From positions 1 to 60,030 of IMG/VR virus record IMGVR_UViG_3300020404_001765: DNA of 60,030 nucleotides; one strand, 5' to 3'. The notes under the pieces were generated by a model that was not told where the DNA came from, did not search any database, and saw only the letters and a list, made by a program, of their open reading frames with translations. Within the stretch, counting starts at the first letter, position 1; the number at the start of each line of letters is the position of its first letter. The translations under genes were made by a program, and so were the position numbers. Origin of the DNA: a virus. This document shows positions 1 through 60,030 of the stretch, in pieces.

Positions 1-1
1 C

Positions 2-271
2 GTTAAAAACACCCCTTATATGCAATATACAGCGGCGTACACGCATGGTAAAGACTGTCCTGCCATATTGCATCACGATGGCACATCTCGGGTGCAAACC
101 GTGTCAAAAAGCGACAATGAAGGGTTTTATGAACTACTTAAAGCATGGAAGAAAGAGACAGGTTGTCCAATATTATTAAACACCAGTTTGAACATCAAGG
201 GTATGCCCATGGTAAATGACACCAAAGATGGTAAAGACTGGACAGCAAAATATGGAGTGAAAGTATTGTAA
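2..271 (+). CDS. Carbamoyltransferase, C-terminal end (partial)
   Basis: The reading frame is open from the first bases of the window, so this is the last 89 residues of a longer gene. The motif GCPILLNTSLNIKGMPMV matches the conserved C-terminal region of NodU/CmcH-type carbamoyltransferases, which move a carbamoyl group from carbamoyl phosphate to a sugar or antibiotic hydroxyl. The stop overlaps the next start by one base (TAATG), so it is coupled to the epimerase gene. The context of sugar-modifying enzymes fits a surface or DNA glycan role. The family call is good; the substrate is unknown. Confidence 0.75.
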   Translation, partial: VKNTPYMQYTAAYTHGKDCPAILHHDGTSRVQTVSKSDNEGFYELLKAWKKETGCPILLNTSLNIKGMPMVNDTKDGKDWTAKYGVKVL

Positions 272-1218
272 TGAAAATATTGATTACAGGCGGTAAGGGT
301 TTCATTGGTTCTAAGATGGTTGAGATGCTATGCAAGGAGCATGATATTACAATAATTGATAACGAGGACACTTACGGCATAATGTCCAAAACAGAATTAG
401 AAAAATTATACACCTGGCGTACTAGAAATTGGGATCCTAAAAAAATACAAGTGATAAGAGGTGACGTTTTAGACAGACTTGTTTGCCTTAAGGCCTTTTC
501 ACATAATCCTGACGTTGTAATACATTTGGCCACATATCCAAGGGCCAAGATAGTAGATAAAGATCCTATATCGGGCATACCAAAAGTTATTAACACAACC
601 ACAAATCTATTATGGCATGCCGAAAAGTTTGGAGTCAAAAAATTTGTTTATGTCAGCAGTAGTATGGTGTATGGTGATTTTGCTGACGGAATGAAAGAGG
701 ACGGCAAAACAAAACCAAAAAACATATACGGTGAAGCAAAACTGACCGGAGAGCGTATGGTCAAGTTATTTTCAAAAAGAGTAGGATTGAACTATAACAT
801 AATCAGACCAAGTGGGGTGTATGGTCCGGGAGACATGCCAGACAGAGTTGTATCAAAATTTTTTGAAAAGGCAATGAAGAATCAAGCCATCACACTACAC
901 AATGGTGAAAACAAAGTAGACTTTACATATCGGCAAGATGCGGCGAGAGGTATTATACTAGCGGCCTTGTCACCGGTGGCAAATGTTAGTTTTAATATCA
1001 CAGCAGGAAAGGCCACAAGTCTAAGGACACTTGCCGAAAAGATCATAGCGTTGACAGGCAGTGATTCTGACCTAGAGGACATTGGCAATCATGAACTGTA
1101 TCCAATGCGGGGCACATTAGATATTAGTAGGGCAAAAGACCTGCTTGGATATCAACCAGAATTCACATTAGACGAAGGATTGGAAAGTTATTATGGCTGG
1201 TTACAAAATAAAATTTAA
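271..1218 (+). CDS. NAD-dependent epimerase/dehydratase (extended SDR)
   Basis: A 315-residue extended short-chain dehydrogenase, the usual length for nucleotide-sugar epimerases and dehydratases. The N-terminal Rossmann motif GGKGFIGS (residues 7-14) binds NAD. The catalytic set is visible as VYVSSSMVYG followed by the YGEAK (YxxxK) pair near residues 152-156. It begins in the stop codon of the carbamoyltransferase gene and ends inside the aminotransferase gene, so the set is translated together. It probably makes a modified nucleotide sugar for a glycan. The exact reaction cannot be fixed from sequence alone. Confidence 0.85.
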   Translation: MKILITGGKGFIGSKMVEMLCKEHDITIIDNEDTYGIMSKTELEKLYTWRTRNWDPKKIQVIRGDVLDRLVCLKAFSHNPDVVIHLATYPRAKIVDKDPISGIPKVINTTTNLLWHAEKFGVKKFVYVSSSMVYGDFADGMKEDGKTKPKNIYGEAKLTGERMVKLFSKRVGLNYNIIRPSGVYGPGDMPDRVVSKFFEKAMKNQAITLHNGENKVDFTYRQDAARGIILAALSPVANVSFNITAGKATSLRTLAEKIIALTGSDSDLEDIGNHELYPMRGTLDISRAKDLLGYQPEFTLDEGLESYYGWLQNKI

Positions 1219-2251
1219 TGGAGTAGATAGACTCTACAACGAATACAGTTGGAGGCTAACAAGGAAAGCCAAAGAAGTTTGGAAGTCGGGCAGTGTATTG
1301 CAAGGCAAATATCTGCTACAATTCGAACAAGCACTTGCAAAAAAATACAAAAGAAAGTATGCCGTGGCTGTATCTAGTGCAACAGACGGGCTCTATTTTG
1401 CTTTAAGATGTGCCAACATTTCTAGCAATGACAGTGTGTTATGTCCTGCCTTAAGTTATATCGCTACCAGTGGTGCGGTTAAAAGGATTGGCTGTAATAT
1501 AGATTACATAGACACAGACAACAAAGGTAATATCGATGTACTCAAGATTAGTAACATGGACATGCCAAAAGCATTGGTATATGTAAACCTTTTTGGCAAC
1601 GTTGCAGAATACGAAACACTTAAAAATATCTGCACCAAAAGAGGCATATTTCTAATTGAGGACGCGGCACAGAGTCAAGGAGCATCTTATAAATCTACGC
1701 CTTCCGGTGCTATGGGAGATATCAGTGTGTTTAGTTTTGACCCAATGAAAAACATGCCAAGTTTTGGCGGCGGTGGGGCAGTCTTAACTGACAGCAAAGA
1801 TCATTACAAATTAATATTAAGTTTAAGGAGACATGGCAACAACAGTAATTTGAATTATGGCTATAACAGTCTTCTAGCAGACGACCATGCCAACCAATTA
1901 AATTTCCTTTTATCAAAGTTTGACAAACTACAAAAACACAGGAAACAAATTTTCGAGAGATACAGGAAAAATCTACCTGGAGTTGCGTTCATAGAGACTG
2001 ACAAACAACACACTAGCAGTTATCATAAATGTGTGATACTTGTTGACAATAGAGATAATCTAAAACAATATCTCGATGAGCAAGGCATTGAAACCAAAAT
2101 ACATTATAAAGAAACATTAGATATAGGTAACACATATCCCACTGCAGAAGGAATGTGTAAAAAAGTTTTAAGCCTACCAATTTACCCATTTCTTACAACC
2201 AAGGAAGTTGATTATATCTGTTCGGTGATCAAAAAATTCTATAATGTTTGA
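1193..2251 (+). CDS. DegT/DnrJ/EryC1/StrS-family aminotransferase
   Basis: A 352-residue PLP-dependent sugar aminotransferase. The family signature is visible: the SSATDGLYFAL segment near residue 62, EDAAQSQGA near residue 157, and FSFDPMKNM, whose Lys should form the Schiff base, followed by GGGGAVLT. Such enzymes add an amino group to keto-sugars made by an upstream dehydratase, which fits the preceding SDR gene. The start lies 26 nt inside the epimerase gene and the end overlaps the next gene by 8 nt. I saw no strong ribosome-binding site, so a somewhat later start is possible. Confidence 0.85.
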   Translation: MAGYKIKFNGVDRLYNEYSWRLTRKAKEVWKSGSVLQGKYLLQFEQALAKKYKRKYAVAVSSATDGLYFALRCANISSNDSVLCPALSYIATSGAVKRIGCNIDYIDTDNKGNIDVLKISNMDMPKALVYVNLFGNVAEYETLKNICTKRGIFLIEDAAQSQGASYKSTPSGAMGDISVFSFDPMKNMPSFGGGGAVLTDSKDHYKLILSLRRHGNNSNLNYGYNSLLADDHANQLNFLLSKFDKLQKHRKQIFERYRKNLPGVAFIETDKQHTSSYHKCVILVDNRDNLKQYLDEQGIETKIHYKETLDIGNTYPTAEGMCKKVLSLPIYPFLTTKEVDYICSVIKKFYNV

Positions 2252-3536
2252 TAGTGTTCAAGTAAGATTTAAAAATACAAAGAATTGGCAATCACCATTT
2301 GCCAACACACGTATAGTGCCTTTTGTTGACAGTTATCTAAATGTGCTGAAGTCTGTTGTTAATGATGTGCGTACAGAATATTTTTGGTTTTTTGCTGGCT
2401 TTATCAATATGGAAACGGTTGATATAAATTACATTCCAGAGCAACATCAAAAATCTCAAATACACGTCTGGTACAATACGCATCCATTAGGAGGACTCAA
2501 TAAAGAAGGCAACGTATTTTTGATACCTACAAAAGCATTTAAAAATCAAATGCACACCTTGAAATATCTACGTGACTTTAAAGACATCAATTATCATGCA
2601 CATCCAAATCTATTCCAAAATATTATTGAGAAAAAATATTATAAACTTGACAATCCGTATGCGAAATACAGTGAAAGCAAAAATCATTATGTCTGGCTTA
2701 TTAATAAAAACTGTGAGGCGGAAGTTCCAAACTTCTATCCTAGTTTTTGGGAGGACGAGAAACTGTACACATGGGGAGCCAACAAAGATATTATTTTGGT
2801 GCCCGGAAACAGGCAAATAAAACAATTTTACGATATAGGCAACATAGTCAACTTTGATATGGAATACCAGAGTGCACCTATGGACATTGTTTTCCTATCT
2901 TATGATGAACCAAATGCAGAAGAGAAATTTCACAAACTACAACAGAAATATCCTCGTGCAAAATGGTGCAAGGGTGTCGGTATGCGTTCACTGGCATACA
3001 TCACCGCGGCATCAATGAGCACTACAGAATATTTTTTCTTTGTGACACCCAAACAAGATATTGTTGACAGTTTTGATTTTAGTTTTCAACCCGATAGATT
3101 AAAGAACGCTTGTCACTATATTTTTTCTGCAAAGAATCCTGTGAATGGATTGGAGTATGGACATGGTGCAGTGCTATTGTATAACAAAAGATTAGTTATG
3201 GAGACTGCAAGACCAGGGTTGGACTTTACACTGTCTGCACCGCATGAATACGTGCCCATATTAAGTTCCGTAAACAACTTTAACAAAACGCCATTAATGG
3301 CGTGGCGTACCACTTTTAGAGAGGTGCTAAAACTACTCCAGATGAAACCTACAGTAGAATCTATGTATAGGTTACGCAAATGGAATACGTTGGGTGAAGG
3401 GGAGAATGCAGAGTATGTGTATCTCGCGGCAAAAGATGCCAACGAATATTACAAACGCCACAAGCACGACATAGGTGCACTTAAAAAAAGTTTTGAACTA
3501 GATTGGCTGAACGAATACTTTAAGAAGTATCAATAA
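2244..3536 (+). CDS. Conserved phage protein with two related halves, function unknown
   Basis: A 430-residue soluble protein. Two segments look like copies of one module: RTEYFWFFAGFINME near residue 43 and STTEYFFFVTPKQDIV near residue 255. Each is followed by a run of similar pattern ending in GNVFLIPTKAF or HGAVLLYNKRL. Proteins with this pattern occur in marine T4-like phages, often near glycan genes, so a glycosyltransferase-like role is possible but not shown. It is the last gene of the plus-strand set and meets the minus-strand genes stop to stop with no gap and no clear terminator hairpin. Confidence 0.7.
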   Translation: MFDSVQVRFKNTKNWQSPFANTRIVPFVDSYLNVLKSVVNDVRTEYFWFFAGFINMETVDINYIPEQHQKSQIHVWYNTHPLGGLNKEGNVFLIPTKAFKNQMHTLKYLRDFKDINYHAHPNLFQNIIEKKYYKLDNPYAKYSESKNHYVWLINKNCEAEVPNFYPSFWEDEKLYTWGANKDIILVPGNRQIKQFYDIGNIVNFDMEYQSAPMDIVFLSYDEPNAEEKFHKLQQKYPRAKWCKGVGMRSLAYITAASMSTTEYFFFVTPKQDIVDSFDFSFQPDRLKNACHYIFSAKNPVNGLEYGHGAVLLYNKRLVMETARPGLDFTLSAPHEYVPILSSVNNFNKTPLMAWRTTFREVLKLLQMKPTVESMYRLRKWNTLGEGENAEYVYLAAKDANEYYKRHKHDIGALKKSFELDWLNEYFKKYQ

Positions 3537-3881
3537 TTATTTTTTGAAGGTCTTTGCCATTAGCAAAGAAGTTTTTGACTGCATGTCTTTCTTTAATCTC
3601 GGAATATCAAATTTCAATTCGATTGATTTAATCTTTGTGTAATTTTCTTCTAAAGTTTTTTTCAAAACCCTTGTAATCTGATCTTGGCTTTTACGTTTAA
3701 TATCTTTGTGAATATTGTAATGTATTGTGATGTTTGTTTTTAGTAAAAGGTTCACGTACATTAGGTACTTGACCGGCATGTTCTTGAAGTGTAATCCATC
3801 TAGAACCTCCGGCCACTCTTTGACGAAATCCTTCGTCAACTGTACCCAAGTGCTATTCTTTGGCGGCAGTCTCTTTGGCAT
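3537..3881 (-). CDS. Conserved phage protein, unknown
   Basis: About 114 residues, basic, with the segment TWVQLTKDFVKEWPEVLDG and a Lys-rich C-terminal half predicted helical. The frame is open to 3950, but the start at 3881 (MPKRLPPKN) is preferred because it overlaps the end of the upstream gene by only 29 nt. It meets the plus-strand gene at 3536 tail to tail. No known domain recognised. Confidence 0.6.
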   Translation of the reverse strand: MPKRLPPKNSTWVQLTKDFVKEWPEVLDGLHFKNMPVKYLMYVNLLLKTNITIHYNIHKDIKRKSQDQITRVLKKTLEENYTKIKSIELKFDIPRLKKDMQSKTSLLMAKTFKK

Positions 3882-4407
3882 CTGCTTTTTTCTTGGTCGC
3901 TTTAGTTTCCTTTGCAGGTGCGTCTGGATCTGTCTGTGCCAGGTCGGCAACTTTTACGCCTTTCTCTTTTGCTATCATTTCGTTCAATTTGTTCAATAAG
4001 ATCTTGCCATCTTCTGTGTTTCCGTATGTGACCATGATCTCTTTGGTCTTGAACTTTTTGATGTAGTTGTCATTGTGTAACATTTCTAACATGTTCGTAC
4101 CGTCTGGGAAAGTCTGTCTGCTGGCATAGTCGGCAAATTCTTCTGCCTCTTGTCCACCATCTGATTCTACTGCTTTCATCAGTGCGTTATGATACATGTC
4201 CGGTAAGAACTTTGTTCCAACTACTAGACAGTTGTCTGTTTCGCCTGGTACTGTTCTGTACATGATAACAACTTTTGCTTTTGACTCGTCTGCAAGTTCA
4301 CCTATATGTTTAAAGTGTCTCTTTGGACCAGTTTGTCCATCACCGGTTTGACCAGTGTTGTCGCCCATTGGCATCGCTTGGTTGTTCACGTTTACGAGAT
4401 TTGACAT
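3853..4407 (-). CDS. Conserved phage protein, unknown
   Basis: A 184-residue soluble protein with a Gly/Gln-rich N-terminus, a central globular part (segment KAKVVIMYRTVPGETDN) and an Ala/Lys-rich charged tail. It overlaps the upstream 90-residue gene by one base (TAATG), so the two are probably translated together from the promoter at 4719-4747. No family recognised. Confidence 0.7.
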   Translation of the reverse strand: MSNLVNVNNQAMPMGDNTGQTGDGQTGPKRHFKHIGELADESKAKVVIMYRTVPGETDNCLVVGTKFLPDMYHNALMKAVESDGGQEAEEFADYASRQTFPDGTNMLEMLHNDNYIKKFKTKEIMVTYGNTEDGKILLNKLNEMIAKEKGVKVADLAQTDPDAPAKETKATKKKADAKETAAKE

Positions 4408-4679
4408 TATTTCTTCTCCTCTGCTTTCGCTCCCTCAGGTTTTTGTTCCGGTGCCACTTTGGCTAGGAACGCCTGAAGTTTGTTGTATAAGAATCCAACA
4501 CCTGCCATTTCGCCGGCCTTGAATGCACCTCTTGTAGATGCCACATCAAGTATAGTTGATAGATTCTTCAAGTCGCCTATAGATAAAGCAGTCGGATCCG
4601 GTTGTGGAGCCTGTGGATTGGCCGTCGCCGTTCCGGTTGCTTCTTCTGGCTTCTTTAGACTTTTCTTTTTTGTTGCCAT
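4407..4679 (-). CDS. Small conserved phage protein
   Basis: 90 residues. The core GDLKNLSTILDVASTRGAF followed by GEMAGVGFLYNKL matches a family of small proteins common in T4-like marine phages; flanking regions are Lys/Pro/Ala-rich and look disordered. The start has a clear Shine-Dalgarno sequence (TAGGAGA) and lies just downstream of a sigma-70-type promoter. Function unknown. Confidence 0.75.
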   Translation of the reverse strand: MATKKKSLKKPEEATGTATANPQAPQPDPTALSIGDLKNLSTILDVASTRGAFKAGEMAGVGFLYNKLQAFLAKVAPEQKPEGAKAEEKK

Positions 4680-4689
4680 TTAATTTCTC

Positions 4690-4703
4690 CTAATTGCAAT
4701 TAG
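4690..4703. repeat. Perfect 14-bp palindrome before the ribosome-binding site
   Basis: CTAATTGCAATTAG is its own reverse complement. It sits between the promoter at 4719-4747 and the start codon at 4679, and its end forms the AG of the Shine-Dalgarno sequence. It could be an operator or a small RNA hairpin; neither is shown. Confidence 0.45.
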
Positions 4704-4718
4704 TATTAATATACGCAT

Positions 4719-4747
4719 ATTATACTAAAATTAGTTATGGAGTGCAA
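4719..4747 (-). promoter_or_regulatory. Sigma-70-like promoter for the 4407-4679 gene
   Basis: On the minus strand: -35 TTGCAC (4742-4747), 17-bp spacer, perfect -10 TATAAT (4719-4724). The -35 is weak. It lies in a 74-bp gap before the small conserved gene. Confidence 0.6.
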
Positions 4748-4753
4748 CGGCTA

Positions 4754-5017
4754 TTATTGTGTATTCTGACTTACACCAGATAGTGCAAACAGTGTGAGGT
4801 CCCCTGGATTCTCAAAACCGAACACCGTGACTGACCTTGATTGGTCACCGTCAAATTTTACGTCTTTGGTAATTGAATATCTGCCAGAGCAGTTTTCATA
4901 TATCCACGTCCTCATCTTTTGGACGTCACCGTCATGGGCTCTGGTAATTGTGTTGACAAAATGTGGTGGTAGAGTGTCTAATTCTCTTTGGTAAAAATTA
5001 TTTGGATTTATTTTCAC
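4754..5017 (-). CDS. Small conserved phage protein, unknown
   Basis: 87 residues, soluble, beginning MKINPNNFYQRELDTLPPHF. No domain recognised. It overlaps the upstream small membrane-protein gene by 20 nt and ends just before the promoter of the next operon. The opening MKIN is like the tagged late proteins further on, but the following residues do not fit that tag. Confidence 0.65.
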   Translation of the reverse strand: MKINPNNFYQRELDTLPPHFVNTITRAHDGDVQKMRTWIYENCSGRYSITKDVKFDGDQSRSVTVFGFENPGDLTLFALSGVSQNTQ

Positions 5018-5186
5018 GTTTCTCCTTTATCCAATCGTATGCGTCTTGCCATCTCTGTTCCACTGATTTTTTTGGTCCTTCATAAAGCACATCCTTATTT
5101 GTATTGCTTGGTCCAAGCACTTCAATGCCTTTCCAAAACATGGCAAAAACAATTACCATCATTACTATTACAATGTACTTACTCAT
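4998..5186 (-). CDS. Small single-pass membrane protein
   Basis: 62 residues from the start at 5186, which forms an ATGA overlap with the stop of the upstream gene; a start at 5198 is also open. An N-terminal hydrophobic stretch (YIVIVMMVIVFAMFW) is followed by a charged, probably cytoplasmic or periplasmic tail. One of four consecutive tiny membrane-protein genes between 4998 and 5731. Function unknown. Confidence 0.65.
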   Translation of the reverse strand: MSKYIVIVMMVIVFAMFWKGIEVLGPSNTNKDVLYEGPKKSVEQRWQDAYDWIKEKRENKSK

Positions 5187-5542
5187 GATCCATACCATAC
5201 GTCGTCATACAAAGGCGGGTCATTTGGATCAGGTTTTTTAACGTGTGGAATATTGTGGAACTGTTTGAAGGTGTAATATACCGCAAAAATTATTCCAAGA
5301 TGTCCTACAACTAATCCTACCCAGCCATATAACATTGTTGCCATAGAAAAAAAATATACTGTGAATACTGTGCTCCATACAAAACTTAACACCACCAGTA
5401 TTTGTAATCTCACAGTCTTTGGGAGTGCCCTTAGGTCGTTTTTGTCGTCGGCAAACAGAATAGTCGCTGTGTCTATCATCCAATTTCTAAAGCACTTGAC
5501 TTTAATCATTGATCCTGAATACCATTGTTCTCTTTGTTCCAT
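5183..5542 (-). CDS. Two-pass membrane protein, conserved in T4-like marine phages
   Basis: 119 residues with two adjacent membrane segments near residues 48-70 (ILVVLSFVWSTVFTVYFF) and 74-90 (WVGLVVGHLGIIFAVYY), and a soluble tail ending PPLYDDVWYGS. The start codon overlaps the stop of the 33-residue ORF upstream (TAATG). Function unknown. Confidence 0.7.
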   Translation of the reverse strand: MEQREQWYSGSMIKVKCFRNWMIDTATILFADDKNDLRALPKTVRLQILVVLSFVWSTVFTVYFFSMATMLYGWVGLVVGHLGIIFAVYYTFKQFHNIPHVKKPDPNDPPLYDDVWYGS

Positions 5543-5643
5543 TATCCAATTCCTACCTCGAGTATTAAAAGTGCTAACAGGAGAATCCCAATACCTATCG
5601 TAATAGGATTTTCAAGCCAATCTCTGATCATTGCCCATAACAT
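5542..5643 (-). CDS. 33-residue membrane peptide
   Basis: Reads MLWAMIRDWLENP and then a single membrane span (ITIGIGILLLALLILEV). It is supported by tight linkage: its stop shares a base with the start of the next gene (TAATG), and only one base separates it from the 28-residue ORF upstream. Unusually small, but the in-frame hydrophobic helix and the packing argue that it is real. Confidence 0.55.
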   Translation of the reverse strand: MLWAMIRDWLENPITIGIGILLLALLILEVGIG

Positions 5644-5644
5644 A

Positions 5645-5731
5645 TTAAGCATAATACCTCACTGTTGCCACGACTATTACTAAAACAAATATTATTGTGG
5701 ATATGTATAATATTTTTGTATCGTTAGTCAT
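5645..5731 (-). CDS. 28-residue membrane peptide
   Basis: Reads MTNDTKILYIS and then a membrane span (TIIFVLVIVVATV) and a short YYA end. It starts 8 nt inside the end of the VWA/metallopeptidase gene (ATGACTAA overlap) and ends one base before the next mini-gene. The architecture, with a short polar N-terminus and one helix, resembles small phage membrane effectors. Function unknown. Confidence 0.5.
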   Translation of the reverse strand: MTNDTKILYISTIIFVLVIVVATVRYYA

Positions 5732-6968
5732 TGTATTGTACCGTTAGTCCGAAAGGTGCTTCTATGTCTCTTTCATATGGATTGTTAATTAAAAATATTG
5801 TATCGCAATAGTCTGCATCGCCCCAACTGTCCCAAGGCCAACCGTCTGTGAACATAACAAATTTTTTAGGCTCTATGCCTTGGTCTTTCATCCATTCCCA
5901 ATTACATTCAAATTCTGTACCACCGCCTGAACCTAGTTTGTAGTCTAGCAGTTCGTCCATGTTATCAGGAGTGAACACTTTTGGATTGAATACCGCAGTG
6001 TCAAAACTCCAAAGATGTATTCTGAAATCTTTGTATTGATCCATTATGTTTTTTACTTCTGTAAGGAACTCTTTGCATTGTGCGTCGCTAATAGAACCAG
6101 ATGCATCAAGAGAAAGGCATATATCTATCATCTCGTCATTGTTTTGACCAGGCAGTATTGCTGATGTATGCCAACTTTTTCTGCTGGGTCTCATCCAAGT
6201 ATAATCTGACTTTATTGTGCTCATTATCTGTTGTTGTAGTATTTCTCTCCAGTCCATTTTAGGCTCTGTAAGATCTTTGACCAGTCTTTGTAAAGCACCA
6301 GGCAGGTTACCAGCACCTGTACTTTGTGCGGCACTTACCATTGCTTCTTTTACTTCGTCTCTGATTTTTTTCAATTCTTCTTTTGTGTAGACTGGTTTTT
6401 TTCCTTTGCTATCTCCACCTTTTTCTTTTTTATCTTTTGATTTGCCCTCGCCTTCTCCAGAACCCCAATCAACGTGTTCGTCCATTAGTTCACCCATTTT
6501 CTCCAACATCTTTTTGCCGTTCTTTTTTGCCTGCTTATAGATGTCGTCGTATATTCTTTCTGCTGGCCAATCTTTGTACTTGTCGTCCTGGAATCCTTTA
6601 TTTTCTCCTTTTTCACCTTTTGGCATCTCACCTATATTGCCGTCTTTCAATATCTGGTTAACGGCGTAGTCTGCCGCTATGTTCCAAAGTTGTGGATCCC
6701 TGTCTCCTATTCTAACCAGCATATGTTCAAATACATTGTGCAGTACTTCGTGTCCAAACAAGAACTCTGCTTCTTTTGGTGTAAGTGAATCTATGAATTT
6801 TGTGTTGTAATAGAAGTACCTGCCGTCTGTACCAGCAGTGGGACACCAGTCATCTGCATTGACAAGTTTTAATCTGGTAGCAAGGTTGCCAAAGAAAGGA
6901 TGTTTCAGAAGCAATGCTATCCTTGCCGTTACCAGTTTGTCTATGATTTTCTGTTCCCTATAATCCAT
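5724..6968 (-). CDS. Metallopeptidase-like and VWA-domain protein, MoxR partner
   Basis: 414 residues. Near residue 88 it has HEVLHNVFEHM, a zinc-protease-like HExxH, in the context of putative metallopeptidases of the DUF2201 kind. A charged Gly/Lys-rich linker follows, then a C-terminal von Willebrand A domain whose metal site is seen in SLDASGSISD (DxSxS) and FTDGWPWD. Such proteins work with MoxR AAA+ ATPases as chaperone or metal-insertion pairs, and the MoxR gene is directly upstream with a one-base overlap. The substrate in the phage cycle is unknown. Confidence 0.85.
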   Translation of the reverse strand: MDYREQKIIDKLVTARIALLLKHPFFGNLATRLKLVNADDWCPTAGTDGRYFYYNTKFIDSLTPKEAEFLFGHEVLHNVFEHMLVRIGDRDPQLWNIAADYAVNQILKDGNIGEMPKGEKGENKGFQDDKYKDWPAERIYDDIYKQAKKNGKKMLEKMGELMDEHVDWGSGEGEGKSKDKKEKGGDSKGKKPVYTKEELKKIRDEVKEAMVSAAQSTGAGNLPGALQRLVKDLTEPKMDWREILQQQIMSTIKSDYTWMRPSRKSWHTSAILPGQNNDEMIDICLSLDASGSISDAQCKEFLTEVKNIMDQYKDFRIHLWSFDTAVFNPKVFTPDNMDELLDYKLGSGGGTEFECNWEWMKDQGIEPKKFVMFTDGWPWDSWGDADYCDTIFLINNPYERDIEAPFGLTVQYND

Positions 6969-8068
6969 TATTTAGACTCCATAGCAGTTATGACATACTT
7001 GCCAAACTTCTTATGGAACCTATCAAATGATTTCAACTTGCTAGGATCGAACGGAAGTTTGTAGTTTGTTAAGGCAATCTTCGCACCCATAACAACCAAC
7101 TCTGTCTCAAAGTTGTCCATCATGTAATTGAAGAACCTGTCCGCTTGTTCATTCCAAGTTTTGTCTTTCTTCTCGTGTGCCTGTTGTAGTTCATAGCACA
7201 AAGAAACTGTCAAAGAGTACATAGCCGATATCTCCTTGCTCTTAAGGTCTCGGACCTTACCGCTCAATATATCAGATGGGTTAGGTAACTGACCGCTAAT
7301 TTTACGATGATTCATAAACTTAACGGCCAGGCCTTCTCCTACGCAACCTGCAACGAGGTCAGTGAGCGTACTTTCTGGCAGGTCATCTGATAGAAGTTGT
7401 GATACGAAACTCCATGATCTTGGAGTTGCAAATGATCTCGAACTACCTTTAGGATCGAAATCATATAAATCTTGTTTGGCGAATGTGCAATAACCTACAA
7501 CATCTGCATGAATGTGATTAGTAGTCGCCCACTCCATCCAATCTTCAAAGTCCACTCTCAATTCAACGTGAACAAATCTGTTTGCCAAAGGAGCCGGCAT
7601 TCTGTAAGTGACACCTTTGTCGCTGTCTCTATTACCCGCCGCCACAATTGAAACGCCTTCTGGTAGGTGATACTGTCCTACTCTTCTGTTTAATATAAGT
7701 TGGTACGCCGCCGCCTGTACAGCCGGAGCCGCCGAGTTTAACTCGTCTAAGAACACAATAGCATTGGACTTGGGATCTGTTGGCAGTTCTGCCGGACTCG
7801 CCCAAACCATGTTGTTTTCTTTTGCGTTGTAGTAAGGGATACCTTTAATATCTGTAGGTTCCCATAAAGGAAGTCTAATATCAATAACTTCTCTTCCTTC
7901 TTGGTCTGCAATTTGTTTAACTATATCGGATTTGCCAATACCTGGTGCACCCCACATCATAATTGGTCTTTGCAATTTGATACAATGTGTTAATGCTGAT
8001 TTTGCCTCATTAGGCGTAACGGTTCTGTTTTGTGAACCTACTGTTGCTTCTTTTTGTTTTCTTGCCAT
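6968..8068 (-). CDS. MoxR-family AAA+ ATPase
   Basis: 366 residues. Walker A is GAPGIGKS (near residue 41), Walker B is AIVFLDELNSA, and a sensor-like VAAGNRDSD follows, the usual MoxR pattern. MoxR ATPases remodel a partner VWA protein, and the partner is the next gene (TAATG overlap). Transcription probably starts at the strong promoter at 8102-8129, with a leader and an AGGAG ribosome-binding site. MoxR/VWA pairs are found in several marine phages; their role there is not established. Confidence 0.9.
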   Translation of the reverse strand: MARKQKEATVGSQNRTVTPNEAKSALTHCIKLQRPIMMWGAPGIGKSDIVKQIADQEGREVIDIRLPLWEPTDIKGIPYYNAKENNMVWASPAELPTDPKSNAIVFLDELNSAAPAVQAAAYQLILNRRVGQYHLPEGVSIVAAGNRDSDKGVTYRMPAPLANRFVHVELRVDFEDWMEWATTNHIHADVVGYCTFAKQDLYDFDPKGSSRSFATPRSWSFVSQLLSDDLPESTLTDLVAGCVGEGLAVKFMNHRKISGQLPNPSDILSGKVRDLKSKEISAMYSLTVSLCYELQQAHEKKDKTWNEQADRFFNYMMDNFETELVVMGAKIALTNYKLPFDPSKLKSFDRFHKKFGKYVITAMESK

Positions 8069-8101
8069 TTAGTACACTCCTGTTTAAATGTTTATAGTAT
8101 C

Positions 8102-8129
8102 ATTATAGCAGAAATGTGTAGATCGTCAA
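8102..8129 (-). promoter_or_regulatory. Sigma-70-type promoter for the MoxR/VWA operon
   Basis: Minus strand: -35 TTGACG (8124-8129), 16-bp spacer, -10 TATAAT (8102-8107). A 33-nt leader with CAGGAG precedes the start at 8068. Confidence 0.8.
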
Positions 8130-8135
8130 CCGTGT

Positions 8136-8160
8136 AAAAGTCGCATAATCATTGGCTTTT
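8136..8160. terminator. Hairpin with U-run between the radical SAM gene and the MoxR promoter
   Basis: On the plus strand AAAAGTC pairs with GGCTTTT (one wobble) around an 11-nt loop. On the minus strand the same bases give a weaker AAAAG/CTTTT stem with one mismatch. A near copy, inverted, lies at 48637-48663, and both copies sit directly before a TTGAC promoter box. It is a possible terminator isolating the promoter. Confidence 0.45.
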
Positions 8161-9276
8161 TTATATGTAATTGTGGTATTCGGGTATAAAATTGTGTACT
8201 TTTACCTGTCTTTCTTGGTCAAGACCGGCGATCATTTTTTTGCATTGTTCCATGGCATACTTGTTTTCTTGCGTATTTGCTAGTTGCTTCATTATCATCA
8301 TTATTTCCACCTTGAATTTGGTGTTGAATCCAAAGTTTCCCTTGCTCAACCAATGTTTGGTATCTGCAATAAACTTTTGCTTCAATGGTAATGGAGCAAT
8401 AAAGGGACTAAGATGCCCAGGCCAATTTACTACCGTTGCGGCTACACCAAAATATCTATCTACTTTTTTGGTACATACTTCTTCCATGCGTTTCGCCCAG
8501 TCTAGAAATTCACTATAATTAAACAAAGATAGGATATTGATACTATTCAAAATATCTATGTGAGTGATAGTTTCAATTTCCGATACAATTCCTATATTTT
8601 TTTCTATTGCGTGGAACTTGCTTGGCCATCTAATGTAATCATTTGCCAATCCAAATGAATCAACACTGATGCCTAATCTCACACTTTTGAAATTTTCAAA
8701 TAGTTTTAAAAAGTTTTTATTTGTGTTTGTTAAATTTGTTATGATCTGTAGGTTTATATTTTTACAAACATCCTTTTCCTGTAGAGCATTGAAATAATAT
8801 TCAATCTCTTTCATTATGGATGGTTCCCCACCTTGTATAGAAACTTCTTGTAGGTCGTCCGATATGTCAATCAAGTCATCAATTATTTTGGTGCTGACTG
8901 CACTTACTCCTTCACCTTCGGCCTTTGCCCATTGCGAACTACGGGAAGATGAACACATAATACATTTCAGATTACAAAAATTACTAAAATCAAGATCAAG
9001 AACTGTGGGAAGTTTTTTCGTGGGTATGTGATTGAATGTATTGTATGTATTCCTTTCGCTTGGAATTTTATTTTTCTCATTGTAATAACATTTTTCACAA
9101 CCTTTGACAGGTTTATTTTGCCGCATATTTTCAAGTGCTTTTTTTCTTACTTCACTATTCCAAAATTCTTTGGGCGACATATCCAAATGCTTATCTGTGT
9201 TGGTGCAACACAAACTTTGTCCTCTGTGAGACACAAAAATGCCTTTTTGTATTGCATTGCAATAGGTGTTATTCAT
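8161..9276 (-). CDS. Radical SAM protein with N-terminal Cys-rich segment (paralogue 1)
   Basis: 371 residues. The 4Fe-4S cluster motif is CNLKCIMC (CxxxCxxC, near residue 104) followed by SSSRSSQ, and QGGEPSIMKE is the SAM-binding GGE motif. An N-terminal domain has paired cysteines (SLCCTNTD and GCEKCYYNE) like the SPASM/twitch-type enzymes of marine phages. Two paralogues lie at 15726 and 20506. Radical SAM enzymes of this type modify peptides or small molecules; the substrate here is unknown. It overlaps the upstream gene by 8 nt. Confidence 0.85.
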   Translation of the reverse strand: MNNTYCNAIQKGIFVSHRGQSLCCTNTDKHLDMSPKEFWNSEVRKKALENMRQNKPVKGCEKCYYNEKNKIPSERNTYNTFNHIPTKKLPTVLDLDFSNFCNLKCIMCSSSRSSQWAKAEGEGVSAVSTKIIDDLIDISDDLQEVSIQGGEPSIMKEIEYYFNALQEKDVCKNINLQIITNLTNTNKNFLKLFENFKSVRLGISVDSFGLANDYIRWPSKFHAIEKNIGIVSEIETITHIDILNSINILSLFNYSEFLDWAKRMEEVCTKKVDRYFGVAATVVNWPGHLSPFIAPLPLKQKFIADTKHWLSKGNFGFNTKFKVEIMMIMKQLANTQENKYAMEQCKKMIAGLDQERQVKVHNFIPEYHNYI

Positions 9277-9664
9277 CTCTTTTTTCTTCTCGTTTGCTCA
9301 TTGCCCTTGCAAGTCCGTATTTTGTGATATCTCCGGCAAACAGCATCAGTTGTAGTGCCATTTTTTCCATGGTGACAACGATATGTTTCTTATCTACGTA
9401 ATACGGACAGTCGACAAACTCGTCCAACCAAAGATATGTTTGCGGAGTGAATATCACTTTCGCGGGAAATTTTATTGTGTATTGTTTGATATCCAGATTT
9501 GTAAGCATCTCAAGTCCGGTTTTTGTCATGCGTAGTGATCTTGCTTGGTAACTTTCCCTAACGTTTTGCCACCAAGTGTAGTAATTTGTTTTGACACTGT
9601 CTTCATGAATTGTTTGTTCGAGGAGTTCCATGAAGGTTCGGGTGTATACAGTCTTTCGATCCAT
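9269..9664 (-). CDS. Conserved T4-like marine phage protein, unknown
   Basis: 131 residues, soluble, with the distinctive segments MTKTGLEMLTN, IKFPAKVIFTPQTYLW and VTMEKMALQLMLFAGDI. The pattern is familiar from T4-like marine phages but has no assigned function. The start at 9664 is preceded by ATAATTA and five bases (CGTGT), a layout shared with the genes at 35187 and 39737. Its end overlaps the radical SAM gene. Confidence 0.7.
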   Translation of the reverse strand: MDRKTVYTRTFMELLEQTIHEDSVKTNYYTWWQNVRESYQARSLRMTKTGLEMLTNLDIKQYTIKFPAKVIFTPQTYLWLDEFVDCPYYVDKKHIVVTMEKMALQLMLFAGDITKYGLARAMSKREEKRDE

Positions 9665-9669
9665 ACACG

Positions 9670-9676
9670 TAATTAT
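9670..9676 (-). promoter_or_regulatory. Late-promoter-like ATAATTA before 9664
   Basis: ATAATTA, five bases, then ATG. It uses the TAA stop of the upstream gene (9673). One base different from the ATAAATA late core. Confidence 0.35.
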
Positions 9677-9960
9677 CTTGAGAATTTGTCGCCGGTTTTT
9701 AAAAGATACACTGCAAACTTGTCAGTGTTGTGTTGTGTGTTCAGTTTCTTTGCCAAGTTCTCTGCATGACCTGGGTTTGAGAAAGATACCTTTTTGTATT
9801 TTGGACCTGGGTAATTTGCAACTAAACTTGAAGATTTTAGGTTGATTGGTTTTCCATCGTAAAAAACTGCCCAGATACCTTCAGCCGCCAAGACTTCGTC
9901 CATTTTGAAGGTTGATTTATTGCTGTGTTGTAACAGCACTGTGGGTTTTGGTCTGCTCAT
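9673..9960 (-). CDS. Small conserved phage protein
   Basis: 95 residues starting MSRPKPTVLLQH, with GIWAVFYDGKPINLKSS in the middle. This small protein is widespread in marine T4-like phages; its role is unknown. The start at 9960 is chosen because it directly follows a 7-bp hairpin; the frame extends further only through a TTG codon. Confidence 0.7.
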   Translation of the reverse strand: MSRPKPTVLLQHSNKSTFKMDEVLAAEGIWAVFYDGKPINLKSSSLVANYPGPKYKKVSFSNPGHAENLAKKLNTQHNTDKFAVYLLKTGDKFSR

Positions 9961-9980
9961 AGTTGTAAATGTATACAACT
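9961..9980. promoter_or_regulatory. Hairpin touching the start codon at 9960
   Basis: AGTTGTA and TACAACT form a perfect 7-bp stem around a 6-nt loop, ending at the base before the ATG on the minus strand. It may control initiation, or it may be a repressor half-site pair in DNA. Confidence 0.4.
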
Positions 9981-10003
9981 ATATTTACCAAAAATTGTAT
10001 TGG

Positions 10004-10258
10004 CTATTCTTTGGAAAAGGTTCCGCCGTCCATTTCAATACGCACTGTTTCTGCTTCTTGTTTGCCCTTTAGTGCTTGTATGATTTCTTCCTGGATTGAC
10101 ACCATACGTGTCATTACTTGGCTGAGGCTATCTGCTAGTTTATCTGCTTCTGCGGCTTGAATCACTATCTGTCGATCGCCTCTTTGTCGAAGCGTTCTAA
10201 TTCTACCCAGCAAGTCCTCAATTGGACGGGTTTGTATTTTGGAATTCTCTGACTGCAT
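10004..10258 (-). CDS. Small coiled-coil protein, conserved in marine T4-like phages
   Basis: 84 residues, with heptad-like charged helices (PIEDLLGRIRTLRQRGDRQI and VSIQEEIIQALKGKQEAE). It overlaps the upstream gene by 41 nt in another frame. Function unknown. Confidence 0.65.
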   Translation of the reverse strand: MQSENSKIQTRPIEDLLGRIRTLRQRGDRQIVIQAAEADKLADSLSQVMTRMVSIQEEIIQALKGKQEAETVRIEMDGGTFSKE

Positions 10259-10730
10259 TGTTTAATACCTGTTGCATTTCTAGTTTAGTTTTCATTGGTC
10301 CTTTGTAATTATATCTCGAAAGCGTGATCATTTTTGGACAATATGCTTTACGCCACCCTTTTTCGAAACAAATGATGTAGTATCCAGCACAGAACTGACT
10401 TTTGCTTTTTGGTGTTTTTGTGTACACCGGCAACTGTTTCTGCACATTGAATATTGGGTTGTATGGATGTTGTGAGCAAGGGAAACCATGCACATCAAAG
10501 TTGTCTAGCGGTATTTCTTCCTCGGGTTTTTTGATATCAGATTCTGCAAAAATGTTGAATCCAAATTTTGTGAACAGGCTTTCCTGTGTATGGAACACTT
10601 GCCTCTTGTCCTTTTTGCTAAGGAATATCCAGCCATTTCCGTCCTGTCTTGAGAGGGTTCCTAATTTTTCGCCGTTTTGCTCGACGATCCAGAACTTATC
10701 TTTGACTAATGTTTTTGCTCTCACTGTCAT
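10218..10730 (-). CDS. Conserved T4-like marine phage protein, unknown
   Basis: 170 residues. Segments FDVHGFPCSQHPYNPIFNV, LPVYTKTPKSKSQFCAGYY and GWRKAYCPKMITLSRY form a recognisable conserved pattern with three Cys. Homologous proteins sit beside the T4-type RNase H gene in related phages, as here, with a 4-nt overlap. The function is not known. Confidence 0.75.
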   Translation of the reverse strand: MTVRAKTLVKDKFWIVEQNGEKLGTLSRQDGNGWIFLSKKDKRQVFHTQESLFTKFGFNIFAESDIKKPEEEIPLDNFDVHGFPCSQHPYNPIFNVQKQLPVYTKTPKSKSQFCAGYYIICFEKGWRKAYCPKMITLSRYNYKGPMKTKLEMQQVLNNAVREFQNTNPSN

Positions 10731-11713
10731 ACTGTTAACCTCGCATTAAAGGGCTCGACATACAGTTGAGCCTGCTCACTAATCTTATTTAGGTCGTACT
10801 TGGAACAGAACCGCATGAATCTGACTCCAACCTGTGCAATGTTTTTGTTCTCTGCTTTTGCCTGTGCAATCGTTTGGTCCAATTCTTCTATAATTGCTTC
10901 TGGTTGTGCATGAAGATCAACTAACAATCTGTTTCTCTCATAATCTTCCATTACTCTGTGTTCGTTGCCGTCGTGGTCCACCCATTTGCTTAACATAAGG
11001 TTGTTCCATGTATATCCTTTTTCCTGCCTGTCAGCGAATGCCTCCTGTAGGCCTATCTTGTTCTTTGTGCCTTTAGTACGAACACCAGGGTATGCTGAAA
11101 ATATATTATCGCTAGGATCACCCCTCATTGCCTTTTCAAATATGATCCATTCTGTGTTTGGTGCGGGTTTTGGACCTTTTAATTTTTTATCAATAACCGG
11201 ATCACCTTTTTTGTCAAACCATCCTTCGTTAGTAAGTGTGACTTCTGTCACTCCGTTGTACTGCTTTACGTTAGGGGCAACTAGTTGGTTTAGGTCTTTG
11301 TCTGTGCTTATTATGACGTGTTTTTCATCAGGATGTTTGTCAATCCATCTAGCAATCAAATCGTCTGCTTCGGTCCTTGCATTACGCAACACAGTGACAT
11401 TTGTTTTTGTTTTGATAAAGTCACAAAAGTCGTCATAGCACTCCCAGAAAACTTCGTTCTCTTCCTTCTCTTTTTCTGTCATTGCATCTGCCATTTCTTT
11501 TCTATTCCTTTTGTATGGTGCGTAGTGATCCTTACGCCATGATCTACCTTCCAAACAAAATACAACGTGAGAACCGTCAAAGTCTTGCCATGCCTTTTTT
11601 ATCGAATTCATCATGATGTGAATAGCCATGCCAACCTTTTCTGACGTGTCACCTCTGATCACGTGTCTAGCACGAAAGAATGTATTTGCTGTATCTACTA
11701 GGATGTGTGCCAT
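10727..11713 (-). CDS. rnh: T4 Rnh-type RNase H / 5'-3' exonuclease
   Basis: 328 residues of the FEN-1/T4 RNase H superfamily, which removes RNA primers and 5' flaps during lagging-strand synthesis. The N-terminal MAHILVDTANTFFRARHV carries the first metal-binding Asp, EADDLIARWI and ISTDKDLNQLV carry the acidic cluster, and RGDPSDNIFSAYPG is the helix-hairpin-helix DNA-binding part. It works with the clamp, polymerase and clamp loader encoded further on. It shares one base with the upstream gene. Confidence 0.88.
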   Translation of the reverse strand: MAHILVDTANTFFRARHVIRGDTSEKVGMAIHIMMNSIKKAWQDFDGSHVVFCLEGRSWRKDHYAPYKRNRKEMADAMTEKEKEENEVFWECYDDFCDFIKTKTNVTVLRNARTEADDLIARWIDKHPDEKHVIISTDKDLNQLVAPNVKQYNGVTEVTLTNEGWFDKKGDPVIDKKLKGPKPAPNTEWIIFEKAMRGDPSDNIFSAYPGVRTKGTKNKIGLQEAFADRQEKGYTWNNLMLSKWVDHDGNEHRVMEDYERNRLLVDLHAQPEAIIEELDQTIAQAKAENKNIAQVGVRFMRFCSKYDLNKISEQAQLYVEPFNARLTV

Positions 11714-12036
11714 TACGACACCTCTGTTTTGCCGTCGTCTCTTCTGTTGATCTGTACGTATCCAGATCCAGTGACGTCTATGCCTTGCTCATTGCCGATT
11801 GTTCTGCAAAGTGTCTGGAACCATCTGTCTACGATTTCCTCTTCGCTTTCTCCTTGGTATCCGGATTGTTTTAACATATTAACAAATTCGTCGTTCCAAT
11901 CCAGTTCAAAGAAACCGTTTCTAGGATTCTCAGGATTTACATTTAAGTTAAGAACTTTTACAATTGGTTCTTCACTCTTTTTTGCTTTTTTGTTCTTTTT
12001 CTTGATAGTTGTTTTTGCTGTTTTCTTTACCTTCAT
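11713..12036 (-). CDS. Small conserved phage protein with Lys-rich N-terminus
   Basis: 107 residues from the start at 12036; the open frame runs further, but those codons lie inside queE. The first 20 residues are almost all Lys, Thr and Ala, followed by FFELDWNDEFVNMLKQSGY and EEEIVDRWFQTLCRT. The start codon lies exactly six bases after a TATAAT box, so the mRNA may be leaderless. It overlaps rnh by one base. Function unknown. Confidence 0.7.
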   Translation of the reverse strand: MKVKKTAKTTIKKKNKKAKKSEEPIVKVLNLNVNPENPRNGFFELDWNDEFVNMLKQSGYQGESEEEIVDRWFQTLCRTIGNEQGIDVTGSGYVQINRRDDGKTEVS

Positions 12037-12042
12037 AACATT

Positions 12043-12071
12043 ATTATACTTTATTTTTACCTTTCCGTCTA
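12043..12071 (-). promoter_or_regulatory. Sigma-70-type promoter placed for a leaderless mRNA
   Basis: Minus strand: -35 TAGACG (12066-12071), 17-bp spacer, -10 TATAAT (12043-12048), then six bases and the ATG at 12036. The expected transcription start coincides with the start codon. Confidence 0.55.
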
Positions 12072-12073
12072 CC

Positions 12074-12973
12074 TTATGTTCCGATTGCATTACCAAATAG
12101 ATACACATGGACTCTTGCGGCCACGTTGTAGCCTTTCTTGAATGCCTTCTCTGCCACTTTACCAGCCGTTTCTGTCTGTTCCTCTTCCCTTGCTCCTGTT
12201 GGCATAACCCAAACAGGCCATTCCACACCAGCATCTCTGAACTTCTGTATAGTGCTTTCCATTTCCTCCCATTCCTTGTCTGCGGATCCAACAACAAATT
12301 TCAACTGTCCTGCTTTTGATAGTTTGTAATATTCGGCAACGTTCTCCGGTTTGATTGCTTTCTCTGTCTTCTCGCCTGACACTGTGAACAGTTTAGGACT
12401 GACACTAAAGAACACTTCTGTGTCTATGTTTCTTACCCACTCCTTGAAAGGTTCCTTCAATATCTGTGTGCCATTTGTTTCGAATGTCATTGATCCGGGT
12501 AGGTTGTTCTGTTTTTCTAGTGCCCTGTATATTCCAACAACCGCGGCCTGTCCTGTTATCATTAAAGGCTCACCACCTGTGAAACACAGATGCTGATGTT
12601 GTTTTGACAATGGGTGTAAAAACTTACCTTCTGGATTTGAATCTGTCTTGATAATATCTACAAGTTTGTCAGCCAATACTGTTGGTGTTTCCTGTCCCAT
12701 GAGGCTCTTGAACTTTTTTGCCCATGTGTAAGAACTGTCACAACCTTTATCCCACACAGGTAAATCTTCAACTCGTTTTACAGTTGACACATCAAAATCC
12801 TCAAATGGCAGTTCATATGTGCTTGGGTCAGTAGGATCTTTTTGTCCAAATCCGTTGCACTGTAAATTACACAGGAAAAATCTTAGCCAAGCAGTTGGCA
12901 CACCCGTATAGTGTCCTTCACCTTGTATGCTGTGAAATATCTCAGAATAGTAATATTTTTTTTCTGTTGTCAT
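12074..12973 (-). CDS. queE: QueE-like 7-carboxy-7-deazaguanine synthase
   Basis: 299-residue radical SAM enzyme of the QueE type, which converts carboxytetrahydropterin to 7-carboxy-7-deazaguanine on the way to preQ0. The N-terminal SEIFHSIQGEGHYTGVPTAW is diagnostic. The cluster cysteines are spread: CNLQC near residue 35 and a third Cys in KGCDSSYTW about 40 residues later, so an insertion splits the usual CxxxCxxC. FTGGEPLMITGQ is the SAM motif. Together with folE, a QueD-like gene, yhhQ and dpdA it supplies a 7-deazaguanine base. It overlaps the SGNH gene by 4 nt. Confidence 0.8.
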   Translation of the reverse strand: MTTEKKYYYSEIFHSIQGEGHYTGVPTAWLRFFLCNLQCNGFGQKDPTDPSTYELPFEDFDVSTVKRVEDLPVWDKGCDSSYTWAKKFKSLMGQETPTVLADKLVDIIKTDSNPEGKFLHPLSKQHQHLCFTGGEPLMITGQAAVVGIYRALEKQNNLPGSMTFETNGTQILKEPFKEWVRNIDTEVFFSVSPKLFTVSGEKTEKAIKPENVAEYYKLSKAGQLKFVVGSADKEWEEMESTIQKFRDAGVEWPVWVMPTGAREEEQTETAGKVAEKAFKKGYNVAARVHVYLFGNAIGT

Positions 12974-14019
12974 ACTGCGTACTGCCTATCCATATATTTT
13001 ACTACATTTTTTGCAAAGTGTCTATAATGGCTTTCCCCAGGGTGATCTCCATCTGGTGCCATTTCTTTAGTTTTATCCAGTTCAAAAAATGGTAAAAGAA
13101 TAAAATCTTCATTTTGAATCATTTGCAAACATTTGTAATGATCTTGTATATATGTTGAAACATAAATTTTTCCGTTAATGTTATTTTTAATGTCTTTAAT
13201 TTTTTCCAAAAAGGTTTTGGATTGTCCTGCAAAGAGCAACTCTGTCTGCCCGTAGTTTACAATTTTATCCATTTCGTGTCTAAACTTTTTAGGCCATTTC
13301 ATTTGTAAGGTTGTTGATATCACTCCTTCGCCGGCCTTATTGAATATTTCTCCTCCTGCGTCTTTAAACTGTAAACGAGAAAAATGACATAATAAAAGCA
13401 TCACGTCATCAACATTATAATTCTTCGCAATGTATAATGCGTTCTCAATTATTTCAGTATTGTTGCTACCTTGCACACCAAAGTTTAGCACTTTCTTTCC
13501 GGTAAGTGTTGATAGTTGTGCGGGCCATGTAGCAGTTTTATCCATGAATGAACCGTAAGTAAAACTACAACCAAATGTTGCAATTACACAATCTTCAGCA
13601 ACGTCTCGCATTTTGCTTTTTAAATCAAACCCATTGATGCCATCCAAGTTCCATATGGGCACCTTTATGCTCCAGATACCGTTAAGTGTACACTTTGCAG
13701 TATTAATGATACTGTCATCAACATATGGATTGTCCTTTATAGTAAATGACCCGAAAAGTTCAGGATAGCAATTGAAACCATTTAACGTAACCTTTGATAC
13801 TATTAATTCTTGTTTATGACCCTTGTCTGCAAGTGTTTTGGTCTTGCCTGTTTTATGTATTTCAAAGTCTAACCATTCTGAATCTTCATAATCAAATTCA
13901 AATGTGCAATTAGTATCTAATTGTTGATTTACAACACTATCCTTAATTTTGATATAAACATGGCAAGGTTCAGAATCGTGTAATGGTTCTAATGTTATTT
14001 TTAATTTATGTGGCGACAT
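12970..14019 (-). CDS. SGNH/GDSL hydrolase fused to an N-terminal beta domain
   Basis: 349 residues. The C-terminal two thirds is a SGNH esterase or acetylhydrolase: ATFGCSFTYGS carries the Ser, NFGVQGSNN the block with Gly and Asn, and DGDHPGESHYRHFA the catalytic Asp-His. The N-terminal 130 residues (KLKITLEPLHDSEPCHVYI ... LNGIWSIKVPIWNLDG) resemble the separate 160-residue protein at 44476-44958, including a KxGKT turn and an NGxW motif near the end. This suggests a virion or glycan-binding beta module joined to an enzyme that removes acyl groups from a polysaccharide. Confidence 0.75.
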   Translation of the reverse strand: MSPHKLKITLEPLHDSEPCHVYIKIKDSVVNQQLDTNCTFEFDYEDSEWLDFEIHKTGKTKTLADKGHKQELIVSKVTLNGFNCYPELFGSFTIKDNPYVDDSIINTAKCTLNGIWSIKVPIWNLDGINGFDLKSKMRDVAEDCVIATFGCSFTYGSFMDKTATWPAQLSTLTGKKVLNFGVQGSNNTEIIENALYIAKNYNVDDVMLLLCHFSRLQFKDAGGEIFNKAGEGVISTTLQMKWPKKFRHEMDKIVNYGQTELLFAGQSKTFLEKIKDIKNNINGKIYVSTYIQDHYKCLQMIQNEDFILLPFFELDKTKEMAPDGDHPGESHYRHFAKNVVKYMDRQYAV

Positions 14020-14020
14020 A

Positions 14021-14473
14021 CTACTCCCATATCTCAGGAAATTGCTTCTTCATAGATTGCACAATTTCTTCTGTAGTGTAATTGCCTTTTATTTTCTTTT
14101 CCATCTCTGGACTGGTTGCAACTTGCTTTTGTTGTGGTTTTTTAATTTGATCTGGAAAGTCTCTGTAAAGGAAATGTTGAATGGTGTCTACATCAACGTA
14201 TTGATTAAATCCAACGTGTACTTTATCTACATCTTTGTCTGCAATCGTGATTGTCATAGCATCGTCAAGTTTTTGCATGTTATCAAATTCCATGTCAATT
14301 CTAAATTCAGGAAGATCCATAGATCTAAATCCTAATTTCATTCTCGTTATTCTATAGGTAGTCATTTTCTTGTGTTCAACAAGTTTATCTAGGAATAGGC
14401 TCATCTTTGCAACAAAGTCATGTGCAGTGATGTTGTCTTTATGATCTGCGTATATAGTGTAAATGTCAGCCAT
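14021..14473 (-). CDS. DUF6614-like protein
   Basis: 150 residues. The order of motifs (FLDKLVEHKKMTTYRITRMK, DLPEFRIDMEFDNMQKLDDA, then a conserved His-Val-Asn segment and LYRDFPDQIK) resembles the DUF6614 family of small alpha-beta proteins, whose function is unknown. A Lys/Gln-rich tail follows. It starts 20 bases after the cupin gene and ends one base before the SGNH gene. Confidence 0.6.
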   Translation of the reverse strand: MADIYTIYADHKDNITAHDFVAKMSLFLDKLVEHKKMTTYRITRMKLGFRSMDLPEFRIDMEFDNMQKLDDAMTITIADKDVDKVHVGFNQYVDVDTIQHFLYRDFPDQIKKPQQKQVATSPEMEKKIKGNYTTEEIVQSMKKQFPEIWE

Positions 14474-14493
14474 GATATTCCTGGCTGTGTTTT

Positions 14494-14892
14494 TTATTTT
14501 CTTGTTCTGTCATTTTTCTTATCTAGCCTTACTACGTTGCCTGATTTCAAATGACCAACACTTTCACGTTGTATATCGTTGTGTCTGAATTCCGCCCAGT
14601 ACAACTCAAACGCAACGCCATCTTCCAATCCCTCAAATGAGTGATATAGTCCTGGTTTGACGGCTGTGTAGTCACCGGCTTTAAGTATGGTTTCGTCTAT
14701 CAATTCATAGTCCTTCTGCCACACACGGATTTTCATCTCGCCTGACATTACGTAGAAACCGTTCCATTTGTATTCGTGTTTGTGTTTTGAACACGTGCCA
14801 CCTTTTACAAAATCAATCCTGTGAAATTCGCAAGAACCATTTGCTTCAATAAGTTCTGTTGATCCCCAAATTTTACCGGCTTTGTTTCCCAT
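14494..14892 (-). CDS. Cupin-fold protein
   Basis: 132 residues forming a single cupin barrel. The metal-site motifs are TCSKHKHEYKWNGFYVMSGE (His-x-His ... Gly) and VKPGLYHSFEGLEDG (Pro-Gly ... His). Such small cupins act as sugar isomerases or epimerases, or as metal-dependent oxygenases; the substrate cannot be told. Transcription should start at the near-consensus promoter at 14904-14932. Confidence 0.75.
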   Translation of the reverse strand: MGNKAGKIWGSTELIEANGSCEFHRIDFVKGGTCSKHKHEYKWNGFYVMSGEMKIRVWQKDYELIDETILKAGDYTAVKPGLYHSFEGLEDGVAFELYWAEFRHNDIQRESVGHLKSGNVVRLDKKNDRTRK

Positions 14893-14903
14893 AATGTTCT
14901 CTT

Positions 14904-14932
14904 ATTATAATTGTATTTAGATGTTTTGTCAA
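14904..14932 (-). promoter_or_regulatory. Near-consensus sigma-70 promoter for the cupin gene
   Basis: Minus strand: TTGACA (14927-14932), 17-bp spacer, TATAAT (14904-14909), followed by AAGAGA and the start at 14892. It directly follows a GC-rich hairpin. The spacer also contains CTAAATA. Confidence 0.85.
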
Positions 14933-14952
14933 TGGGGGAATAAAATCCCCCA
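14933..14952. terminator. GC-rich hairpin
   Basis: TGGGGGA pairs with TCCCCCA around ATAAAA. It lies between the stop of the 27-residue ORF (14958) and the cupin promoter. No U-run follows on either strand, so it may be an RNA processing or stability element, not an intrinsic terminator. Confidence 0.5.
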
Positions 14953-14957
14953 ATGAT

Positions 14958-15041
14958 TTAAAGTAGTGTGAATGCCACGACAGCCGTTACCGCCAATACT
15001 ACTGCTAGTATACCGGCGCCTGTGTAGACTTTGTTCATCAT
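14958..15041 (-). CDS. 27-residue membrane peptide
   Basis: Starts MMNKVYTG and continues as a single membrane helix (AGILAVVLAVTAVVAFTLL) to the stop. It begins one base after the yhhQ stop and fills the space up to the hairpin at 14933. It may be a small partner of the transporter; this is inference from position only. Confidence 0.5.
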   Translation of the reverse strand: MMNKVYTGAGILAVVLAVTAVVAFTLL

Positions 15042-15042
15042 A

Positions 15043-15651
15043 CTATTTCAGTTTGTATGTCTTCTGTAGTCTGTTCAGCAATAATCCGTATGCTGGTAAG
15101 AATACAACAAGTCCTACTACTATCTTTAACACCACTTGCGACCCTGCAATTTCTACCCAGTTTGCCGCCATGTACTCGTCGGCACTGTTGTTGAATGCAA
15201 CTGCAAAGAATGTGTATGTGTCAATGATGTTAGCCGCGATAGTTGATATCGCTGGTGCCATCCACCAGTTCTTGCCGTATGTTTTTGATTCCCTAATGTA
15301 TTGGAATACGTATACGTCAAGTAAAGTACCAATTGCATAAGCAGTGGCACTTGCGAAACCAATTCTTAAAGCAACCGATTGTGGTGCTCCTTCTGCCAGA
15401 ACAACTGCGATTGATCCAATTATTGCTAATGGATAAGCCGCCGCGATTGTGGCTCTTGCTATGTGTTTGCCCAATAGTCTTACAGTCAAGTCAGTTGCTA
15501 TGACAACTAATGGGAAAGTGAATGCCGCCCACGTCAGTTTAACTCCAAGTATTTCTACCGGGATAGCCACTAACGCATTTGAAACAGTGATCACTACCAC
15601 GTGTAGTAATACTAATTTCATCAGCATTGATTTGTCTACGTTTTTGAACAT
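15043..15651 (-). CDS. yhhQ: YhhQ-type queuosine-precursor transporter
   Basis: 202 residues, mostly hydrophobic, with about six membrane helices. The signature TWAAFTFPLVVIATDLTVR followed by LLGKHIARA is that of the YhhQ/VUT family, which imports 7-cyano- or 7-aminomethyl-7-deazaguanine across the inner membrane. With queE, folE, the QueD-like gene and dpdA it supports a 7-deazaguanine DNA modification route that can use salvaged base as well as new synthesis. It has its own TTGACA promoter and a TAGGAGA ribosome-binding site. Confidence 0.88.
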   Translation of the reverse strand: MFKNVDKSMLMKLVLLHVVVITVSNALVAIPVEILGVKLTWAAFTFPLVVIATDLTVRLLGKHIARATIAAAYPLAIIGSIAVVLAEGAPQSVALRIGFASATAYAIGTLLDVYVFQYIRESKTYGKNWWMAPAISTIAANIIDTYTFFAVAFNNSADEYMAANWVEIAGSQVVLKIVVGLVVFLPAYGLLLNRLQKTYKLK

Positions 15652-15685
15652 TTAATCTCCTATAGGTTAATTTAAATGTACTATA

Positions 15686-15714
15686 ATTTTACTTGATTAC
15701 CGCGATTGTGTCAA
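15686..15714 (-). promoter_or_regulatory. Sigma-70-type promoter for yhhQ
   Basis: Minus strand: TTGACA (15709-15714), 17-bp spacer, TAAAAT (15686-15691). The start at 15651 has TAGGAGA upstream. Confidence 0.75.
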
Positions 15715-15725
15715 TACAACCTTTG

Positions 15726-16892
15726 CTATTGGTTTATATTTCGGACTGGTATTATATTGGAAAAGTTATTACCGCGAACACGATCTAATCTACTTAAATG
15801 TTGAATCATTTCTTTTGTGCCGTCACGTTCATGGTCCATGTTTTGCTCAACAACACTTCTAACATAGGATACAAACTTATTGTTGTAACCTTTATATCCT
15901 ACAGTGTTGTCCAAAAAATCTTGTTTGCATTCTTTTGTGAGAGATGCAAGTGTAAAATGCTTTGGGGTACGTAGCAAAATTGGATTAATTTCCATCTGAA
16001 GTTCGTCGAAGTAAGTTACCATTTTTTGTATTGATTGGAAACTTGGTGCCTGCACTACGTGATTGACTTTCAGGATGAGATTTGGTATTTTCATATTTCT
16101 TATTATTTCTATATTCTCTTTTAACTTGTTCCATTTGTGTCCGTGTCTTAGATATTCAAAGGTATCTTCTACCCCTTCAACAGATACACTGATCCAAACT
16201 TCTTTAAATTTATGAACGTTACTAAACAACTTTTCATTTATCACAGTGAGGTTGCTCGTAAAGTGAAGTATGCATTTGGATTTTTGTTCGTCGGGAATGT
16301 GTTCAATCACTCGATCTATCCACGGAATAATAAAAGGCTCACCTCCGGTAAATTTGATATGGACTGCTTGGGGAAGATATGTTTCGCACCAATTGATAAA
16401 TTCTTCTTGTTTAGGCCAATCAAATGATTTTTGAGCATAGTTTGTATTTTCGTTATACAGTGTTTTAAGACTATCATTGGCGTTGGCTTCCGCCAGCACT
16501 TGACTACTCAATTCTGGATTGCACATCACACATTTCAAATTACAGAGATTACCTAATGTAAGATCAAAACTTAATATGTTCTGCAATTTTGGATTCTCTA
16601 TCTGCTCTGAAATTTTGAATTTTCCTTTGTGTGCTATTGTTCTATTCGAAATTAGTCTTAAAGAATCACCACCATTTTCCTCATCTATCCAACACGCCTC
16701 GCAGTTCTTGTTTTTGACTCCTTGAAGTAGATCTTTTCTAAGATCTTTTATTTCCTGTGATTGAAAGTATTCTTTAGCGTCTTTGCTACTTCGCATGGTC
16801 TTGTATCTGCAACATGGAGCCATCCTTTTTTTGGAATCCAGGAAAATGCTGTACCAAGGTGCTACGCAGAAGGTATTTTTGTTAATAGGCAT
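15726..16892 (-). CDS. Radical SAM protein with N-terminal Cys-rich segment (paralogue 2)
   Basis: 388 residues. It opens with FCVAPWYSIFLDSKKRMAPC, then NCEACWIDEENGG; the cluster motif is CNLKCVMCNPELSSQ (near residue 117) and FTGGEPFIIPW the SAM motif. The WISVSVEG and LRHGHKWN segments match paralogue 3 (SIDGIGDKFNYIRRGGNW). The fold is that of SPASM/twitch-type radical SAM enzymes with extra clusters. Product unknown. It sits between yhhQ and a purine phosphoribosyltransferase, with an AAGG ribosome-binding site. Confidence 0.85.
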   Translation of the reverse strand: MPINKNTFCVAPWYSIFLDSKKRMAPCCRYKTMRSSKDAKEYFQSQEIKDLRKDLLQGVKNKNCEACWIDEENGGDSLRLISNRTIAHKGKFKISEQIENPKLQNILSFDLTLGNLCNLKCVMCNPELSSQVLAEANANDSLKTLYNENTNYAQKSFDWPKQEEFINWCETYLPQAVHIKFTGGEPFIIPWIDRVIEHIPDEQKSKCILHFTSNLTVINEKLFSNVHKFKEVWISVSVEGVEDTFEYLRHGHKWNKLKENIEIIRNMKIPNLILKVNHVVQAPSFQSIQKMVTYFDELQMEINPILLRTPKHFTLASLTKECKQDFLDNTVGYKGYNNKFVSYVRSVVEQNMDHERDGTKEMIQHLSRLDRVRGNNFSNIIPVRNINQ

Positions 16893-16901
16893 TAGCCTTA
16901 T

Positions 16902-17366
16902 TTACTTGTCCCATTCCTCCCATGGAAAAACTATCCAACAAGGTGCCTCGTCTTTATTGATTTGGTAACCTGTATAGTCCATTTTGACTGGTGAGGGTTT
17001 GTTATTAATCAAAGCCGCAAATTTGATCCTGTCTTCCCGTTTGCCAAAATTGTCAAGTATGTATTTGAAAGTTGCGCCTGTGTCATTTATGTCGTCTAAT
17101 ATCAGTATTTTTTTCTGCCATGCGAACGCTTTTTCAAGCACTCGAAGATCAGGTTTAGTGGTATGATCACGCAATCTTATATCAAGGACTTCGTGTGCTT
17201 TATTCAGCCTGTGAGAAAGGTATACTCCTGGTATGCAACCACCTCTGTTAATGCTGAGAATAATAGATGGCATCCAAGCGGAGTGAACCATTTGATCCTC
17301 AATCTGGATGAGTGCGTTACGCATCTGACCTGTTGTGAAATAATTTTTCTTTATATCATCAGCCAT
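16902..17366 (-). CDS. Purine phosphoribosyltransferase
   Basis: 154 residues. The PRPP-binding loop is KILILDDINDTGATF (near residue 86) and the N-terminal IILSINRGGCIPGVYLSHRL and C-terminal IVFPWEEW match xanthine/hypoxanthine (Gpt-like) transferases. These join a purine base to PRPP to make a nucleotide. Next to GMP reductase, it suggests control of the guanine/hypoxanthine pool, perhaps to feed the 7-deazaguanine route. A GGAGG-rich ribosome-binding site is upstream. Confidence 0.78.
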   Translation of the reverse strand: MADDIKKNYFTTGQMRNALIQIEDQMVHSAWMPSIILSINRGGCIPGVYLSHRLNKAHEVLDIRLRDHTTKPDLRVLEKAFAWQKKILILDDINDTGATFKYILDNFGKREDRIKFAALINNKPSPVKMDYTGYQINKDEAPCWIVFPWEEWDK

Positions 17367-17635
17367 TGTACAACATACCTCGCTCCTCCTGATACTAATA
17401 AAGCAAGTAGTATCGTGTTTAACACTATAAGTGCTCTGTCATGCCATTTGAATCCAACCCATAACCATGCCGCAGTTCCTATTATAGAAAAGAACACATC
17501 ATAAACCTTAGGTACTTCCTGTATAGATCTGCATAACACGGCCAAACAAATAAAACATACACCAAACCATTTTACATACCAAGTAGAATCATGTAATGGC
17601 GTAACTTTTTTGATATTATTTTGTATATCCTTCAT
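17351..17635 (-). CDS. Small membrane protein conserved in T4-like marine phages
   Basis: 94 residues with two or three membrane helices (WFGVCFICLAVLCR, FFSIIGTAAWLWVGF, LIVLNTILLALLVSGGA). It overlaps GMP reductase by 20 nt and the phosphoribosyltransferase by 16 nt. Function unknown. Confidence 0.7.
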   Translation of the reverse strand: MKDIQNNIKKVTPLHDSTWYVKWFGVCFICLAVLCRSIQEVPKVYDVFFSIIGTAAWLWVGFKWHDRALIVLNTILLALLVSGGARYVVQWLMI

Positions 17636-18665
17636 AAACCCTGTTAATTACGTTGTTGGTTGTAACAAAACTTGCACATTTCGGCATGTCTTTTAATCTT
17701 CTTGCACCAATATATGTGCAGGCACTCCTGACACCGCCTAGGATATCTTCTACTGTGTGTTGCACAGGGCCTCTGTATGGCAGTGATATAAGCCTTCCTT
17801 CGTTACCTCTGTATCCGTCTTTCCGTTTTCCATGTACTTCTCTTGCCCTATCTGAACTCATGCCATAAAATTCAACTTTGCCGTCAACTACTGGTTGTTC
17901 TGATTCGTCATGTCCTGCTAACATTCCGCCTATCATGACCATGTGTGCACCACCGCCAAATGCTTTTGCTATATCACCTGGATGTACACAGCCACCATCT
18001 GCCATTATGTGTCCATCAACACCGTTGGCCGCATCTGCACAATCTAGTATTGCTGAAAATTGTGGAACACCAACACCGGTCATTGTTCTAGTTGTACAAA
18101 CCGATCCAGGTCCTATCCCAATTTTAACTACGTCAGCGCCATTTATAATAAGTTCTTCTGTCATTTCTGGTGTAACAACATTACCTGCAACAATAATTTT
18201 TGTTGGGTATTCATCACGCACTTTTTTTATAAAATCAACCATGTTCTGATGATATGCGTTTGCAACATCAACAGTGATCATTTTTATATCGGGAAAACTT
18301 TTCAACACATCTTGCATTGTCTTCCAATCAGATGCTTCTTTATCCCACATAACATTCGTGCCTGTACATACCGATACACTTTGTAGTCTTACTCCGTTTC
18401 CAACTGCTTTCCGCCATTCTTCAATACCTGTTGTTTTTGTAATCACAGTCATCATTTTGTAATCCTGTAATACTTTTGCCATGCTAAAAGTACCAACGCC
18501 GTCCATGTTACTTGCGAATATGGGTAAAAAGTTCATTTGTTTTCCAGAATTCCTAAATGTAAAGTTACGAGTCATGTCTACGTCCTTTCTAGAAGATAAC
18601 GTTGACCGTTTAGGCTGTAATAAAACGTCCTCAAAATTTAGTTTTGCGTCGTAATTAATTCTCAT
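17616..18665 (-). CDS. guaC: GMP reductase (IMPDH/GMPR family)
   Basis: About 349 residues from the start MRINYDAKLNFEDVLL at 18665. The catalytic loop GIGPGSVCTTRTMTGVGVPQ contains the active-site Cys, and MADGGCVHPGDIAKAFGGGA is the phosphate-binding region. The absence of a CBS insert and the short length favour GMP reductase (GMP to IMP) over IMP dehydrogenase. In a phage it would rebalance purine pools for DNA synthesis. The start overlaps the upstream gene by 11 nt; seven earlier codons are also open. Confidence 0.82.
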   Translation of the reverse strand: MRINYDAKLNFEDVLLQPKRSTLSSRKDVDMTRNFTFRNSGKQMNFLPIFASNMDGVGTFSMAKVLQDYKMMTVITKTTGIEEWRKAVGNGVRLQSVSVCTGTNVMWDKEASDWKTMQDVLKSFPDIKMITVDVANAYHQNMVDFIKKVRDEYPTKIIVAGNVVTPEMTEELIINGADVVKIGIGPGSVCTTRTMTGVGVPQFSAILDCADAANGVDGHIMADGGCVHPGDIAKAFGGGAHMVMIGGMLAGHDESEQPVVDGKVEFYGMSSDRAREVHGKRKDGYRGNEGRLISLPYRGPVQHTVEDILGGVRSACTYIGARRLKDMPKCASFVTTNNVINRVYEGYTK

Positions 18666-18918
18666 TTTCTTTTTCTTTTGCCTCACACATATTTTTTACA
18701 TTAAGGTAATGTTCCCATGCATCTTTCAAAGCAGGATACTTTTCTCTCAAATCTACTTCGTAGTCAAAACTAAATTGACCAACATCGTAACTGATATCTA
18801 TAGGATCGAGACTATCTGTTGTAAAGGTAGTTTTTACACTCCAATCGTCTTCGCCAATAAACTCCTCGCCCGTATACTGTATTCCGTCAGATGTTAATTT
18901 TTCAGTTTTTTTATCCAT
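18655..18918 (-). CDS. Small acidic protein, unknown
   Basis: 87 residues, acidic, with FIGEDDWSVKTTFTTDSLDP and a charged helical tail. It lies between folE and guaC, overlapping both by 8-11 nt. No family recognised. Confidence 0.6.
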   Translation of the reverse strand: MDKKTEKLTSDGIQYTGEEFIGEDDWSVKTTFTTDSLDPIDISYDVGQFSFDYEVDLREKYPALKDAWEHYLNVKNMCEAKEKENEN

Positions 18919-19621
18919 GACCCTTCATGCTCATGCAAATTTTGTAAAACTCATCTCTCGTAGCAGGATCTTCCTTGAATGCACCTAGCATTATTGCTGT
19001 GGTCATATCAGATTCATGCTCCCTTACACCTCTGTGTGTCATGCAATGGTGTTCTGCCTTTACAACGACTGCAAGATTATCTGTCTTTGCATATTTTTTT
19101 AATTCATCTGCAATTTGTGTGGTCATCTCTTCTTGTATCTGTGGTCTTTCTACTATGTGATGTACAATCCTGTTAAATTTGCTCAATCCAATAACTTCGC
19201 CGTTTGGAATGATACCTACCCAAGCATTACCTACAATGTTCTGGAAGTGGTGGGCACAGGTTGATCTAATTGATATTGGACCACTGGTGTACATACTCTT
19301 GTAACCCATGTTGGGAAAACTTGTAACCCTCGGTGCTGGTTTGAATCTACCACCAAATGTTTCTCTGATGTACATCTTTGCCACACGTTTTGCAGTTTCC
19401 TGTGTGTTGTGATCGTTTTCTGTGTCGATGACAAGACTATCTAACACGCCTTGTAGTTTTTCTTGTACTTCTGCCTGTAGCAGATCCATTTCGCCGTCTT
19501 CGATGAATTCGGATATGTTGTCATTGGAGTGGAATCTTTTTCCTGCTTTTTGTAATCTCTCTTTTATTTTCTTGCTGACAGGTCCTTCGGGTACCCAACT
19601 GTCTTTTAATGCGTCATCCAT
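18911..19621 (-). CDS. folE: GTP cyclohydrolase I
   Basis: 236 residues, the T-fold enzyme that converts GTP to dihydroneopterin triphosphate. Zinc ligands are in RSTCAHHFQNIVG (Cys, His) and VKAEHHCMTHRGV (Cys); VIGLSKFNRIV and ERPQIQEEMTTQIADEL are also diagnostic. About 60 extra N-terminal residues precede the catalytic domain. In this context it makes the first intermediate of 7-deazaguanine synthesis, ahead of the QueD-like and QueE-like enzymes. It overlaps the small gene upstream by one base. Confidence 0.92.
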   Translation of the reverse strand: MDDALKDSWVPEGPVSKKIKERLQKAGKRFHSNDNISEFIEDGEMDLLQAEVQEKLQGVLDSLVIDTENDHNTQETAKRVAKMYIRETFGGRFKPAPRVTSFPNMGYKSMYTSGPISIRSTCAHHFQNIVGNAWVGIIPNGEVIGLSKFNRIVHHIVERPQIQEEMTTQIADELKKYAKTDNLAVVVKAEHHCMTHRGVREHESDMTTAIMLGAFKEDPATRDEFYKICMSMKGHG

Positions 19622-19851
19622 TATTCTACGTCCAATCTAACAATATGTTTTCTTAATGCTCTAACTAATTCTTCAATTTTGTCTATAACGGCAATCATGT
19701 CTCTGTCTGTGATATATTTAGATCTTTCTTTCAACTTGTCATATTCTTTAATTGATATTTGAACCATAGGACCATAGTTGTCTTTGTGTCCCACACTCTC
19801 ATTTTCCATAGAGGCGTCCAGTGCTCTTTGCTTTTCTTCCGAATCCGTCAT
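19621..19851 (-). CDS. Small coiled-coil protein
   Basis: 76 residues, charged, with a C-terminal amphipathic helix (MIAVIDKIEELVRALRKHI). First gene of the operon from the promoter at 19874-19902, with an AAGGAGA ribosome-binding site, and coupled to folE by a one-base overlap. Function unknown. Confidence 0.65.
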   Translation of the reverse strand: MTDSEEKQRALDASMENESVGHKDNYGPMVQISIKEYDKLKERSKYITDRDMIAVIDKIEELVRALRKHIVRLDVE

Positions 19852-19873
19852 TGTATCTCCTTTGTTGTTTTAT

Positions 19874-19902
19874 ATTATAGTAGTATTATTGCTTTTAGTC
19901 AA
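19874..19902 (-). promoter_or_regulatory. Strong sigma-70-type promoter for the folE-guaC operon
   Basis: Minus strand: TTGACT (19897-19902), 17-bp spacer, TATAAT (19874-19879), then AAGGAGA and the start at 19851. Confidence 0.85.
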
Positions 19903-19903
19903 T

Positions 19904-20509
19904 TTAAAAAATTTCACCATTACACTTTTGTTCGCCATTACAAATATCGGTGATTAATTTTTGTATTTTGTCTTTGGTATCAAATTCAGGGTTTATACCA
20001 AAACTTGGATATTTTTTATTGAAGTTTTGCATTATAAGGTAATTGGTAAATTTATATCCACTGTAATCAGGATGTTCCTCTACTCCTTCTTTATTTTTAT
20101 CAACAAAACTAGACAGCATCCAACCTATTTTACAATTATCAGATAGTTTTGTTTCTAATGTTTTTAAAAGCACATATGGCATTTGACAACTCAACCAATA
20201 ACTTTTAGTCCAACTTTTAACAAGTGTCCATGTATCTAGTGTTTTGGTTTGTTCGCTGAAGTCTTTTGGAGAAAGACTTGATGCATTTTGGTTGAAAAAA
20301 ATAAAATCAATATTGTGTTCTATAGTTTTACATATTTTGTGTAGTTCAGTTAAGTCCAGATTGTTCCATTCTATTTTTATGTTATTCACTGCTTTGATTT
20401 GAGATTCACCTGCTCCAATGTTAGTCACGTTGTAGCCTGCCTGTATACATCCGTTGACTATTAGTTCACCTCTTTTATTGCCACAACCTATTAGTAGTGC
20501 GTGTTTCAT
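19904..20509 (-). CDS. SDR-like Rossmann-fold protein
   Basis: About 201 residues from MKHALLIGCGNKRGELIVNG, which carries a nucleotide-binding Gly pattern; a YSGYK (YxxxK) pair near residue 158 follows FIFFNQNASS, as in short-chain dehydrogenases. It starts 4 nt inside the end of radical SAM paralogue 3 (ATGA), so the two probably act on one pathway. The substrate is unknown. The open frame allows a start nine codons earlier. Confidence 0.6.
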   Translation of the reverse strand: MKHALLIGCGNKRGELIVNGCIQAGYNVTNIGAGESQIKAVNNIKIEWNNLDLTELHKICKTIEHNIDFIFFNQNASSLSPKDFSEQTKTLDTWTLVKSWTKSYWLSCQMPYVLLKTLETKLSDNCKIGWMLSSFVDKNKEGVEEHPDYSGYKFTNYLIMQNFNKKYPSFGINPEFDTKDKIQKLITDICNGEQKCNGEIF

Positions 20510-21651
20510 GATAACTCCGGATATAGTTTTCGCCAATTAGTGCCTTGCAGTGAATCTATCCTGTCAAAATAACTTTTGTACTCTTCACTACTGCCAGATT
20601 CATCTAATTCAAAAAGGCATCTTTTAATATTGCCTGCTATATTAAGATTAGATTTGTACTTTTCAAAAGTTTTATTAAGGTTATCACGCACAGTTTCTTT
20701 TATCTTTTCTGGCAAATTACGACATCTTAAGTAAGGGTGTCCCATTGCAATTTGATTTATAGTATGATCTATGCTTCCTATGTCTTCCATAAAGTAATCA
20801 ATTATTCCAGGAATTTCTTGTGCTGTCAGAACAAAAAAGACTGTGTTTGCTCTAAGGTCTACGTTAGGTTGATCCTGTAGGAATTTAATATTTTCAATTG
20901 TTTTATTCCAATTTCCTCCTCGCCTTATGTAATTGAATTTGTCTCCAATACCATCAATGCTACATGTAAAAAGCACATTTGGAAATTTTAGAACTTCTTT
21001 CAAAATTGGATTGTTTTGTTTGAATTGCATATTTGAATTAATTCTTATCTGTAAATCGGGCCTCTTTTCTATTTGTTGCAGTAGTTTGAGATTATACTTG
21101 ATTAGTGTAGGTTCGCCACCACTCAGGTATATTTCTTTGAGTTCGCTTTGGTTGGCAGTGACAAAATCTATTATTTCTTCTGCCACTTTTTTTGGTGTGT
21201 GTTGAATCGGCTTGCCTTGTTCTTTTGCAATACTGCTACTTTGTACTGCCCAGCACGTGACACATTTAAGATCACAAGTGCTACTCCAATGCAAATCTAA
21301 AGCCGAAAGTTTAAATGCTTTTGAATTAGAATAGTCAACACTACTGTTCACTCCAAGTTTGTTGTAATGATTTCTTAGTCCCTTAAATTCACCTGCACTT
21401 GAATTGTTTTCACTTTTTAGACAGTTTCTACAGTTGTCAGTGATTTTGTCATCGAGAATATCTTTACGTAAATTTTGGAATCCTTTATTACCTAACACTT
21501 CTTTAATGGTATTTTTTTGTAAATCTCCCAAGGGATTGCCTTTGGTGCATGAACTTACTTTGCCGTCTACCCATACGTATAGTAAGTTCCAAGGGGCGGT
21601 ACAAAAGTGTTTACGGTTTTGGAATAGGTCGTATTTTTGTTTTGCATCCAT
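20506..21651 (-). CDS. Radical SAM protein with N-terminal Cys-rich segment (paralogue 3)
   Basis: 381 residues. N-terminal FCTAPWNLLYVWVDG and NCRNCLKSEN match paralogue 2; the cluster motif is CDLKCVTC (near residue 131) and YLSGGEPTLIKY the SAM motif. A conserved SIDGIGDKFNYIRRGGNWN follows. It is followed by an SDR-like gene and preceded by galE and a glycosyltransferase, which hints at sugar or peptide modification. The start is preceded by CCTAAATA and five bases, a late-promoter-like layout. Confidence 0.85.
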   Translation of the reverse strand: MDAKQKYDLFQNRKHFCTAPWNLLYVWVDGKVSSCTKGNPLGDLQKNTIKEVLGNKGFQNLRKDILDDKITDNCRNCLKSENNSSAGEFKGLRNHYNKLGVNSSVDYSNSKAFKLSALDLHWSSTCDLKCVTCWAVQSSSIAKEQGKPIQHTPKKVAEEIIDFVTANQSELKEIYLSGGEPTLIKYNLKLLQQIEKRPDLQIRINSNMQFKQNNPILKEVLKFPNVLFTCSIDGIGDKFNYIRRGGNWNKTIENIKFLQDQPNVDLRANTVFFVLTAQEIPGIIDYFMEDIGSIDHTINQIAMGHPYLRCRNLPEKIKETVRDNLNKTFEKYKSNLNIAGNIKRCLFELDESGSSEEYKSYFDRIDSLQGTNWRKLYPELS

Positions 21652-21656
21652 GCATC

Positions 21657-21664
21657 TATTTAGG
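21657..21664 (-). promoter_or_regulatory. CCTAAATA late-promoter-like motif before 21651
   Basis: CCTAAATA, five bases (GATGC), then ATG. The same CTAAATA variant precedes 29546 and 57564 with the same spacing. Confidence 0.4.
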
Positions 21665-21673
21665 CGGTATTGC

Positions 21674-22705
21674 CTACTGTATTTGTTTTTTGTGCATCTT
21701 GTTGTACCACTTTACAGCGGTAGCAACTACGTTGTCTATGGAACTTTGTGTTGGTTCCCATGCTAAAACTTTTTTTGCTTTTTCTATGTCTGCCACCAAG
21801 TAGGCCGGATCGCCTGGTCTGTTAGGGTGTACTTCTATATTCATCTTGCCTGTGTATTTTTGAACAGTATCTAATAATTGCTTGTTCGAAGCAGGTGCTC
21901 CTGAGCCTAGGTTAAACACTTCAGACACCAACTTACCCGATGCATAGTGCAATGCCTTTATGTGAGCATCTGCAAGATCCATAACGTGTACATAATCTCT
22001 CACACACGATCCATCATCTGTTTGATACTGATCACCAAACATCTTAAAAGTTTTGCCCTCTCTAGATGCCGCTATGGCCAAAGGTATAATGTGTGTTTCT
22101 TTTTGCCGCAGTTCGCCAATTTCTGATTCTGGATCGGCACCCGCGGCATTGAAATATCTTAATCCAACACTGCTCAATCCATACGCACCCATGTAATTTT
22201 CACAGACCATTTCCATCATAAGTTTTGTTGCTCCATAGGCGCTAATAGGTTTTGCCCAGTCCGATTCTTTACACATATGCATTCCTGGATCACCATACGT
22301 AGCCGCACTAGAACTATACACAAATGTTTTTACTCCGCACTCGATAAGTTTGTCTATGAGATTGACAGTAAGTATCATGTTGTTTCTGTAATACAAGGAT
22401 GGATTTTGTACACTTTCAGGAACACTAGTACTTCCTGCGAAATGGATGCAACTAGTTATGTTGTGCCTTTTGATTATTTCGTCAAGTCTGTTTACTTCTT
22501 GCGGTAGTTCGAGATTGTAATTTGGTCCAAAAGAAACTAGTCCATCTCGAAAAAATCTATCTACGGTTACTGGTTCGAATCCATTTTTAGCCAACAATTT
22601 ACAAGTGTGGGAACCAACGTAACCTGCGCCGCCAGTAACCAGCACTGACCTGTTCAAGTTTTTAATATTTGTTTTCGGAAACGGGTGTTCTGTAGTGGGC
22701 TCCAT
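21674..22705 (-). CDS. galE: UDP-glucose 4-epimerase
   Basis: 343 residues. NAD motif GGAGYVGSHTCKLLA (near residue 21), CIHFAGSTSVPES, catalytic YGATK (YxxxK), and the GalE-typical YFNAAGADPESEIGE and GDGSCVRDYVHVMDLADAH-like region are all present. It interconverts UDP-glucose and UDP-galactose, and with the glycosyltransferase upstream it likely supplies sugar for glycosylation of phage DNA, virion or host surface. It overlaps that gene by 44 nt. Confidence 0.9.
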   Translation of the reverse strand: MEPTTEHPFPKTNIKNLNRSVLVTGGAGYVGSHTCKLLAKNGFEPVTVDRFFRDGLVSFGPNYNLELPQEVNRLDEIIKRHNITSCIHFAGSTSVPESVQNPSLYYRNNMILTVNLIDKLIECGVKTFVYSSSAATYGDPGMHMCKESDWAKPISAYGATKLMMEMVCENYMGAYGLSSVGLRYFNAAGADPESEIGELRQKETHIIPLAIAASREGKTFKMFGDQYQTDDGSCVRDYVHVMDLADAHIKALHYASGKLVSEVFNLGSGAPASNKQLLDTVQKYTGKMNIEVHPNRPGDPAYLVADIEKAKKVLAWEPTQSSIDNVVATAVKWYNKMHKKQIQ

Positions 22706-23828
22706 CTCTTCTCCATTGTTCTCCCTTGCCTGTCATGATGTCTAACATCCTGTCGATTGTGCCATTGGTCCAATCGGATATTTGACCCATACTAGGGGAT
22801 GGTTTACTTAAAAGTAGTTCTAACTTGTTCATTGCATCTTCCTGTGACCATGGCACGTATAACCTTGTGTGGTCGTTTGCAAATACTTCAGGAAATGATC
22901 TATATGCCGGAAACAACACATTACAACCTAACGCATCTGCTTCAGACACAGTATTCGATGTCCAGTCCTGCAAAGCACAATTGAATAATACTCTCGAATC
23001 AGCAAGTATATTGTAATAGTCATTCTTTTTCAAATTTTCATGGATTGTAAGTAGTCCTTCTTTTTCTAAATATTTGGCTTCCTTTACATAGTAGTCATTG
23101 TTTGATCTTAAAGGACCTCCTTGACATATAACAAATTCTGTCTCTGGATGTTTCTTTTTATATGCCTGAATAAGATCCATAAAAAACTGTGGTTGCTTCT
23201 CTTGATCCCATCTTGCACCAAACACAACTCTATTTTTTCTTTCCATAAATGCTTTCTGTTCTACTCTGCCCTGGACTTCTTCTTTGCCAAAACTTAATCC
23301 TGATACATTGTATATAGGAGCCTTCCAGTTTGCTATCCTCATGTTTGCAACCATTTCTTCATTGCTGGCTAGTATTACAACATTTGGAATCTCATTACAC
23401 ATCTCTTCGTATAGACTCATCCATTTGCTCATACCCCATACGTGAACAAAGTCATCTGGGTCAATTGCCTGTGCTAGGCATCTCAAATATACTGTAGGTC
23501 TATATTTTTCTGGAGTCTGTTGTAAAATATAAGGAAGTGATTCCATACCAGGCTGGAACATATCTTCAAAGAATATTGCGTCCTTGTTGGTTATTTCACC
23601 TGCTTTTAACAACTTAACAAGATTCATCATTTGACTCATAGCAAAATAACTTCTGCCATGTGCATCTAAAACTTGTCCTGTGACAATAGCCTCTGAATCA
23701 TCTATTGTGTCTCCCGGAACAATTTCATACTTTACGCCTCGTTTGTCGTATGCTCTCTTTGTCCAATCTGTTAATTGAAAAGTGTATCTTGCCTGATACG
23801 ACTCTAGTCCCATATAGAATATTTTCAT
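22662..23828 (-). CDS. GT-B-type glycosyltransferase
   Basis: 388 residues. A C-terminal Rossmann half is visible: VVFGARWDQEKQPQFFMDL, TEFVICQGG, a middle loop LFNCALQDWTSNTVSEADAL (retaining GT4-like E-x7-E region) and LFPAYRSFPEVF. The N-terminal half (MKIFYMGLESYQARYTFQL) is the acceptor domain. It resembles group 1 glycosyltransferases of T4-like marine phages. The acceptor is unknown. It overlaps galE and the CDGSH-like gene, so all three are co-expressed. Confidence 0.75.
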   Translation of the reverse strand: MKIFYMGLESYQARYTFQLTDWTKRAYDKRGVKYEIVPGDTIDDSEAIVTGQVLDAHGRSYFAMSQMMNLVKLLKAGEITNKDAIFFEDMFQPGMESLPYILQQTPEKYRPTVYLRCLAQAIDPDDFVHVWGMSKWMSLYEEMCNEIPNVVILASNEEMVANMRIANWKAPIYNVSGLSFGKEEVQGRVEQKAFMERKNRVVFGARWDQEKQPQFFMDLIQAYKKKHPETEFVICQGGPLRSNNDYYVKEAKYLEKEGLLTIHENLKKNDYYNILADSRVLFNCALQDWTSNTVSEADALGCNVLFPAYRSFPEVFANDHTRLYVPWSQEDAMNKLELLLSKPSPSMGQISDWTNGTIDRMLDIMTGKGEQWRRDGAHYRTPVSENKY

Positions 23829-24013
23829 TTATCCTTTTCCTTCCATTCTGCTAGTTTAACTTGATATTCGGACTCTGTCAAGCGATGCCATCCATTACAT
23901 CTTCCAATTGGTGATCTACCGCAAGGACATTCCTTTTTTTTGAATATGTCTTCGTAATTGGACCTATAGTTATTGTTGCTAGGTCTGGATTTACCATCCC
24001 AATTACCCGGCAT
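23825..24013 (-). CDS. Small CDGSH-like Fe-S or zinc protein
   Basis: 62 residues with the motif CPCGRSPIGRCNGWH, which resembles the CDGSH iron-sulfur signature (CxC ... C ... H) but is one residue shorter and has Asn-Gly-Trp-His in place of Asp-Gly-Ser-His. The remaining residues are polar. Small proteins with this motif occur in marine T4-like phages. It may bind an Fe-S cluster or Zn. It overlaps the peroxiredoxin gene by 11 nt. Confidence 0.65.
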   Translation of the reverse strand: MPGNWDGKSRPSNNNYRSNYEDIFKKKECPCGRSPIGRCNGWHRLTESEYQVKLAEWKEKDK

Positions 24014-24539
24014 TCTCTTTCAAGTATTTGATCATCGTATCAACGTCAGACACTTCAAACGGGTCATTGTCATCACTGGCATTGTTTTTTCCTGGCTCTT
24101 CGAATATTTTTTTTACTTCGCCGTTGTCGACAAACATCGAATATCTCCAAGATCGCATTCCAAATCCTTGTCCCGGTTTGTTTACCAACATACCCATTCC
24201 TTGTGTGAACACGCCTTCGCCATCTCCGATTGCTTTTACTTTCTTTACATTAGTGTCTTTAAACCATGCATTCATTACAAATGCATCATTAACAGACAGA
24301 CAATAGACTTCATCTACTCCTAATGCTTTTAATTCATCATACTTTGCTTCAAAGCCTGGTACTTGTTGACTAGAACAAGTAGGTGTAAATGCTCCTGGCA
24401 GAGCAAATACTACAACCTTTTTATTATCAAATATTTCTACTGTGTCCACGTCCTTCCATTCTCCGCCGATAAATGTGCAACCGCCCACTTCGTCGGTGTC
24501 GCCTTGCCTTGTTTTGAAATTAGTGTATGGTACTTTCAT
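24003..24539 (-). CDS. Peroxiredoxin, Prx5 type
   Basis: 178 residues. The peroxidatic Cys is in ALPGAFTPTCSSQQVPGF (near residue 55), followed by the VYCLSVNDAFVMNAWF region typical of Prx5-like enzymes. It reduces peroxides, which fits the superoxide dismutase encoded at 42035. The start has GGAGAG upstream. A host-derived stress function carried by the phage is likely. Confidence 0.88.
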   Translation of the reverse strand: MKVPYTNFKTRQGDTDEVGGCTFIGGEWKDVDTVEIFDNKKVVVFALPGAFTPTCSSQQVPGFEAKYDELKALGVDEVYCLSVNDAFVMNAWFKDTNVKKVKAIGDGEGVFTQGMGMLVNKPGQGFGMRSWRYSMFVDNGEVKKIFEEPGKNNASDDNDPFEVSDVDTMIKYLKENAG

Positions 24540-24540
24540 G

Positions 24541-24870
24541 TTATTTTCTCTCCTTGATTAGTTTCACTGTTCCTGAGTTTGTATGTTTTATTCTATGGTT
24601 ATTTTGTAGAGCAAGATGTAGGAACGATTCATACTTGTCTTCCTTTACCATTAAAGTTATGCAGTCTTCAAGATCGTCGCCGTCATCTTGATATCCTGCG
24701 TATGCCCAGATAAAATCCTTGCCATACTTCATGCCAAGGTTTCCTGCTGTCGTGCAGATGTTTGCCACTGCATCAACTGTGTCATATCCAGCATTGAGCC
24801 CGCCACCTTCTATAGGTAAGTGTCCCATTCTAGTTGTTGCTCTCTTTTGTTGTATATGAATTTCTTTCAT
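24541..24870 (-). CDS. Conserved phage protein, unknown
   Basis: 109 residues, soluble, with TTRMGHLPIEGGGLNAGYDT and KYGKDFIWAYAGYQDDGDD. It is coupled to the QueD-like gene upstream by a one-base overlap (TAATG). No family recognised. Confidence 0.6.
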   Translation of the reverse strand: MKEIHIQQKRATTRMGHLPIEGGGLNAGYDTVDAVANICTTAGNLGMKYGKDFIWAYAGYQDDGDDLEDCITLMVKEDKYESFLHLALQNNHRIKHTNSGTVKLIKERK

Positions 24871-25313
24871 TATATCCCACTCACTACTTCGTCGTTGTTG
24901 TATACTGCATACGATCCGTTCTCACCGTCTTCTGACACATTTATAGATATGTCTCTACCTGGATATTTTTTTGTTATTGCTACATACAAATCATCAGATA
25001 TCATTTCACAACTCTTGTAATCAAGTTTCATTGTGCCATCTGCGTACATATTCTCCATCCATCTTTTAAACTGTATAAATTCTATATCTCTGTCATCGTG
25101 GAATACTTCTATTGCTACCTTAAAATGGAATATGTGTCTGTGAGGATACCCAAGGAAAGAAACGTCATACTCATCACCTGTTGCTAGTTTTGGATCATCC
25201 AGTGCCGCCGGGTACTTGTGGATACCCTCTTTTTGGAATGTTACCCAAATCATTTTTTTTCCTCTGTTTGCTTTCTCCTTTAGTGCCTGATCTCGCATTT
25301 CTTCACTGCTCAT
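24870..25313 (-). CDS. QueD/PTPS-like T-fold protein
   Basis: 147 residues. The pattern fits a 6-pyruvoyl-tetrahydropterin or 6-carboxy-tetrahydropterin synthase: a first His in KEGIHKYP, an His-x-His pair in GYPHRHIFHFKVAIEV, then DIEFIQFKRWM and an ISINVSEDGENG strand with the Glu. The catalytic Cys normally before the HxH is not seen, so the activity may be altered. FolE and QueE are in the same window, which supports a QueD role (second step of 7-deazaguanine synthesis). Moderate confidence. Confidence 0.6.
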   Translation of the reverse strand: MSSEEMRDQALKEKANRGKKMIWVTFQKEGIHKYPAALDDPKLATGDEYDVSFLGYPHRHIFHFKVAIEVFHDDRDIEFIQFKRWMENMYADGTMKLDYKSCEMISDDLYVAITKKYPGRDISINVSEDGENGSYAVYNNDEVVSGI

Positions 25314-25498
25314 TGTTTCCCTTTCCTTTTTAATTTAAGTTTGTTTTGTAATCTTTTCACTTTTGCTTCTAGTATTTCTACTCTCTTTACATAGTAGTCG
25401 GTTCCATGTAGTCCTCTTTTTTCTAATTTCTTTTGCTCTTGCATCCATAATCTATAACTTTCAAGGCCTTCGTCTTTCTTATACTGCTTTTTTGACAT
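25310..25498 (-). CDS. Small basic coiled-coil protein
   Basis: 62 residues; two thirds are Lys, Glu, Leu and Arg (RVEILEAKVKRLQNKLKLKR). It overlaps both neighbours by 4-20 nt inside the modification operon. Function unknown. Confidence 0.55.
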   Translation of the reverse strand: MSKKQYKKDEGLESYRLWMQEQKKLEKRGLHGTDYYVKRVEILEAKVKRLQNKLKLKRKGKQ

Positions 25499-26015
25499 CT
25501 TGCTCCGCTATTGGTTCGTCTTGCTTGTATTCTTTCCAAGATGTGAAGCCTGATGACTGTTTGAAATGATTCATAGTCATTGTCCATACACCTGGATTTG
25601 TTTTATTGAAATCAACATCGTCAACTTTAATACATAAGTTGTCATCGCTTTCCGAATTGGGAAATATTATTGAACAGAATGGTATAAATTTTTCTTCGTT
25701 CCATATTTCTGAAAACCTTTCTTTTACATCTGCGTGAATATTGAACTGATAGTCAATAGTACACCAATAACCTTTATCCATTAATTTTTTTATTAGTTGA
25801 GGGGTGTTGACAATGTTATGCATAAAAGTTCTATTGGCGCCAAAGTATATTGCTTCTGCATTTACTTTTTGTGCTAATTCAACAATCTGATCAAAAAGCA
25901 AATCATTCCTTGCAAGAAAAAGTGTCTTTTTTCCATATGCTGGTGTGTGTTCTACTTCCATGCCTGAAAATATACCTACACTGTCGCTTTTGCCTGTTTT
26001 GTAATCTCTGTCCAT
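25479..26015 (-). CDS. Conserved phage protein of the dpdA region, unknown
   Basis: 178 residues. Begins MDRDYKTGKSDSVGIFSGM then EVEHTPAYGKKTLFLAR; VWTMTMNHFKQSSGFTSW near the end. Similar proteins with EVEHTPAYG occur in marine T4-like phages. It lies between the DpdA-like and QueD-like genes. No ATP-loop or metal motif was seen, so it is not an obvious QueC. The promoter upstream is consensus and the mRNA would begin at the start codon. Confidence 0.65.
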   Translation of the reverse strand: MDRDYKTGKSDSVGIFSGMEVEHTPAYGKKTLFLARNDLLFDQIVELAQKVNAEAIYFGANRTFMHNIVNTPQLIKKLMDKGYWCTIDYQFNIHADVKERFSEIWNEEKFIPFCSIIFPNSESDDNLCIKVDDVDFNKTNPGVWTMTMNHFKQSSGFTSWKEYKQDEPIAEQDVKKAV

Positions 26016-26021
26016 GCTTTT

Positions 26022-26050
26022 ATTATACTGTAAAGTGGTTATTTTGTCAA
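26022..26050 (-). promoter_or_regulatory. Consensus sigma-70 promoter placed for a leaderless mRNA
   Basis: Minus strand: TTGACA (26045-26050), 17-bp spacer, TATAAT (26022-26027), then six bases and ATG at 26015. No ribosome-binding site fits in six bases. It lies partly inside the end of the DUF465-like gene. Confidence 0.85.
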
Positions 26051-26233
26051 CTTCGCTTTGGCCATTGCAATGGCGTCCTTGAGAGCAAGTTTTGTTTTTT
26101 TGAGTCTCATCAAAATAGTCTTGCTTTCATCACTACGATCTTTCAGCCTATCCTTGGTAAGTTCTTTTACCTTTCTATCGAGATATTTGTGATGATCCTC
26201 TAACTTTTTTACTTTTTTACTTTTACCAGCCAT
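26039..26233 (-). CDS. DUF465/YdcH-like small protein
   Basis: 64 residues from the start at 26233, which has a full AAGGAGG ribosome-binding site; the longer open frame inside dpdA lacks one. Two charged helices (KLEDHHKYLDRKVKELTKDR and LMRLKKTKLALKDAIAMAK) match the DUF465 helical-hairpin pattern. Unknown role. Confidence 0.7.
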   Translation of the reverse strand: MAGKSKKVKKLEDHHKYLDRKVKELTKDRLKDRSDESKTILMRLKKTKLALKDAIAMAKAKLTK

Positions 26234-26234
26234 T

Positions 26235-27689
26235 TTAACCTCCTTCAAATAAACTTGAAAAATTGTTAGTCCCTTTGCCGCCACCTGTTGCTCGAGCCCA
26301 TCTATTGCCTCTTATGTCTGCTAGATAACTTGAAGCACGATTAATTACTTCCATTGGTTTTTCGCTTGTGAACACTTCTTCCACGAATGTGTTGAAATAC
26401 AATATGTTTCGAGGAACATAAATGCTTGGTTCGTCTGTTTTGTCACTTGCTTTGGTTTTACGCCAGTGTTTTACTTCTGGTTTATATTTTATTGATTCTA
26501 TATCATTTAAATCGTTTGCTATCTGTATTGCCCTTATTTGATTATATACGTTGTGTGCCATCATTAGAACATAACTGAAACTGTCCCAACTAGTTGCGCC
26601 TATTTTTCCATTCTTGTTTAGATCCTTTTCACCATACCAACAAACATCTTTCATTTTTAACCTACGTCCAATCCCGCTGTCAAAAGGAAATTGTATATCA
26701 GATCCTTTTAGTTGTTTGTCATCTGGCGCCTTGTCCATTACAAATGACCATCTGTCTGGTGTAAATGAGTTGTGCGTATAAACTAATCCATTTGCAGTTG
26801 ACAAGAATGCAGACGCACTGTCAAAACTAATTGTAAAGTTATTATTGATATGTTTTCTCACTTGTCTTTGCACTTGCGTTAGATAACACCCCCAGTCCAT
26901 CTGTGATGTACCTAGAACGTGCATCCAATCTTTTCCGTCTAATTTTTTCTCGTCTCTCATTATGATCAAACGTTTAAGCATAACTTCCATATCACACATA
27001 TTAATACCACCCATCGCCCAACCTTCGAATTCGAAATCTTTAACTTGATCATACCATATCTGTGCTGTGTTCCAATCGTCACCTTGTAGTACGTTTAATA
27101 ACTTTGTTTGTCCTAATCTATTTTTTTGGAAAAACTTGTTGTTGTAAATTGTGCCATCTAACGTATCTTGAAAACTTGTAAGTCCTGTTTTTGGAGAGTT
27201 TAAATCGTCTGCCGCCCATGTAGGCACATCGAGGGTCATTGCCCAATCACTTGTAAGTTCAAGCCAATTCAGTATGTCCGATCTTACTTTGTTTGCTTTG
27301 TTCCCTTCAAAATCTTTCCAATCAAATTTTATTACACCTTTTCCTATTTGATACCCACCGGAATCTCCTACTATTGTGCTAAACTTTCTGTCTCTGTTCA
27401 CAAACATGTGATCTCTGTCTGCAACTTTTTCCATATCTAAACAGGCGTGTCCTGCCGAATACAATGCTGTTGGGTAAGTAAACATTCCTTTATCTGGATT
27501 AATAAAATTCAATCCTTCAACGCCGTTTTCAAAACCTTCTGGTATTCTTTCTTCTGCAATGTGTTTGCCTTCTGAAACTCGTTGTTTGCTTATGAAAGTG
27601 TTGTAGAAGTTTGAAATAGCCGGCAAGAACACCGCAAAGTCTCTGCTTAATTCTCCTAGATGTTCTTGCTTACTATTTTGTTCAGTCAT
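26235..27689 (-). CDS. dpdA: DpdA-like transglycosylase (TGT superfamily)
   Basis: 484 residues. TGT-fold motifs are VGDSGGYQIGKG (the catalytic Asp region), LNVLQGDDWNTAQIWYDQ, WAMGGINMC and HVLGTSQMDWGCYL. In DpdA the fold exchanges guanine in DNA for a 7-deazaguanine base. FolE, QueE, a QueD-like protein and YhhQ in the same window give the base supply. The likely result is phage DNA carrying a modified guanine that resists host restriction. QueC (preQ0 synthase) was not seen here. It is coupled to the clamp gene by a one-base overlap. Confidence 0.8.
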   Translation of the reverse strand: MTEQNSKQEHLGELSRDFAVFLPAISNFYNTFISKQRVSEGKHIAEERIPEGFENGVEGLNFINPDKGMFTYPTALYSAGHACLDMEKVADRDHMFVNRDRKFSTIVGDSGGYQIGKGVIKFDWKDFEGNKANKVRSDILNWLELTSDWAMTLDVPTWAADDLNSPKTGLTSFQDTLDGTIYNNKFFQKNRLGQTKLLNVLQGDDWNTAQIWYDQVKDFEFEGWAMGGINMCDMEVMLKRLIIMRDEKKLDGKDWMHVLGTSQMDWGCYLTQVQRQVRKHINNNFTISFDSASAFLSTANGLVYTHNSFTPDRWSFVMDKAPDDKQLKGSDIQFPFDSGIGRRLKMKDVCWYGEKDLNKNGKIGATSWDSFSYVLMMAHNVYNQIRAIQIANDLNDIESIKYKPEVKHWRKTKASDKTDEPSIYVPRNILYFNTFVEEVFTSEKPMEVINRASSYLADIRGNRWARATGGGKGTNNFSSLFEGG

Positions 27690-28426
27690 TACTGCGCCTG
27701 TGCTGGAATAATGTATTGATACTTGCCTAATCCTGAATCAACAGAGACCTGCATCGCACCCTCGTTAGAGAAGTGTAATGTAACCTTTGCCGAATCTGAC
27801 AGTTTCAATATCTGCAATACTTGTCCAACAGGCCAACTCCAACCTTTGTTAAGTGTGCCCTTAACGTCAGTTGCGAAAACAAATTCACCACCGTGTGATG
27901 CTTGATCACCAAATGTGAATATCAGATTTCCATCTTCCGTCCTCACGACGAATGAATTGTGTTCTGTGTTTGCTGTTGCCTGGAAGTTGAATCTTTGTAC
28001 ACTTGCCACACTAGGTTCTATTTCAACGTCCCACTTAACACCCTTAAATTTAACAGTCTTAAGTTTTTCATTGATAATTTCAGCATTCATAAATCTGTAA
28101 TCGTTCTTGAAGTCACCCTTTTCATTTTCGAAGTGGATTCCTGTAGGAACTGTTGCACCGTTCCGCTCACCGGACAACACAGTTATTTTTGCTTTTTCCT
28201 TGTACTCAGGACACTTCAAGTGGATGTCTAATTTACCCATCTGAGGCATACCAAAAGTACCATTCATTTCTGATTGTGGTTTGTGAAAAGACCCTTGCAA
28301 GATTACTGATCTGTCTTCTGCCATACTGTCGATTGCTGTTTCCTTGTCGTCGCCAGTAATTTTAACAAGATCCAAGAATCCCAATCCATGCGTGTGTTTA
28401 ACGATGTCTTTTAAGATGTCTATCAT
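27689..28426 (-). CDS. 45: Sliding clamp, gp45 family
   Basis: 245 residues with the T4 gp45-type layout; it tethers the polymerase and also activates late transcription in T4. It begins MIDILKDIVKHTHGLGFLDL and ends with the STHY-like strand and YQYIIPAQAQ, the region where polymerase peptides bind. It lies downstream of the methyltransferase with its own promoter-like sequence and upstream of dpdA. Confidence 0.8.
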   Translation of the reverse strand: MIDILKDIVKHTHGLGFLDLVKITGDDKETAIDSMAEDRSVILQGSFHKPQSEMNGTFGMPQMGKLDIHLKCPEYKEKAKITVLSGERNGATVPTGIHFENEKGDFKNDYRFMNAEIINEKLKTVKFKGVKWDVEIEPSVASVQRFNFQATANTEHNSFVVRTEDGNLIFTFGDQASHGGEFVFATDVKGTLNKGWSWPVGQVLQILKLSDSAKVTLHFSNEGAMQVSVDSGLGKYQYIIPAQAQ

Positions 28427-28434
28427 AATGTCTT

Positions 28435-28463
28435 ATTGTATAGTATATTTAGATTTTAGTCTA
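28435..28463 (-). promoter_or_regulatory. Sigma-70-like promoter for the clamp gene
   Basis: Minus strand: -35 TAGACT (28458-28463), 17-bp spacer, -10 TACAAT (28435-28440). CTAAATA also lies in the spacer. Confidence 0.5.
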
Positions 28464-29256
28464 TGGTTATTTCAGAAATTTTATACACTACCGGATTTTG
28501 TTTACCAGGCTTACGGAAAATTGCGTAATTGGCTCCCGGCCTAAACTGTCCCATTTCTACAACCTCAAAACCTGCCTTTCGTATCATCTCAATCATTAAG
28601 CCTTTGGTGTTGTAGTTCCAGTATCCACGTTTGGCTTCTTTAAGGTCATAATCATAATGGCAATCCGCGTATTGTATGAAGCAATAACCACCATCGATCA
28701 ATATATCTTTGATGTCTTTCAAATATTCTGCAATATGTTTCTGTGTAAAAAATACAAATGTGTCCCAACTGAACACGAAATTGGTAGATCCTTTCGGAAG
28801 GCTTGTACAACCTGTCCTATCTGTTGTATAAAATCTCAAATGCTTTTGGTGTAGTGGTGGAAATCGCCTTCTTACTTTTTCTTCTATTTCGGGCAAAATG
28901 TCAAGGAAATAGTTTTTATACCAAGATCGAAAGTCTTTGCTGAACATACCGGTACCTGGACCAATCTCTAGACTGTTATACAAACTTGTTTTGGAAAACT
29001 GACGTATCTTTGTTTGGACGAGATTGTATAATAAATTATCAACTATAGGTTGCTCTCTTTTTTTGTTAAGGTCCTCACGATACCATTCTGGCGTTTTATC
29101 TAATCTGTTGATAACTTCATTGTTGGTGGCGTCTACTGTTTCTGCAATAGTTTTAAGGATTCCTAGTTGCGTGTTTACTAGGTCTTGCAAGGCTGGTTTT
29201 GTTTTCACCTTCTCTAATTTATCAATTAATAACTTTATTTCCTCAATGCTTAACAT
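28456..29256 (-). CDS. SAM-dependent methyltransferase-like protein
   Basis: 266 residues. The class I SAM-binding motif is YNSLEIGPGTGMFSK (near residue 93), and TNFVFSWDTFVFFTQ follows at the post-motif position. The C-terminal strand order (GGYCFIQYADC, GFEVVEMGQF) completes the fold. Target unknown. It overlaps the next gene by 7 nt. Confidence 0.7.
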   Translation of the reverse strand: MLSIEEIKLLIDKLEKVKTKPALQDLVNTQLGILKTIAETVDATNNEVINRLDKTPEWYREDLNKKREQPIVDNLLYNLVQTKIRQFSKTSLYNSLEIGPGTGMFSKDFRSWYKNYFLDILPEIEEKVRRRFPPLHQKHLRFYTTDRTGCTSLPKGSTNFVFSWDTFVFFTQKHIAEYLKDIKDILIDGGYCFIQYADCHYDYDLKEAKRGYWNYNTKGLMIEMIRKAGFEVVEMGQFRPGANYAIFRKPGKQNPVVYKISEITID

Positions 29257-29546
29257 AGTTTTTTAAAGTTTTCTTGTCTTTCTTGTTGTAGGATATCCAA
29301 ATGTAATTTGAGTTCTTCCCACGGAGTCCTGATTCCATAATCAGCACTATTTTTGTATAATTCCTCCGGACAGTGTTCATAGAATAATTTTGCTGGATCT
29401 CTTCCCATTTCGTATGCCTGCTCGATTACACTCCTCAAAAAATCTTTTTCTTTTACTCCCTCGTCAAAATCTGCATTTGGACGTATTTCATAATTCCAAT
29501 CATGCGTTTTTAAACAATCAATATAAATGTTTTTTAATCTACTCAT
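29250..29546 (-). CDS. Small conserved phage protein, unknown
   Basis: 98 residues, acidic and helical, with KTHDWNYEIRPNADFDEGV. The start is preceded by TCTAAATA and five bases, and that motif uses the polymerase stop codon. Function unknown. Confidence 0.6.
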   Translation of the reverse strand: MSRLKNIYIDCLKTHDWNYEIRPNADFDEGVKEKDFLRSVIEQAYEMGRDPAKLFYEHCPEELYKNSADYGIRTPWEELKLHLDILQQERQENFKKLC

Positions 29547-29551
29547 CGCTA

Positions 29552-29559
29552 TATTTAGA
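29552..29559 (-). promoter_or_regulatory. TCTAAATA late-promoter-like motif at the polymerase stop
   Basis: Contains the TAA of the polymerase stop (29555-29557), then TAGCG and the ATG at 29546. Confidence 0.4.
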
Positions 29560-32218
29560 ATTCAAACAATTTGTTAAATGTATTTGTGGTTTCGGTTGAT
29601 TGCACGTCCCAATGTAGAACTCCTATCAAGTTGTCTATCTTTTGGTCAAGTATTGTGGACTCCATGGCGTCACCATCAAATGGCAATTCTTTGAACCACT
29701 CCGGAATACGCATTTCATCTACAGGATATGCTATGCTGGTATAACCCAATGGATTATTTTTCAATTTACATACAATCACTTTGGCCCCATCTGTTATGGG
29801 CATACTGTATTTGTCGCCATACATTTCTCTGCACCTGTTCCAGTTCATACTTGCCCTAACGTGTCCTGGCATATTTGCTTTGCCTTTGGCCTCCTCTGCC
29901 GCTGTGTACTTGGTCATGTTGTTTGCTCTCTTGGGAGAACCTTTCTCCCAGCCTGGTCTTGCCTTGAACTCTGCTCTAAATTCGCTAATCTTTTCTAGCA
30001 CTTCTGTTTCGCTTTTGCCTGTCAGCACCATGTATAGTAAGTCACTCAAAAAATCCTGCACAAACACCGGAGTATCAGACCTTTTAAGATCGAGGCCCAT
30101 TGCTTTGACTTTGCCTTGTTTGCCTTCTGTGTCAACACGTTTTCCTTCTTGATCATAATAAAGCGCCGCATATCTTTTCTTAGTAATAAACAATCCTTTT
30201 GATGCAACAAGTTCTCTACCTGCCGCTATCACTTCTCCGCGTGTACCTGGACAATGAAATGCCTTGGTCATAAATGCTTTGAATGATCCATTTACTTCTT
30301 CTGCTATTTTGTCATACAATGCGACCACTGAATCTTTAGTCCATGGAATAGTGCCGTTGGATATTTCTTTTTGCAAAGTTTTATATGCTGTAAAGTAAAC
30401 CGAGTCTGTGTCGCCATACACTACACTCTCACCTGTGTGATCATATTCTCCAGCAACAATTTCATTTACTTTACCTGCCATGTGCTTTGTTATACATCTT
30501 CCTGTTAGTGTAACCGATTGACCAATCCTTATGTCAAAGAATCTACAGCCAGGATTCAGAATTGCACCATACAAACTATTCAAATTAATTTTTTTAACAA
30601 GTTGTCTCTTGTCCCAATACTCTCGCTCAATTTCATTATCTCCACATTCATGCATTTTACGTTGCATATCTTTTCGTTCTGCATACCATTTCTTTAAAAG
30701 TCCCGGTATCACTGCTTCGTATTCGTAAGTGAAGATTGTGCCATTTGCACTTAACATCCATTTGTTGTTGCTTTCAAATACTACTTCGTAAAGTTGTGCG
30801 GCACTCATACGCACACTAGTGCCATCTTCCCAGTCGACCACAACTTCTGTGGCCTTATCTTGTTTCATAACTGCTTGATACTCCCAACTACCAAATTGGC
30901 TGTCCCATGCCGCCGCAAAAGATTTTCCTGCGTGTTTGGCCCTATTGATTTCCGCTGATGTGATTATGGGTCTTATCTGTCCAACTATTGTTTCAGGTCC
31001 CATATTCAACGCACGAATCACAGAAGGGTATAGAGAGTTAATGTCAATCGAACCAATCCAATCTTGTATTCCTTTTTTCGGAGTTGCCACATATGCACCT
31101 GCCGCCGGCTGATTTTCTTCGCCGTCCTTTTTGTACTTCCTTCCAGGCACTACCATACCACGCCTGTGTGTTTCGTTTACTATGGCCTGTTCTGTAACCG
31201 CAACAGCACCCATTGTTGTTTGTAGTAGTACAGTGTTTTGGTGTGCAATCTCATTGGCAAGTTCTATAAATTTTAGTTTCTTTTCGAGTTTGGCCAAAAG
31301 TGCAGTATCTTGCCTGTTGTATTCTATGAACAATCCAAAATCATTTTTATACAAGTTGTCCAAAGAACCTTCATACACAGTTTTCTTTTCTCCTAGTTCA
31401 TGTTCGCCAATTGCGTCCAATCTGAAACTGTGCCTTTCCTCATATGTGTATTTCCTGTATAGTTCTAGCAAGTCCAAGTGTACACGTCCTACCAAATCAA
31501 AACTTAACTGTTCTCTGCCGTATTTCTCAAATACTCTTCTCTTTGGCTTTTCGCCCCAGAAACACAATCTTCTCGTGTCGTCTCCGCTTAAAACTTTTTG
31601 TATTCTTCCCACAGTGTAAGGAATATCATATCCCTCACTGTTCCAACCTGACAGTATGTCTGCGTCTTCCACAAGTTCTAGGAAAGCGTCAAGCATGTCT
31701 TTCTCTTTCTCAAACAGCATTGTATTTGGAAATCGTTCAGTCAGCACTTTTGCGTCTTGCATACTGATTGTTTTAGGTGGTACAGCAAGTGTGACCAGTT
31801 GATCCGTCCAACCCATGTAACAACTTATGGCAGTTATGGGCATGAACGGATCATCTGTTGTGGAATAACCTCGATCTGGATCGAAGTCTACCTCGATATC
31901 AAAAAACATCACATTTAGTTTTGGAGTTTCCTTACCGAGATAATTCTCCTCCAAACATCTAAACACAGGATTGATATCGTGTTCATAAAGAGACTTGTTG
32001 GACCTAATCCTCTGCTCTTTTATGAATTCTTTCTGTGTGGCGCATGTTACTTTTTGCAAAGTCTCGCCGGTCATTGACCTGTGTTTGCCCCTTGCGTCAG
32101 GATAGTAAAATACATATCTTGCGTCATACTCCACAAAGACACGACCCTTCTTTGGATCTCGTTCTACAACATATATCCTGTCTTCGTCTTTTTTATATAA
32201 TGCGTCTATGTAACTCAT
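29555..32218 (-). CDS. 43: Family B DNA polymerase, gp43 type
   Basis: 887 residues, the T4 gp43 size class. Exonuclease motifs FDIEVD (106-111), SGWNSEGYD (190-198) and NRQDTALL (301-308) are intact, so 3'-5' proofreading is expected. Polymerase motifs A, B and C are DINSLYPSV (392-400), KINLNSLYGA (543-552) and YGDTDS (601-606). It replicates the phage genome with gp45 and gp44 in this window. It abuts the membrane gene upstream. No insertion or split is seen. Confidence 0.97.
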   Translation of the reverse strand: MSYIDALYKKDEDRIYVVERDPKKGRVFVEYDARYVFYYPDARGKHRSMTGETLQKVTCATQKEFIKEQRIRSNKSLYEHDINPVFRCLEENYLGKETPKLNVMFFDIEVDFDPDRGYSTTDDPFMPITAISCYMGWTDQLVTLAVPPKTISMQDAKVLTERFPNTMLFEKEKDMLDAFLELVEDADILSGWNSEGYDIPYTVGRIQKVLSGDDTRRLCFWGEKPKRRVFEKYGREQLSFDLVGRVHLDLLELYRKYTYEERHSFRLDAIGEHELGEKKTVYEGSLDNLYKNDFGLFIEYNRQDTALLAKLEKKLKFIELANEIAHQNTVLLQTTMGAVAVTEQAIVNETHRRGMVVPGRKYKKDGEENQPAAGAYVATPKKGIQDWIGSIDINSLYPSVIRALNMGPETIVGQIRPIITSAEINRAKHAGKSFAAAWDSQFGSWEYQAVMKQDKATEVVVDWEDGTSVRMSAAQLYEVVFESNNKWMLSANGTIFTYEYEAVIPGLLKKWYAERKDMQRKMHECGDNEIEREYWDKRQLVKKINLNSLYGAILNPGCRFFDIRIGQSVTLTGRCITKHMAGKVNEIVAGEYDHTGESVVYGDTDSVYFTAYKTLQKEISNGTIPWTKDSVVALYDKIAEEVNGSFKAFMTKAFHCPGTRGEVIAAGRELVASKGLFITKKRYAALYYDQEGKRVDTEGKQGKVKAMGLDLKRSDTPVFVQDFLSDLLYMVLTGKSETEVLEKISEFRAEFKARPGWEKGSPKRANNMTKYTAAEEAKGKANMPGHVRASMNWNRCREMYGDKYSMPITDGAKVIVCKLKNNPLGYTSIAYPVDEMRIPEWFKELPFDGDAMESTILDQKIDNLIGVLHWDVQSTETTNTFNKLFEF

Positions 32219-32503
32219 CTACCACCAATAACTTGCTACGCCGTAACCGTAAACATTTATGATTGAAAAATAGCCAGTGATCATCATCACGAATGCCGCA
32301 TTCCTTCTGTACGAAGCATAACATTGTGTTACCGCTCCTACAAAGAACATTGGGTACACAACTGTCATGTCAGGATTTGTGGCCGTGACTGCTAGTGTAA
32401 GGCTGGCTCCAACCGTGAATATGAAACTGACAAGTTCAAAGTAAAACGCTGTCTTGTCACTCTCAAAACTACGAAGCCAGAATAATCTGACTTTGTCTAA
32501 CAT
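32219..32503 (-). CDS. Small membrane protein, conserved in T4-like marine phages
   Basis: 94 residues with three membrane spans (YFELVSFIFTVGASLTLAVT, VYPMFFVGAVTQCYA, AAFVMMITGYFSIINVYGY). It shares one base with the DsbA-like gene stop and directly precedes the polymerase. Role unknown; the pattern is familiar from related phages. Confidence 0.7.
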   Translation of the reverse strand: MLDKVRLFWLRSFESDKTAFYFELVSFIFTVGASLTLAVTATNPDMTVVYPMFFVGAVTQCYASYRRNAAFVMMITGYFSIINVYGYGVASYWW

Positions 32504-32760
32504 TATAGTTTGCCGGCTGTGTTAAGTATGCTTTCCAGCGTGTCCATCTCGTCAGCGATGTTCTGATAATTGCCTCTGTGTGCAACTGATATCGCTTTGT
32601 TTATTAGTGCTGGTTTTAATTCTAGTTCTTCTGCTATTGCTTTTACAGTGTCTTTTAATCCTGCTCTAAGATCTTCAACTTCTCCTAGTACTTGTGATCC
32701 TTGGGAAATGATCTGGATTAATTTTTGTTTTTCTGCATCATTAAAGTTTCTTACTGCCAT
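32503..32760 (-). CDS. DsbA-like DNA-binding protein (T4 late-transcription type)
   Basis: 85 residues, helical, with LGEVEDLRAGLKDTVKAIAE, LELKPALINKAISV and a leucine-rich acidic tail. The architecture and length match T4 DsbA, which binds DNA near late promoters. It has a strong ribosome-binding site (CAGGAGA). The identity is a resemblance only. Confidence 0.6.
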   Translation of the reverse strand: MAVRNFNDAEKQKLIQIISQGSQVLGEVEDLRAGLKDTVKAIAEELELKPALINKAISVAHRGNYQNIADEMDTLESILNTAGKL

Positions 32761-32783
32761 TTGTTTCTCCTGTTGTTATCAAC

Positions 32784-32812
32784 AGTATATAACAGATTTC
32801 GTTTCAATGCAA
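32784..32812 (-). promoter_or_regulatory. Sigma-70-like promoter for the DsbA-polymerase operon
   Basis: Minus strand: -35 TTGCAT (32807-32812), 17-bp spacer, -10 TATACT (32784-32789), ahead of a CAGGAGA site and the start at 32760. Confidence 0.5.
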
Positions 32813-32813
32813 A

Positions 32814-33575
32814 TTATTTTTTGGCTTTTTTCTTTTTGGTATTGACGTTGATTGCTTTACCACGCCTGTTTGGATTTGGATCTTTTCTTCTCTTCCTACG
32901 TGCCGCACTTGCCCTGCCTTTTTTGCCCAGTGCTCTTGCTTTTGCAAGTGGTAAGCATTTTGGTTTACCTTCACCTTTGCTTTTGCCTCCACAGGCACCT
33001 CTAATCTTTCCTTTTGGTCCCATCCTTACCCATTTTTGTTTGAACCATTTTTTAAGATTTTCATTTAGAGATTCGTGTAAAACTATACCTCCACAGTTTA
33101 CACAAAAGTCAACGTGTTCTCTCTTGACACAGTTAGGCACTCTCTTGCCAAACATGGTCTTCATGCCTTTCTTCACGTATCCTTTCCAGCATCTTGTGCC
33201 TTCGTCCACTAGTGCGTTAAGATCGTAATTTGGATTTATTGCACCGTGTTTCATTTTTGCAATCATGTCCATTTGCATGGCAACCATAAAATCGTAATCT
33301 GTAACGTCTTTGGTTCTATGTGTGTAAACTTTTACTAGCACCTCATCGAAAAATACTCCAAGGTCTGCATGGTGATCTAACTTCTCTTGTGGCTTGATAG
33401 TGTTAATAAGATATTCGATTACCTCAAAGTAATCCTCAAACTTGAATCTTTTCTGCAGACTGTTATCCTTGTATTCCCAGTCAGGCAGGAATTTTTGCCT
33501 TAGTCTTTCAATATCCTCTTTTGGAAGATTTACATATTCTCTGTCTGGTGATTCGTTCAGTTCGTTTATCTTCAT
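32814..33575 (-). CDS. Tagged late protein with basic Cys module
   Basis: 253 residues. It begins with the short tag MKINELNESPD shared by this locus. The middle (near residue 120) has TRCWKGYVKKGMKTMFGKRV and PNCVKREHVDFCVNCGG, a Cys-rich module likely to bind metal; a similar CWHGYQQKGYKKKG occurs at 39746-40516. The C-terminal 60 residues are almost wholly Lys, Arg, Gly and Pro. Its first base pair overlaps the Lys-rich end of the gene upstream (ATGA), so translation is coupled. Function unknown; likely virion-associated. Confidence 0.7.
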   Translation of the reverse strand: MKINELNESPDREYVNLPKEDIERLRQKFLPDWEYKDNSLQKRFKFEDYFEVIEYLINTIKPQEKLDHHADLGVFFDEVLVKVYTHRTKDVTDYDFMVAMQMDMIAKMKHGAINPNYDLNALVDEGTRCWKGYVKKGMKTMFGKRVPNCVKREHVDFCVNCGGIVLHESLNENLKKWFKQKWVRMGPKGKIRGACGGKSKGEGKPKCLPLAKARALGKKGRASAARRKRRKDPNPNRRGKAINVNTKKKKAKK

Positions 33576-33763
33576 TTCTTCTTACTCTTGTTGCCCCAAT
33601 TAGCCGCGCCTTTTTTCCGACACTGAACTAGAGCACCAGAGGCGTAAGCCGAAGGCCAAACTTTGTATCTTGATCTAACTTTGTGATAGCAGGCATCTTT
33701 CTTTTCTGCTAGTTTTTCAAACTCTTCTAATGTTACTCCAACAACTTCAAGTACCTTTACCAT
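33572..33763 (-). CDS. Small basic module protein
   Basis: 63 residues. DACYHKVRSRYKVWPSAYAS continues into GALVQCRKKGAANWGNKSKKK, a conserved two-Cys basic module common in marine T4-like phage virion proteins. It starts 7 nt inside the upstream gene (ATGGTAA) after AGGAA, and ends in a Lys run whose codons form a purine-rich site for the next start. Confidence 0.65.
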   Translation of the reverse strand: MVKVLEVVGVTLEEFEKLAEKKDACYHKVRSRYKVWPSAYASGALVQCRKKGAANWGNKSKKK

Positions 33764-34536
33764 TTCCTACAACTCCAATATCTTGCTTTTGTTTTTGGTC
33801 CTGGGTTTGCACAGTTGTGTCTTGCTCTAAAACTTTTTCTTGCCTTAGGATTTGACTTTCTGATCTTCATTGTCTTCTGTCCGGCTTTTCTTGCTGAACT
33901 TCCACCGTGTCCGAAGTTTACTTTTTTCACGTTTCCGGATTTTGGATCTTTAACGTACACTTTGAATTTTTTTACATCACCACGCATTGGTTTATTAAGC
34001 GGTACCTTACGTCCTCTGTACTCTGCGTCAAACAATTCCGTCTCGTCTTCTGGGAAACCAAGTTCACCAAACGCTTCGTAGAACGCATCATCGTCCTCGA
34101 AAGTCATCTCGTCTTCTTCTGGGAACGGTTCGTATGCTTCGTCAAAGTTTAATTCGTCTTCAACATCTCCCAACGCCGTAAGTGCTCTTGTCTTTGAGTC
34201 ATCGTCGATGTTTAGTTCTGCTATTCTATCTTTCATAGCGGAGATGTCTAACATTAGTAATTTGTAATCATGATCTTCGATTCCTGATTTTGCTTCATCA
34301 GTTGGGACGTTCAACCCATCTATTCTGCTTATTAAAGATTTCATGTCTTCCATAGTGATTGATTCCCCCATCTTCATTTGTGTTGCGTCTTTTGTAAAGT
34401 TAATAGTTTTATTTAAGCCTCTACTGCCTGCACTTGCTGGTGACTTTACTTGTTTTCCAGCGTCTACATGCCCTTGATCACGCAGTCTTACTGTGTCATC
34501 AACGTATTTGCCGTAGTTGTAAGGTATTTGACTCAT
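33757..34536 (-). CDS. Late protein: acidic middle and basic C-terminal module
   Basis: 259 residues. An acidic helical middle is followed by YRGRKVPLNKPMRGDVKKFK, the beta segment GNVKKVNFGHGGSSAR and the end ARHNCANPGPKTKARYWSCR, a conserved module found in many marine T4-like phages. A late-promoter box lies six bases before the start. It heads the tagged locus near the capsid-type genes. Function unknown. Confidence 0.7.
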   Translation of the reverse strand: MSQIPYNYGKYVDDTVRLRDQGHVDAGKQVKSPASAGSRGLNKTINFTKDATQMKMGESITMEDMKSLISRIDGLNVPTDEAKSGIEDHDYKLLMLDISAMKDRIAELNIDDDSKTRALTALGDVEDELNFDEAYEPFPEEDEMTFEDDDAFYEAFGELGFPEDETELFDAEYRGRKVPLNKPMRGDVKKFKVYVKDPKSGNVKKVNFGHGGSSARKAGQKTMKIRKSNPKARKSFRARHNCANPGPKTKARYWSCRKW

Positions 34537-34542
34537 TTTACG

Positions 34543-34550
34543 TATTTATT
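34543..34550 (-). promoter_or_regulatory. AATAAATA late promoter before 34536
   Basis: Contains the TAA stop of the upstream gene (34546-34548). Six bases (CGTAAA) then ATG, with no ribosome-binding site. Confidence 0.6.
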
Positions 34551-35187
34551 TCCACAGCACCACTTTGAAACGTTCTTTATCTATGCCAAAAAATTTAGTT
34601 TTCCATTCACTCTGTTCAAAAAAGCCTAATGGATACCATTCTTCTTTACGTGCCAACATAGTTTTAGCACGATCATTCCAGTCCTGTTTCAACAGAAATT
34701 GCTCCATGGATGCTTTTTTATCGGCAATTTCTTTATAGTCAAAACCGTCATATTCCCAATGCAATAGTTCAAACACATTTCCCTGCTTGTCGCAATAGTC
34801 AATACTGAAATCCAACCCCCATTTAGGTTTCATTGCAACCAATTTATATAGATGTGGCTCTGCTTTTGCCCATAATGTAAGTTGTTCTAGAGCATCACCA
34901 GAAAAGCCTTTACGTTCAAACATAACAGCATGATTGATATGAGGACCATCTTGTTCATTGATATCAGTGAACCATGTCTGTCTTAAAGTGATGTGTTCTC
35001 TGTCACGATGTTTTGTTGTGTATCTGGCATTTGCCACTGCGTATAGTTGCTCCAGTTTAGTTAGATCATAGCCGTTCTGGTCAAACAATTCTACTGCTTC
35101 CTTTGGAGGACAAGCGAAAACTGTTTTTATTTTTTCGGTCCAACAAGGTTGCGGATCAAATTGGTTTTTTGTCACGTGCAGTTGCAT
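34546..35187 (-). CDS. Conserved phage protein, unknown
   Basis: 213 residues, soluble. Segments ITLRQTWFTDINEQDGPHIN and PKWGLDFSIDYCDKQGNV are conserved-looking; the C-terminal half is aromatic. The start follows ATAATTA plus five bases (CGTGT), exactly as at 9664. No domain recognised. Confidence 0.65.
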   Translation of the reverse strand: MQLHVTKNQFDPQPCWTEKIKTVFACPPKEAVELFDQNGYDLTKLEQLYAVANARYTTKHRDREHITLRQTWFTDINEQDGPHINHAVMFERKGFSGDALEQLTLWAKAEPHLYKLVAMKPKWGLDFSIDYCDKQGNVFELLHWEYDGFDYKEIADKKASMEQFLLKQDWNDRAKTMLARKEEWYPLGFFEQSEWKTKFFGIDKERFKVVLWK

Positions 35188-35192
35188 ACACG

Positions 35193-35199
35193 TAATTAT
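35193..35199 (-). promoter_or_regulatory. Late-promoter-like ATAATTA before 35187
   Basis: ATAATTA, five bases, then ATG; identical over 15 bases to the site before 9664. Confidence 0.35.
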
Positions 35200-36051
35200 C
35201 TATTTTTGTGGATCTAAATCGTTAGTATATTTGTCTTCTGCAGGTAATTCTACTTCTTCACCTTCATCAAACTCTGGGTCAAGCATAGGCACTTCACCGT
35301 CATCGTCTTTTTCATCTGATTTGTCTTCTGCTTCTTTGTCATCTTCTTTTTCTTTTGCATGTGGCTCAGATGTGTTTCTGTCTGTTTGTACACCATCGAC
35401 TACTTTTTCGTCTACTTGCTCTTCTTCTGCAGGTGCTTCGGCCTGTTCGGCGTCTGCAATGATTTCAGTAGTTTCTGGAGTCTTGACAAGAATATTTTTT
35501 TGTTCTTCATTGTATACTGCTTCATTGTCTGAGATTGTGTTGTAAAGTTCCACAAGTTGAGAATCTTCTGCGTTCTTGACATACTCTGCGATATCTTTTG
35601 TAACAACTTCTCTGAATGATTTTGAATCATATGTTTGCTCTTCTTTTTGTTCTGCTTTTAGTTCTGCTAATTGTGTTTCTAATTCTGCAATTTTATCTAA
35701 TCTGTTTACTGCTTCTTTTACTTCTCTTTTAATTGAAGTTGCTAAAGATTCATCGGCATCTGCTTCTTTAATTGCTTTAGTAATTACTGATTCCGTTTTT
35801 GGCTCTTGCGTGATAGATTCTACAAGTTTTTCTGCCTTTGGTGATACTTTTGTTTGTTCTACGTATTCCTTGATTCCAGCCAACTTGGCAATGTCTGCCA
35901 ATGAAATGTCTTTATCATCTAACACTTTAGGCTCTTTGTTTGCCGCTTCCATAAGTTCTGAACGCTCTTGTTCAGGAGTCATATTGCTCATTGCGTTTAA
36001 ACGAGCTACTAGGTCTCTAAAACTTGTGTCTGCTGATTTTTTTGTTGCCAT
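35200..36051 (-). CDS. Acidic scaffold-like protein
   Basis: 283 residues, very rich in Glu, Asp, Lys and Ala. Coiled-coil helices (NRLDKIAELETQLAELKAEQ) are followed by a strongly acidic tail. The composition is like phage prohead core proteins, but no homologue is recognised. It has a perfect TATAAATA late promoter six bases before the start, so it is a late gene. It contains an LME-A run (residues 33-36) that could serve as a prohead-protease site. Confidence 0.55.
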   Translation of the reverse strand: MATKKSADTSFRDLVARLNAMSNMTPEQERSELMEAANKEPKVLDDKDISLADIAKLAGIKEYVEQTKVSPKAEKLVESITQEPKTESVITKAIKEADADESLATSIKREVKEAVNRLDKIAELETQLAELKAEQKEEQTYDSKSFREVVTKDIAEYVKNAEDSQLVELYNTISDNEAVYNEEQKNILVKTPETTEIIADAEQAEAPAEEEQVDEKVVDGVQTDRNTSEPHAKEKEDDKEAEDKSDEKDDDGEVPMLDPEFDEGEEVELPAEDKYTNDLDPQK

Positions 36052-36057
36052 ACGAAG

Positions 36058-36065
36058 TATTTATA
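36058..36065 (-). promoter_or_regulatory. Perfect TATAAATA late promoter before 36051
   Basis: Identical to the T4 late consensus. Six bases (CTTCGT) then ATG, so a leaderless start is predicted. Confidence 0.75.
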
Positions 36066-36077
36066 AATGTTTTGCGT

Positions 36078-37949
36078 TTATTTAATTTGTTGTTCTAGTC
36101 TTATTGCCAGTTTTGATTCGTATGCAAGTCCTTCCGTTTGGATGAATTTACTATATTTGCTCTGCATACTTTTGACAAAATTTAGATCCTTGCCAGAACT
36201 CAACCTGACTTTGACTGCTGAAAGGTCTTTTTCAATCATATTTGCAAGTTCGTCATTGCCTTGATCCTGTGCCAATTCTAATGCTTTCTCCATAGCCGCC
36301 ACTGCCGGCACACTTCTATCTATGGCATCCTGTATAGACCCTACTCCGGCCAACCCTGCCACAATTACGCCCGCCATTGCTAGGTTTTTTGCCCAGTCCT
36401 TTATGCCTTCTTGCATTTGTTCGTCGTCTTTAAGATGTTTGTCTTTGATCTTTCCAATCTCTTGGTGTGAGGCACCTTTGCCCGCCGCACTTTGTATGGC
36501 CTTCATTCCAGCCTTGCCGTATTTCTTTACTCCTGCTCTGTACAGTATTCCACTTTCGTTTGCTTCGTCGTCCTTCATGGCATTTTTAGTTGCAGTCGCG
36601 TACATCACTGCTTCTGCGTCCTTGCCATATCTCTTCTTGAATCCTGCTTTGTTCTTCTTCATGCCTTTGACGATCTTTTCTCTCTTGTTCATTTCGCCCT
36701 TGGTCATGCTTCTACCTGATGTGCTGTGTTGGCCACCGTGTGCTTCGTCTGTGTTTTTTCTATTCTCTTTGGCCATTTTTTTCTCAACTTCGTTAACTCT
36801 TTTGGCAAGTATCCTCATCATGCCTGGTTTAGTATCAACATCATCAAGGCTAGTTTCTCTAGCCAATATTTCATCAATATTTTTTTGCACTATGCCTGCG
36901 TGTCTTTGTAATACGCTGGAATCAAGTTCTTCTCTGTATGGATTAAGTTTCTGATATTCTTCGTAGTTGTGTACACCCTGTAGATAGTCCGCCGCTTTGT
37001 TCAGTTTGCTCTGCACCCAACCCTCAAGATCATCACCCTTGTTGATCATGTCCATTAACTCTATCGCATACTTGGCAGTGTGGTACAATGTGCTTTTGCT
37101 CATGTGTCCCTCGCCTGCGTCTTCTGAAACTGATTCGTCTCTATTGTAAAGATAATCATAGGCATCACCTAATTTTTTATCATCCATAAAATCTGAACCC
37201 ATCGCGTCTGACAGTGCGTCAATCATATTCATAGTAATAGGCAAATGTTCTTTGTTGTGAATTTTATCAAAGAAGTCGTCGTCTGCCTGTTCGGCGTCGT
37301 ACATACTGTCATATCCATATTTCTTTAATGCGGCTTCTAACTCGTCATCGTCTATTCCATCTGTACCAACACCAGTCTGCAATCGCATCAGCATATAACC
37401 TTTCGGTAGGCTATCACCGTTTCCACCGACACGATTTCCATACTTTGCTTGAACCATGTCTAGTGCTTTTTTCTGTTGATCTGTGAGAGAGCCTGCGTCT
37501 TCGTCAAACTTGCCGATTTCTTCTTGGTCACTGCCTGTCTGATCTAGGAATTTCAAATCCTTTGCAAAGACATCGTTTTCACCTTGATCCTCACCGTATG
37601 AGATTGTGTAGATGTCTCCATCTTCATCTGGTGTGAAGTCTACTATCCTTACGATCCTGCCTGATTTAATTTCTCTTGCGTAGTCACCGATCTGTTCTCT
37701 TGATTCCGTCATGCCACCGTCATCGTATAGTCCGGCCTTCTCGCCCTGCATGTAGCCATGCACTTTTTTCACATAGTCACCTGCTAGGTCTATCTTCTTT
37801 GCTACCCATGACTCCATCTCCGCCGCATCGTCTATCATGTTGTGTATCTTGATCGCATGTTTACCAATCTTAAGCAATTGGTTCAAGGCCATTGAAGCCT
37901 CGTATGTGTCTGGTTTGACTGGTTGGTTATGTAATTCGTTAATCTTCAT
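36078..37949 (-). CDS. Large tagged late protein with repeated modules
   Basis: 623 residues from the start at 37949 (MKINELHNQ). Two copies of one helical module are seen: SWVAKKIDLAGDYVKKVHGY near residue 50 and GWVQSKLNKAADYLQGVHNY near residue 307. Later come the basic module KGMKKNKAGFKKRYGKDAEA and AGVKKYGKAGMKAIQSAAGK, both common in marine T4-like phage virion proteins. Between modules lie MTESR, MQEGIK and QTEGL runs that resemble prohead-protease sites. One membrane-like helix (AMAGVIVAGLAGVG) near residue 540. It may be cut into separate parts. Confidence 0.65.
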   Translation of the reverse strand: MKINELHNQPVKPDTYEASMALNQLLKIGKHAIKIHNMIDDAAEMESWVAKKIDLAGDYVKKVHGYMQGEKAGLYDDGGMTESREQIGDYAREIKSGRIVRIVDFTPDEDGDIYTISYGEDQGENDVFAKDLKFLDQTGSDQEEIGKFDEDAGSLTDQQKKALDMVQAKYGNRVGGNGDSLPKGYMLMRLQTGVGTDGIDDDELEAALKKYGYDSMYDAEQADDDFFDKIHNKEHLPITMNMIDALSDAMGSDFMDDKKLGDAYDYLYNRDESVSEDAGEGHMSKSTLYHTAKYAIELMDMINKGDDLEGWVQSKLNKAADYLQGVHNYEEYQKLNPYREELDSSVLQRHAGIVQKNIDEILARETSLDDVDTKPGMMRILAKRVNEVEKKMAKENRKNTDEAHGGQHSTSGRSMTKGEMNKREKIVKGMKKNKAGFKKRYGKDAEAVMYATATKNAMKDDEANESGILYRAGVKKYGKAGMKAIQSAAGKGASHQEIGKIKDKHLKDDEQMQEGIKDWAKNLAMAGVIVAGLAGVGSIQDAIDRSVPAVAAMEKALELAQDQGNDELANMIEKDLSAVKVRLSSGKDLNFVKSMQSKYSKFIQTEGLAYESKLAIRLEQQIK

Positions 37950-37950
37950 A

Positions 37951-38523
37951 TTAATTAAATCCAAAGTGTGTGACTTCAGGATACTTCGCTAAAACTTTCC
38001 TTGCTATCTCGTTGTGTGCTTTGACCATTTGGTTCATGTAACCTTCTGGCTTGCCACCTGATATCATGTTGCCGTCTCTGGTTGCTGGTTCTTCGGGACT
38101 TCTTTTTCCGATGTTCTTTTGTAACCACTGCGTGGTTCTGGCTATGAATTCTTTTGCTGGTACTGGACTCATGTCTTCGAAATCACTATCGTATCCAAGT
38201 GCGTCAAGGAACTGTCTCATACTGGCGTTGCTCATGTATGGACTCTCTACTTCCTCGTCATCTTTATATGCGTCTGGGAAAGTCCACAAATTCTGTTGTG
38301 TTGGATGTTTGTGGTAAGCAATCATTTCAGCACCTTCTTTGATTGATTCGTCCTTTATCAAATTGTGTTGATGTTTCTGCAGGTCAGCCATGTTATCAAA
38401 TGTACCTGTTAGTTTACCGTGTCTGTATGAGTAGAATTTGCCGTCCTTGTTCCTTGCGGCAAGTCCGTATTTGTTCATGCCCCTGTCTGAATTGTCTTCT
38501 GTTTTAAATTCATGGAATCTCAT
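37951..38523 (-). CDS. Tagged late protein, unknown
   Basis: 190 residues from MRFHEFKTEDNSDRG at 38523, the M-R-x-x-E-F tag form. It has a DSIKEGAEM-like run (IKE-G) and a short C-terminal fold ending VLAKYPEVTHFGFN. A late promoter (AATAAATA) lies five bases before the start. Ends one base before the next start. Function unknown. Confidence 0.65.
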   Translation of the reverse strand: MRFHEFKTEDNSDRGMNKYGLAARNKDGKFYSYRHGKLTGTFDNMADLQKHQHNLIKDESIKEGAEMIAYHKHPTQQNLWTFPDAYKDDEEVESPYMSNASMRQFLDALGYDSDFEDMSPVPAKEFIARTTQWLQKNIGKRSPEEPATRDGNMISGGKPEGYMNQMVKAHNEIARKVLAKYPEVTHFGFN

Positions 38524-38528
38524 ATCAA

Positions 38529-38536
38529 TATTTATT
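38529..38536 (-). promoter_or_regulatory. AATAAATA late promoter before 38523
   Basis: Five bases (TTGAT) then ATG. It overlaps the stop of the Cys-rich mini-gene. Confidence 0.6.
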
Positions 38537-38699
38537 ACGCACAGGCTACGCAACGACAGTGCTTACAAACCTCAATTTCGTACTTGTTTGACCCGTCTAT
38601 AGGGCTATGTTTTTCAGTTCTTTTACAAACCTTACCACAATGACTGTCGCAACCACAATTTTCACATTTAATGGGGTCAGTGAGTACTAATGGTTCCAT
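38535..38699 (-). CDS. Cys-rich mini-protein, metallothionein-like
   Basis: 54 residues with nine Cys: KCENCGCDSHCGKVC in the first half and VCKHCRCVACA at the end, plus two His. The spacing (CxxCxC, CxxC, CxxCxC) suggests metal binding like small metallothioneins or zinc ribbons. The start shares one base with the upstream stop (TAATG), and the stop overlaps the late promoter of the next gene. It lies in the tagged locus, close to the SOD gene. Confidence 0.6.
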   Translation of the reverse strand: MEPLVLTDPIKCENCGCDSHCGKVCKRTEKHSPIDGSNKYEIEVCKHCRCVACA

Positions 38700-38962
38700 T
38701 ACCTTTTAATCCCCGGCCCACCAAATAAACTTACACCCGGCATTGCGTGGGCACCTTTGGCAGTGCCATTAGGATTTTTAGGTTGCACTATTTTTGGTAA
38801 TTTTGGTGCTTTTGTTCCTGATCTGCCTGGAGATCCTGTGAATGATTTTTTGAATCTGTCTCTACCTATAGCGATGTGTGGACTTACAACAGTGGCAATG
38901 TTACCTGCCGACGTGGCTCCCGCTGTGGCTTGTTCTCGCATGATTACTTCGTTGATTTTCAT
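38699..38962 (-). CDS. Small tagged basic protein
   Basis: 87 residues from the start at 38962 (MKINEVIMREQATAGATSAG). The rest is rich in Gly, Lys, Pro and Ser (KKSFTGSPGRSGTKAPK), probably disordered and basic. A GATAAATA late promoter lies six bases upstream. A gene upstream (39737) ends 62 nt inside this one. Possible internal DNA-binding virion protein. Confidence 0.6.
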   Translation of the reverse strand: MKINEVIMREQATAGATSAGNIATVVSPHIAIGRDRFKKSFTGSPGRSGTKAPKLPKIVQPKNPNGTAKGAHAMPGVSLFGGPGIKR

Positions 38963-39737
38963 TATCAATATTTATCAAACCATAATAGTCGGCATAACAC
39001 AAAAAGTCACTCTCAAAAATGACTCGGGTTTTTTTTGGCGGCGTACTTCTTATATCTCTGTGTGGATCAAGCATCAACACGCCGTATTTTTTTATTAAAG
39101 GTATTGTAAATTCTTTTTGCCCACCATACCAATCCTCATACCTTGCAGTTGGCCAACGCACAGGTTCTGTGTCATCACCTTTCCTAGATGCCAGTTCATT
39201 GGTAGTATAATACAGATATACGTGATCTGCATAGGGCAGTTTTTTCTTTATCCTTCGTTTTTTTGATATCAACGCTAACCTATTAAGTTTGTCCCGTGTT
39301 AATAGTTTTTTTGGTAAAAGACAGAAACATTTAAACTTTATTAAATTAGATTTGGTCATGAAGCCATTTGTGTAATTTGTGTTGCTGTCATTGATCCTGA
39401 ACGTGAAGTTATCAGCGAGTTGTGATCCTTCTAATTCGTAATAAAGTAATTTTTCCGGACAAACTAAACGTGCGCCGTCCTTGTTAACTAATTCAGATAC
39501 GTGAGGATGTTTGTTTTCTGTTGTAGGTGGCAGGTCATATTCATACTCGTAATGACATTCTTTAGAATATTTCAAAAATGTTTGATTCATTTCTTGCATA
39601 GACCAAAAGTTTTTTCTAACCGAAATACTTTCTTCAAGGTCGATATCATCAATTAACCTATTGTTTGCGAATATTTGTAGGTTTATAGGCTCTTTGTATT
39701 TTTTGAATTCTAAAAAAACTAGTAACACATATTGCAT
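38901..39737 (-). CDS. Late protein with N-terminal beta domain, unknown
   Basis: 278 residues from MQYVLLVFLEFKKYKEP at 39737. The first 45 residues look like a beta strand pair (INLQIFANNRLIDDIDLEES). The C-terminal part has WYGGQKEFTIPLIKKYGVL and DPHRDIRS. It overlaps the downstream gene by 62 nt, longer than usual here. The start follows ATAATTA plus five bases (CACAC). Function unknown. Confidence 0.6.
   Translation of the reverse strand: MQYVLLVFLEFKKYKEPINLQIFANNRLIDDIDLEESISVRKNFWSMQEMNQTFLKYSKECHYEYEYDLPPTTENKHPHVSELVNKDGARLVCPEKLLYYELEGSQLADNFTFRINDSNTNYTNGFMTKSNLIKFKCFCLLPKKLLTRDKLNRLALISKKRRIKKKLPYADHVYLYYTTNELASRKGDDTEPVRWPTARYEDWYGGQKEFTIPLIKKYGVLMLDPHRDIRSTPPKKTRVIFESDFLCYADYYGLINIDNENQRSNHARTSHSGSHVGR
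38969..38976 (-). promoter_or_regulatory. GATAAATA late promoter before 38962
   Basis: Six bases (TTGATA) then ATG. It lies inside the 3' end of the 38901-39737 gene. Confidence 0.6.
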
Positions 39738-39742
39738 GTGTG

Positions 39743-39749
39743 TAATTAT
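39743..39749 (-). promoter_or_regulatory. Late-promoter-like ATAATTA before 39737
   Basis: ATAATTA overlapping the TAA stop of the upstream gene; five bases (CACAC) then ATG. Confidence 0.3.
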
Positions 39750-40516
39750 TTTTTCTTTTTTCGCCCCGACTTCATGTTGGCACACCAGTGATACATTTTT
39801 GCACGTTCACCTGATGCTTTTTTTGCCTTACTTCTTAATGATGTGACTGATCCCTTGCAACTTGCACCTGCACGTTTCACACGTCCTGGCCTGCTTTTGC
39901 CTTTGCGTTTACCGTCCGCAAAGTTTTCCAGGAAATCGGCAAATTCTTCTCGCATTGTTTTTGGCTTGCCTTTGCCTAAATGTAGTTTTTTAATATTCAT
40001 GTATTCACCACCAACTGGCACGTCTTTCGTTGCATTTTGTTTTGTTACTATACCAACACCTGCGGCTTCTTCTTTAACACAGTTAGGCACCATTTTGTTG
40101 CCTTTTTTCTTGTAGCCTTTTTGTTGATATCCATGCCAACAACTGCCCCTTGCTTCATCCAGTTCCGGATGATATTCCCATTTCACATTTTTAGCATCTT
40201 TGGAAACTGATTCTCCATCTATTTTAATTTCAATAGGCATTGCCTCGTTGGGATTCTGATACCAATAGTATGTGTCATAACTGCCGTCTTTGTTGCTAGT
40301 GACAACTAATCCTCGTGTGTGTTCCTCGTCATCTGCTTGTAATATCATTTTTTTTCCGGTAGGTAGTTTGAGATCAGGACTATGCTCATCTTCATTTGCT
40401 TTGTTGTTGCCCTTGTTTTTGAAATCAAATCTATTATTAGGTCCTTTACCCGGTTTGTGTATTAGGCCCATAGGTTTAATTGTTTGTGGCATTATTATAA
40501 ATTCTTTGATTTTCAT
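39746..40516 (-). CDS. Tagged late protein with basic Cys module
   Basis: 256 residues. Tag MKIKEFIIMPQ. Then an N-terminal acidic-basic part, a beta region (LVVTSNKDGSYDTYYWYQN), the Cys module RGSCWHGYQQKGYKKKG ... PNCVKEEA (like the one at 32814), and a C-terminal GASCKGSVTSLRSKAKKAS ending RKKKK. The start codon overlaps the Lys-rich end of the upstream gene (ATGA). Likely internal virion protein; function unknown. Confidence 0.65.
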   Translation of the reverse strand: MKIKEFIIMPQTIKPMGLIHKPGKGPNNRFDFKNKGNNKANEDEHSPDLKLPTGKKMILQADDEEHTRGLVVTSNKDGSYDTYYWYQNPNEAMPIEIKIDGESVSKDAKNVKWEYHPELDEARGSCWHGYQQKGYKKKGNKMVPNCVKEEAAGVGIVTKQNATKDVPVGGEYMNIKKLHLGKGKPKTMREEFADFLENFADGKRKGKSRPGRVKRAGASCKGSVTSLRSKAKKASGERAKMYHWCANMKSGRKKKK

Positions 40517-40908
40517 TTCTTTTTCTTCCTACCTGCACAATGCGCCTTTTGTGAAAATCCTTTTGGATTATTACAGTTTATAGATTTTTTATATTTTGTA
40601 CTCCACTTTTTTGCTTCGTTGCTTTGTGTAACTGGTGGTACTTTAGATCTTTGATTGTCCTTGGGGTCAGTTTCTCTTGCACCTCTTTCTTTGGCCGCTT
40701 TTGTTAATTTTCCTTTAACCAAATTTCCTGTCTTCGTAAAGTAAGTGCCTGGTGGTGCTTCTTTAGTTTCTTTTTTAACTCTGTATGGATATGCCATCAT
40801 AGGATAATATCCCATACGCATTTTCTTTTTACCTAATTTTTTGATTACTTTATCAACATCGCCGTGAACATAATCAGTAACGTATTCTGTTATCTCACGT
40901 ATCTTCAT
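40513..40908 (-). CDS. Tagged late protein with CAGR-type basic module
   Basis: 131 residues. Tag MKIREITEYVTDY; the C-terminal KKWSTKYKKSINCNNPKGFS then QKAHCAGRKKKK is a compact two-Cys basic module also seen in virion proteins of related phages. The Lys codons at the end supply a purine run before the next start. Confidence 0.65.
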   Translation of the reverse strand: MKIREITEYVTDYVHGDVDKVIKKLGKKKMRMGYYPMMAYPYRVKKETKEAPPGTYFTKTGNLVKGKLTKAAKERGARETDPKDNQRSKVPPVTQSNEAKKWSTKYKKSINCNNPKGFSQKAHCAGRKKKK

Positions 40909-40914
40909 TTCTTT

Positions 40915-41133
40915 TTATTTTTTTTCCACTAGGTTGATTAGATCTTGTACTGTCTGCACTTTGTCACCATCGTCCTGTGATATTTTTACGCCTGTGGCTT
41001 TCTCTACCTGTATCACCAGTTCTACTGTGTCAAATGAATCTGCATCTAAATCGTTTACTAAATGTGCTTCTGGAGTGACCTTGCTCTCCGCAACGTCTAG
41101 GTGTTCTGCTATAATTTTAATTACTTCTTTCAT
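40915..41133 (-). CDS. acpP: Acyl carrier protein
   Basis: 72 residues. The phosphopantetheine site is Ser in DLDADSFDTVELV, with the usual VNDLDADS and acidic helix pattern. ACP carries acyl chains for lipid or fatty-acid synthesis, and in this locus could carry acyl groups used by a virion or injected enzyme. The start overlaps the flavodoxin gene stop (ATGA). It lacks the late tag, so packaging is not suggested for it. Confidence 0.85.
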   Translation of the reverse strand: MKEVIKIIAEHLDVAESKVTPEAHLVNDLDADSFDTVELVIQVEKATGVKISQDDGDKVQTVQDLINLVEKK

Positions 41134-42038
41134 TTCTTTTTATTTTTGGCTTTGGTTTTCTTCTTCATGGAGTTGATAAACTTCCTGTAGATGGCCGCTG
41201 GCCCTGATTTGCCTGCCGCTCTTGCTCTCTGCTCCATGGCAACTGCCGCTTGTATTTTGTGTGCGTGTGATCTACCCGATTTCCTAATCTTTGCAACACT
41301 TGACCTTGCCGCCGCTTCATCCTTGAATCCTAATCCATGGATAGTGCCTTTTGGATCTTCATCCGTGTATAGGTCACTGTGTTTTTTAGACTTTGCTTTT
41401 TGTCCCTTTTTACGTGGTATCCTCTTGCCTTCGGTAAGATCTTCATTTATATCAACAGAACCGTGCCTACCGTCTTTTGCCGGATTGCCTTCTTTCAAAA
41501 CCCTTGCCCATGCAGTCATGTTAATTGCACAGTTTTTGACTTGATCAACAGTGTCTTGGTCATCTAGTATTTCATCTAGGCCTTGTGCCTTAGATTCTAC
41601 ATTTGCCTGTGGCACTATTGTGAATCCAAAGTTAGATGCGAAACTGTAAAGGTTGCCATGTATTTTTTGGAATCCATCTCCACCACCCGATATCAATGAA
41701 CCAAACACTTTATTGTAAAAAGGTTGATGCTTGTTTTCTTTTGACCAGTTGTATATGGGATCCATTCTTTCCATAATTGCTTGAATGTGTGAACTCTGTC
41801 CACTCCACCATATAGGTGTTGCAAAAACAACGCCGTCTGCCTTAAACATTTTCATTAATTCTGGTTTCAACTCATCATTAATATCAACAGTACCTCTTTC
41901 GTAATTCAATTCTCTCATCGTGATTACTTCGCAGTCTTGCCCTAATTTTTCAAATGCAAGTTTCAACATACTTACAACTTTGCTAGTGTTTGATTCTGCG
42001 TCAGGCTTCAGTGTTCCGTTAAAAATTAAAAATTTCAT
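41130..42038 (-). CDS. Flavodoxin-fold reductase fused to a basic virion module
   Basis: 302 residues from [20 protein letters not shown]. The first 190 residues are an NAD(P)H-dependent FMN reductase or flavodoxin fold ([20 protein letters not shown] is the flavin-binding loop). Then [14 protein letters not shown], a prohead-protease-like LTE-G site, joins a C-terminal Lys-rich module ([20 protein letters not shown] and [20 protein letters not shown]) common in marine T4-like phages. The fusion suggests that the enzyme is packaged or cut free in the virion. A few codons upstream are also open. Confidence 0.75.
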
Positions 42039-42589
42039 TTTGTATCTCTCAATGTAATTACACCACAAGCCAATCTGTCACCAGCGTTACCTGTCTTTAA
42101 ACTTTCTTCATCGCCGCCTAACCCTAGGTCATCTTTTTCAGCATGGACTACTATACCTCTTCCAACTACTGATCTATCGCCTATTAAGTCAACCCTGTTT
42201 GCTCTTATTGAAAAATTAGCAACGCCTGATTCTGTTGCTATAATATTTCCAAGATCACCAACATGTCCTTCGTCTCTGTCTCCGTGATTAACATTATCAG
42301 GATTATAGTGGCCACCCATTGATTTACAGCCATCACTCATGTCTCCAAATTCGTGTATGTGGAAACCATGTTCACCCGGTGTTAGTCCGGTAATTGTGCC
42401 TTTGATTAGTGTTGGAGTGCCTGGGGCCTGCATCAGCAAAATACTACCTTTTACCTCGTCGGAGTGTTGTAGATCGCACTGGGCAATCACAGTGGACAAT
42501 CCTTCTGTGATTCCTTTTACCTTGCTACAAGAACATTCTTTTGCTTTGGTTCTAGGACAATGTGTTTCTGTAAATTCTAAGGCTCGCAT
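42035..42589 (-). CDS. sodC: Cu/Zn superoxide dismutase with N-terminal late tag
   Basis: 184 residues. The Cu/Zn SOD core is complete: [50 protein letters not shown] and [10 protein letters not shown] give the copper and zinc His and Asp residues. It removes superoxide. In place of a signal peptide it has the locus tag [11 protein letters not shown] and then [12 protein letters not shown], an ITE-G site that would free the enzyme after residue 31. It is preceded by a late promoter. This suggests a virion-packaged SOD, delivered with the DNA or protecting the particle. Confidence 0.88.
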
Positions 42590-42597
42590 ATTGCGAG

Positions 42598-42605
42598 TAT
42601 TTATT
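42598..42605 (-). promoter_or_regulatory. AATAAATA late promoter before the SOD gene
   Basis: Contains the TAA stop (42601-42603) of the upstream gene; eight bases (CTCGCAAT) then ATG. Confidence 0.65.
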
Positions 42606-42804
42606 TGTTTTTTGGCATTGGCTTTTCGCCAGTGAGTTTAGGTCTTGCAAACCACAATTTAAACCACTCTTGGGTGCCTGGTTTGATGTTGTGCTTTCTT
42701 TGATAACGTGCTTTTTCTGTGCCTGTGTACGACAGATTTTCTCCCATCGAATCTTCAGATTGCTCGGCCACACCTGCTAATTTCTTCAACTCTTCTATGT
42801 CCAT
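42601..42804 (-). CDS. Small conserved late protein
   Basis: 67 residues. [20 protein letters not shown] then [16 protein letters not shown] is a pattern familiar from T4-like marine phages. N-terminal [11 protein letters not shown] is a mild match to the tag consensus. It follows a 59-residue ORF with a one-codon junction (TAAATG). Function unknown. Confidence 0.65.
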
Positions 42805-42984
42805 TTATATAGTCCAGTCTTTCAACTGTTGCTTGGTAGGTTTGTGTGCTTTTACTTTTTCAACCTTGCCGCCTTTGGCCAAGAATGCTTTCATCTTATC
42901 ATCGAGTTCTCGCTGTTTTTCTTGTGGAGTTTTTTCAATTTCTCCTGCCGCGTATGGTCTATTGATCCCGCTGAACTTTGGCAT
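42805..42984 (-). CDS. 59-residue conserved-like protein
   Basis: Reads MPKFSGINRPYAAGEIEKTP then a charged helix (QEKQRELDDKMKAFLAKGGK) and ends QQLKDWTI. It starts 26 nt inside the end of the HAD fusion gene and runs to the base before the next start. Good codon use and tight packing support it. Function unknown. Confidence 0.6.
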   Translation of the reverse strand: MPKFSGINRPYAAGEIEKTPQEKQRELDDKMKAFLAKGGKVEKVKAHKPTKQQLKDWTI

Positions 42985-44131
42985 ATCCTTCTAATCCTTT
43001 CTTCACTGTGTCTAGTGAATCTCTGTTTGCTTGATATAGTATTCCGTACCCACCAGCCGCCTGCCATTTTTCTATATTAATAGGCCTGTCGTCAATGAGT
43101 ATATTTGGAGTACCGGTTCCCTTATCGACCGCATAACTTTCTTTACGGCCAGTTACAACCACCTCATCTGGTTGTTCAATATTATTGCTAATCCACACCT
43201 TTTTATACTTGGCACTGTTTGCATGATCTCCTCTTAAAGGTGAAGTGTTTATTGAAAACTTACCACCTGTAAATTTTTTAACCATATCTATAAGTGCATC
43301 TGCTGTTGAAAATTTAGGCAATACTGCAAAGAAGTCTGTGCCTGTAATACGATCTATAACTTGTTTTTTCAAATCTTTCGTTTTGTCATTTGTCAATTCC
43401 TTCCAATGGTCAACACCATAAAGGAATTCAACACCGCCGAAGAAGTCTGCTAGGACTCCGTCCATGTCTAGATATACAGTTGGCTTTGCGTCTTCCATGT
43501 TTTCATTATACAACTTTTTGTTGTTCTCGTCAATCTGTTTACCAAGCCTGTCTTGTATTATATCATATAACTTTTTGCCAGTATTTCCGCCCATTATTAT
43601 TTTGGAAAATTCATGTTCTTGTCCTTTGTTAGCAAGTTCCCTGGCTTTTGATGCCGAGGCACCTGATGCGCCTTCTTGATCAGGATCTCTTTCTCCTGCA
43701 CTTACAACATCAATGTAATCAAACTTATAAAGGTCATTTCCTTGCTTGTCTGGTTTACCGTTGTATTGATTTAACAATTTTTGAAATTCTGCAACTCTAT
43801 CTGATCCTGCAACCATCACGAGCCTTGTCCTTCCTTCTGCTTGGATTTTTTGAAGTGCTTGGATTATTGTTTTTACAGCCGGATCACCTATCGCTAATTT
43901 TGGATAGAACATTTTCAAGTAATCTGTTTTTTCTCTGTGAGTAAGTGGGTCTGTTTTGTTGTTTTGTTTGTGTGAAAGGAAAAGAAATGCTTTGCCGTTG
44001 ACTTGCTGTGCCATCGACTCGAGTTTGTCTAATAATTTTTGGTGTCCTATTGTGGGTGGATTGAATCGGCCAAAGGCAAATACTGCTGTTGAACGATCGT
44101 CCTCCCTAAGAAACAGTTCCCTGAGGTGCAT
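42959..44131 (-). CDS. Nucleotidyltransferase-HAD phosphatase fusion with late tag
   Basis: 390 residues. After the tag MHLRELFLREDDRST, the nucleotidyltransferase motif FAFGRFNPPTIGHQKLL (the HxGH-type loop) opens a cytidylyl- or adenylyltransferase domain with ISTxxxR-like SASKARELANKG. Residues 210 onward form a HAD phosphatase: PTVYLDMDGVLADFFGG (DxDxx loop), RGDHAN and NILIDDRPINIEKW. The two activities could make and trim a nucleotide such as NAD precursors. The tag suggests packaging. Exact substrates unknown. Confidence 0.78.
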   Translation of the reverse strand: MHLRELFLREDDRSTAVFAFGRFNPPTIGHQKLLDKLESMAQQVNGKAFLFLSHKQNNKTDPLTHREKTDYLKMFYPKLAIGDPAVKTIIQALQKIQAEGRTRLVMVAGSDRVAEFQKLLNQYNGKPDKQGNDLYKFDYIDVVSAGERDPDQEGASGASASKARELANKGQEHEFSKIIMGGNTGKKLYDIIQDRLGKQIDENNKKLYNENMEDAKPTVYLDMDGVLADFFGGVEFLYGVDHWKELTNDKTKDLKKQVIDRITGTDFFAVLPKFSTADALIDMVKKFTGGKFSINTSPLRGDHANSAKYKKVWISNNIEQPDEVVVTGRKESYAVDKGTGTPNILIDDRPINIEKWQAAGGYGILYQANRDSLDTVKKGLEGYAKVQRDQ

Positions 44132-44462
44132 CGTATTCGCCTTGTTTAATATTCTCTATTTCTCTATCAGATATTATTCTTGCAACTTGTTGTCTAGTCT
44201 CTTTTGGAAACATTGTCGAAACATCGTCTTGTGTCGATCCGTACTCTTTGACATACTCTTTTGCCGCATCATCAACTAGATACATCCAAAGTTTTTGTGC
44301 TTTTTCATGATCGTAGATATTTTTTTTAACTTTTCTTTTGATATTTGATATGATGGGCATAAAACGCCTACGGTATAGATCCTCATTGTTCATAATGAAC
44401 GAATCTAGTTCGTTGACTGCGTCGCTGTCTATGTTCTCTTTTATAAATTGTGATGCTCTCAT
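44106..44462 (-). CDS. Small tagged late protein
   Basis: 118 residues. Tag MRASQFIKENIDSD is the closest in the locus to T4 internal-protein signals (MR-x-x-Q-F-I-K-E). The rest is charged and helical. A late promoter lies seven bases upstream. It overlaps the fusion gene by 26 nt. Function unknown. Confidence 0.65.
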   Translation of the reverse strand: MRASQFIKENIDSDAVNELDSFIMNNEDLYRRRFMPIISNIKRKVKKNIYDHEKAQKLWMYLVDDAAKEYVKEYGSTQDDVSTMFPKETRQQVARIISDREIENIKQGEYDAPQGTVS

Positions 44463-44469
44463 ATAAGCA

Positions 44470-44477
44470 TATTTATT
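44470..44477 (-). promoter_or_regulatory. AATAAATA late promoter before 44462
   Basis: Overlaps the stop codon of the upstream gene; seven bases then ATG. Confidence 0.6.
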
Positions 44478-44958
44478 AGTATAGGTTCTCTAAAAGCCAA
44501 GCGTAAAATGGTGACTCAAAACTTAGGTTCCATGTACCATTGAAACCCATTTGTGTGACATTTTTGAATGAATCCTGTAAGTCTCTTCCGCTTTCTCGTT
44601 GTTGCGAGGCCCATGGCTCTGGATATTCTGGCGTATATACTCCTTCGTATACTATACCTCCTAGGTCTATTTCATCTATCTCTAGGTATTTGATATGCAA
44701 CAGTTGGTCTTTAAGGATGTCACCTTTTTCGTTTATTATCGTTTGTTTATTTGTTTTACCTGACCGTTTGATTATCAGATCGTATTTCTGTCCTTCGGTA
44801 CATTCATGTTCAAATTCTATCACTTCTGGAGCAGACTCTGTGCCTGTCACATCCTTATCAAAATACTTCGTGTCGTTGATTAGGATTTGTGCATGTGGGG
44901 GTGTGTCCCACATTGTTGCATATAATTCTAGTTTAAATTTTAATTTTTCGGTAGCCAT
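44476..44958 (-). CDS. Stand-alone beta-domain protein
   Basis: 160 residues. KFKLELYATMWDTPPHAQIL, KYDLIIKRSGKTNKQTI and FNGTWNLSFESPFYAWLLEN share the order of the N-terminal domain of the SGNH hydrolase at 12970-14019. Probably a carbohydrate-binding or structural virion module. It overlaps the next gene by 19 nt. Confidence 0.65.
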   Translation of the reverse strand: MATEKLKFKLELYATMWDTPPHAQILINDTKYFDKDVTGTESAPEVIEFEHECTEGQKYDLIIKRSGKTNKQTIINEKGDILKDQLLHIKYLEIDEIDLGGIVYEGVYTPEYPEPWASQQRESGRDLQDSFKNVTQMGFNGTWNLSFESPFYAWLLENLY

Positions 44959-45134
44959 TCAAATTGTAATCCTGCTGTGATTCCTGTGTACTCACTATTT
45001 AAGTCCTCACGAAACAGTTCTAACACTATTTCGGTTCCTGGCAATATAACCTTAAGATACTTGTCTGTTTTGGTCAAAACCTCAACTGGTTTGATTTTGC
45101 CATTGTTTGTGCATGTGATTTCTATTGTTTCCAT
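44940..45134 (-). CDS. Small beta-rich protein
   Basis: 64 residues. IEITCTNNGKIKPVEVLTKT and EIVLELFREDLNSEYTGITA suggest an all-beta small domain. Overlaps its neighbours by 13 and 19 nt. Function unknown. Confidence 0.6.
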   Translation of the reverse strand: METIEITCTNNGKIKPVEVLTKTDKYLKVILPGTEIVLELFREDLNSEYTGITAGLQFEWLPKN

Positions 45135-45466
45135 TTGTACATCCTTTCAAATTTTTCTGTTATCTCTATCCTACGTCCGCCCTGTGCCTCAAACTCACTT
45201 ATGAATCGGTCTATCAAATTAGCCGCAAGTCTTCTGTACTCGGGTAGAATACTTTTTTGTATTTCTAATATATGATGTTGCGGTTCGTTATGAATCATAG
45301 TTCCAACTGGCACCTTGTCAATCCAGGTACCTGCTAAACACATGTCGTTTTGAATTTTATGTAATTCTTTCGTGGGATTAAATGTAGGCATGATCTTACG
45401 TGACTCATCCACAAGTATGCACATAAGTGTTCCAAAATAGTCTTCTTTGTAGATATCTTTCTGCAT
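45122..45466 (-). CDS. Conserved late protein, unknown
   Basis: 114 residues, with MPTFNPTKELHKIQNDMCLAG and LIDRFISEFEAQGGRR. It overlaps the autotransporter gene by one base (TAATG) so it is transcribed with it. Function unknown. Confidence 0.6.
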   Translation of the reverse strand: MQKDIYKEDYFGTLMCILVDESRKIMPTFNPTKELHKIQNDMCLAGTWIDKVPVGTMIHNEPQHHILEIQKSILPEYRRLAANLIDRFISEFEAQGGRRIEITEKFERMYKWKQ

Positions 45467-48417
45467 TATTCTTTTACAGGAACAAACATGTCTTTTTCAA
45501 GATCATATACCAGTCCGTGTTTCTCCGCATTGTCTATTGTGCCGTTTTGTGCGGCATATAATTTTTTCATATCTTTATGTGTGCCATCCTCATTAAAGCA
45601 TTTAGGATTTTTGAGCCAACCTAATTTTTTGTCTAATTGTTTAAATCCTGTGTTTGGAATACCACAAGATAGACTTAATTTTTTTATATAGTTTATGCCA
45701 ACATTGACTCCATCCTTACCTTGTTTTCCAGATACGTCTTGTCTGTATTCTGCGGTAAAATTGAAAGTTGAATCCAAATCATGTGTTGGAGTTTTAGCAT
45801 AAAAGAAACCGATGTTTTTCTCTTTAGTGCTTTGGGTCAGATCACTCTGGATACTTGTATGATTGATTGTTCCGTCTAAATTAACACTCTCGGCTACTTC
45901 CAAGTCCATCGAACCCGATGTTATGTGACTTGGAAGTGAGAACGACCAGCCGAAAGTTGTGTGCGTATCTTTGTGTATTTCATACGCCAACCTGTAAGAT
46001 TCTGTTTCAATATCTGAGAAATTTGTGATTATGCTACCGTCTATTGTGTTGATATCTGTATGTCCCCTAGTGTAATTGAAACTCAAAACATTATTGCCTA
46101 ACAAATATTCGACACCTATGTTTCCAAAATTTGTATTGTTGTTATCTCCCACTGCCAGTATTCCATCAGAAGAATTACCTAACCATGTATCCTGTTCACT
46201 CATCTGTCCTATGCTAGTCTTCAATTTTAAATTATTATTCAACATAAAGTTTTTTCCAACATTTATGGAATAATCTCCGCCGCCATTATCACCAGTGTAA
46301 AAGCCGAAGTTGTAATTGTTTAATAGGTTGTACTGTCCTCCTTGTGTAAAAGAACCAAAACTTTGATTCACCGGAAGATACGTGTTGTTGTTTGCTATCA
46401 GCATGTCTACATCTGAATATTTTCTGTTGTCTTTTACTGTATATCCATTACCTAGATTCATGTAGTAATCTCTGTCATAGTCGTCGATGACCATAATTTT
46501 AATATTTGATAAACTTGAGAAAGCACTACTACTTCCTGTTGCAAAATATGTATTGTTTAAAGATGTCACAGTGCCGTCCACTCTGCCTGTAGTTGGAACA
46601 CCAACTGCACCTTGCGGTTTAGTTGCTTCATCAAGATCCAACATACCTTGTCCGTGTATGTCCACATCATATCCATTTATGTTTGTGTCTGCCGTATTCA
46701 ATACAAGTTTCACAAGGTTCTCACCTTTCATGTGAGGCCACATTTCATGCAGTATACCAATAGCACCTGTCACTTGTGGTGCCGCCATACTTGACCCACC
46801 CATCTCAGAATACCCGTCACCGCTCACACTTGAATACACGTTGTTACCTGGTGCCAGTATATAAAAATCTTTCACTTGATATTTGTCATTACATTTGTTA
46901 TCAATAATGTTTAGACACACGTGCCCTGACTTACTACCAACTACCTGTCCGTCCTCTTTTGTGCCTCCCCAATTTCCAACTATTAACATTTTTCCGCCTA
47001 ACACAAGGTTACCATCTGCGTCGACTTCTGTTGCCCAAATACCCGGATCAAGGGCAAAATCAGTGTTCCATACACCATCAACGTACATTCCATTACCTGC
47101 GGAGTTCACAAGTATTATGTCGTTGTCTGTGCCTATCTTCCAATACTTTGCACTATCTTTGTTTGCAGTAATGACCGAAGAACTGTATGTGCCGTCATCT
47201 AACTTTGTAATTGTACCGTAGTGATTGAATTGTATGTTTTTGTTAAAACTCATATTCACTGCAACGATGTTAATGCCTTCGCCGCCATCAACTTTTGTTG
47301 CCTTGAGTTTAGCAATATCGTGTAAGGCATTCTGTGCCTGTCCCATGTTGGCACTTGCATTACCATAATAGTCAACATTGGCACCTACAAGGTCTGCGTC
47401 AAAGGCCACTCCGTGGAATTGTGTGCCATCTCTTTTACCTGCAACTATACCAGCCACGTGTGTCCCGTGGGATTGATATTGTCCTTTGTTTTCAACAATG
47501 GTGTCATTTAAGACATAGTCTTTGTACCATTTGTATTTGCCATCAAGTGCTTCATGATCTGTCTGTTGATAGGTATCTATTATTCCTAGCACCGCACCTT
47601 TACCTGTCCAACCCCTGGCATAGGCCTTGTCAGCATTTATAATTGTTTTACTTGTATCCTTGTTAAATTCATCTGTTTTCCAAACATCCTTTTGTTTTTC
47701 TACAACCTTTTCTTCTTCTTTCTTTTCTTCCTTGGCTTCTTCTTGTTTCTCGACTTTCTTTTCCTCTTTCACTTCCTCTTTTTTAGTTTCTTCTTTTTCA
47801 GTTTCTTCTTTTTTCGTTTCTTTCTTTACAACTTTGCTTTGTTTCTCTGCATTAATTTTTGTTTTTTTATCGACAACATATGTTTCAACAGTGCTTTCTT
47901 TTTCTTGCTTTATTATTTCTTCTGCTTTTTTATCACTGGCAACTTTGTTGTATTCTGTAAGAGATAATTTCTGTCCTTGTGATACTTTTTGTATCACTGG
48001 TTTAACGTGGTTCTTCAAATATAAAACTGCCGCATGGGCGTTTTTGTAATCGTCACTGTTGTATATCTGTAATTTGGTATCATCATCTTGTGATTCTATT
48101 AGATCTATTGTTTGTGTCCATAAAGTTTCTGCTTGGTCCAACATGGTCAATAAGTTGCCTGCCTTCGTAATATCCTTTTGCGTCGGCCCAGTGATGATTG
48201 CTGATAGTCCTGCCAAATTGCCACTCGATATAGTGCTATTGAATCCACTCAACAACGATGAGTATGAACTTATAATAGATTCACTTCCAGTGAGACTTGA
48301 TAAATCGTCCTGAACAAAATTAGATACGGCAGTGACCGCACCTCCTCCACCCCCGCCACAGGCAGTTAAGGCAGTGAAAGAACTGGCCAATATTATATTT
48401 TTAAATTTTGACCTCAC
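45466..48417 (-). CDS. Lipoprotein-type subtilisin protease with C-terminal beta domain
   Basis: 983 residues, unusual for a phage. The start is GTG after GGGGAGT. A signal sequence ends in the lipobox LTAC at residue 20, then six Gly. Residues 180-245 are a Lys-Glu repeat. The subtilase triad is seen: Asp281 in GIIDTYQQTDHEA, His317 in SHGTHVAGIVAG, Ser543 in GGSSMAAPQVTG. The last 350 residues have alternating aromatic, Asn-rich strands as in autotransporter barrels. A secreted, membrane-anchored protease, likely taken from a host, that could act on the host surface or rivals. Confidence 0.8.
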   Translation of the reverse strand: MRSKFKNIILASSFTALTACGGGGGGAVTAVSNFVQDDLSSLTGSESIISSYSSLLSGFNSTISSGNLAGLSAIITGPTQKDITKAGNLLTMLDQAETLWTQTIDLIESQDDDTKLQIYNSDDYKNAHAAVLYLKNHVKPVIQKVSQGQKLSLTEYNKVASDKKAEEIIKQEKESTVETYVVDKKTKINAEKQSKVVKKETKKEETEKEETKKEEVKEEKKVEKQEEAKEEKKEEEKVVEKQKDVWKTDEFNKDTSKTIINADKAYARGWTGKGAVLGIIDTYQQTDHEALDGKYKWYKDYVLNDTIVENKGQYQSHGTHVAGIVAGKRDGTQFHGVAFDADLVGANVDYYGNASANMGQAQNALHDIAKLKATKVDGGEGINIVAVNMSFNKNIQFNHYGTITKLDDGTYSSSVITANKDSAKYWKIGTDNDIILVNSAGNGMYVDGVWNTDFALDPGIWATEVDADGNLVLGGKMLIVGNWGGTKEDGQVVGSKSGHVCLNIIDNKCNDKYQVKDFYILAPGNNVYSSVSGDGYSEMGGSSMAAPQVTGAIGILHEMWPHMKGENLVKLVLNTADTNINGYDVDIHGQGMLDLDEATKPQGAVGVPTTGRVDGTVTSLNNTYFATGSSSAFSSLSNIKIMVIDDYDRDYYMNLGNGYTVKDNRKYSDVDMLIANNNTYLPVNQSFGSFTQGGQYNLLNNYNFGFYTGDNGGGDYSINVGKNFMLNNNLKLKTSIGQMSEQDTWLGNSSDGILAVGDNNNTNFGNIGVEYLLGNNVLSFNYTRGHTDINTIDGSIITNFSDIETESYRLAYEIHKDTHTTFGWSFSLPSHITSGSMDLEVAESVNLDGTINHTSIQSDLTQSTKEKNIGFFYAKTPTHDLDSTFNFTAEYRQDVSGKQGKDGVNVGINYIKKLSLSCGIPNTGFKQLDKKLGWLKNPKCFNEDGTHKDMKKLYAAQNGTIDNAEKHGLVYDLEKDMFVPVKE

Positions 48418-48596
48418 ATAATACTCCCCATTAAAAAGGCACCTAATAAAAAGAATAATAGATATCTTGAGTATGTTGTAGATTTCTTAAGAACCTTGTA
48501 TCCGTTCTCTCGAAGGCAAATAACATGGGCGTCAATCGACTCCGCTGTTATATTCACATCAACAGTGTTGATCTGTTCTAGGTCATTGTCGTTCAT
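48414..48596 (-). CDS. Small membrane protein before the autotransporter
   Basis: 60 residues: a polar N-terminal half and one C-terminal helix (YLLFFLLGAFLMGSI). Its stop overlaps the GTG start of the protease gene, so the two are coupled. A promoter at 48603-48630 is placed six bases upstream of its start. Confidence 0.6.
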   Translation of the reverse strand: MNDNDLEQINTVDVNITAESIDAHVICLRENGYKVLKKSTTYSRYLLFFLLGAFLMGSIM

Positions 48597-48602
48597 GTGT
48601 AT

Positions 48603-48630
48603 AGTTTAACACAGAACTGGTAATAGTCAA
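48603..48630 (-). promoter_or_regulatory. Sigma-70-like promoter for the membrane protein and protease
   Basis: Minus strand: TTGACT (48625-48630), 16-bp spacer, TAAACT (48603-48608), six bases (ATACAC), ATG at 48596. Leaderless layout. Confidence 0.5.
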
Positions 48631-48636
48631 CCTAGC

Positions 48637-48663
48637 AAAAAGCCAGTGTTTATGCGACTTTTT
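48637..48663 (-). terminator. Terminator-like hairpin, second copy
   Basis: Minus strand AAAAAGTC ... GGCTTTTT pair around GCATAAACACT; a U-run follows directly. Its inverted near copy is at 8136-8160. It ends the 48662-49243 operon and precedes a TTGACT promoter. Confidence 0.6.
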
Positions 48664-49243
48664 AGTTGTTTAATTGAATACTTGTGATAGATCCTGCGGT
48701 AATTCCTGTGGCTTTTGCCCTTACCCATACAAAATTGCCTGTGAAATTGGCACTTGATATTGTTGTGCTTTGATCTGTTGTGAATGTTGTGCCCGAGATA
48801 TCAAAAAAATCGTCCTCGGTCGGCGTTGTTGCCAAAGAACCCTGCATTTTAATTGAACCTGTAAGTGTTGTGTCCACCTTATAGGCAACAGTGTGTACTC
48901 CATCTGGTTGTGAAAAGTATCCGTCGCCTTTTTGTTTATCACTAACAAAACCAACATGATCTATGGTAGTATCGGTAGAACCGTCACGTGTTTCTGCTGT
49001 GACAAGTTCTTCGACCACAATGCTCAAACCATCAGTTGCAACACTCTTCACTGTGAATGTTTTGTTGTTATTTGTTGTGCCTGATACAGTGATCAAGTCA
49101 AATTGTGCTAGATTGCTCAGGCTAGTGTCTACTGTACTGATCTTGTATTCACTACCTGTGACTGTAAATGTTGCACCTCCTTCAACCGTGATATCGGCTT
49201 TGTGCGTTTTTTGACTTATTAGTGTTGTGCTTGTCTGTGCCAT
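48662..49243 (-). CDS. Ser/Thr-rich structural protein
   Basis: 193 residues, Thr/Ser-rich, beta-strand composition with GNFVWVRAKATGITAGSI at the end. Proteins of this type (MQGSLATTP ... FFDISGTT) occur among marine T4-like virion proteins. An AATAAATA late promoter lies six bases upstream. Probably a neck or fibre component; not certain. Confidence 0.6.
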   Translation of the reverse strand: MAQTSTTLISQKTHKADITVEGGATFTVTGSEYKISTVDTSLSNLAQFDLITVSGTTNNNKTFTVKSVATDGLSIVVEELVTAETRDGSTDTTIDHVGFVSDKQKGDGYFSQPDGVHTVAYKVDTTLTGSIKMQGSLATTPTEDDFFDISGTTFTTDQSTTISSANFTGNFVWVRAKATGITAGSITSIQLNN

Positions 49244-49249
49244 CGTTGT

Positions 49250-49257
49250 TATTTATT
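49250..49257 (-). promoter_or_regulatory. AATAAATA late promoter before 49243
   Basis: Contains the TAA stop (49253-49255) of the upstream gene; six bases (ACAACG) then ATG. Confidence 0.65.
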
Positions 49258-49549
49258 CGGCCTTACGTCTCTTGAATCTTGCAGTTTTTGGACCCAGTCC
49301 GTACACAGCGGCAAGTTCATTAGGCTCTTGTCCGTCCACTGTCAGTATGTTTATATACTTTATCTTGTAGGCCTTTCCGTCTGCTGATCCTAGTTCCTCA
49401 CAAATGCAGTCGTCTTCTCTTACTTGTTTTACTCGGAGATGTGCTTTTTTGATCACTGCATCACCCATCCAGTTGCCTTTTATCATGCTTTCAACAATAC
49501 TTTGATCATTGAAAATATTTTTATCTCGTAGTTTTTTTATTGCTTCCAT
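49253..49549 (-). CDS. Small basic protein, unknown
   Basis: 98 residues, with MIKGNWMGDAVIKKAHLRVK and a C-terminal KTARFKRRKAE. It overlaps the upstream gene by 13 nt and has AAGGTGA before the start. Function unknown. Confidence 0.6.
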   Translation of the reverse strand: MEAIKKLRDKNIFNDQSIVESMIKGNWMGDAVIKKAHLRVKQVREDDCICEELGSADGKAYKIKYINILTVDGQEPNELAAVYGLGPKTARFKRRKAE

Positions 49550-50163
49550 TTTTTCACCTTTCTAAATTTAATAATTTTGTCTATTGCCTGCTGGGCCATC
49601 ATGTAAATTGGTGTAATGTAACTTTCTTTGGTGACATAGAAATATCCACCAAAGCAATACTGGCACTTGTCCTCAAGGTAATCCATTAATGCATAACCTG
49701 GAACATAGCAATTATCAACATTCCGTTCTATAAAATCACGTAAATTTTCTCTCTGCAAGTTTGTTATAATTCTGTGTGCGTCTTTTTTGATATGAACTTG
49801 ATATTGGTACTTTCCATGTGGCAATCTATGACAGCCGACAACATTCTCTTTTAATTCACCATGCCTAGGATCCACTGTTTCCATGTGTACAAAGTTATCA
49901 ATAAATTTAGATTTTACTTCTTCTGCCAACTCTTGGTTTGAATAGAATATACTCTTCTTCTCTTGAATCCTAAACTTCATTTTATTTCTATTGTTGATAA
50001 TGAAATCTGCAAGTAACCAAAGTTTTTCCATCCTGTCATTGTTGTCCTTGATATTTTGTAATCTTTCATCTGTCGTAGGCCATAGCATAGCAGTTTCAGG
50101 CATATTGAAAACTGTTTTGAAACGGTACTTGCCGTAATATAATTTATTATGATGTTTTCTCAT
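49537..50163 (-). CDS. Conserved T4-like marine phage protein, unknown
   Basis: 208 residues, with CQYCFGGYFYVTKESYIT and ETAMLWPTTDERLQNIKDN. Similar proteins of this length occur in related phages without a known role. Overlaps ClpA by 17 nt. Confidence 0.65.
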   Translation of the reverse strand: MRKHHNKLYYGKYRFKTVFNMPETAMLWPTTDERLQNIKDNNDRMEKLWLLADFIINNRNKMKFRIQEKKSIFYSNQELAEEVKSKFIDNFVHMETVDPRHGELKENVVGCHRLPHGKYQYQVHIKKDAHRIITNLQRENLRDFIERNVDNCYVPGYALMDYLEDKCQYCFGGYFYVTKESYITPIYMMAQQAIDKIIKFRKVKKWKQ

Positions 50164-52480
50164 CGGCAGGGTTTAATACTGAAATTGCTTTTCTTTCCTT
50201 TTTGGCTTTGAAATTCACTGTTAGTTTTGGCACAACATCGTCTGATAGTCCTACCTCTACCATTCCGCCCTCTGTTAATTCGCCAAACAACATCATTTTC
50301 GACAAAGGTTTCTTTATTTCTTCATCAATAACACGTTGCAACGGTCTTGCACCTAGTTTTGCATCAAAGCCTTTGGACATTAAAAAGTCTATTGCGTGTT
50401 CCGTTGCATTAACTTCAACGTCTTTCTCTATCGTCATTGTGTTTAATTCAAGCAAGAATTTTTTCACAATTGATTTCATAGTATCTTTTCCAAGTTTATC
50501 AAATTTAATTACTGCATCTAGCCTGTTCCTAAACTCTGGTGGGAAGAACTTCTTCATTGCCTTATCGTCCTCACCTGATCTTTCGCTCGGTCCGAATCCT
50601 ATGTTATTCCTTTCATTGGCTTCGGCACCTAGATTTGATGTCATTATAAGCGTGATGTTCCTGCAGTCGGCCTTCTTACCATTACTGCCTGTGACTGTAC
50701 CATAATCCATAACTTGTAGTAGCATATTTGATACATCTCTATGTGCTTTTTCAATTTCATCAAACAAAACAACTGCGTGAGGATTTTTTTCTACTTCATT
50801 TATAAACATTCCGCCACCCATTTGAGAATCTTCAAATCCCACATATCCAGGAGGAGACCCAATTAATTTTGCAATACTATGTTTTTCTTGATATTCTGAC
50901 ATATCAAATCTAATTAATTCAACACCTAATGTCTTGGCCAATTGTCTTGCTGTTTCAGTTTTACCACATCCTGTTGGACCTAGGAACAAAAATGAGCCTA
51001 CTGGTTTAGTCAGACTCTTAAGTCCTGCCCTTGCAACAAGTATTTTGTCTGTAATTGTGCTTATTGCTTTATCCTGACCAAACACTTGCAACTTCATCTT
51101 TTCATCTAAAGTTTTTAAATTGGTTGCTTGTTTTTGTGATAGTTGTTCTATACTGATGCCTGTCATTACACTTATCTCGTGTATTATCTCGTCATGATCA
51201 ATCTTGCCGTCCTTGACTCCTTTTAGCCTTAGTCTAGCACAGGCAACATCCATAACGTCTATGGCTTTATCAGGTAATTTTTTATCAGCGATATATTTGC
51301 TAGAGTAATCAACTGCGTCTTCACAGGCTTCATCTGTAATTGTGCAATCATGAAACTTTTCATAGTAGTGCTTCACTCCTTTAAGAATTTTGACAGCAGT
51401 TTCTTTTGTTGGTTCTCCAACTTGTAATCTTTGAAATCTCCTCATCAATGCTCTGTCTTTTTCAAAATACTTTCTGTACTCTTCCCAAGTGGTACTGGCC
51501 ACAACTTTTATAGTGCCTTTTAGTAAAGCAGGTTTAATCATATTTGCCATGTCCATACTCTGACCCTGTCCAGTAGCACCAGCACCCACCATCATGTGTG
51601 CTTCGTCTATGAATAGAATACTTTTGCCTTTTTGATCTAATGCATTAACAATAAGTTTTAATCTCTCCTCAAAGTCCCCTCTGAACTTACTACCTGCTAT
51701 AAGACTGTTGACATCTAAACTCCAGACAATGTGATCTTTCAAATATTCTGGCACATCTCCTTTGTTTTTTGCTATTCTTCTTGCAAGTCCTTCCACCACT
51801 GCCGTTTTACCTACGCCAGGATCGCCGACTATTAATACATTATTCTTGTTTCTTCTTGCAAGTATTTGTTTTAAGTTTTCTGTTTCTTCTTCTCTACCTA
51901 TAACAGGATCAATTTTTTTATCAAAATATTTTTGATTTAAATTTTCACAGTAATTTTTTAATATCCTGTCCGCTTGGTTCGGCCTTAATTTTTGTTCTAC
52001 TCCCGGCTGTGGCCCTCCCATTTGCGCCATGCCCTCGTCCAATATAGTTTCTGTTGACACAAGATCCATAAGATCCTGTTTGCTTACCTGATGTTTCTTA
52101 AGGAAGAATGCCGCATAACTTTTCTTTTCCGAGAATATAGATATCAATATATCAATGCTATTGACGTCTTGTCTGCCTTGAAACAGTGCCTGCGTAAACG
52201 CCCTGTTCATTAATCTTTCTAACGAAGCCGTTTTCCGTGGCGTCATTGGCTCTGCACCCTTTGTCACTATGTCGTTGCATTTAGTATCAAGGTAATCTTC
52301 GACATCTTTTATTAGTCCGCCTACATTAACTTTGAAATCGTGAAGAACAGTTCCTATGTCCTTGTCCTTTATCAGTGCTAAAAGTACATGCTCTATGGTC
52401 ACATACTCGTGCTTTCTCTTTTCTGCTTCTTTAACTGCGTTCTCGAATATGTTCTCTAGTCCTTCGTTTGCTTCTAACAT
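50147..52480 (-). CDS. clpA: ClpA-type AAA+ unfoldase
   Basis: 777 residues. An N-domain, then AAA+ module D1 with Walker A GDPGVGKT (219-226) and ILFIDEAHMMVGAG, then D2 with GPTGCGKT (501-508) and a standard C-domain (LGARPLQRVIDEEIKKPLSK). There is no coiled-coil middle domain, so it is ClpA-like and not ClpB. The IGF loop at 627-629, which docks ClpP in ClpA and ClpX, is kept. A phage-encoded ClpA that pairs with host ClpP could degrade host proteins. Next to deformylase and DnaJ genes. Confidence 0.92.
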   Translation of the reverse strand: MLEANEGLENIFENAVKEAEKRKHEYVTIEHVLLALIKDKDIGTVLHDFKVNVGGLIKDVEDYLDTKCNDIVTKGAEPMTPRKTASLERLMNRAFTQALFQGRQDVNSIDILISIFSEKKSYAAFFLKKHQVSKQDLMDLVSTETILDEGMAQMGGPQPGVEQKLRPNQADRILKNYCENLNQKYFDKKIDPVIGREEETENLKQILARRNKNNVLIVGDPGVGKTAVVEGLARRIAKNKGDVPEYLKDHIVWSLDVNSLIAGSKFRGDFEERLKLIVNALDQKGKSILFIDEAHMMVGAGATGQGQSMDMANMIKPALLKGTIKVVASTTWEEYRKYFEKDRALMRRFQRLQVGEPTKETAVKILKGVKHYYEKFHDCTITDEACEDAVDYSSKYIADKKLPDKAIDVMDVACARLRLKGVKDGKIDHDEIIHEISVMTGISIEQLSQKQATNLKTLDEKMKLQVFGQDKAISTITDKILVARAGLKSLTKPVGSFLFLGPTGCGKTETARQLAKTLGVELIRFDMSEYQEKHSIAKLIGSPPGYVGFEDSQMGGGMFINEVEKNPHAVVLFDEIEKAHRDVSNMLLQVMDYGTVTGSNGKKADCRNITLIMTSNLGAEANERNNIGFGPSERSGEDDKAMKKFFPPEFRNRLDAVIKFDKLGKDTMKSIVKKFLLELNTMTIEKDVEVNATEHAIDFLMSKGFDAKLGARPLQRVIDEEIKKPLSKMMLFGELTEGGMVEVGLSDDVVPKLTVNFKAKKERKAISVLNPADEKTS

Positions 52481-52483
52481 TCT

Positions 52484-52978
52484 TTATCCTTTGTTTGCCA
52501 TGTCCCATCGTAGTTTAGAGACTCTTTTATTAAACGTAATACCGTCAAGGTGATCGCATTCATGCTGGAAGCACTTGGATTCCATTCCGTCGAGTGTTGC
52601 GTTTTTTGTTTGTCCTTGTGTTGTTTCATATTGCACTTCTACTGTCTTTGGCCTTTCTACTTTTAGCCATATATTTTTAAAACTTAAACATCCTTCTACG
52701 TCAATAACTTTCTCTTCACTAAAATTTATAACCTTTGGATTCCAAATTATAGCATGTTTTTTGAATGTGTCAAATGAGTCATGTCCGATAGCAAAGAATC
52801 TTTTGGTAATGCCTACTTGATTTGCCGCAAGTCCCATACCACTTTCATCTAGCATCAGTTTGATATAGTCTCTTTCAAATTTTTCAATATCATCGTATCC
52901 ATCTATGCTGTCATTCTTTTTCCATTCGGTGCTTTTCTGTAGCAGTGTCTCATGTGGGTATTGAAATACTTGTATCAT
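52484..52978 (-). CDS. def: Peptide deformylase
   Basis: 164 residues. All three motifs are present: GMGLAANQVG, VEGCLSFKN and QHECDHLDG, giving the metal Cys and two His and the catalytic Glu. It removes formyl from new proteins. Phage-encoded deformylases are common in marine T4-like phages. It overlaps the DnaJ gene by 4 nt. Confidence 0.95.
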   Translation of the reverse strand: MIQVFQYPHETLLQKSTEWKKNDSIDGYDDIEKFERDYIKLMLDESGMGLAANQVGITKRFFAIGHDSFDTFKKHAIIWNPKVINFSEEKVIDVEGCLSFKNIWLKVERPKTVEVQYETTQGQTKNATLDGMESKCFQHECDHLDGITFNKRVSKLRWDMANKG

Positions 52979-53832
52979 AGGTCCTTTATCTTTTTTAAAT
53001 CCTGTGCAGATAATTGCGGTATCAATATGTGTACTTTGACATATAGGTTTCCACGAATATTTAATGTTTTATGCACAGGCATTCCTTGTGATTTTACTTG
53101 CAACAGAGTGCCAGGTTGTGTTCCGGATGGGACCTTTACCTTAATCACTTTGTCATCTAGTGTTTTAAGTTCTACTTCTGTTCCACGTACCGCTTGGAAA
53201 CAGTCGATTGTTTTGTCTGTATAAAGATCATTACCTTTACGTGTGTAACCATCGCAGTCGAGAACACTCATTTGCACCAGAAGATCTCCACGTGGCATGT
53301 TCCTTATTGAGTCGTCTCCCATTCCAGAAAACTTGAAAGTTATGCCGTGTTGCACCCCTGCTGGTATTTTGACTGTTGCGAATTCCTCTCGACCGGACGG
53401 CAATTTGTAATTAATTGTTTTCTCATGGTTCATCATTGCTTCTTTTAAACTTACTGCCATTCGAACTTGAACGTTTCTATTTCCCTTTCTGCTCTGCCTA
53501 AATGATCTAGGCTGTCCTCCCGAAGAAAAATTAAATTGTACCCCGTCACCTACATTGCCAAAACCAGAAAAAAAATCGCCGAATATATCTTCGTTGAAGA
53601 AAGGATGTTCGCCACCACCCTGTCTAGGCCCACCAAACTTTCGCATGGTGTCATAATCATGTCTCTTCTGTGAACTTTTAAGTGTATTGTGAGCCTCATT
53701 TATTTCTTTGAATTTAGACTCATCTCCTCCTCTGTCAGGATGATGTTTCTTTGCTAGGTCCTTGAATGCTTTAGTGATTTCGGCACTTGTGGACTTTTCG
53801 TTCACACCTAGAATGTCATAATAATTCTTCAT
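52975..53832 (-). CDS. DnaJ/CbpA-type co-chaperone
   Basis: 285 residues. An N-terminal J domain (MKNYYDILGVNEKSTSAE, KHHPDRGGDE with the HPD) is followed by a Gly/Phe region and C-terminal substrate domains, with no Cys-rich zinc finger, so it is the CbpA type. It stimulates host Hsp70 (DnaK). Its start lies six bases after a TACAAT box in a leaderless layout. Confidence 0.85.
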   Translation of the reverse strand: MKNYYDILGVNEKSTSAEITKAFKDLAKKHHPDRGGDESKFKEINEAHNTLKSSQKRHDYDTMRKFGGPRQGGGEHPFFNEDIFGDFFSGFGNVGDGVQFNFSSGGQPRSFRQSRKGNRNVQVRMAVSLKEAMMNHEKTINYKLPSGREEFATVKIPAGVQHGITFKFSGMGDDSIRNMPRGDLLVQMSVLDCDGYTRKGNDLYTDKTIDCFQAVRGTEVELKTLDDKVIKVKVPSGTQPGTLLQVKSQGMPVHKTLNIRGNLYVKVHILIPQLSAQDLKKIKDL

Positions 53833-53838
53833 TACTAT

Positions 53839-53866
53839 ATTGTATAACAGATTGTGTATCTGTCAA
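53839..53866 (-). promoter_or_regulatory. Sigma-70-type promoter placed for a leaderless mRNA
   Basis: Minus strand: TTGACA (53861-53866), 16-bp spacer, TACAAT (53839-53844), six bases (ATAGTA), ATG at 53832. Confidence 0.7.
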
Positions 53867-53876
53867 TGCGTGGTAA

Positions 53877-54197
53877 TTATTTTTTGATTTCGGTCTTCTT
53901 GCCGTTGACGTAAAGTCCAAACCAGGCCGCACCTGCACCAACAACAACAGATACAAAACCTGCCTGTGCATTGTTCGGAGCATCAAGAGCCATGAACCAC
54001 TGCATTGTGTTGTAGAAAACTAATCCATACAATGCCATCATTATTCTCGGCACTGTTCTCCAATTGGATAGGAACTGTGGTAATTCATCTCTTAAGAAAA
54101 CCCAAACGATCTTAATTAATGCCCAACCGTCTTTGGCACCTTTTTTGACCATGCTGTCTTTTTTAACAATAAGTTTATCTTCTTTTAATTCAGCCAT
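53877..54197 (-). CDS. Holin-like membrane protein
   Basis: 106 residues with two membrane helices (PRIMMALYGLVFYNTMQWFM and AGFVSVVVGAGAAWFGLYV) and charged ends, the layout of phage holins. It lies at the start of the lysis-related region. The role is inferred from position and topology. Confidence 0.5.
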   Translation of the reverse strand: MAELKEDKLIVKKDSMVKKGAKDGWALIKIVWVFLRDELPQFLSNWRTVPRIMMALYGLVFYNTMQWFMALDAPNNAQAGFVSVVVGAGAAWFGLYVNGKKTEIKK

Positions 54198-54784
54198 TAT
54201 TTTACACCTTCAATTTTTGCGTTTCTTTTTCTGTGTCCGTTCCAAGCAACAAAGCCACCTGCTCTTAATGACCAGTATGCAAGATAGTTCATTGCATAGA
54301 AACCATTTACTTCAATACATATATCTCTAAAGATTTCATCTGCTCTTTTTTGATCTACTATTAAAAGTGCTCCTTTGCCAGTTCTTTGTAAACAAGCATA
54401 TTTGTAAGCATAGTCGTGTACTAAACCACCCATCAATAATACACCTACTGGTGAGAAGAAAGTTCTTAAAAATTTTGGTATACTTGCGCCATCAAATACA
54501 AAACCTGCTGGTATGATATATTCATTGCCATCTATTCTGTACTTCCAATCTTTTGTTATTTCCCAATTTCTTGTTGAAAGTAACCACATCACTATACCTT
54601 TCCAGAAACCTTTGCCTTTTGTTTTAATTGGTACAGGTTTAAGTTCTGGCATTTCGTCAGCGTGAAAAGTTAAATTGCTTTTTTTCTTTTTATCTAACAA
54701 ATTTATAAGTGCCGCAATTATTACAACAGCGATTAATATCGTCCATTGCCAAAATTTCATTGCAAGTGTTAAAATTAGTTCCAT
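54197..54784 (-). CDS. DUF1353-like protein with N-terminal anchor
   Basis: 195 residues. N-terminal helix (WTILIAVVIIAALINLL) anchors it in a membrane. The domain has GFVFDGASIPKFLR, VGVLLMGGLVHDYAYK and RADEIFRDICI, the DUF1353 pattern found in many phages beside lysis genes. A late promoter and a GGGG run precede the start. Function not proven. Confidence 0.7.
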   Translation of the reverse strand: MELILTLAMKFWQWTILIAVVIIAALINLLDKKKKSNLTFHADEMPELKPVPIKTKGKGFWKGIVMWLLSTRNWEITKDWKYRIDGNEYIIPAGFVFDGASIPKFLRTFFSPVGVLLMGGLVHDYAYKYACLQRTGKGALLIVDQKRADEIFRDICIEVNGFYAMNYLAYWSLRAGGFVAWNGHRKRNAKIEGVK

Positions 54785-54795
54785 GTTTATACCCC

Positions 54796-54803
54796 TATTT
54801 ATT
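54796..54803 (-). promoter_or_regulatory. AATAAATA late promoter before 54784
   Basis: Eleven bases, with GGGG, separate it from the ATG; the only late site here with a possible ribosome-binding site. Confidence 0.6.
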
Positions 54804-55011
54804 ATTTCAATATTATTGCTTTAATCGATTTCTCGCCCATGTAAATCTCAGTTTCTGCTTGACCTTTCCAACACTGATATTTTACACTTTCGCTGTACTG
54901 TCTTTCTGCTTGTCTTTTGCCACGTAGGCACTTTGCCATGTTGTCTTGTATTCGGTGTTCTTTTATCTCACCATTAACAAACATTAACAAGGCTACAACT
55001 GATTCTATCAT
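54802..55011 (-). CDS. Small protein of the lysis region, unknown
   Basis: 69 residues, with a short hydrophobic N-terminus (VVALLMFVNG) then polar residues with two Cys. Overlaps its neighbour by one base. Function unknown. Confidence 0.6.
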   Translation of the reverse strand: MIESVVALLMFVNGEIKEHRIQDNMAKCLRGKRQAERQYSESVKYQCWKGQAETEIYMGEKSIKAIILK

Positions 55012-55454
55012 TAGTGCGTTCCATTCCCGTTCTTGTAAACAATTTCTCTGTCAGCATCTTTCAACTTTTCTATGTTTCTTTGTGCCTTTTCCATTTGCTC
55101 TTTAAGGAACTCGATGTTCACTTTATTGTTTGCCATGTCGTCTAAATGCTTTTGCATCCTGTCTACTGTTTTATAAAGATCCTCGATCAACATGAATTGT
55201 TCAATGTCCTGCGAACTTTGACCTAACTCACCTCTTGGATATTTGATTCTGAATTCAGTGTTCTGTTTGACTTCGTTGTGTAGTCTTTCATCCTCAGCAC
55301 TCATGTCTTTCTCAATCAACACTGTATTTGTTTCTAACTTGTTGAGTCTTTCTATTACTCCAAAGTATGCCCAAACTCCAACGGCAACTGCGGCCACGAT
55401 GGACAACAGATTCCGCATCGGCATTGAAATTGATGTGCTATCACTGATCTTCAT
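55011..55454 (-). CDS. Membrane-anchored coiled-coil protein
   Basis: 147 residues. N-terminal helix (LLSIVAAVAVGVWAYFGV) then a long coiled coil (IEFLKEQMEKAQRNIEKLKD). Similar proteins follow the lysis genes in related phages; it may be spanin-like. Late promoter eight bases upstream. Confidence 0.6.
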   Translation of the reverse strand: MKISDSTSISMPMRNLLSIVAAVAVGVWAYFGVIERLNKLETNTVLIEKDMSAEDERLHNEVKQNTEFRIKYPRGELGQSSQDIEQFMLIEDLYKTVDRMQKHLDDMANNKVNIEFLKEQMEKAQRNIEKLKDADREIVYKNGNGTH

Positions 55455-55462
55455 AATAGTAG

Positions 55463-55470
55463 TATTTATT
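55463..55470 (-). promoter_or_regulatory. AATAAATA late promoter before 55454
   Basis: Contains the TAA stop of the upstream gene; eight bases then ATG. Confidence 0.6.
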
Positions 55471-55861
55471 GAGTATTACCAGAATCTTCGTAGTACTTTT
55501 TGTATTCCTCAAGCAGGTTATTGGTTTCCTGCAGTTTCTGTCTGATCTGTGCGAAGTTTCTAGCAAGTACCTGGAAGTCCTTGTCTGTGATTCCGAACAG
55601 CACGGGGTCTATGCCTGCGTCCTCTAGTTTCTTGAATACTTCTTCTGCGTTTTCACTAGTGATAATGTGCCAGTAAATCTCTTCCATCTGCAACGGAGTT
55701 GGCATCTCGTAGTTCAATTTCTCCCTTGGCTTCTCAACAGAGAATATCTTGATCTTCTTTTCACCACCTATACTACATCCTGATAGTAACATACAAATCA
55801 TCAGTGGTACTGCCACTATCCATGCTAGTCTATAAGTTTTATCTTTATTGGAATGGTACAT
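55466..55861 (-). CDS. Lipoprotein, outer-membrane spanin-like
   Basis: 131 residues. The signal ends in a lipobox (MICMLLSGC), so it is a lipoprotein, and the C-terminal half is helical and charged. Placed beside an Rz-like coiled-coil gene (17-nt overlap), it fits an o-spanin or other lysis lipoprotein. Confidence 0.55.
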   Translation of the reverse strand: MYHSNKDKTYRLAWIVAVPLMICMLLSGCSIGGEKKIKIFSVEKPREKLNYEMPTPLQMEEIYWHIITSENAEEVFKKLEDAGIDPVLFGITDKDFQVLARNFAQIRQKLQETNNLLEEYKKYYEDSGNTQ

Positions 55862-56318
55862 AATTTGGATTTGCTAGTGCCGGGCACTCTGGGTTAATTT
55901 CTGATTTCAAAGTTGCTTTTAATTCTTCTTCCGTGTGTTCGGCACCTGATGCCAACTCTATACATCTAGCCGCATTTTTACCGCCACCGTTAACAATACG
56001 TTCAATTGATTCGGTTCTTTCGATTGCCAGTTTACCAATGTCTCTGTTTTTCTTTGTGAATCTTTTGTCTAGGTCTCGTAAATCTTTCTTAAATGTGTTG
56101 ATCAATACATTAAGTTTTTTATTACTTTCCATTATTGCTGTGAAGTCTTTTTTCTGTTGCTCTAACACTTTGTTCTGTTCTGCAACCGCTGTTTCAAGTT
56201 TGAGTTGATTTGCTTTCAAAATCGCATTGTCTGATCTCAATTTCATCACATACATACCCGCACCGGCTATACCTGTGATAAGGATCACTGCAAAAATCAT
56301 TTTAATGCTTGAAAACAT
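55845..56318 (-). CDS. Rz-like inner-membrane spanin candidate
   Basis: 157 residues. One N-terminal helix (MIFAVILITGIAGAGMYVM), then a long coiled coil (LKLETAVAEQNKVLEQQKKD). This is the usual i-spanin layout, and it overlaps the lipoprotein gene. A late promoter lies eight bases upstream. The call depends on topology and context. Confidence 0.55.
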   Translation of the reverse strand: MFSSIKMIFAVILITGIAGAGMYVMKLRSDNAILKANQLKLETAVAEQNKVLEQQKKDFTAIMESNKKLNVLINTFKKDLRDLDKRFTKKNRDIGKLAIERTESIERIVNGGGKNAARCIELASGAEHTEEELKATLKSEINPECPALANPNYVPFQ

Positions 56319-56326
56319 AATGTACG

Positions 56327-56334
56327 TATTTATT
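56327..56334 (-). promoter_or_regulatory. AATAAATA late promoter before 56318
   Basis: Contains the TAA stop of the endolysin gene (56330-56332); eight bases then ATG. Confidence 0.6.
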
Positions 56335-56791
56335 GGATAAGACCAGGCTTGTAAACAGTCTTGCCATTCTCCTTCATTGCAGTCAATATGCTTTTGCGAT
56401 TACCTTCTGCTTTGTATGAAACGTGTACCCAACCGGAGTCAGGTATGCCTGGCGTATAAAATTCTAATATCAATTGATCGAAGTCACAGTTTTCTGATAT
56501 CCATTTTGCAACATCGTAATTGCCTGTGCCTGGACATTCGATATCTACTGCTTCACCTTTGCAGTGTTGTGATTTGCTTGAGCCACCCACTGCTTCATTT
56601 AGTGCTGGTCCTCTGTATCCTGAATTAATTACAGTGACGCCAAAGTTGTCTCTAACTTTTTGGACAACGTTCTCAAACAATGCTTTTGCATTTTCTAAAT
56701 GTTCGTCGCCGGGAGTGTTATCTAAGCCTTTCCTAGTGGCAGTCTGACTTTTAGTAAATTCTGCTAATGTGAAGTTTGCACTTAATCTCAT
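56330..56791 (-). CDS. Peptidase M15-type endolysin
   Basis: About 153 residues from MRLSANFTLAEFTKSQTATR at 56791. VINSGYRGPALNEAVGGSSK then SQHCKGEAVDI gives the M15_3 zinc site (SxHxxGxAxD) and SGWVHVSY the second His. It cuts peptidoglycan cross-links for lysis. A GATAAATA late promoter lies five bases upstream. Confidence 0.85.
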   Translation of the reverse strand: MRLSANFTLAEFTKSQTATRKGLDNTPGDEHLENAKALFENVVQKVRDNFGVTVINSGYRGPALNEAVGGSSKSQHCKGEAVDIECPGTGNYDVAKWISENCDFDQLILEFYTPGIPDSGWVHVSYKAEGNRKSILTAMKENGKTVYKPGLIQ

Positions 56792-56796
56792 GCAAC

Positions 56797-56804
56797 TATT
56801 TATC
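56797..56804 (-). promoter_or_regulatory. GATAAATA late promoter before the endolysin
   Basis: Five bases (GTTGC) then ATG. Confidence 0.6.
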
Positions 56805-56823
56805 AATATGTGCGTATATTATT

Positions 56824-57564
56824 TTACCAGCCTGATTTGCTTAATAATGCAGATTCTCCGCCTTTGCTGAAAATGAATCTGTCTTCTGTAGTTTTTGTTA
56901 TTTGATAAGGCCCAAAATATTTTGTCATCCACATGCACTCGCTCATCGCTTCTGCGTCCAACCTAAATGCTTTAATTTCGTTCATGATGTTTTTAGTTGT
57001 GCCAAACGAATGCAATTCGAATTTGAGTGTGTCTGCGTTGTGTTTTTTCACAGTCATGACATTTTCATTAAGTTTGAATTCCATCATGTTAAATTTGTCA
57101 AAAAAACCTTTTACCTCGCCTAATTTTAATTCTTCTACTTTTTGTGTGTATGCTTCTGGTGTCTTAGGCAGTACGTCAGCAAGATTTTTCATAGAAGCCT
57201 CCATTGGAACTGTGCCCTTGTGATATGTAAATTCAAATGTTTCAATGTTGGTTAGTTTTGCAAGGTCTTGTAAAAATTTCATAATGTGTTGATCAACTTG
57301 TTCTACTCTTGCAAGTTCGATGAATACCCTATGTTTGCCATCTTCCATTGTTCCAGGAGTTGCATCAGCATCTAGCACTTCTTTGTATCCGGTTTCTGCA
57401 AATCGCTCTAAATCTTTAGCCGCCGCTTGACTATCTGCTGTGAACGCCAACACCAAGATGTTCTTGTCATCTCCCATCTTGGACTTATATTGATCTACGG
57501 AAAATCTTTTGCCGACTATTCCTTCGAGATCTCCGGCTTTCAATCCTTCATTAACTAATATCAT
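56824..57564 (-). CDS. Late protein, unknown
   Basis: 246 residues, soluble alpha-beta, with ILVLAFTADSQAAAKDLERF, FTYHKGTVPMEASMKNLAD and YQITKTTEDRFIFSKGG. No domain recognised; probably virion-associated given its CTAAATA late-type motif and neighbours. Overlaps the next gene by 14 nt. Confidence 0.6.
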   Translation of the reverse strand: MILVNEGLKAGDLEGIVGKRFSVDQYKSKMGDDKNILVLAFTADSQAAAKDLERFAETGYKEVLDADATPGTMEDGKHRVFIELARVEQVDQHIMKFLQDLAKLTNIETFEFTYHKGTVPMEASMKNLADVLPKTPEAYTQKVEELKLGEVKGFFDKFNMMEFKLNENVMTVKKHNADTLKFELHSFGTTKNIMNEIKAFRLDAEAMSECMWMTKYFGPYQITKTTEDRFIFSKGGESALLSKSGW

Positions 57565-58033
57565 TTAAACTATTTAGATCTCCAGGTGCCTCGTCTGTTT
57601 CGTCCTGGCTGTCGATCTCATCCTTACCGTGTTTGAAATTTCCAATTAATTCTTTTGGCATTTTAATTTCTACTATCCAAATATCATGTGCATCTATTTT
57701 GCCTTTAGTCGTTCCTGGTCTGTAATCTTCTGGTCCTTTGATTTTTCTCGGTTTTAACAATTCATCTTTTTTATATGACACTTTACATCCTCTGTCAAGC
57801 AATCTCTTACCTCCACTAGGATCCGGCATCTTGTCTATCGGCCACATAAAAGAGCAAGTTACAAAATGTCTTGAATCTATAGGGCCAGACAGTAACTCAC
57901 CGTCTTGCCAGTTTTCAAATACGTACACATCCAACTCATCTATCACACGTTCAAAGTCCTTTAGTATGCCTAAAGTTGGACCAACCGCGTATAATGATTG
58001 TGCGTTTTTGATTATGTCTAGTACATCATGCAT
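57551..58033 (-). CDS. Late protein, unknown
   Basis: 160 residues with a Lys-rich centre and an acidic tail (DEIDSQDETDEAPGDLNSL). GPIDSRHFVTCSFMWPIDK is a strongly patterned central part. GATAAATA lies nine bases upstream. Function unknown. Confidence 0.6.
   Translation of the reverse strand: MHDVLDIIKNAQSLYAVGPTLGILKDFERVIDELDVYVFENWQDGELLSGPIDSRHFVTCSFMWPIDKMPDPSGGKRLLDRGCKVSYKKDELLKPRKIKGPEDYRPGTTKGKIDAHDIWIVEIKMPKELIGNFKHGKDEIDSQDETDEAPGDLNSLNDIS
57571..57577 (-). promoter_or_regulatory. CTAAATA late-promoter-like motif before 57564
   Basis: CTAAATA, six bases (GTTTAA), then ATG. Confidence 0.4.
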
Positions 58034-58042
58034 TGCAAGTGT

Positions 58043-58050
58043 TATTTATC
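58043..58050 (-). promoter_or_regulatory. GATAAATA late promoter before 58033
   Basis: Nine bases then ATG. A CTAAATA on the plus strand begins at 58051, facing away, so the site may be bidirectional. Confidence 0.55.
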
Positions 58051-58171
58051 CTAAATATCTGTGTTGTAAAATATGCATAGTTTATTTGGAAATTTACTAT
58101 TAAGTAATTGTACATGATTCCAAATCAAAATAGAATCAAACAGCAATCTAACATAACCTTACAGGAGCCTT

Positions 58172-58405
58172 ATGCTATTTCAAAGCCTACAAATACGACC
58201 TTTATTTCAACGGAAATTGTGGAAACAAATGAGGAAAAAACGTGTATACGACAAGCGAGTCAAGTTGTATATGCTTAATCAAGATTGGCTAAAAATAAGA
58301 AAGCAAAAGGATAGAAGAAGGAGACGTGTCATGCTGAAAATATGGAAAGCAAAAAGATTGGCCATGCTACAACGCATGTATGGACGTCAAGAGTTTATAA
58401 ACTGA
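58172..58405 (+). CDS. Highly basic small protein on the plus strand
   Basis: 77 residues; about 40 percent Lys and Arg, with few acidic residues (WLKIRKQKDRRRRRVMLKIW). It is the only plus-strand ORF after 3536 that I accept. AGGAG and four bases precede its start, a good ribosome-binding site, and no minus-strand gene fills the 353-bp space. It ends 19 nt inside the minus-strand gene at 58387, tail to tail. It may bind DNA or RNA. A 54-residue ORF (58114-58278) in another frame is an alternative. Confidence 0.5.
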   Translation: MLFQSLQIRPLFQRKLWKQMRKKRVYDKRVKLYMLNQDWLKIRKQKDRRRRRVMLKIWKAKRLAMLQRMYGRQEFIN

Positions 58406-58662
58406 TCCAACATATCCCCATAGGCTTTGTAGAAATGCTTATAGAGGGTGTCGTAAGCAATATAATCAACCAGGTTAGGCTGACCGGGGACCTCACATTT
58501 CAATACTTCTTTGTTAACAAGGTCAAGCACTACACCTGATTTTAGTATTTTACCCGGACCACATTTTTTCTTGGAAAGTTCGACAAGTTCGTCATATCCG
58601 CCTTTTGCGTTGAAACTGTAATTTACTATCAAAAATCTTTTTTTGTCGTGTTTACTGCCCAT
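58387..58662 (-). CDS. Small conserved protein beside the clamp loader
   Basis: 91 residues with GGYDELVELSKKKCGPGK and a C-terminal DTLYKHFYKAYGDMLDQ. In T4, gp62 (the small clamp-loader subunit) follows gp44, and this gene follows gp44 in the same place, but it is shorter and no match is visible. Overlaps gp44 by 11 nt. Confidence 0.55.
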   Translation of the reverse strand: MGSKHDKKRFLIVNYSFNAKGGYDELVELSKKKCGPGKILKSGVVLDLVNKEVLKCEVPGQPNLVDYIAYDTLYKHFYKAYGDMLDQFINS

Positions 58663-59581
58663 TACTTAATCTTGCTAGTTTAATCATTACGCTGGCTAAA
58701 TTTATCTCAGGATCTGCGACAAAAGAATGATCTACCAAACCCTGTTTGATAATCAGCACTGCTTTGTCTTGCAGGTCCTCATCTTTTGATACTAGTTCAA
58801 GGTTGTCATACAGCCACCTATATATTTCTTCACATTCTTCTGGACGTGCCTGTGAGCATACTAATTTTCTTGCATCTTGTATTTTTCCTTGTTTGAAAAG
58901 TTCTACCATTTGTAATCTATAATCTTGCTGTCCTGAATCACCTGTCGCTGGTGGCATTAGTTTTCCATCTCTGCAATTTTGTTGCACCATATTAATGCAT
59001 TTTCTTAAATCCGGAAATGTTGCTTTTACATAAGTGTCGAGTGTTTCTATGTCCTGGTCCATTTTCTCCGCAATTAATATCTCCGCAACACGTGCCGTGA
59101 ATTCAGTTTTGTCTATTGTTTCCATGTGGAAGCCTTGACATCTTGAGTGCAGTGCAGGAATGACCCTGTTTGGATAATTGCAAGTTAAAATAAATCTAGC
59201 CGATGTGTGGTACGCTTCCATCACTCCACGCAATGCGGCCTGTCCGTTTGGACTCATGTAATCTGCCTCATCAAGCAATACATATTTGTAAGCGCCAAAA
59301 GGCATTATCTGTACAAAGTTGTTAATTTTTTCTCTTACTGTGTCAACGGAGTTTTCTCTTGATGCATTTATTTCAAGTATGTCGTAACTAGAAACATCCA
59401 ACTCGTGAAATAACATTTTTGCCAATGTAGTTTTTCCAACTCCCGGAGCACCTGACAGTAATAAATGAGGAATGCTTTTATCTTTAATCCATTCCTCTAT
59501 CTGTTTGCGTTGTGCATCATCACGCACAACGTACTCTTTTAATGTTTTTGGCCTATATTTTTCTACCCAAAGTTCTTTCAT
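58652..59581 (-). CDS. 44: Clamp-loader AAA+ subunit, gp44 family
   Basis: 309 residues. It opens MKELWVEKYRPKTLKEYV, the clamp-loader N-terminus, then Walker A GAPGVGKT (44-51), Walker B VLLDEADYMS and the sensor motif HSRCQGF. It loads the gp45 ring onto DNA in complex with gp62. The start overlaps the 39-residue ORF upstream (ATGA). Confidence 0.93.
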   Translation of the reverse strand: MKELWVEKYRPKTLKEYVVRDDAQRKQIEEWIKDKSIPHLLLSGAPGVGKTTLAKMLFHELDVSSYDILEINASRENSVDTVREKINNFVQIMPFGAYKYVLLDEADYMSPNGQAALRGVMEAYHTSARFILTCNYPNRVIPALHSRCQGFHMETIDKTEFTARVAEILIAEKMDQDIETLDTYVKATFPDLRKCINMVQQNCRDGKLMPPATGDSGQQDYRLQMVELFKQGKIQDARKLVCSQARPEECEEIYRWLYDNLELVSKDEDLQDKAVLIIKQGLVDHSFVADPEINLASVMIKLARLSNGQ

Positions 59582-59697
59582 AATACAAATGTTAATACTA
59601 ACAGGATTGCTCCTACTATTGCAAGGAAATAAACTGGTGCGTGTAGTAAAGGTATTAAACTAACCCATCTAACAAACTGTTTTATTTTCTTAACCAT
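59578..59697 (-). CDS. 39-residue membrane peptide
   Basis: MVKKIKQFVRWVSLIPLLHA then a second hydrophobic stretch (VYFLAIVGAILLVLTFVL). Its stop overlaps the clamp-loader start (ATGA) and its start lies 16 nt inside the next gene, so it is tightly packed and likely real. Function unknown. Confidence 0.55.
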   Translation of the reverse strand: MVKKIKQFVRWVSLIPLLHAPVYFLAIVGAILLVLTFVL

Positions 59698-59846
59698 TTC
59701 CTCGCCGCTTCGATTGGATTCCTTAGTCCCTCGTATGTTGAATCGATAAACTTAATATGTTTATAAAGGCTTTGTGCGAGTTTGTCAACAGTGTTTTGAA
59801 GTTTATCAATTTTCTTGTTCAGTTCTTCAAGTTCCTTTTTAGTCAT
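59682..59846 (-). CDS. Small coiled-coil protein
   Basis: 54 residues from MTKKELEELNKKIDKLQNTV at 59846; the longer open frame upstream is inside another gene. One coiled coil followed by an amphipathic end (GLRNPIEAARKWLRK). Function unknown. Confidence 0.55.
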   Translation of the reverse strand: MTKKELEELNKKIDKLQNTVDKLAQSLYKHIKFIDSTYEGLRNPIEAARKWLRK

Positions 59847-59862
59847 CACAAAGCCTATTATA

Positions 59863-60030
59863 TTATTTCTTGTACTTCGCCGCTTCCTCGGATCCACCTG
59901 TTGCAGTTCCTTTACTGTAACTGTGGGCACCCATGCCAGCAAGTTCACCGTTCTGCACAATTAGGTATTGGTTCCTAATTGGCGTGCCGTCAAAGAAACA
60001 TTCAAGTATTTCTCTGACACCGTCAGCATA
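59863..60030 (-). CDS. C-terminal end of a gene cut by the window edge
   Basis: 55 residues before the stop: DGVREILECFFDGTPIRNQY then LIVQNGELAGMGAHSYSKG and a Gly/Ala/Lys tail. The reading frame runs to the window edge, so the gene starts outside. Its position upstream of the gp44 genes would suit a replication or recombination protein, but this fragment does not show which. Confidence 0.6.
   Translation of the reverse strand, partial: YADGVREILECFFDGTPIRNQYLIVQNGELAGMGAHSYSKGTATGGSEEAAKYKK

Follow-up and report, generated by a model that had tools for sequence, protein, structure and literature searches.

A locus on the minus strand at 32.8–44.5 kb of the window (the whole 60,030-nucleotide viral sequence analyzed here) is judged to be an enzyme-rich, modular version of the T4 internal head proteins in an uncultured aquatic T4-like phage. 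Its products very probably represent internal head proteins that bear capsid-targeting propeptides, are cut by the prohead protease and are delivered with the DNA; the tags, carried by unrelated products including a superoxide dismutase (SOD) and an NAD-type nucleotidyltransferase, most probably direct them into the head. The tag (M-[K/R], hydrophobic residues at positions 3 and 6, then [I/L/V]-x-E) would carry each protein into the prohead core late in infection; the prohead protease (gp21, family S77) would cut after Glu, just as it processes the major capsid protein, and the tag would be lost ahead of DNA packaging, the mature cargo being retained in the head and received by the next host with the DNA. 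The candidate cargo includes Cu/Zn SOD, NMNAT-HAD, pterin dehydratase and, perhaps by another route, FMN reductase, together with small Cys-rich modules of basic character that probably bind DNA and are shuffled between proteins.

The nine shared N-terminal tags described in the initial annotation are all present, on the minus strand and with ATG starts (Table 1; genes are named by their lower coordinate and a slash marks a predicted cut). Gene starts were set by alignment; automated start choice had concealed some tags, and two starts given previously (36078–37964 and 37951–38553) are replaced by the ATGs at 37949 and 38523. The bodies are unrelated, as had been claimed (SOD, NMNAT, pterin dehydratase and a helical bundle were found), and Pfam and PHROGs give no function for most of them. 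The Cys-rich and basic modules noted earlier occur in 32814 as tails, the body of this first gene being a pterin-4a-carbinolamine dehydratase (PF01329, 6.5e-14, 52 bits against a cut-off of 26) whose tag is conserved in 8 unique orthologues.

Table 1. Features of the tagged locus (all on the minus strand).
Positions	Strand	Feature	Match or remark
32814..33575	-	Pterin-4a-carbinolamine dehydratase with tag MKINELNE/S, CWKGY...VPNCVK module and KWF..KWV basic module	
33572..33763	-	Small Cys/basic protein, DUF5872-like (weak match), N-terminus MVKVLEV	
33757..34536	-	Untagged protein, C-terminal phrog_7595 module (FRARHNCANPGPKTKARYWSCRKW)	
36078..37949	-	623-aa modular protein, tag MKINELHNQ	
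37951..38523	-	Tag MRFHEFKTE, body without assigned function	G001 homologue starts MRFSEFKED
38699..38962	-	Tag MKINEVIMRE/, QATAGATSAGN arm, basic tail	
39746..40516	-	Leader MKIKEFIIMP...NNRFDFKNKGNNKANE, CWHGY module, GASCKGS basic module	
40513..40908	-	Tag MKIREITE/, body with SINCNNPKGFSQKAHC basic module at end	
40915..41133	-	Acyl carrier protein, untagged, within locus	PF00550 7e-10
41130..42038	-	FMN reductase, flavodoxin fold	PF03358 1e-13
42035..42589	-	Tag MRALEFTE/, C-x7-C-x-C propeptide, ITE29/, Cu/Zn superoxide dismutase	PF00080 1.4e-44
42601..42804	-	Small protein, different N-terminal signature LKKLAGV	
42959..44131	-	Tag MHLRELFLRE/, NMNAT/cytidylyltransferase-like domain, HAD deoxyribonucleotidase-like domain	PF01467, PF06941
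44106..44462	-	Tag MRASQFIKE/, predicted helical bundle	AlphaFold model

The pattern M[KRH]-Phi-x-[EQ]-Phi stands at the N-terminus of 9/19 locus genes against 0/68 genes elsewhere in the window (Fisher p=1.8e-7); it was derived from the nine-gene finding itself, the outside genes and the orthologues being independent of it. When residues 2–31 were shuffled, 0.16 matches were expected and the maximum was 3 (2000 runs). A tag of the T4 type, with a basic residue 2 and hydrophobic residues three apart, is found in nine genes and, with the orthologues, in a tenth, 33572, whose relatives start MKINEVxGITE/ or MQIREVxGITE/. Similarity among IMG/VR orthologues starts at the tag methionine, and across relatives the tag is preserved and the bodies are divergent. 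A strict form, in which Phi-x-E is added to the pattern, is present in 56 of the roughly 121 unique N-termini that the tag families provide (the 33572 family was left out of this count) and in 0 of about 130 orthologues of eight neighboring untagged families; the random loss of tags among homologues that the initial annotation had set against its own proposal is thus not what the orthologues display. A megablast search of 16 kb against INPHARED gave no match.

The tag varies in length among orthologues (MKISEVIRE/QATAG, MKINEVIIRE/QATAG, MKINEVITQKIKE/QATAG) and usually ends in [ILV]-x-E, with P3 and P1 of the cut conserved and P2 free. The [L/I]-x-E cut of a prohead protease is found at the tag end; in its broader form ([ILVMF]-x-E) it is present in 6/9 window tags and usual in orthologues of several families, and in the window sequences it was not found right after the tags of 36078, 37951 and 39746 (3/9). 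The tag is indicated to be a prohead-protease site resembling the capsid-targeting sequence of T4 but shorter by one residue, because the sequence behind the cut in 38699 matches a capsid N-arm: this protein reads MKINEVIMRE/QATAGATSAGN, the major capsid protein of the relative G001 reads YLSE/QATAGATSAGN at its propeptide end, and the downstream residues coincide exactly with the mature N-arm inferred for the major capsid protein in this clade. Among capsid proteins P3 is Leu in all 52 that fit the counting pattern (of 75 unique). No gp21-type S77 protease was found in the 60-kb window fragment, and the protease was therefore taken from G001, which has the same locus and carries an S77 protease. 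In AlphaFold models, residues 1–9 of 44106 (pLDDT<50) are followed directly after the predicted cut E9 by the folded body, and residues 1–30 of the SOD (pLDDT<50; predicted cut E29) precede a fold that begins at 31.

Published virion proteomes of cultured cyanophages contain proteins with similar N-termini. Mass spectrometry of S-CREM2 virions yielded a SAM hydrolase (MKDFDSFLEE), a kinase (VKRFDAFLTE) and a cytidylyltransferase (MKNFSSFLTE), as well as gp13 and gp15 (MNFSEFNES); its authors caution that virions purified on CsCl could carry abundant proteins as contaminants. The virion cytidylyltransferase of S-SZBM1 starts MRFRQFIIE and the virion NMNAT of S-SCSM1 starts MKSFLQFLKE, the neighbors of the latter (gp89–93, 95 and 97) being virion proteins too. 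Homologues among virion proteins are known for three cluster proteins or tail modules: NMNAT, the 33572 protein (which shares 78% identity over 54 aa with the C-terminus of gp160, a protein detected in S-CREM2 virions, and has a counterpart within an S-SCSM1 virion protein) and the CWxGY module of 32814, which also resembles gp160. The 42959 protein, with PF01467 above cut-off and GRFNPPTIGH matching the nucleotidyltransferase motif GxxxPxxxGH, is an NMNAT/cytidylyltransferase 42% identical over 162 aa to the S-SCSM1 enzyme. No virion-detected enzyme homologue was found for SOD or pterin dehydratase. The earlier idea that enzymes are among the cargo is supported for the NMNAT-like protein through its virion homologues and is an extrapolation for these two. 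The strict regex, applied genome-wide as the sole means of predicting virion proteins, was rejected: it separated 5/52 from 0/167 in S-CREM2 (four of the five N-termini had been seen before it was fixed) and 2/78 from 5/422 in two further proteomes (p=0.30), and was significant in S-CREM2 and in the pool (p=0.002) only. The available portions of the S-SCSM1, S-SZBM1 and S-CREM2 papers do not discuss the tag.

Short amphipathic N-terminal segments serve many purposes, and the tags might instead be degrons or signals to another destination (membrane, replication site or tail). We consider this improbable: the capsid arm behind the cut of 38699, the like-tagged enzymes found in virions and the absence of a signal-peptide pattern from the tags all argue against it. 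It is very unlikely that the shared N-termini stem from late-promoter design or from a common context of translation initiation rather than from a protein signal. Late-promoter-like boxes (NATAAATA) do directly precede several genes and A-rich starts favor Lys/Arg codons; the boxes, called late promoters in the initial annotation, were recovered, six of them within the locus, and are confined to the minus strand (12 against 0 on the plus strand). Yet tags occur with and without a box, and other late genes with a box are untagged. Conservation is moreover at the amino-acid level: in the 44106 family F6 is invariant in 23 sequences, some just 24–29% identical, and synonymous codons are mixed (E9 GAA or GAG 8:8, F6 TTT or TTC 9:7) with P2 free, and the E29 site of the SOD sits 29 residues into the protein. 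For the 44106 protein neither a relative in INPHARED nor a solved fold was found; its viral matches are unnamed, one being from Klosneuvirus.

The SOD is matched by PF00080 over its full length, and in the alignment H77, H79, H94, H102, H109, D112, H149, C88, C175 and R172 are invariant; we take these to include the metal-binding His/Asp and the disulfide Cys pair, which makes the Sod_Cu domain that of a Cu/Zn SOD. In its leader C11, C19, C21 and E29 are invariant (27/27 sequences), with I, L or M at P3 of the E29 site. A cellular source was considered and set aside, the close matches being phage-like contigs that had been binned into MAGs; SODs that appear to be cellular are more distant (39–45% identity) and have neither the tag nor the Cys leader.

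Leaders and modules are exchanged among these genes. In two relatives (L028 and L258) the short tag of the SOD is replaced by the leader of the 39746 protein; some relatives have the N-terminal leader of 33757 joined to pterin dehydratase, and in another (L139) the phrog_7595 module of 33757 carries a tag directly. A relative of 42601 (L128) has a KLAGITRE/ leader before SATAGATSAGN. The FMN reductase 41130 is without an N-terminal tag and bears behind an [IL]-x-E site a C-terminal basic module that is interchangeable, tails being swapped in relatives. A cut site before every basic module was not upheld; it is enriched for most and absent within 20 residues of GASCKGS. That the tags are functionless relics of shuffled start regions, as the missing cut motif of some could suggest, is scarcely credible given the unrelated bodies, the leaders swapped between them, the tag residues kept where body identity is <30% and the invariant second SOD site.

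The capsid-targeting proposal of the initial annotation withstood each test applied to it and is supported by the cut motif, the capsid N-arm identity, conserved P3 and P1, the model boundaries and the virion homologues; tag conservation and the swapping of leaders and modules add to this at the sequence level. If tagged enzymes are sent into the head, ready-made enzymes would enter the host with the DNA, and we infer packaging in the window phage, delivery and a host function (redox protection, NAD or nucleotide supply at entry). A more elaborate version, tentative and rather doubtful, is a capsid-delivered metabolic starter kit of head-borne redox and cofactor enzymes with an exchangeable tag, in which the C-x7-C-x-C leader of the SOD would assist metal loading or folding as a chaperone that is later disposed of, and the shuffled Cys-rich basic modules would tether cargo to the packaged DNA. 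The head-protein reading offers a sequence rule from which the proteins that an uncultured T4-like phage takes into its host could be predicted, and an explanation for a puzzle of cyanophage proteomics, the recurrence of metabolic enzymes in virions. Genes usually called auxiliary metabolic genes, and taken to work once they are expressed, may exert their effect as the phage enters; the tags also suggest themselves as a means of loading proteins of choice into phage heads.

Several known systems resemble the locus in part. Phage-encoded Cu/Zn SODs occur in Salmonella phages (SodC of Gifsy-2 and Fels-1), annotated as SOD precursor or virulence determinant; the alignment with them is confined to the SOD domain (residues 61–178), at ~30% identity. 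Ejection proteins of the giant phages SPN3US and phiKZ are likewise head cargo that a gp21-like protease processes behind a Glu, but the SPN3US motif is A-x-E, the propeptides are mostly long (PMC10052503) and the bodies differ. The virion NMNAT/cytidylyltransferases of S-SCSM1, S-SZBM1 and S-CREM2 are homologous enzymes with a similar N-terminal tag, that of S-SCSM1 in a similar genome neighborhood near gp43, and the window enzyme differs in its fusion to a HAD nucleotidase. In the cultured Pelagibacter phage HTVC008M a nucleotidase begins with MKYSAFKAE. In T4 the first 10 residues of IPIII suffice, positions 4 and 7 serving targeting and 8 and 10 processing, and gp21 cuts L/I-x-E (PMC9026906). 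IPI–IPIII and Alt of T4 share with the window proteins a short N-terminal propeptide, a hydrophobic pair three apart, an [I/L]-x-E cut and diverse basic bodies; their tags (IPIII type, MKTYQEFIAE/A) are one residue longer, and the window locus, unlike T4, comprises at least 10 genes whose bodies include known metabolic enzymes and modular Cys-rich tails.

The complete IMG/VR record, 60,030 bases long, represents part of the genome of a T4-like phage, and comparison with 50,697 phage genomes gave no close record. Nine tagged N-termini had been claimed by the initial annotation and all nine are real: the pattern M[KRH]-Phi-x-[EQ]-Phi (Phi, hydrophobic) occurs in 9/19 genes at 32.8-44.5 kb versus 0/68 other genes (p=1.8e-7), and shuffled sequences gave a mean of 0.16 and a maximum of 3 matches (2000 runs). 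IMG/VR orthologues align from the tag methionine, none of them upstream of it, and orthologues also identify the gene starting at 33572 as a tenth member. The strict form (tag plus Phi-x-E) is present in 56 of the ~121 unique N-termini of tag families, a count that leaves out the 33572 family, and in none of ~130 N-termini from eight untagged neighbour families.

Features of the window and their positions
Feature	Position	Strand	Remark
gp43-type DNA polymerase	29555-32218	-	adjoins tagged locus
NATAAATA late-promoter-like boxes	58050, 56804, 56334, 55470, 54803, 49257, 44477, 42605, 38976, 38536, 36065, 34550	-	12 on -, 0 on +
Helical-bundle protein (44106)	44106-44462	-	
Subtilase	45466-48417	-	PF00082
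Three Cys-rich proteins	8161-9276, 15726-16892, 20506-21651	-	N-termini like radical-SAM or SPASM proteins

The reading of these tags as T4-type capsid-targeting sequences is supported, as tag and junction match the T4 sequence and the tag of the 38699 family shares its QATAGATSAGN junction with a capsid propeptide. Tags of the 38699 family differ in length (MKISEVIRE, MKINEVIIRE, MKINEVITQKIKE) and end nearly always in [ILV]-x-E, directly before QATAGATSAGN. A 196 kb relative, G001, has the same locus and an S77 prohead protease, and the propeptide of its major capsid protein ends in YLSE↓QATAGATSAGN (arrow, predicted cut, placed from sequence); therefore, the same junction lies behind both tag and propeptide. 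P3, the third residue before the cut, is Leu in 52/52 capsid proteins fitting the counting pattern (75 unique from the clade). gp21 of T4 cleaves after L/I-x-E, and in T4 IPIII positions 4 and 7 direct targeting, 8 and 10 processing (PMC9026906).

In the 44106 family, E9 codons (GAA and GAG, equally frequent) and F6 codons (TTT or TTC) are mixed and any of K, S, N, T, I and L can stand at P2, thus selection acts on the protein. Only eight columns are invariant among its 23 sequences, F6 being one of them, and some sequences share 24-29% identity with the window protein. All 27 SOD sequences retain the Glu of ITE↓ at residue 29; their P3 is I, L or M and neighbouring residues vary. AlphaFold models of the SOD and the 44106 protein are disordered (pLDDT<50) over residues 1-30 and 1-9, respectively, and folded thereafter, so that the predicted cuts coincide with domain boundaries. 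Klosneuvirus, a giant virus infecting eukaryotes, contains close matches (37% identity) to the predicted fold of the 44106 protein, as do uncultured phages.

Leaders and modules are exchanged among relatives. The SOD of L028 and L258 carries the 39746 leader instead of the short tag, a KLAGITRE leader precedes SATAGATSAGN in L128, and the CWxGY module is directly attached to the tag in several relatives. FMN reductase tails (DUF5872-like, SINCSNPKGFSQKAHC, GASCKGS, or none) stand behind [IL]-x-E, and the tag is found on other bodies too, among them the S77 protease itself and a large NT5C nucleotidase protein. In L015, L080 and L086 the pterin dehydratase is fused to a leader from the N-terminus of the 33757 family (SSIPYNY...SAGSRGL), which stands ahead of it and may be another head-targeting domain. 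The SOD leader has an invariant C-x7-C-x-C, whose CxC is reminiscent, by analogy, of that of copper chaperones. SOD locus copies in MAGs assigned by name to Betaproteobacteria, Pelagibacter and Rickettsiales (L256, L257, L258, L259) are probably phage contigs binned with hosts, and hint at host range. The late-promoter-like boxes of the cargo locus lie so near the ATG that late transcripts probably have almost no leader. The subtilase, whose N-terminus resembles that of a lipoprotein and whose C-terminus is apparently rich in beta structure, is possibly an autotransporter-like secreted protease.

Three published cyanophage virion proteomes bear on packaging. The strict pattern matches 5/219 S-CREM2 proteins (SAM hydrolase, APH/ChoK-like kinase, cytidylyltransferase, gp13 and gp15, the last beginning with MNFSEFNES, nearly the window form), 5/5 of them virion-detected (p=6e-4, the regex having been fixed after four of these N-termini were already known); 52 virion proteins were detected in this phage (PMC10665884). 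It matches two proteins of S-SZBM1, including the cytidylyltransferase (MRFRQFIIE), the only non-structural enzyme among the virion proteins reported there, and five of S-SCSM1, one being the virion NMNAT (MKSFLQFLKE) and at least three likely due to chance. Enrichment is significant for the three proteomes pooled (p=0.002) and not for S-SZBM1 and S-SCSM1 without S-CREM2 (p=0.30). Five of six virion-detected enzymes of neither tail nor lysis, a set of our own selection in which three are homologues, have the strict tag (base rate, 1.7%); the remaining enzyme, which is Cas9-like, has an internal LRFASFMAE↓A further from the N-terminus. The S-SCSM1 NMNAT locus (gp89-93, 95, 97) encodes virion proteins almost throughout, and virion-detected relatives exist for the CWxGY module, for the window NMNAT (42% identity) and, at 78% identity over 54 aa, for the 33572 protein. 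Peptides like a capsid-targeting sequence occur at the C-terminus in S-CREM2 gp12 (L155, KTFRDFLN), S-SCSM1 gp93 (L156, RTFKEFLEYIE) and the S-SZBM1 prohead protease gp178 (L157, ISAFHEFLQSL), which suggests that the tag may also act from the C-terminal end.

The SOD is probably active, because its metal ligands are invariant in the alignment. We infer a role for head-borne enzymes (SOD, NMNAT-HAD, pterin dehydratase and perhaps FMN reductase): they would either contribute redox protection and cofactor chemistry when the host is entered or protect packaged DNA while still in the particle.

Capsid-targeting sequences and virion NMNAT are each already known; a literature search, with most subscription journals outside its reach, returned no paper linking them. 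What is new is a natural multi-gene locus for probable enzyme cargo, in which the tag is shortened, leaders can be exchanged and tail modules are shuffled, together with the capsid-protein junction as identifier of the tag. Like the T4 capsid-targeting sequence, the window tags space hydrophobic residues by three, but they are one residue shorter.

Follow-up and report, generated by a model that had tools for sequence, protein, structure and literature searches.

Many late genes in a large group of T4-related phages are likely expressed from gp55-type promoters placed so close to the start codon that the predicted mRNAs would be leaderless or nearly so. This reading comes from the sequence of a 60,030-nucleotide stretch of viral DNA (IMG/VR record IMGVR_UViG_3300020404_001765, positions 1 to 60,030; hereafter, the window) and of its relatives. 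T4-type late promoters and leaderless mRNAs are both known already, and what is new, at the same good level of likelihood, is their combination in a T4-like late regulon. As we propose it, the boxes would function as T4-like gp55-type promoters late in infection, RNA polymerase would start either at the AUG or no more than some 4 nt ahead of it, and ribosomes would recognise the 5'-terminal AUG instead of a Shine-Dalgarno (SD) site. A regulon of the T4 type would then be split between leaderless and SD-leadered mRNAs. A first-pass annotation of the window had already pointed to leaderless late mRNAs, and this is now supported by a floor in the box-to-start spacing, the use of ATG starts, a contrast in SD content, evidence that the starts are real, and the presence of gp55.

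The DNA polymerase encoded at 29555-32218 of the window is closest, among named phages, to that of Sinorhizobium phage Phosso, with 50% identity; Agrobacterium phage Atu_ph07 comes next at 46%, ahead of the RaK2-like jumbo phages at about 42%. IMG/VR holds 477 stretches that encode relatives of this polymerase, the best 80 of the 477 at 91-94% identity, and 45 loci for a ClpA-like ATPase with 74-100% identity. The polymerase and ATPase relatives together place the window in a large uncultured group of T4-related phages, here called the clade, which is probably marine to judge by its metagenome sources and relatives. Only one contig from a bacterial genome was found to carry the polymerase (81% identical): NZHE01000019.1, from the metagenome-assembled genome of Rickettsiales bacterium MED657, which has the same kind of box-ATG junctions. 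It offers a weak hint of an alphaproteobacterial host, or else reflects a binning error.

The minus strand of the window, on which the genes concerned lie, contains 12 copies of the exact motif ATAAATA; the plus strand contains none. Each copy precedes an ATG that opens a reading frame of 87-283 aa, with a spacing of 5-9 nt at 11 of the 12 and of 11 nt at 54784. Boxes 5-11 bases before 12 listed ATGs had been claimed in the first-pass annotation, and every coordinate was borne out. The boxes and their variants are as follows.

58043..58049, minus strand: ATAAATA box, 9 nt before the ATG at 58033; virion structural protein (phrog_12928).
57571..57577, minus strand: variant box CTAAATA, 6 nt before the ATG at 57564.
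56797..56803, minus strand: ATAAATA box, 5 nt before the ATG at 56791; M15 peptidase/endolysin.
56327..56333, minus strand: ATAAATA box, 8 nt before the ATG at 56318 (Rz-like spanin); the TAA of the box also ends the upstream gene.
55463..55469, minus strand: ATAAATA box, 8 nt before the ATG at 55454; its TAA is the upstream stop.
54796..54802, minus strand: ATAAATA box, 11 nt before the ATG at 54784; tail assembly chaperone family; SD-like AGGGG; the upstream stop overlaps the box.
49250..49256, minus strand: ATAAATA box, 6 nt before the ATG at 49243; its TAA is the upstream stop.
44470..44476, minus strand: ATAAATA box, 7 nt before the ATG at 44462; the upstream stop codon overlaps the box.
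42598..42604, minus strand: ATAAATA box, 8 nt before the ATG at 42589; Cu/Zn superoxide dismutase.
39743..39749, minus strand: variant box ATAATTA, 5 nt before the ATG at 39737; retained in the three distinct orthologs shown.
38969..38975, minus strand: ATAAATA box, 6 nt before the ATG at 38962.
38529..38535, minus strand: ATAAATA box, 5 nt before the ATG at 38523.
36058..36064, minus strand: TATAAATA box, the full T4 consensus (these 7 bases plus the T at 36065), 6 nt before the ATG at 36051.
35193..35199, minus strand: one-mismatch box ATAATTA, 5 nt before the ATG at 35187, at the edge of the range covered by the first-pass annotation.
34543..34549, minus strand: ATAAATA box, 6 nt before the ATG at 34536; its TAA is the upstream stop.
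29552..29558, minus strand: variant box CTAAATA, 5 nt before the ATG at 29546; gene downstream of the DNA polymerase, with an ortholog (L066) that is alike.

Chance placement is ruled out: with 3.3% of window positions falling 5-11 nt upstream of any ATG that opens at least 60 codons, the probability that all 12 boxes would do so is about 1.4e-18. General AT-richness was likewise rejected, as 7-mers of the same composition average about 1-3 matches per clade genome at 5-9 nt, and the highest of them, AATAAAT, is the ATAAATA box shifted by one base. When single substitutions were tested, five variants (ATAAGTA, GTAAATA, TTAAATA, CTAAATA, and ATAATTA) proved enriched 5-9 nt before clade ATGs, where 13-32% of their sites lie, compared with 1-3% for most other substitutions. 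Such variants also precede the starts at 9664, 39737, 29546, 57564, and 21651 of the window, beyond those listed in the first-pass annotation. Two starts share an identical upstream sequence, AGATAATTACGTGT-ATG, at 9664-9678 and 35187-35201; this may be a variant late box or may belong to another promoter class. The Cu/Zn superoxide dismutase gene (42035-42589; Pfam Sod_Cu, E 1e-44), follows a late-type box, an arrangement conserved in relatives, and its start-codon junction at 42585-42597 is a near-perfect palindrome that reads CTCGCATATGCGAG in relatives and CTCGCAATATGCGAG in the window.

The late box of T4 is 8 bp long with its first base at -13 (PMC2988020), which by our arithmetic ends it at -6 and makes the sixth base after the box the transcription start. 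Because T4 late RNA starts at that sixth base, a spacing of 5 puts the A of the AUG at +1, and at any shorter spacing the transcript would lose part of the AUG; spacings of 5-9 nt give predicted leaders of 0-4 nt, by an offset that is borrowed from T4 and could differ for the longer gp55 of the clade. The IMG/VR relatives contain 275 exact ATAAATA boxes, of which 227 are followed by the ATG of a reading frame at a spacing of 5-9 nt and none at 0-4 nt. Similarly, distinct orthologous junctions with a TAAATA core number 141, and 140 of these fall at 5-10 nt and none below 5 (21 at 5, 42 at 6, 32 at 7, 39 at 8, 5 at 9, and 1 at 10 nt, with the remaining one at 25). The spacing thus has a hard floor at 5 nt, which is where leaderless transcription would predict it.

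We scored SD sequences with a uniform criterion, the duplex energy with the anti-SD. Across the window and four relatives, an SD is present at only 1 of 60 starts with a box at 5-9 nt, compared with 14 of 22 starts with a box at 15-35 nt and 260 of 727 unboxed starts (p 2e-9 and 6e-10, respectively, values that overstate independence given the shared ancestry of clade members). This lack is partly automatic, because a box at short spacing fills the place of an SD; what counts is that the short-spaced starts have no other SD site, whereas starts with distant boxes do carry SDs. In the window, the first-pass claim that no SD fits except at 54784 holds, the AGGGG at a spacing of 11 being the sole SD-like case. 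The start codons themselves also differ: in the same five sequences, short-spaced boxes are followed by 58 ATG and 1 GTG, and SDs by 149 ATG and 27 GTG or TTG (p 0.004). The near-exclusive use of ATG after boxes fits expectation if translation here requires a 5'-terminal AUG (PMC3616915).

Alignment of homologous junctions, proposed in the first-pass annotation as a check, revealed that box and ATG are kept while the spacer between them changes and slides. Both elements are conserved in 39 of 39 orthologs of the gene at 49243, 14 of 14 at 34536, and 12 of 12 at 36051, and all distinct orthologs shown for 35187 have TAAATA at or near the place of the box. Of the 37 orthologs of 54784, 36 have TAAATA 18-30 nt upstream with an SD, often GAGGAG, in between. 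The base at -13 of the aligned junctions is A in 57%, G in 24%, and T in only 9%; since T4 itself has A at nine sites (PMC2988020), the scarcity of T lowers only the identity to the exact consensus. Over codons 2-10 after box-adjacent ATGs, comparison of the window with its orthologs gives a pN of 0.164 against a pS of 0.438, so the protein is under selection from its first codons onward.

These data bear on whether the apparent starts are simply wrong, with true starts lying downstream after a normal leader. Some of the genes do contain internal ATGs, yet codons 2-10 are under purifying selection and the N termini align from the box-adjacent ATG across relatives. Moreover, five starts checked in the cultured phage HTVC008M, at 16007, 18916, 19456, 31132, and 49760, match the GenBank annotation exactly at the box-adjacent ATG. 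Selection at the N terminus and the annotated HTVC008M starts lead us to reject wrong start codons, an explanation to which we give almost no weight. From this evidence, the box-adjacent ATGs are the true and conserved starts.

Several of the junctions are compact. At 34536, 49243, 55454, and 56318, where the upstream stop codon is the TAA of the box, stop, promoter, predicted transcription start, and start codon fit within about 12-18 bases, and at 44462 and 54784 the upstream stop overlaps the box. Overlap of stop and box also occurs in T4, there with leadered genes, so it is not unique to the clade. Such compaction raises the alternative that the boxes are indeed late promoters but that most translation of the adjacent genes takes place on longer transcripts from upstream, through stop-start coupling (reinitiation), so that the short transcripts matter little. 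An upstream gene stops 9-32 nt ahead of the ATG at eight of the 12 window boxes, including the four in which the stop is the TAA of the box, and several junctions lie 9-13 nt after the upstream stop codon; translational coupling on longer transcripts could thus serve some junctions. However, at the other four boxes no upstream gene ends within 150 nt, the criterion used here, and the ATG at 58033 is about 350 nt from the end of the next same-strand reading frame while its orthologs retain the ATG with TAAATA-type boxes. Coupling also predicts neither the floor at 5 nt nor the near-absence of GTG and TTG starts, and we regard it as an unlikely main route.

Less probable still is that the box is no promoter but an AU-rich signal in the RNA, which would assist translation beside the start codon on leadered transcripts. 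AU-rich, unstructured start regions can aid translation that lacks an SD (PMC3121790). Against such a signal, the motif is the T4 late consensus and is highly specific, with most single substitutions abolishing the enrichment, and the same motif stands 15-35 nt away, with an SD in between, before other genes of the same phages. The clade also encodes gp55: homologs (phrog_12791) are present in four clade contigs with E below 1e-83, and none lies within the 60-kb window, which is itself a fragment. With a T4-derived profile, the clamp gp45 was found neither in the clade contigs nor in the sequences of RaK2 and Atu_ph07 examined. Leaderless translation is reported to be inhibited by IF3 (PMC9031893), which is encoded by Phosso, Atu_ph07, 2.275.O, and RaK2; no IF3 match above the cut-off was found in 25 clade contigs or in HTVC008M. 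T4 and PA5oct, which are leadered, lack IF3 too, so it does not provide a clean explanation.

The genes with short-spaced boxes include those for virion structural proteins, the spanin and endolysin, the adaptor, a baseplate wedge protein, and terminase, along with several of unassigned function. Within one relative, G003, they are found at the gp25-like wedge protein, head-tail adaptor, and spanin genes, and a variant box stands 7 nt before terminase gp17. In G003, SDs precede the genes for the major capsid protein gp23, the sheath gp18, and the tube gp19, and its fibre-like proteins have both SDs and boxes at 19-24 nt. Among the short-spaced genes of HTVC008M are those for the tape measure, a baseplate initiator and a wedge subunit, the tail tube cap, and the DNA end protector. 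The reach of the first-pass reading is narrower than the whole late regulon: many late genes are predicted to be leaderless, but structural genes with high-copy products retain an SD. If copy numbers are those generally known for T4 virions, these few genes suggest that SD leaders serve high-copy products and leaderless mRNAs low-copy ones, and 54784, in the tail assembly chaperone family, is an exception in keeping an SD. The likely purpose, as far as so few genes indicate, would be to make many low-copy late proteins from very short junctions while high-copy proteins keep the SD leader. More speculatively, the two mRNA classes from one promoter type may set late output, leaderless for low-copy virion and lysis proteins and SD-leadered for high-copy ones. 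In this tentative scenario, the arrangement would have arisen independently in marine jumbo phages and SAR11 myophages, perhaps matching host translation habits or a shift in ribosomes late in infection.

If leaderless late expression is true of the clade, it provides a case in which many genes of a T4-like late regulon are leaderless, and it would mean that some 10-15 bp of junction can accommodate a late promoter together with the start points of transcription and translation, and even the stop codon of the preceding gene. Because one sigma factor would govern neighbouring genes with and without SDs, the phages would offer a natural system for studying when leaderless translation works in marine bacterial hosts. 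There is also a warning here for gene callers that rely on an SD and for promoter scans that presuppose a leader, since both will misjudge starts of this kind. As HTVC008M is a cultured phage, the arrangement is directly testable.

We compared the arrangement with known systems by applying one procedure to sixteen genomes or fragments and classing boxed starts as short (5-9 nt) or long (15-35 nt). The short/long counts in the clade are 11/0 for the window, 12/5 for G001, 10/6 for G002, 16/8 for G003, and 11/3 for G004. Eight T4-like controls gave 0/22 (T4), 1/18 (S-PM2), 0/13 (S-ShM2), 3/16 (P-SSM4), 0/4 (phiM12), 2/37 (Atu_ph07), 2/25 (PA5oct), and 0/17 (RaK2). The first-pass annotation had called leaderless late mRNAs unusual for a T4-like phage, and the totals of 60 short and 22 long in the clade versus 8 and 152 in the controls agree (p 3e-29, with clade members non-independent). 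Long spacing predominates in all eight controls, so the arrangement is not shared by T4-like or RaK2-like phages in general. Phosso yielded two pattern matches versus two control matches. The counts grade from HTVC008M (11/4) through Mosig (7/17) to Melnitz (3/17), three phages of which two infect SAR11 and one OM43. The control and HTVC008M counts indicate that the nearest cultured relatives of the window phage lack the arrangement, which reappears in a separate lineage; T4, the cyanophages, and the cultured jumbo relatives have leadered late promoters. In the open-licence papers searched, no T4-like phage, HTVC008M included, is described as having leaderless late mRNAs.

The late promoters of T4 itself (TATAAATA, with gp55, gp33, and gp45) resemble those of the clade in the box core, the expected start offset, the gp55-family sigma factor, and the structural and lysis genes they precede. 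They differ in that none of the 25 boxed T4 starts has its box at 5-9 nt, most being at 15-35 nt, and 23 of the 25 have an SD, whereas in the clade 5-9 nt dominates without an SD and position -13 is usually occupied by A or G rather than T. The RaK2-like jumbo phages CBB and GAP32 share the ATAAATA motif before structural genes, and it is reported as a late motif at 35 places in CBB (PMC5259590). The RaK2 sequence tested, by contrast, has no boxed start at 5-9 nt; its boxed starts at 15-35 nt number 17, and 14 of these have an SD. To our knowledge, the known leaderless cases in phages are single genes, whereas in the clade a dedicated late promoter would make a large share of the late regulon leaderless. 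Leaderless mRNAs of bacteria and phages, such as lambda cI and those from 171 leaderless start sites in Sinorhizobium meliloti, resemble the clade junctions in lacking an SD, in starting with AUG, and in a 5' end at or beside the AUG, which is predicted for the clade (PMC3616915; PMC9031893). A further likeness is to HTVC008M, a T4-like Pelagibacter phage with a SAR11 host, in which 11 starts have a box at 5-9 nt, one of the 11 with an SD, and four have a box at 15-35 nt, all with SDs. It differs in belonging to another lineage (Kyanoviridae), in its 147-kb genome, and in a spacing that is mostly exactly 5.
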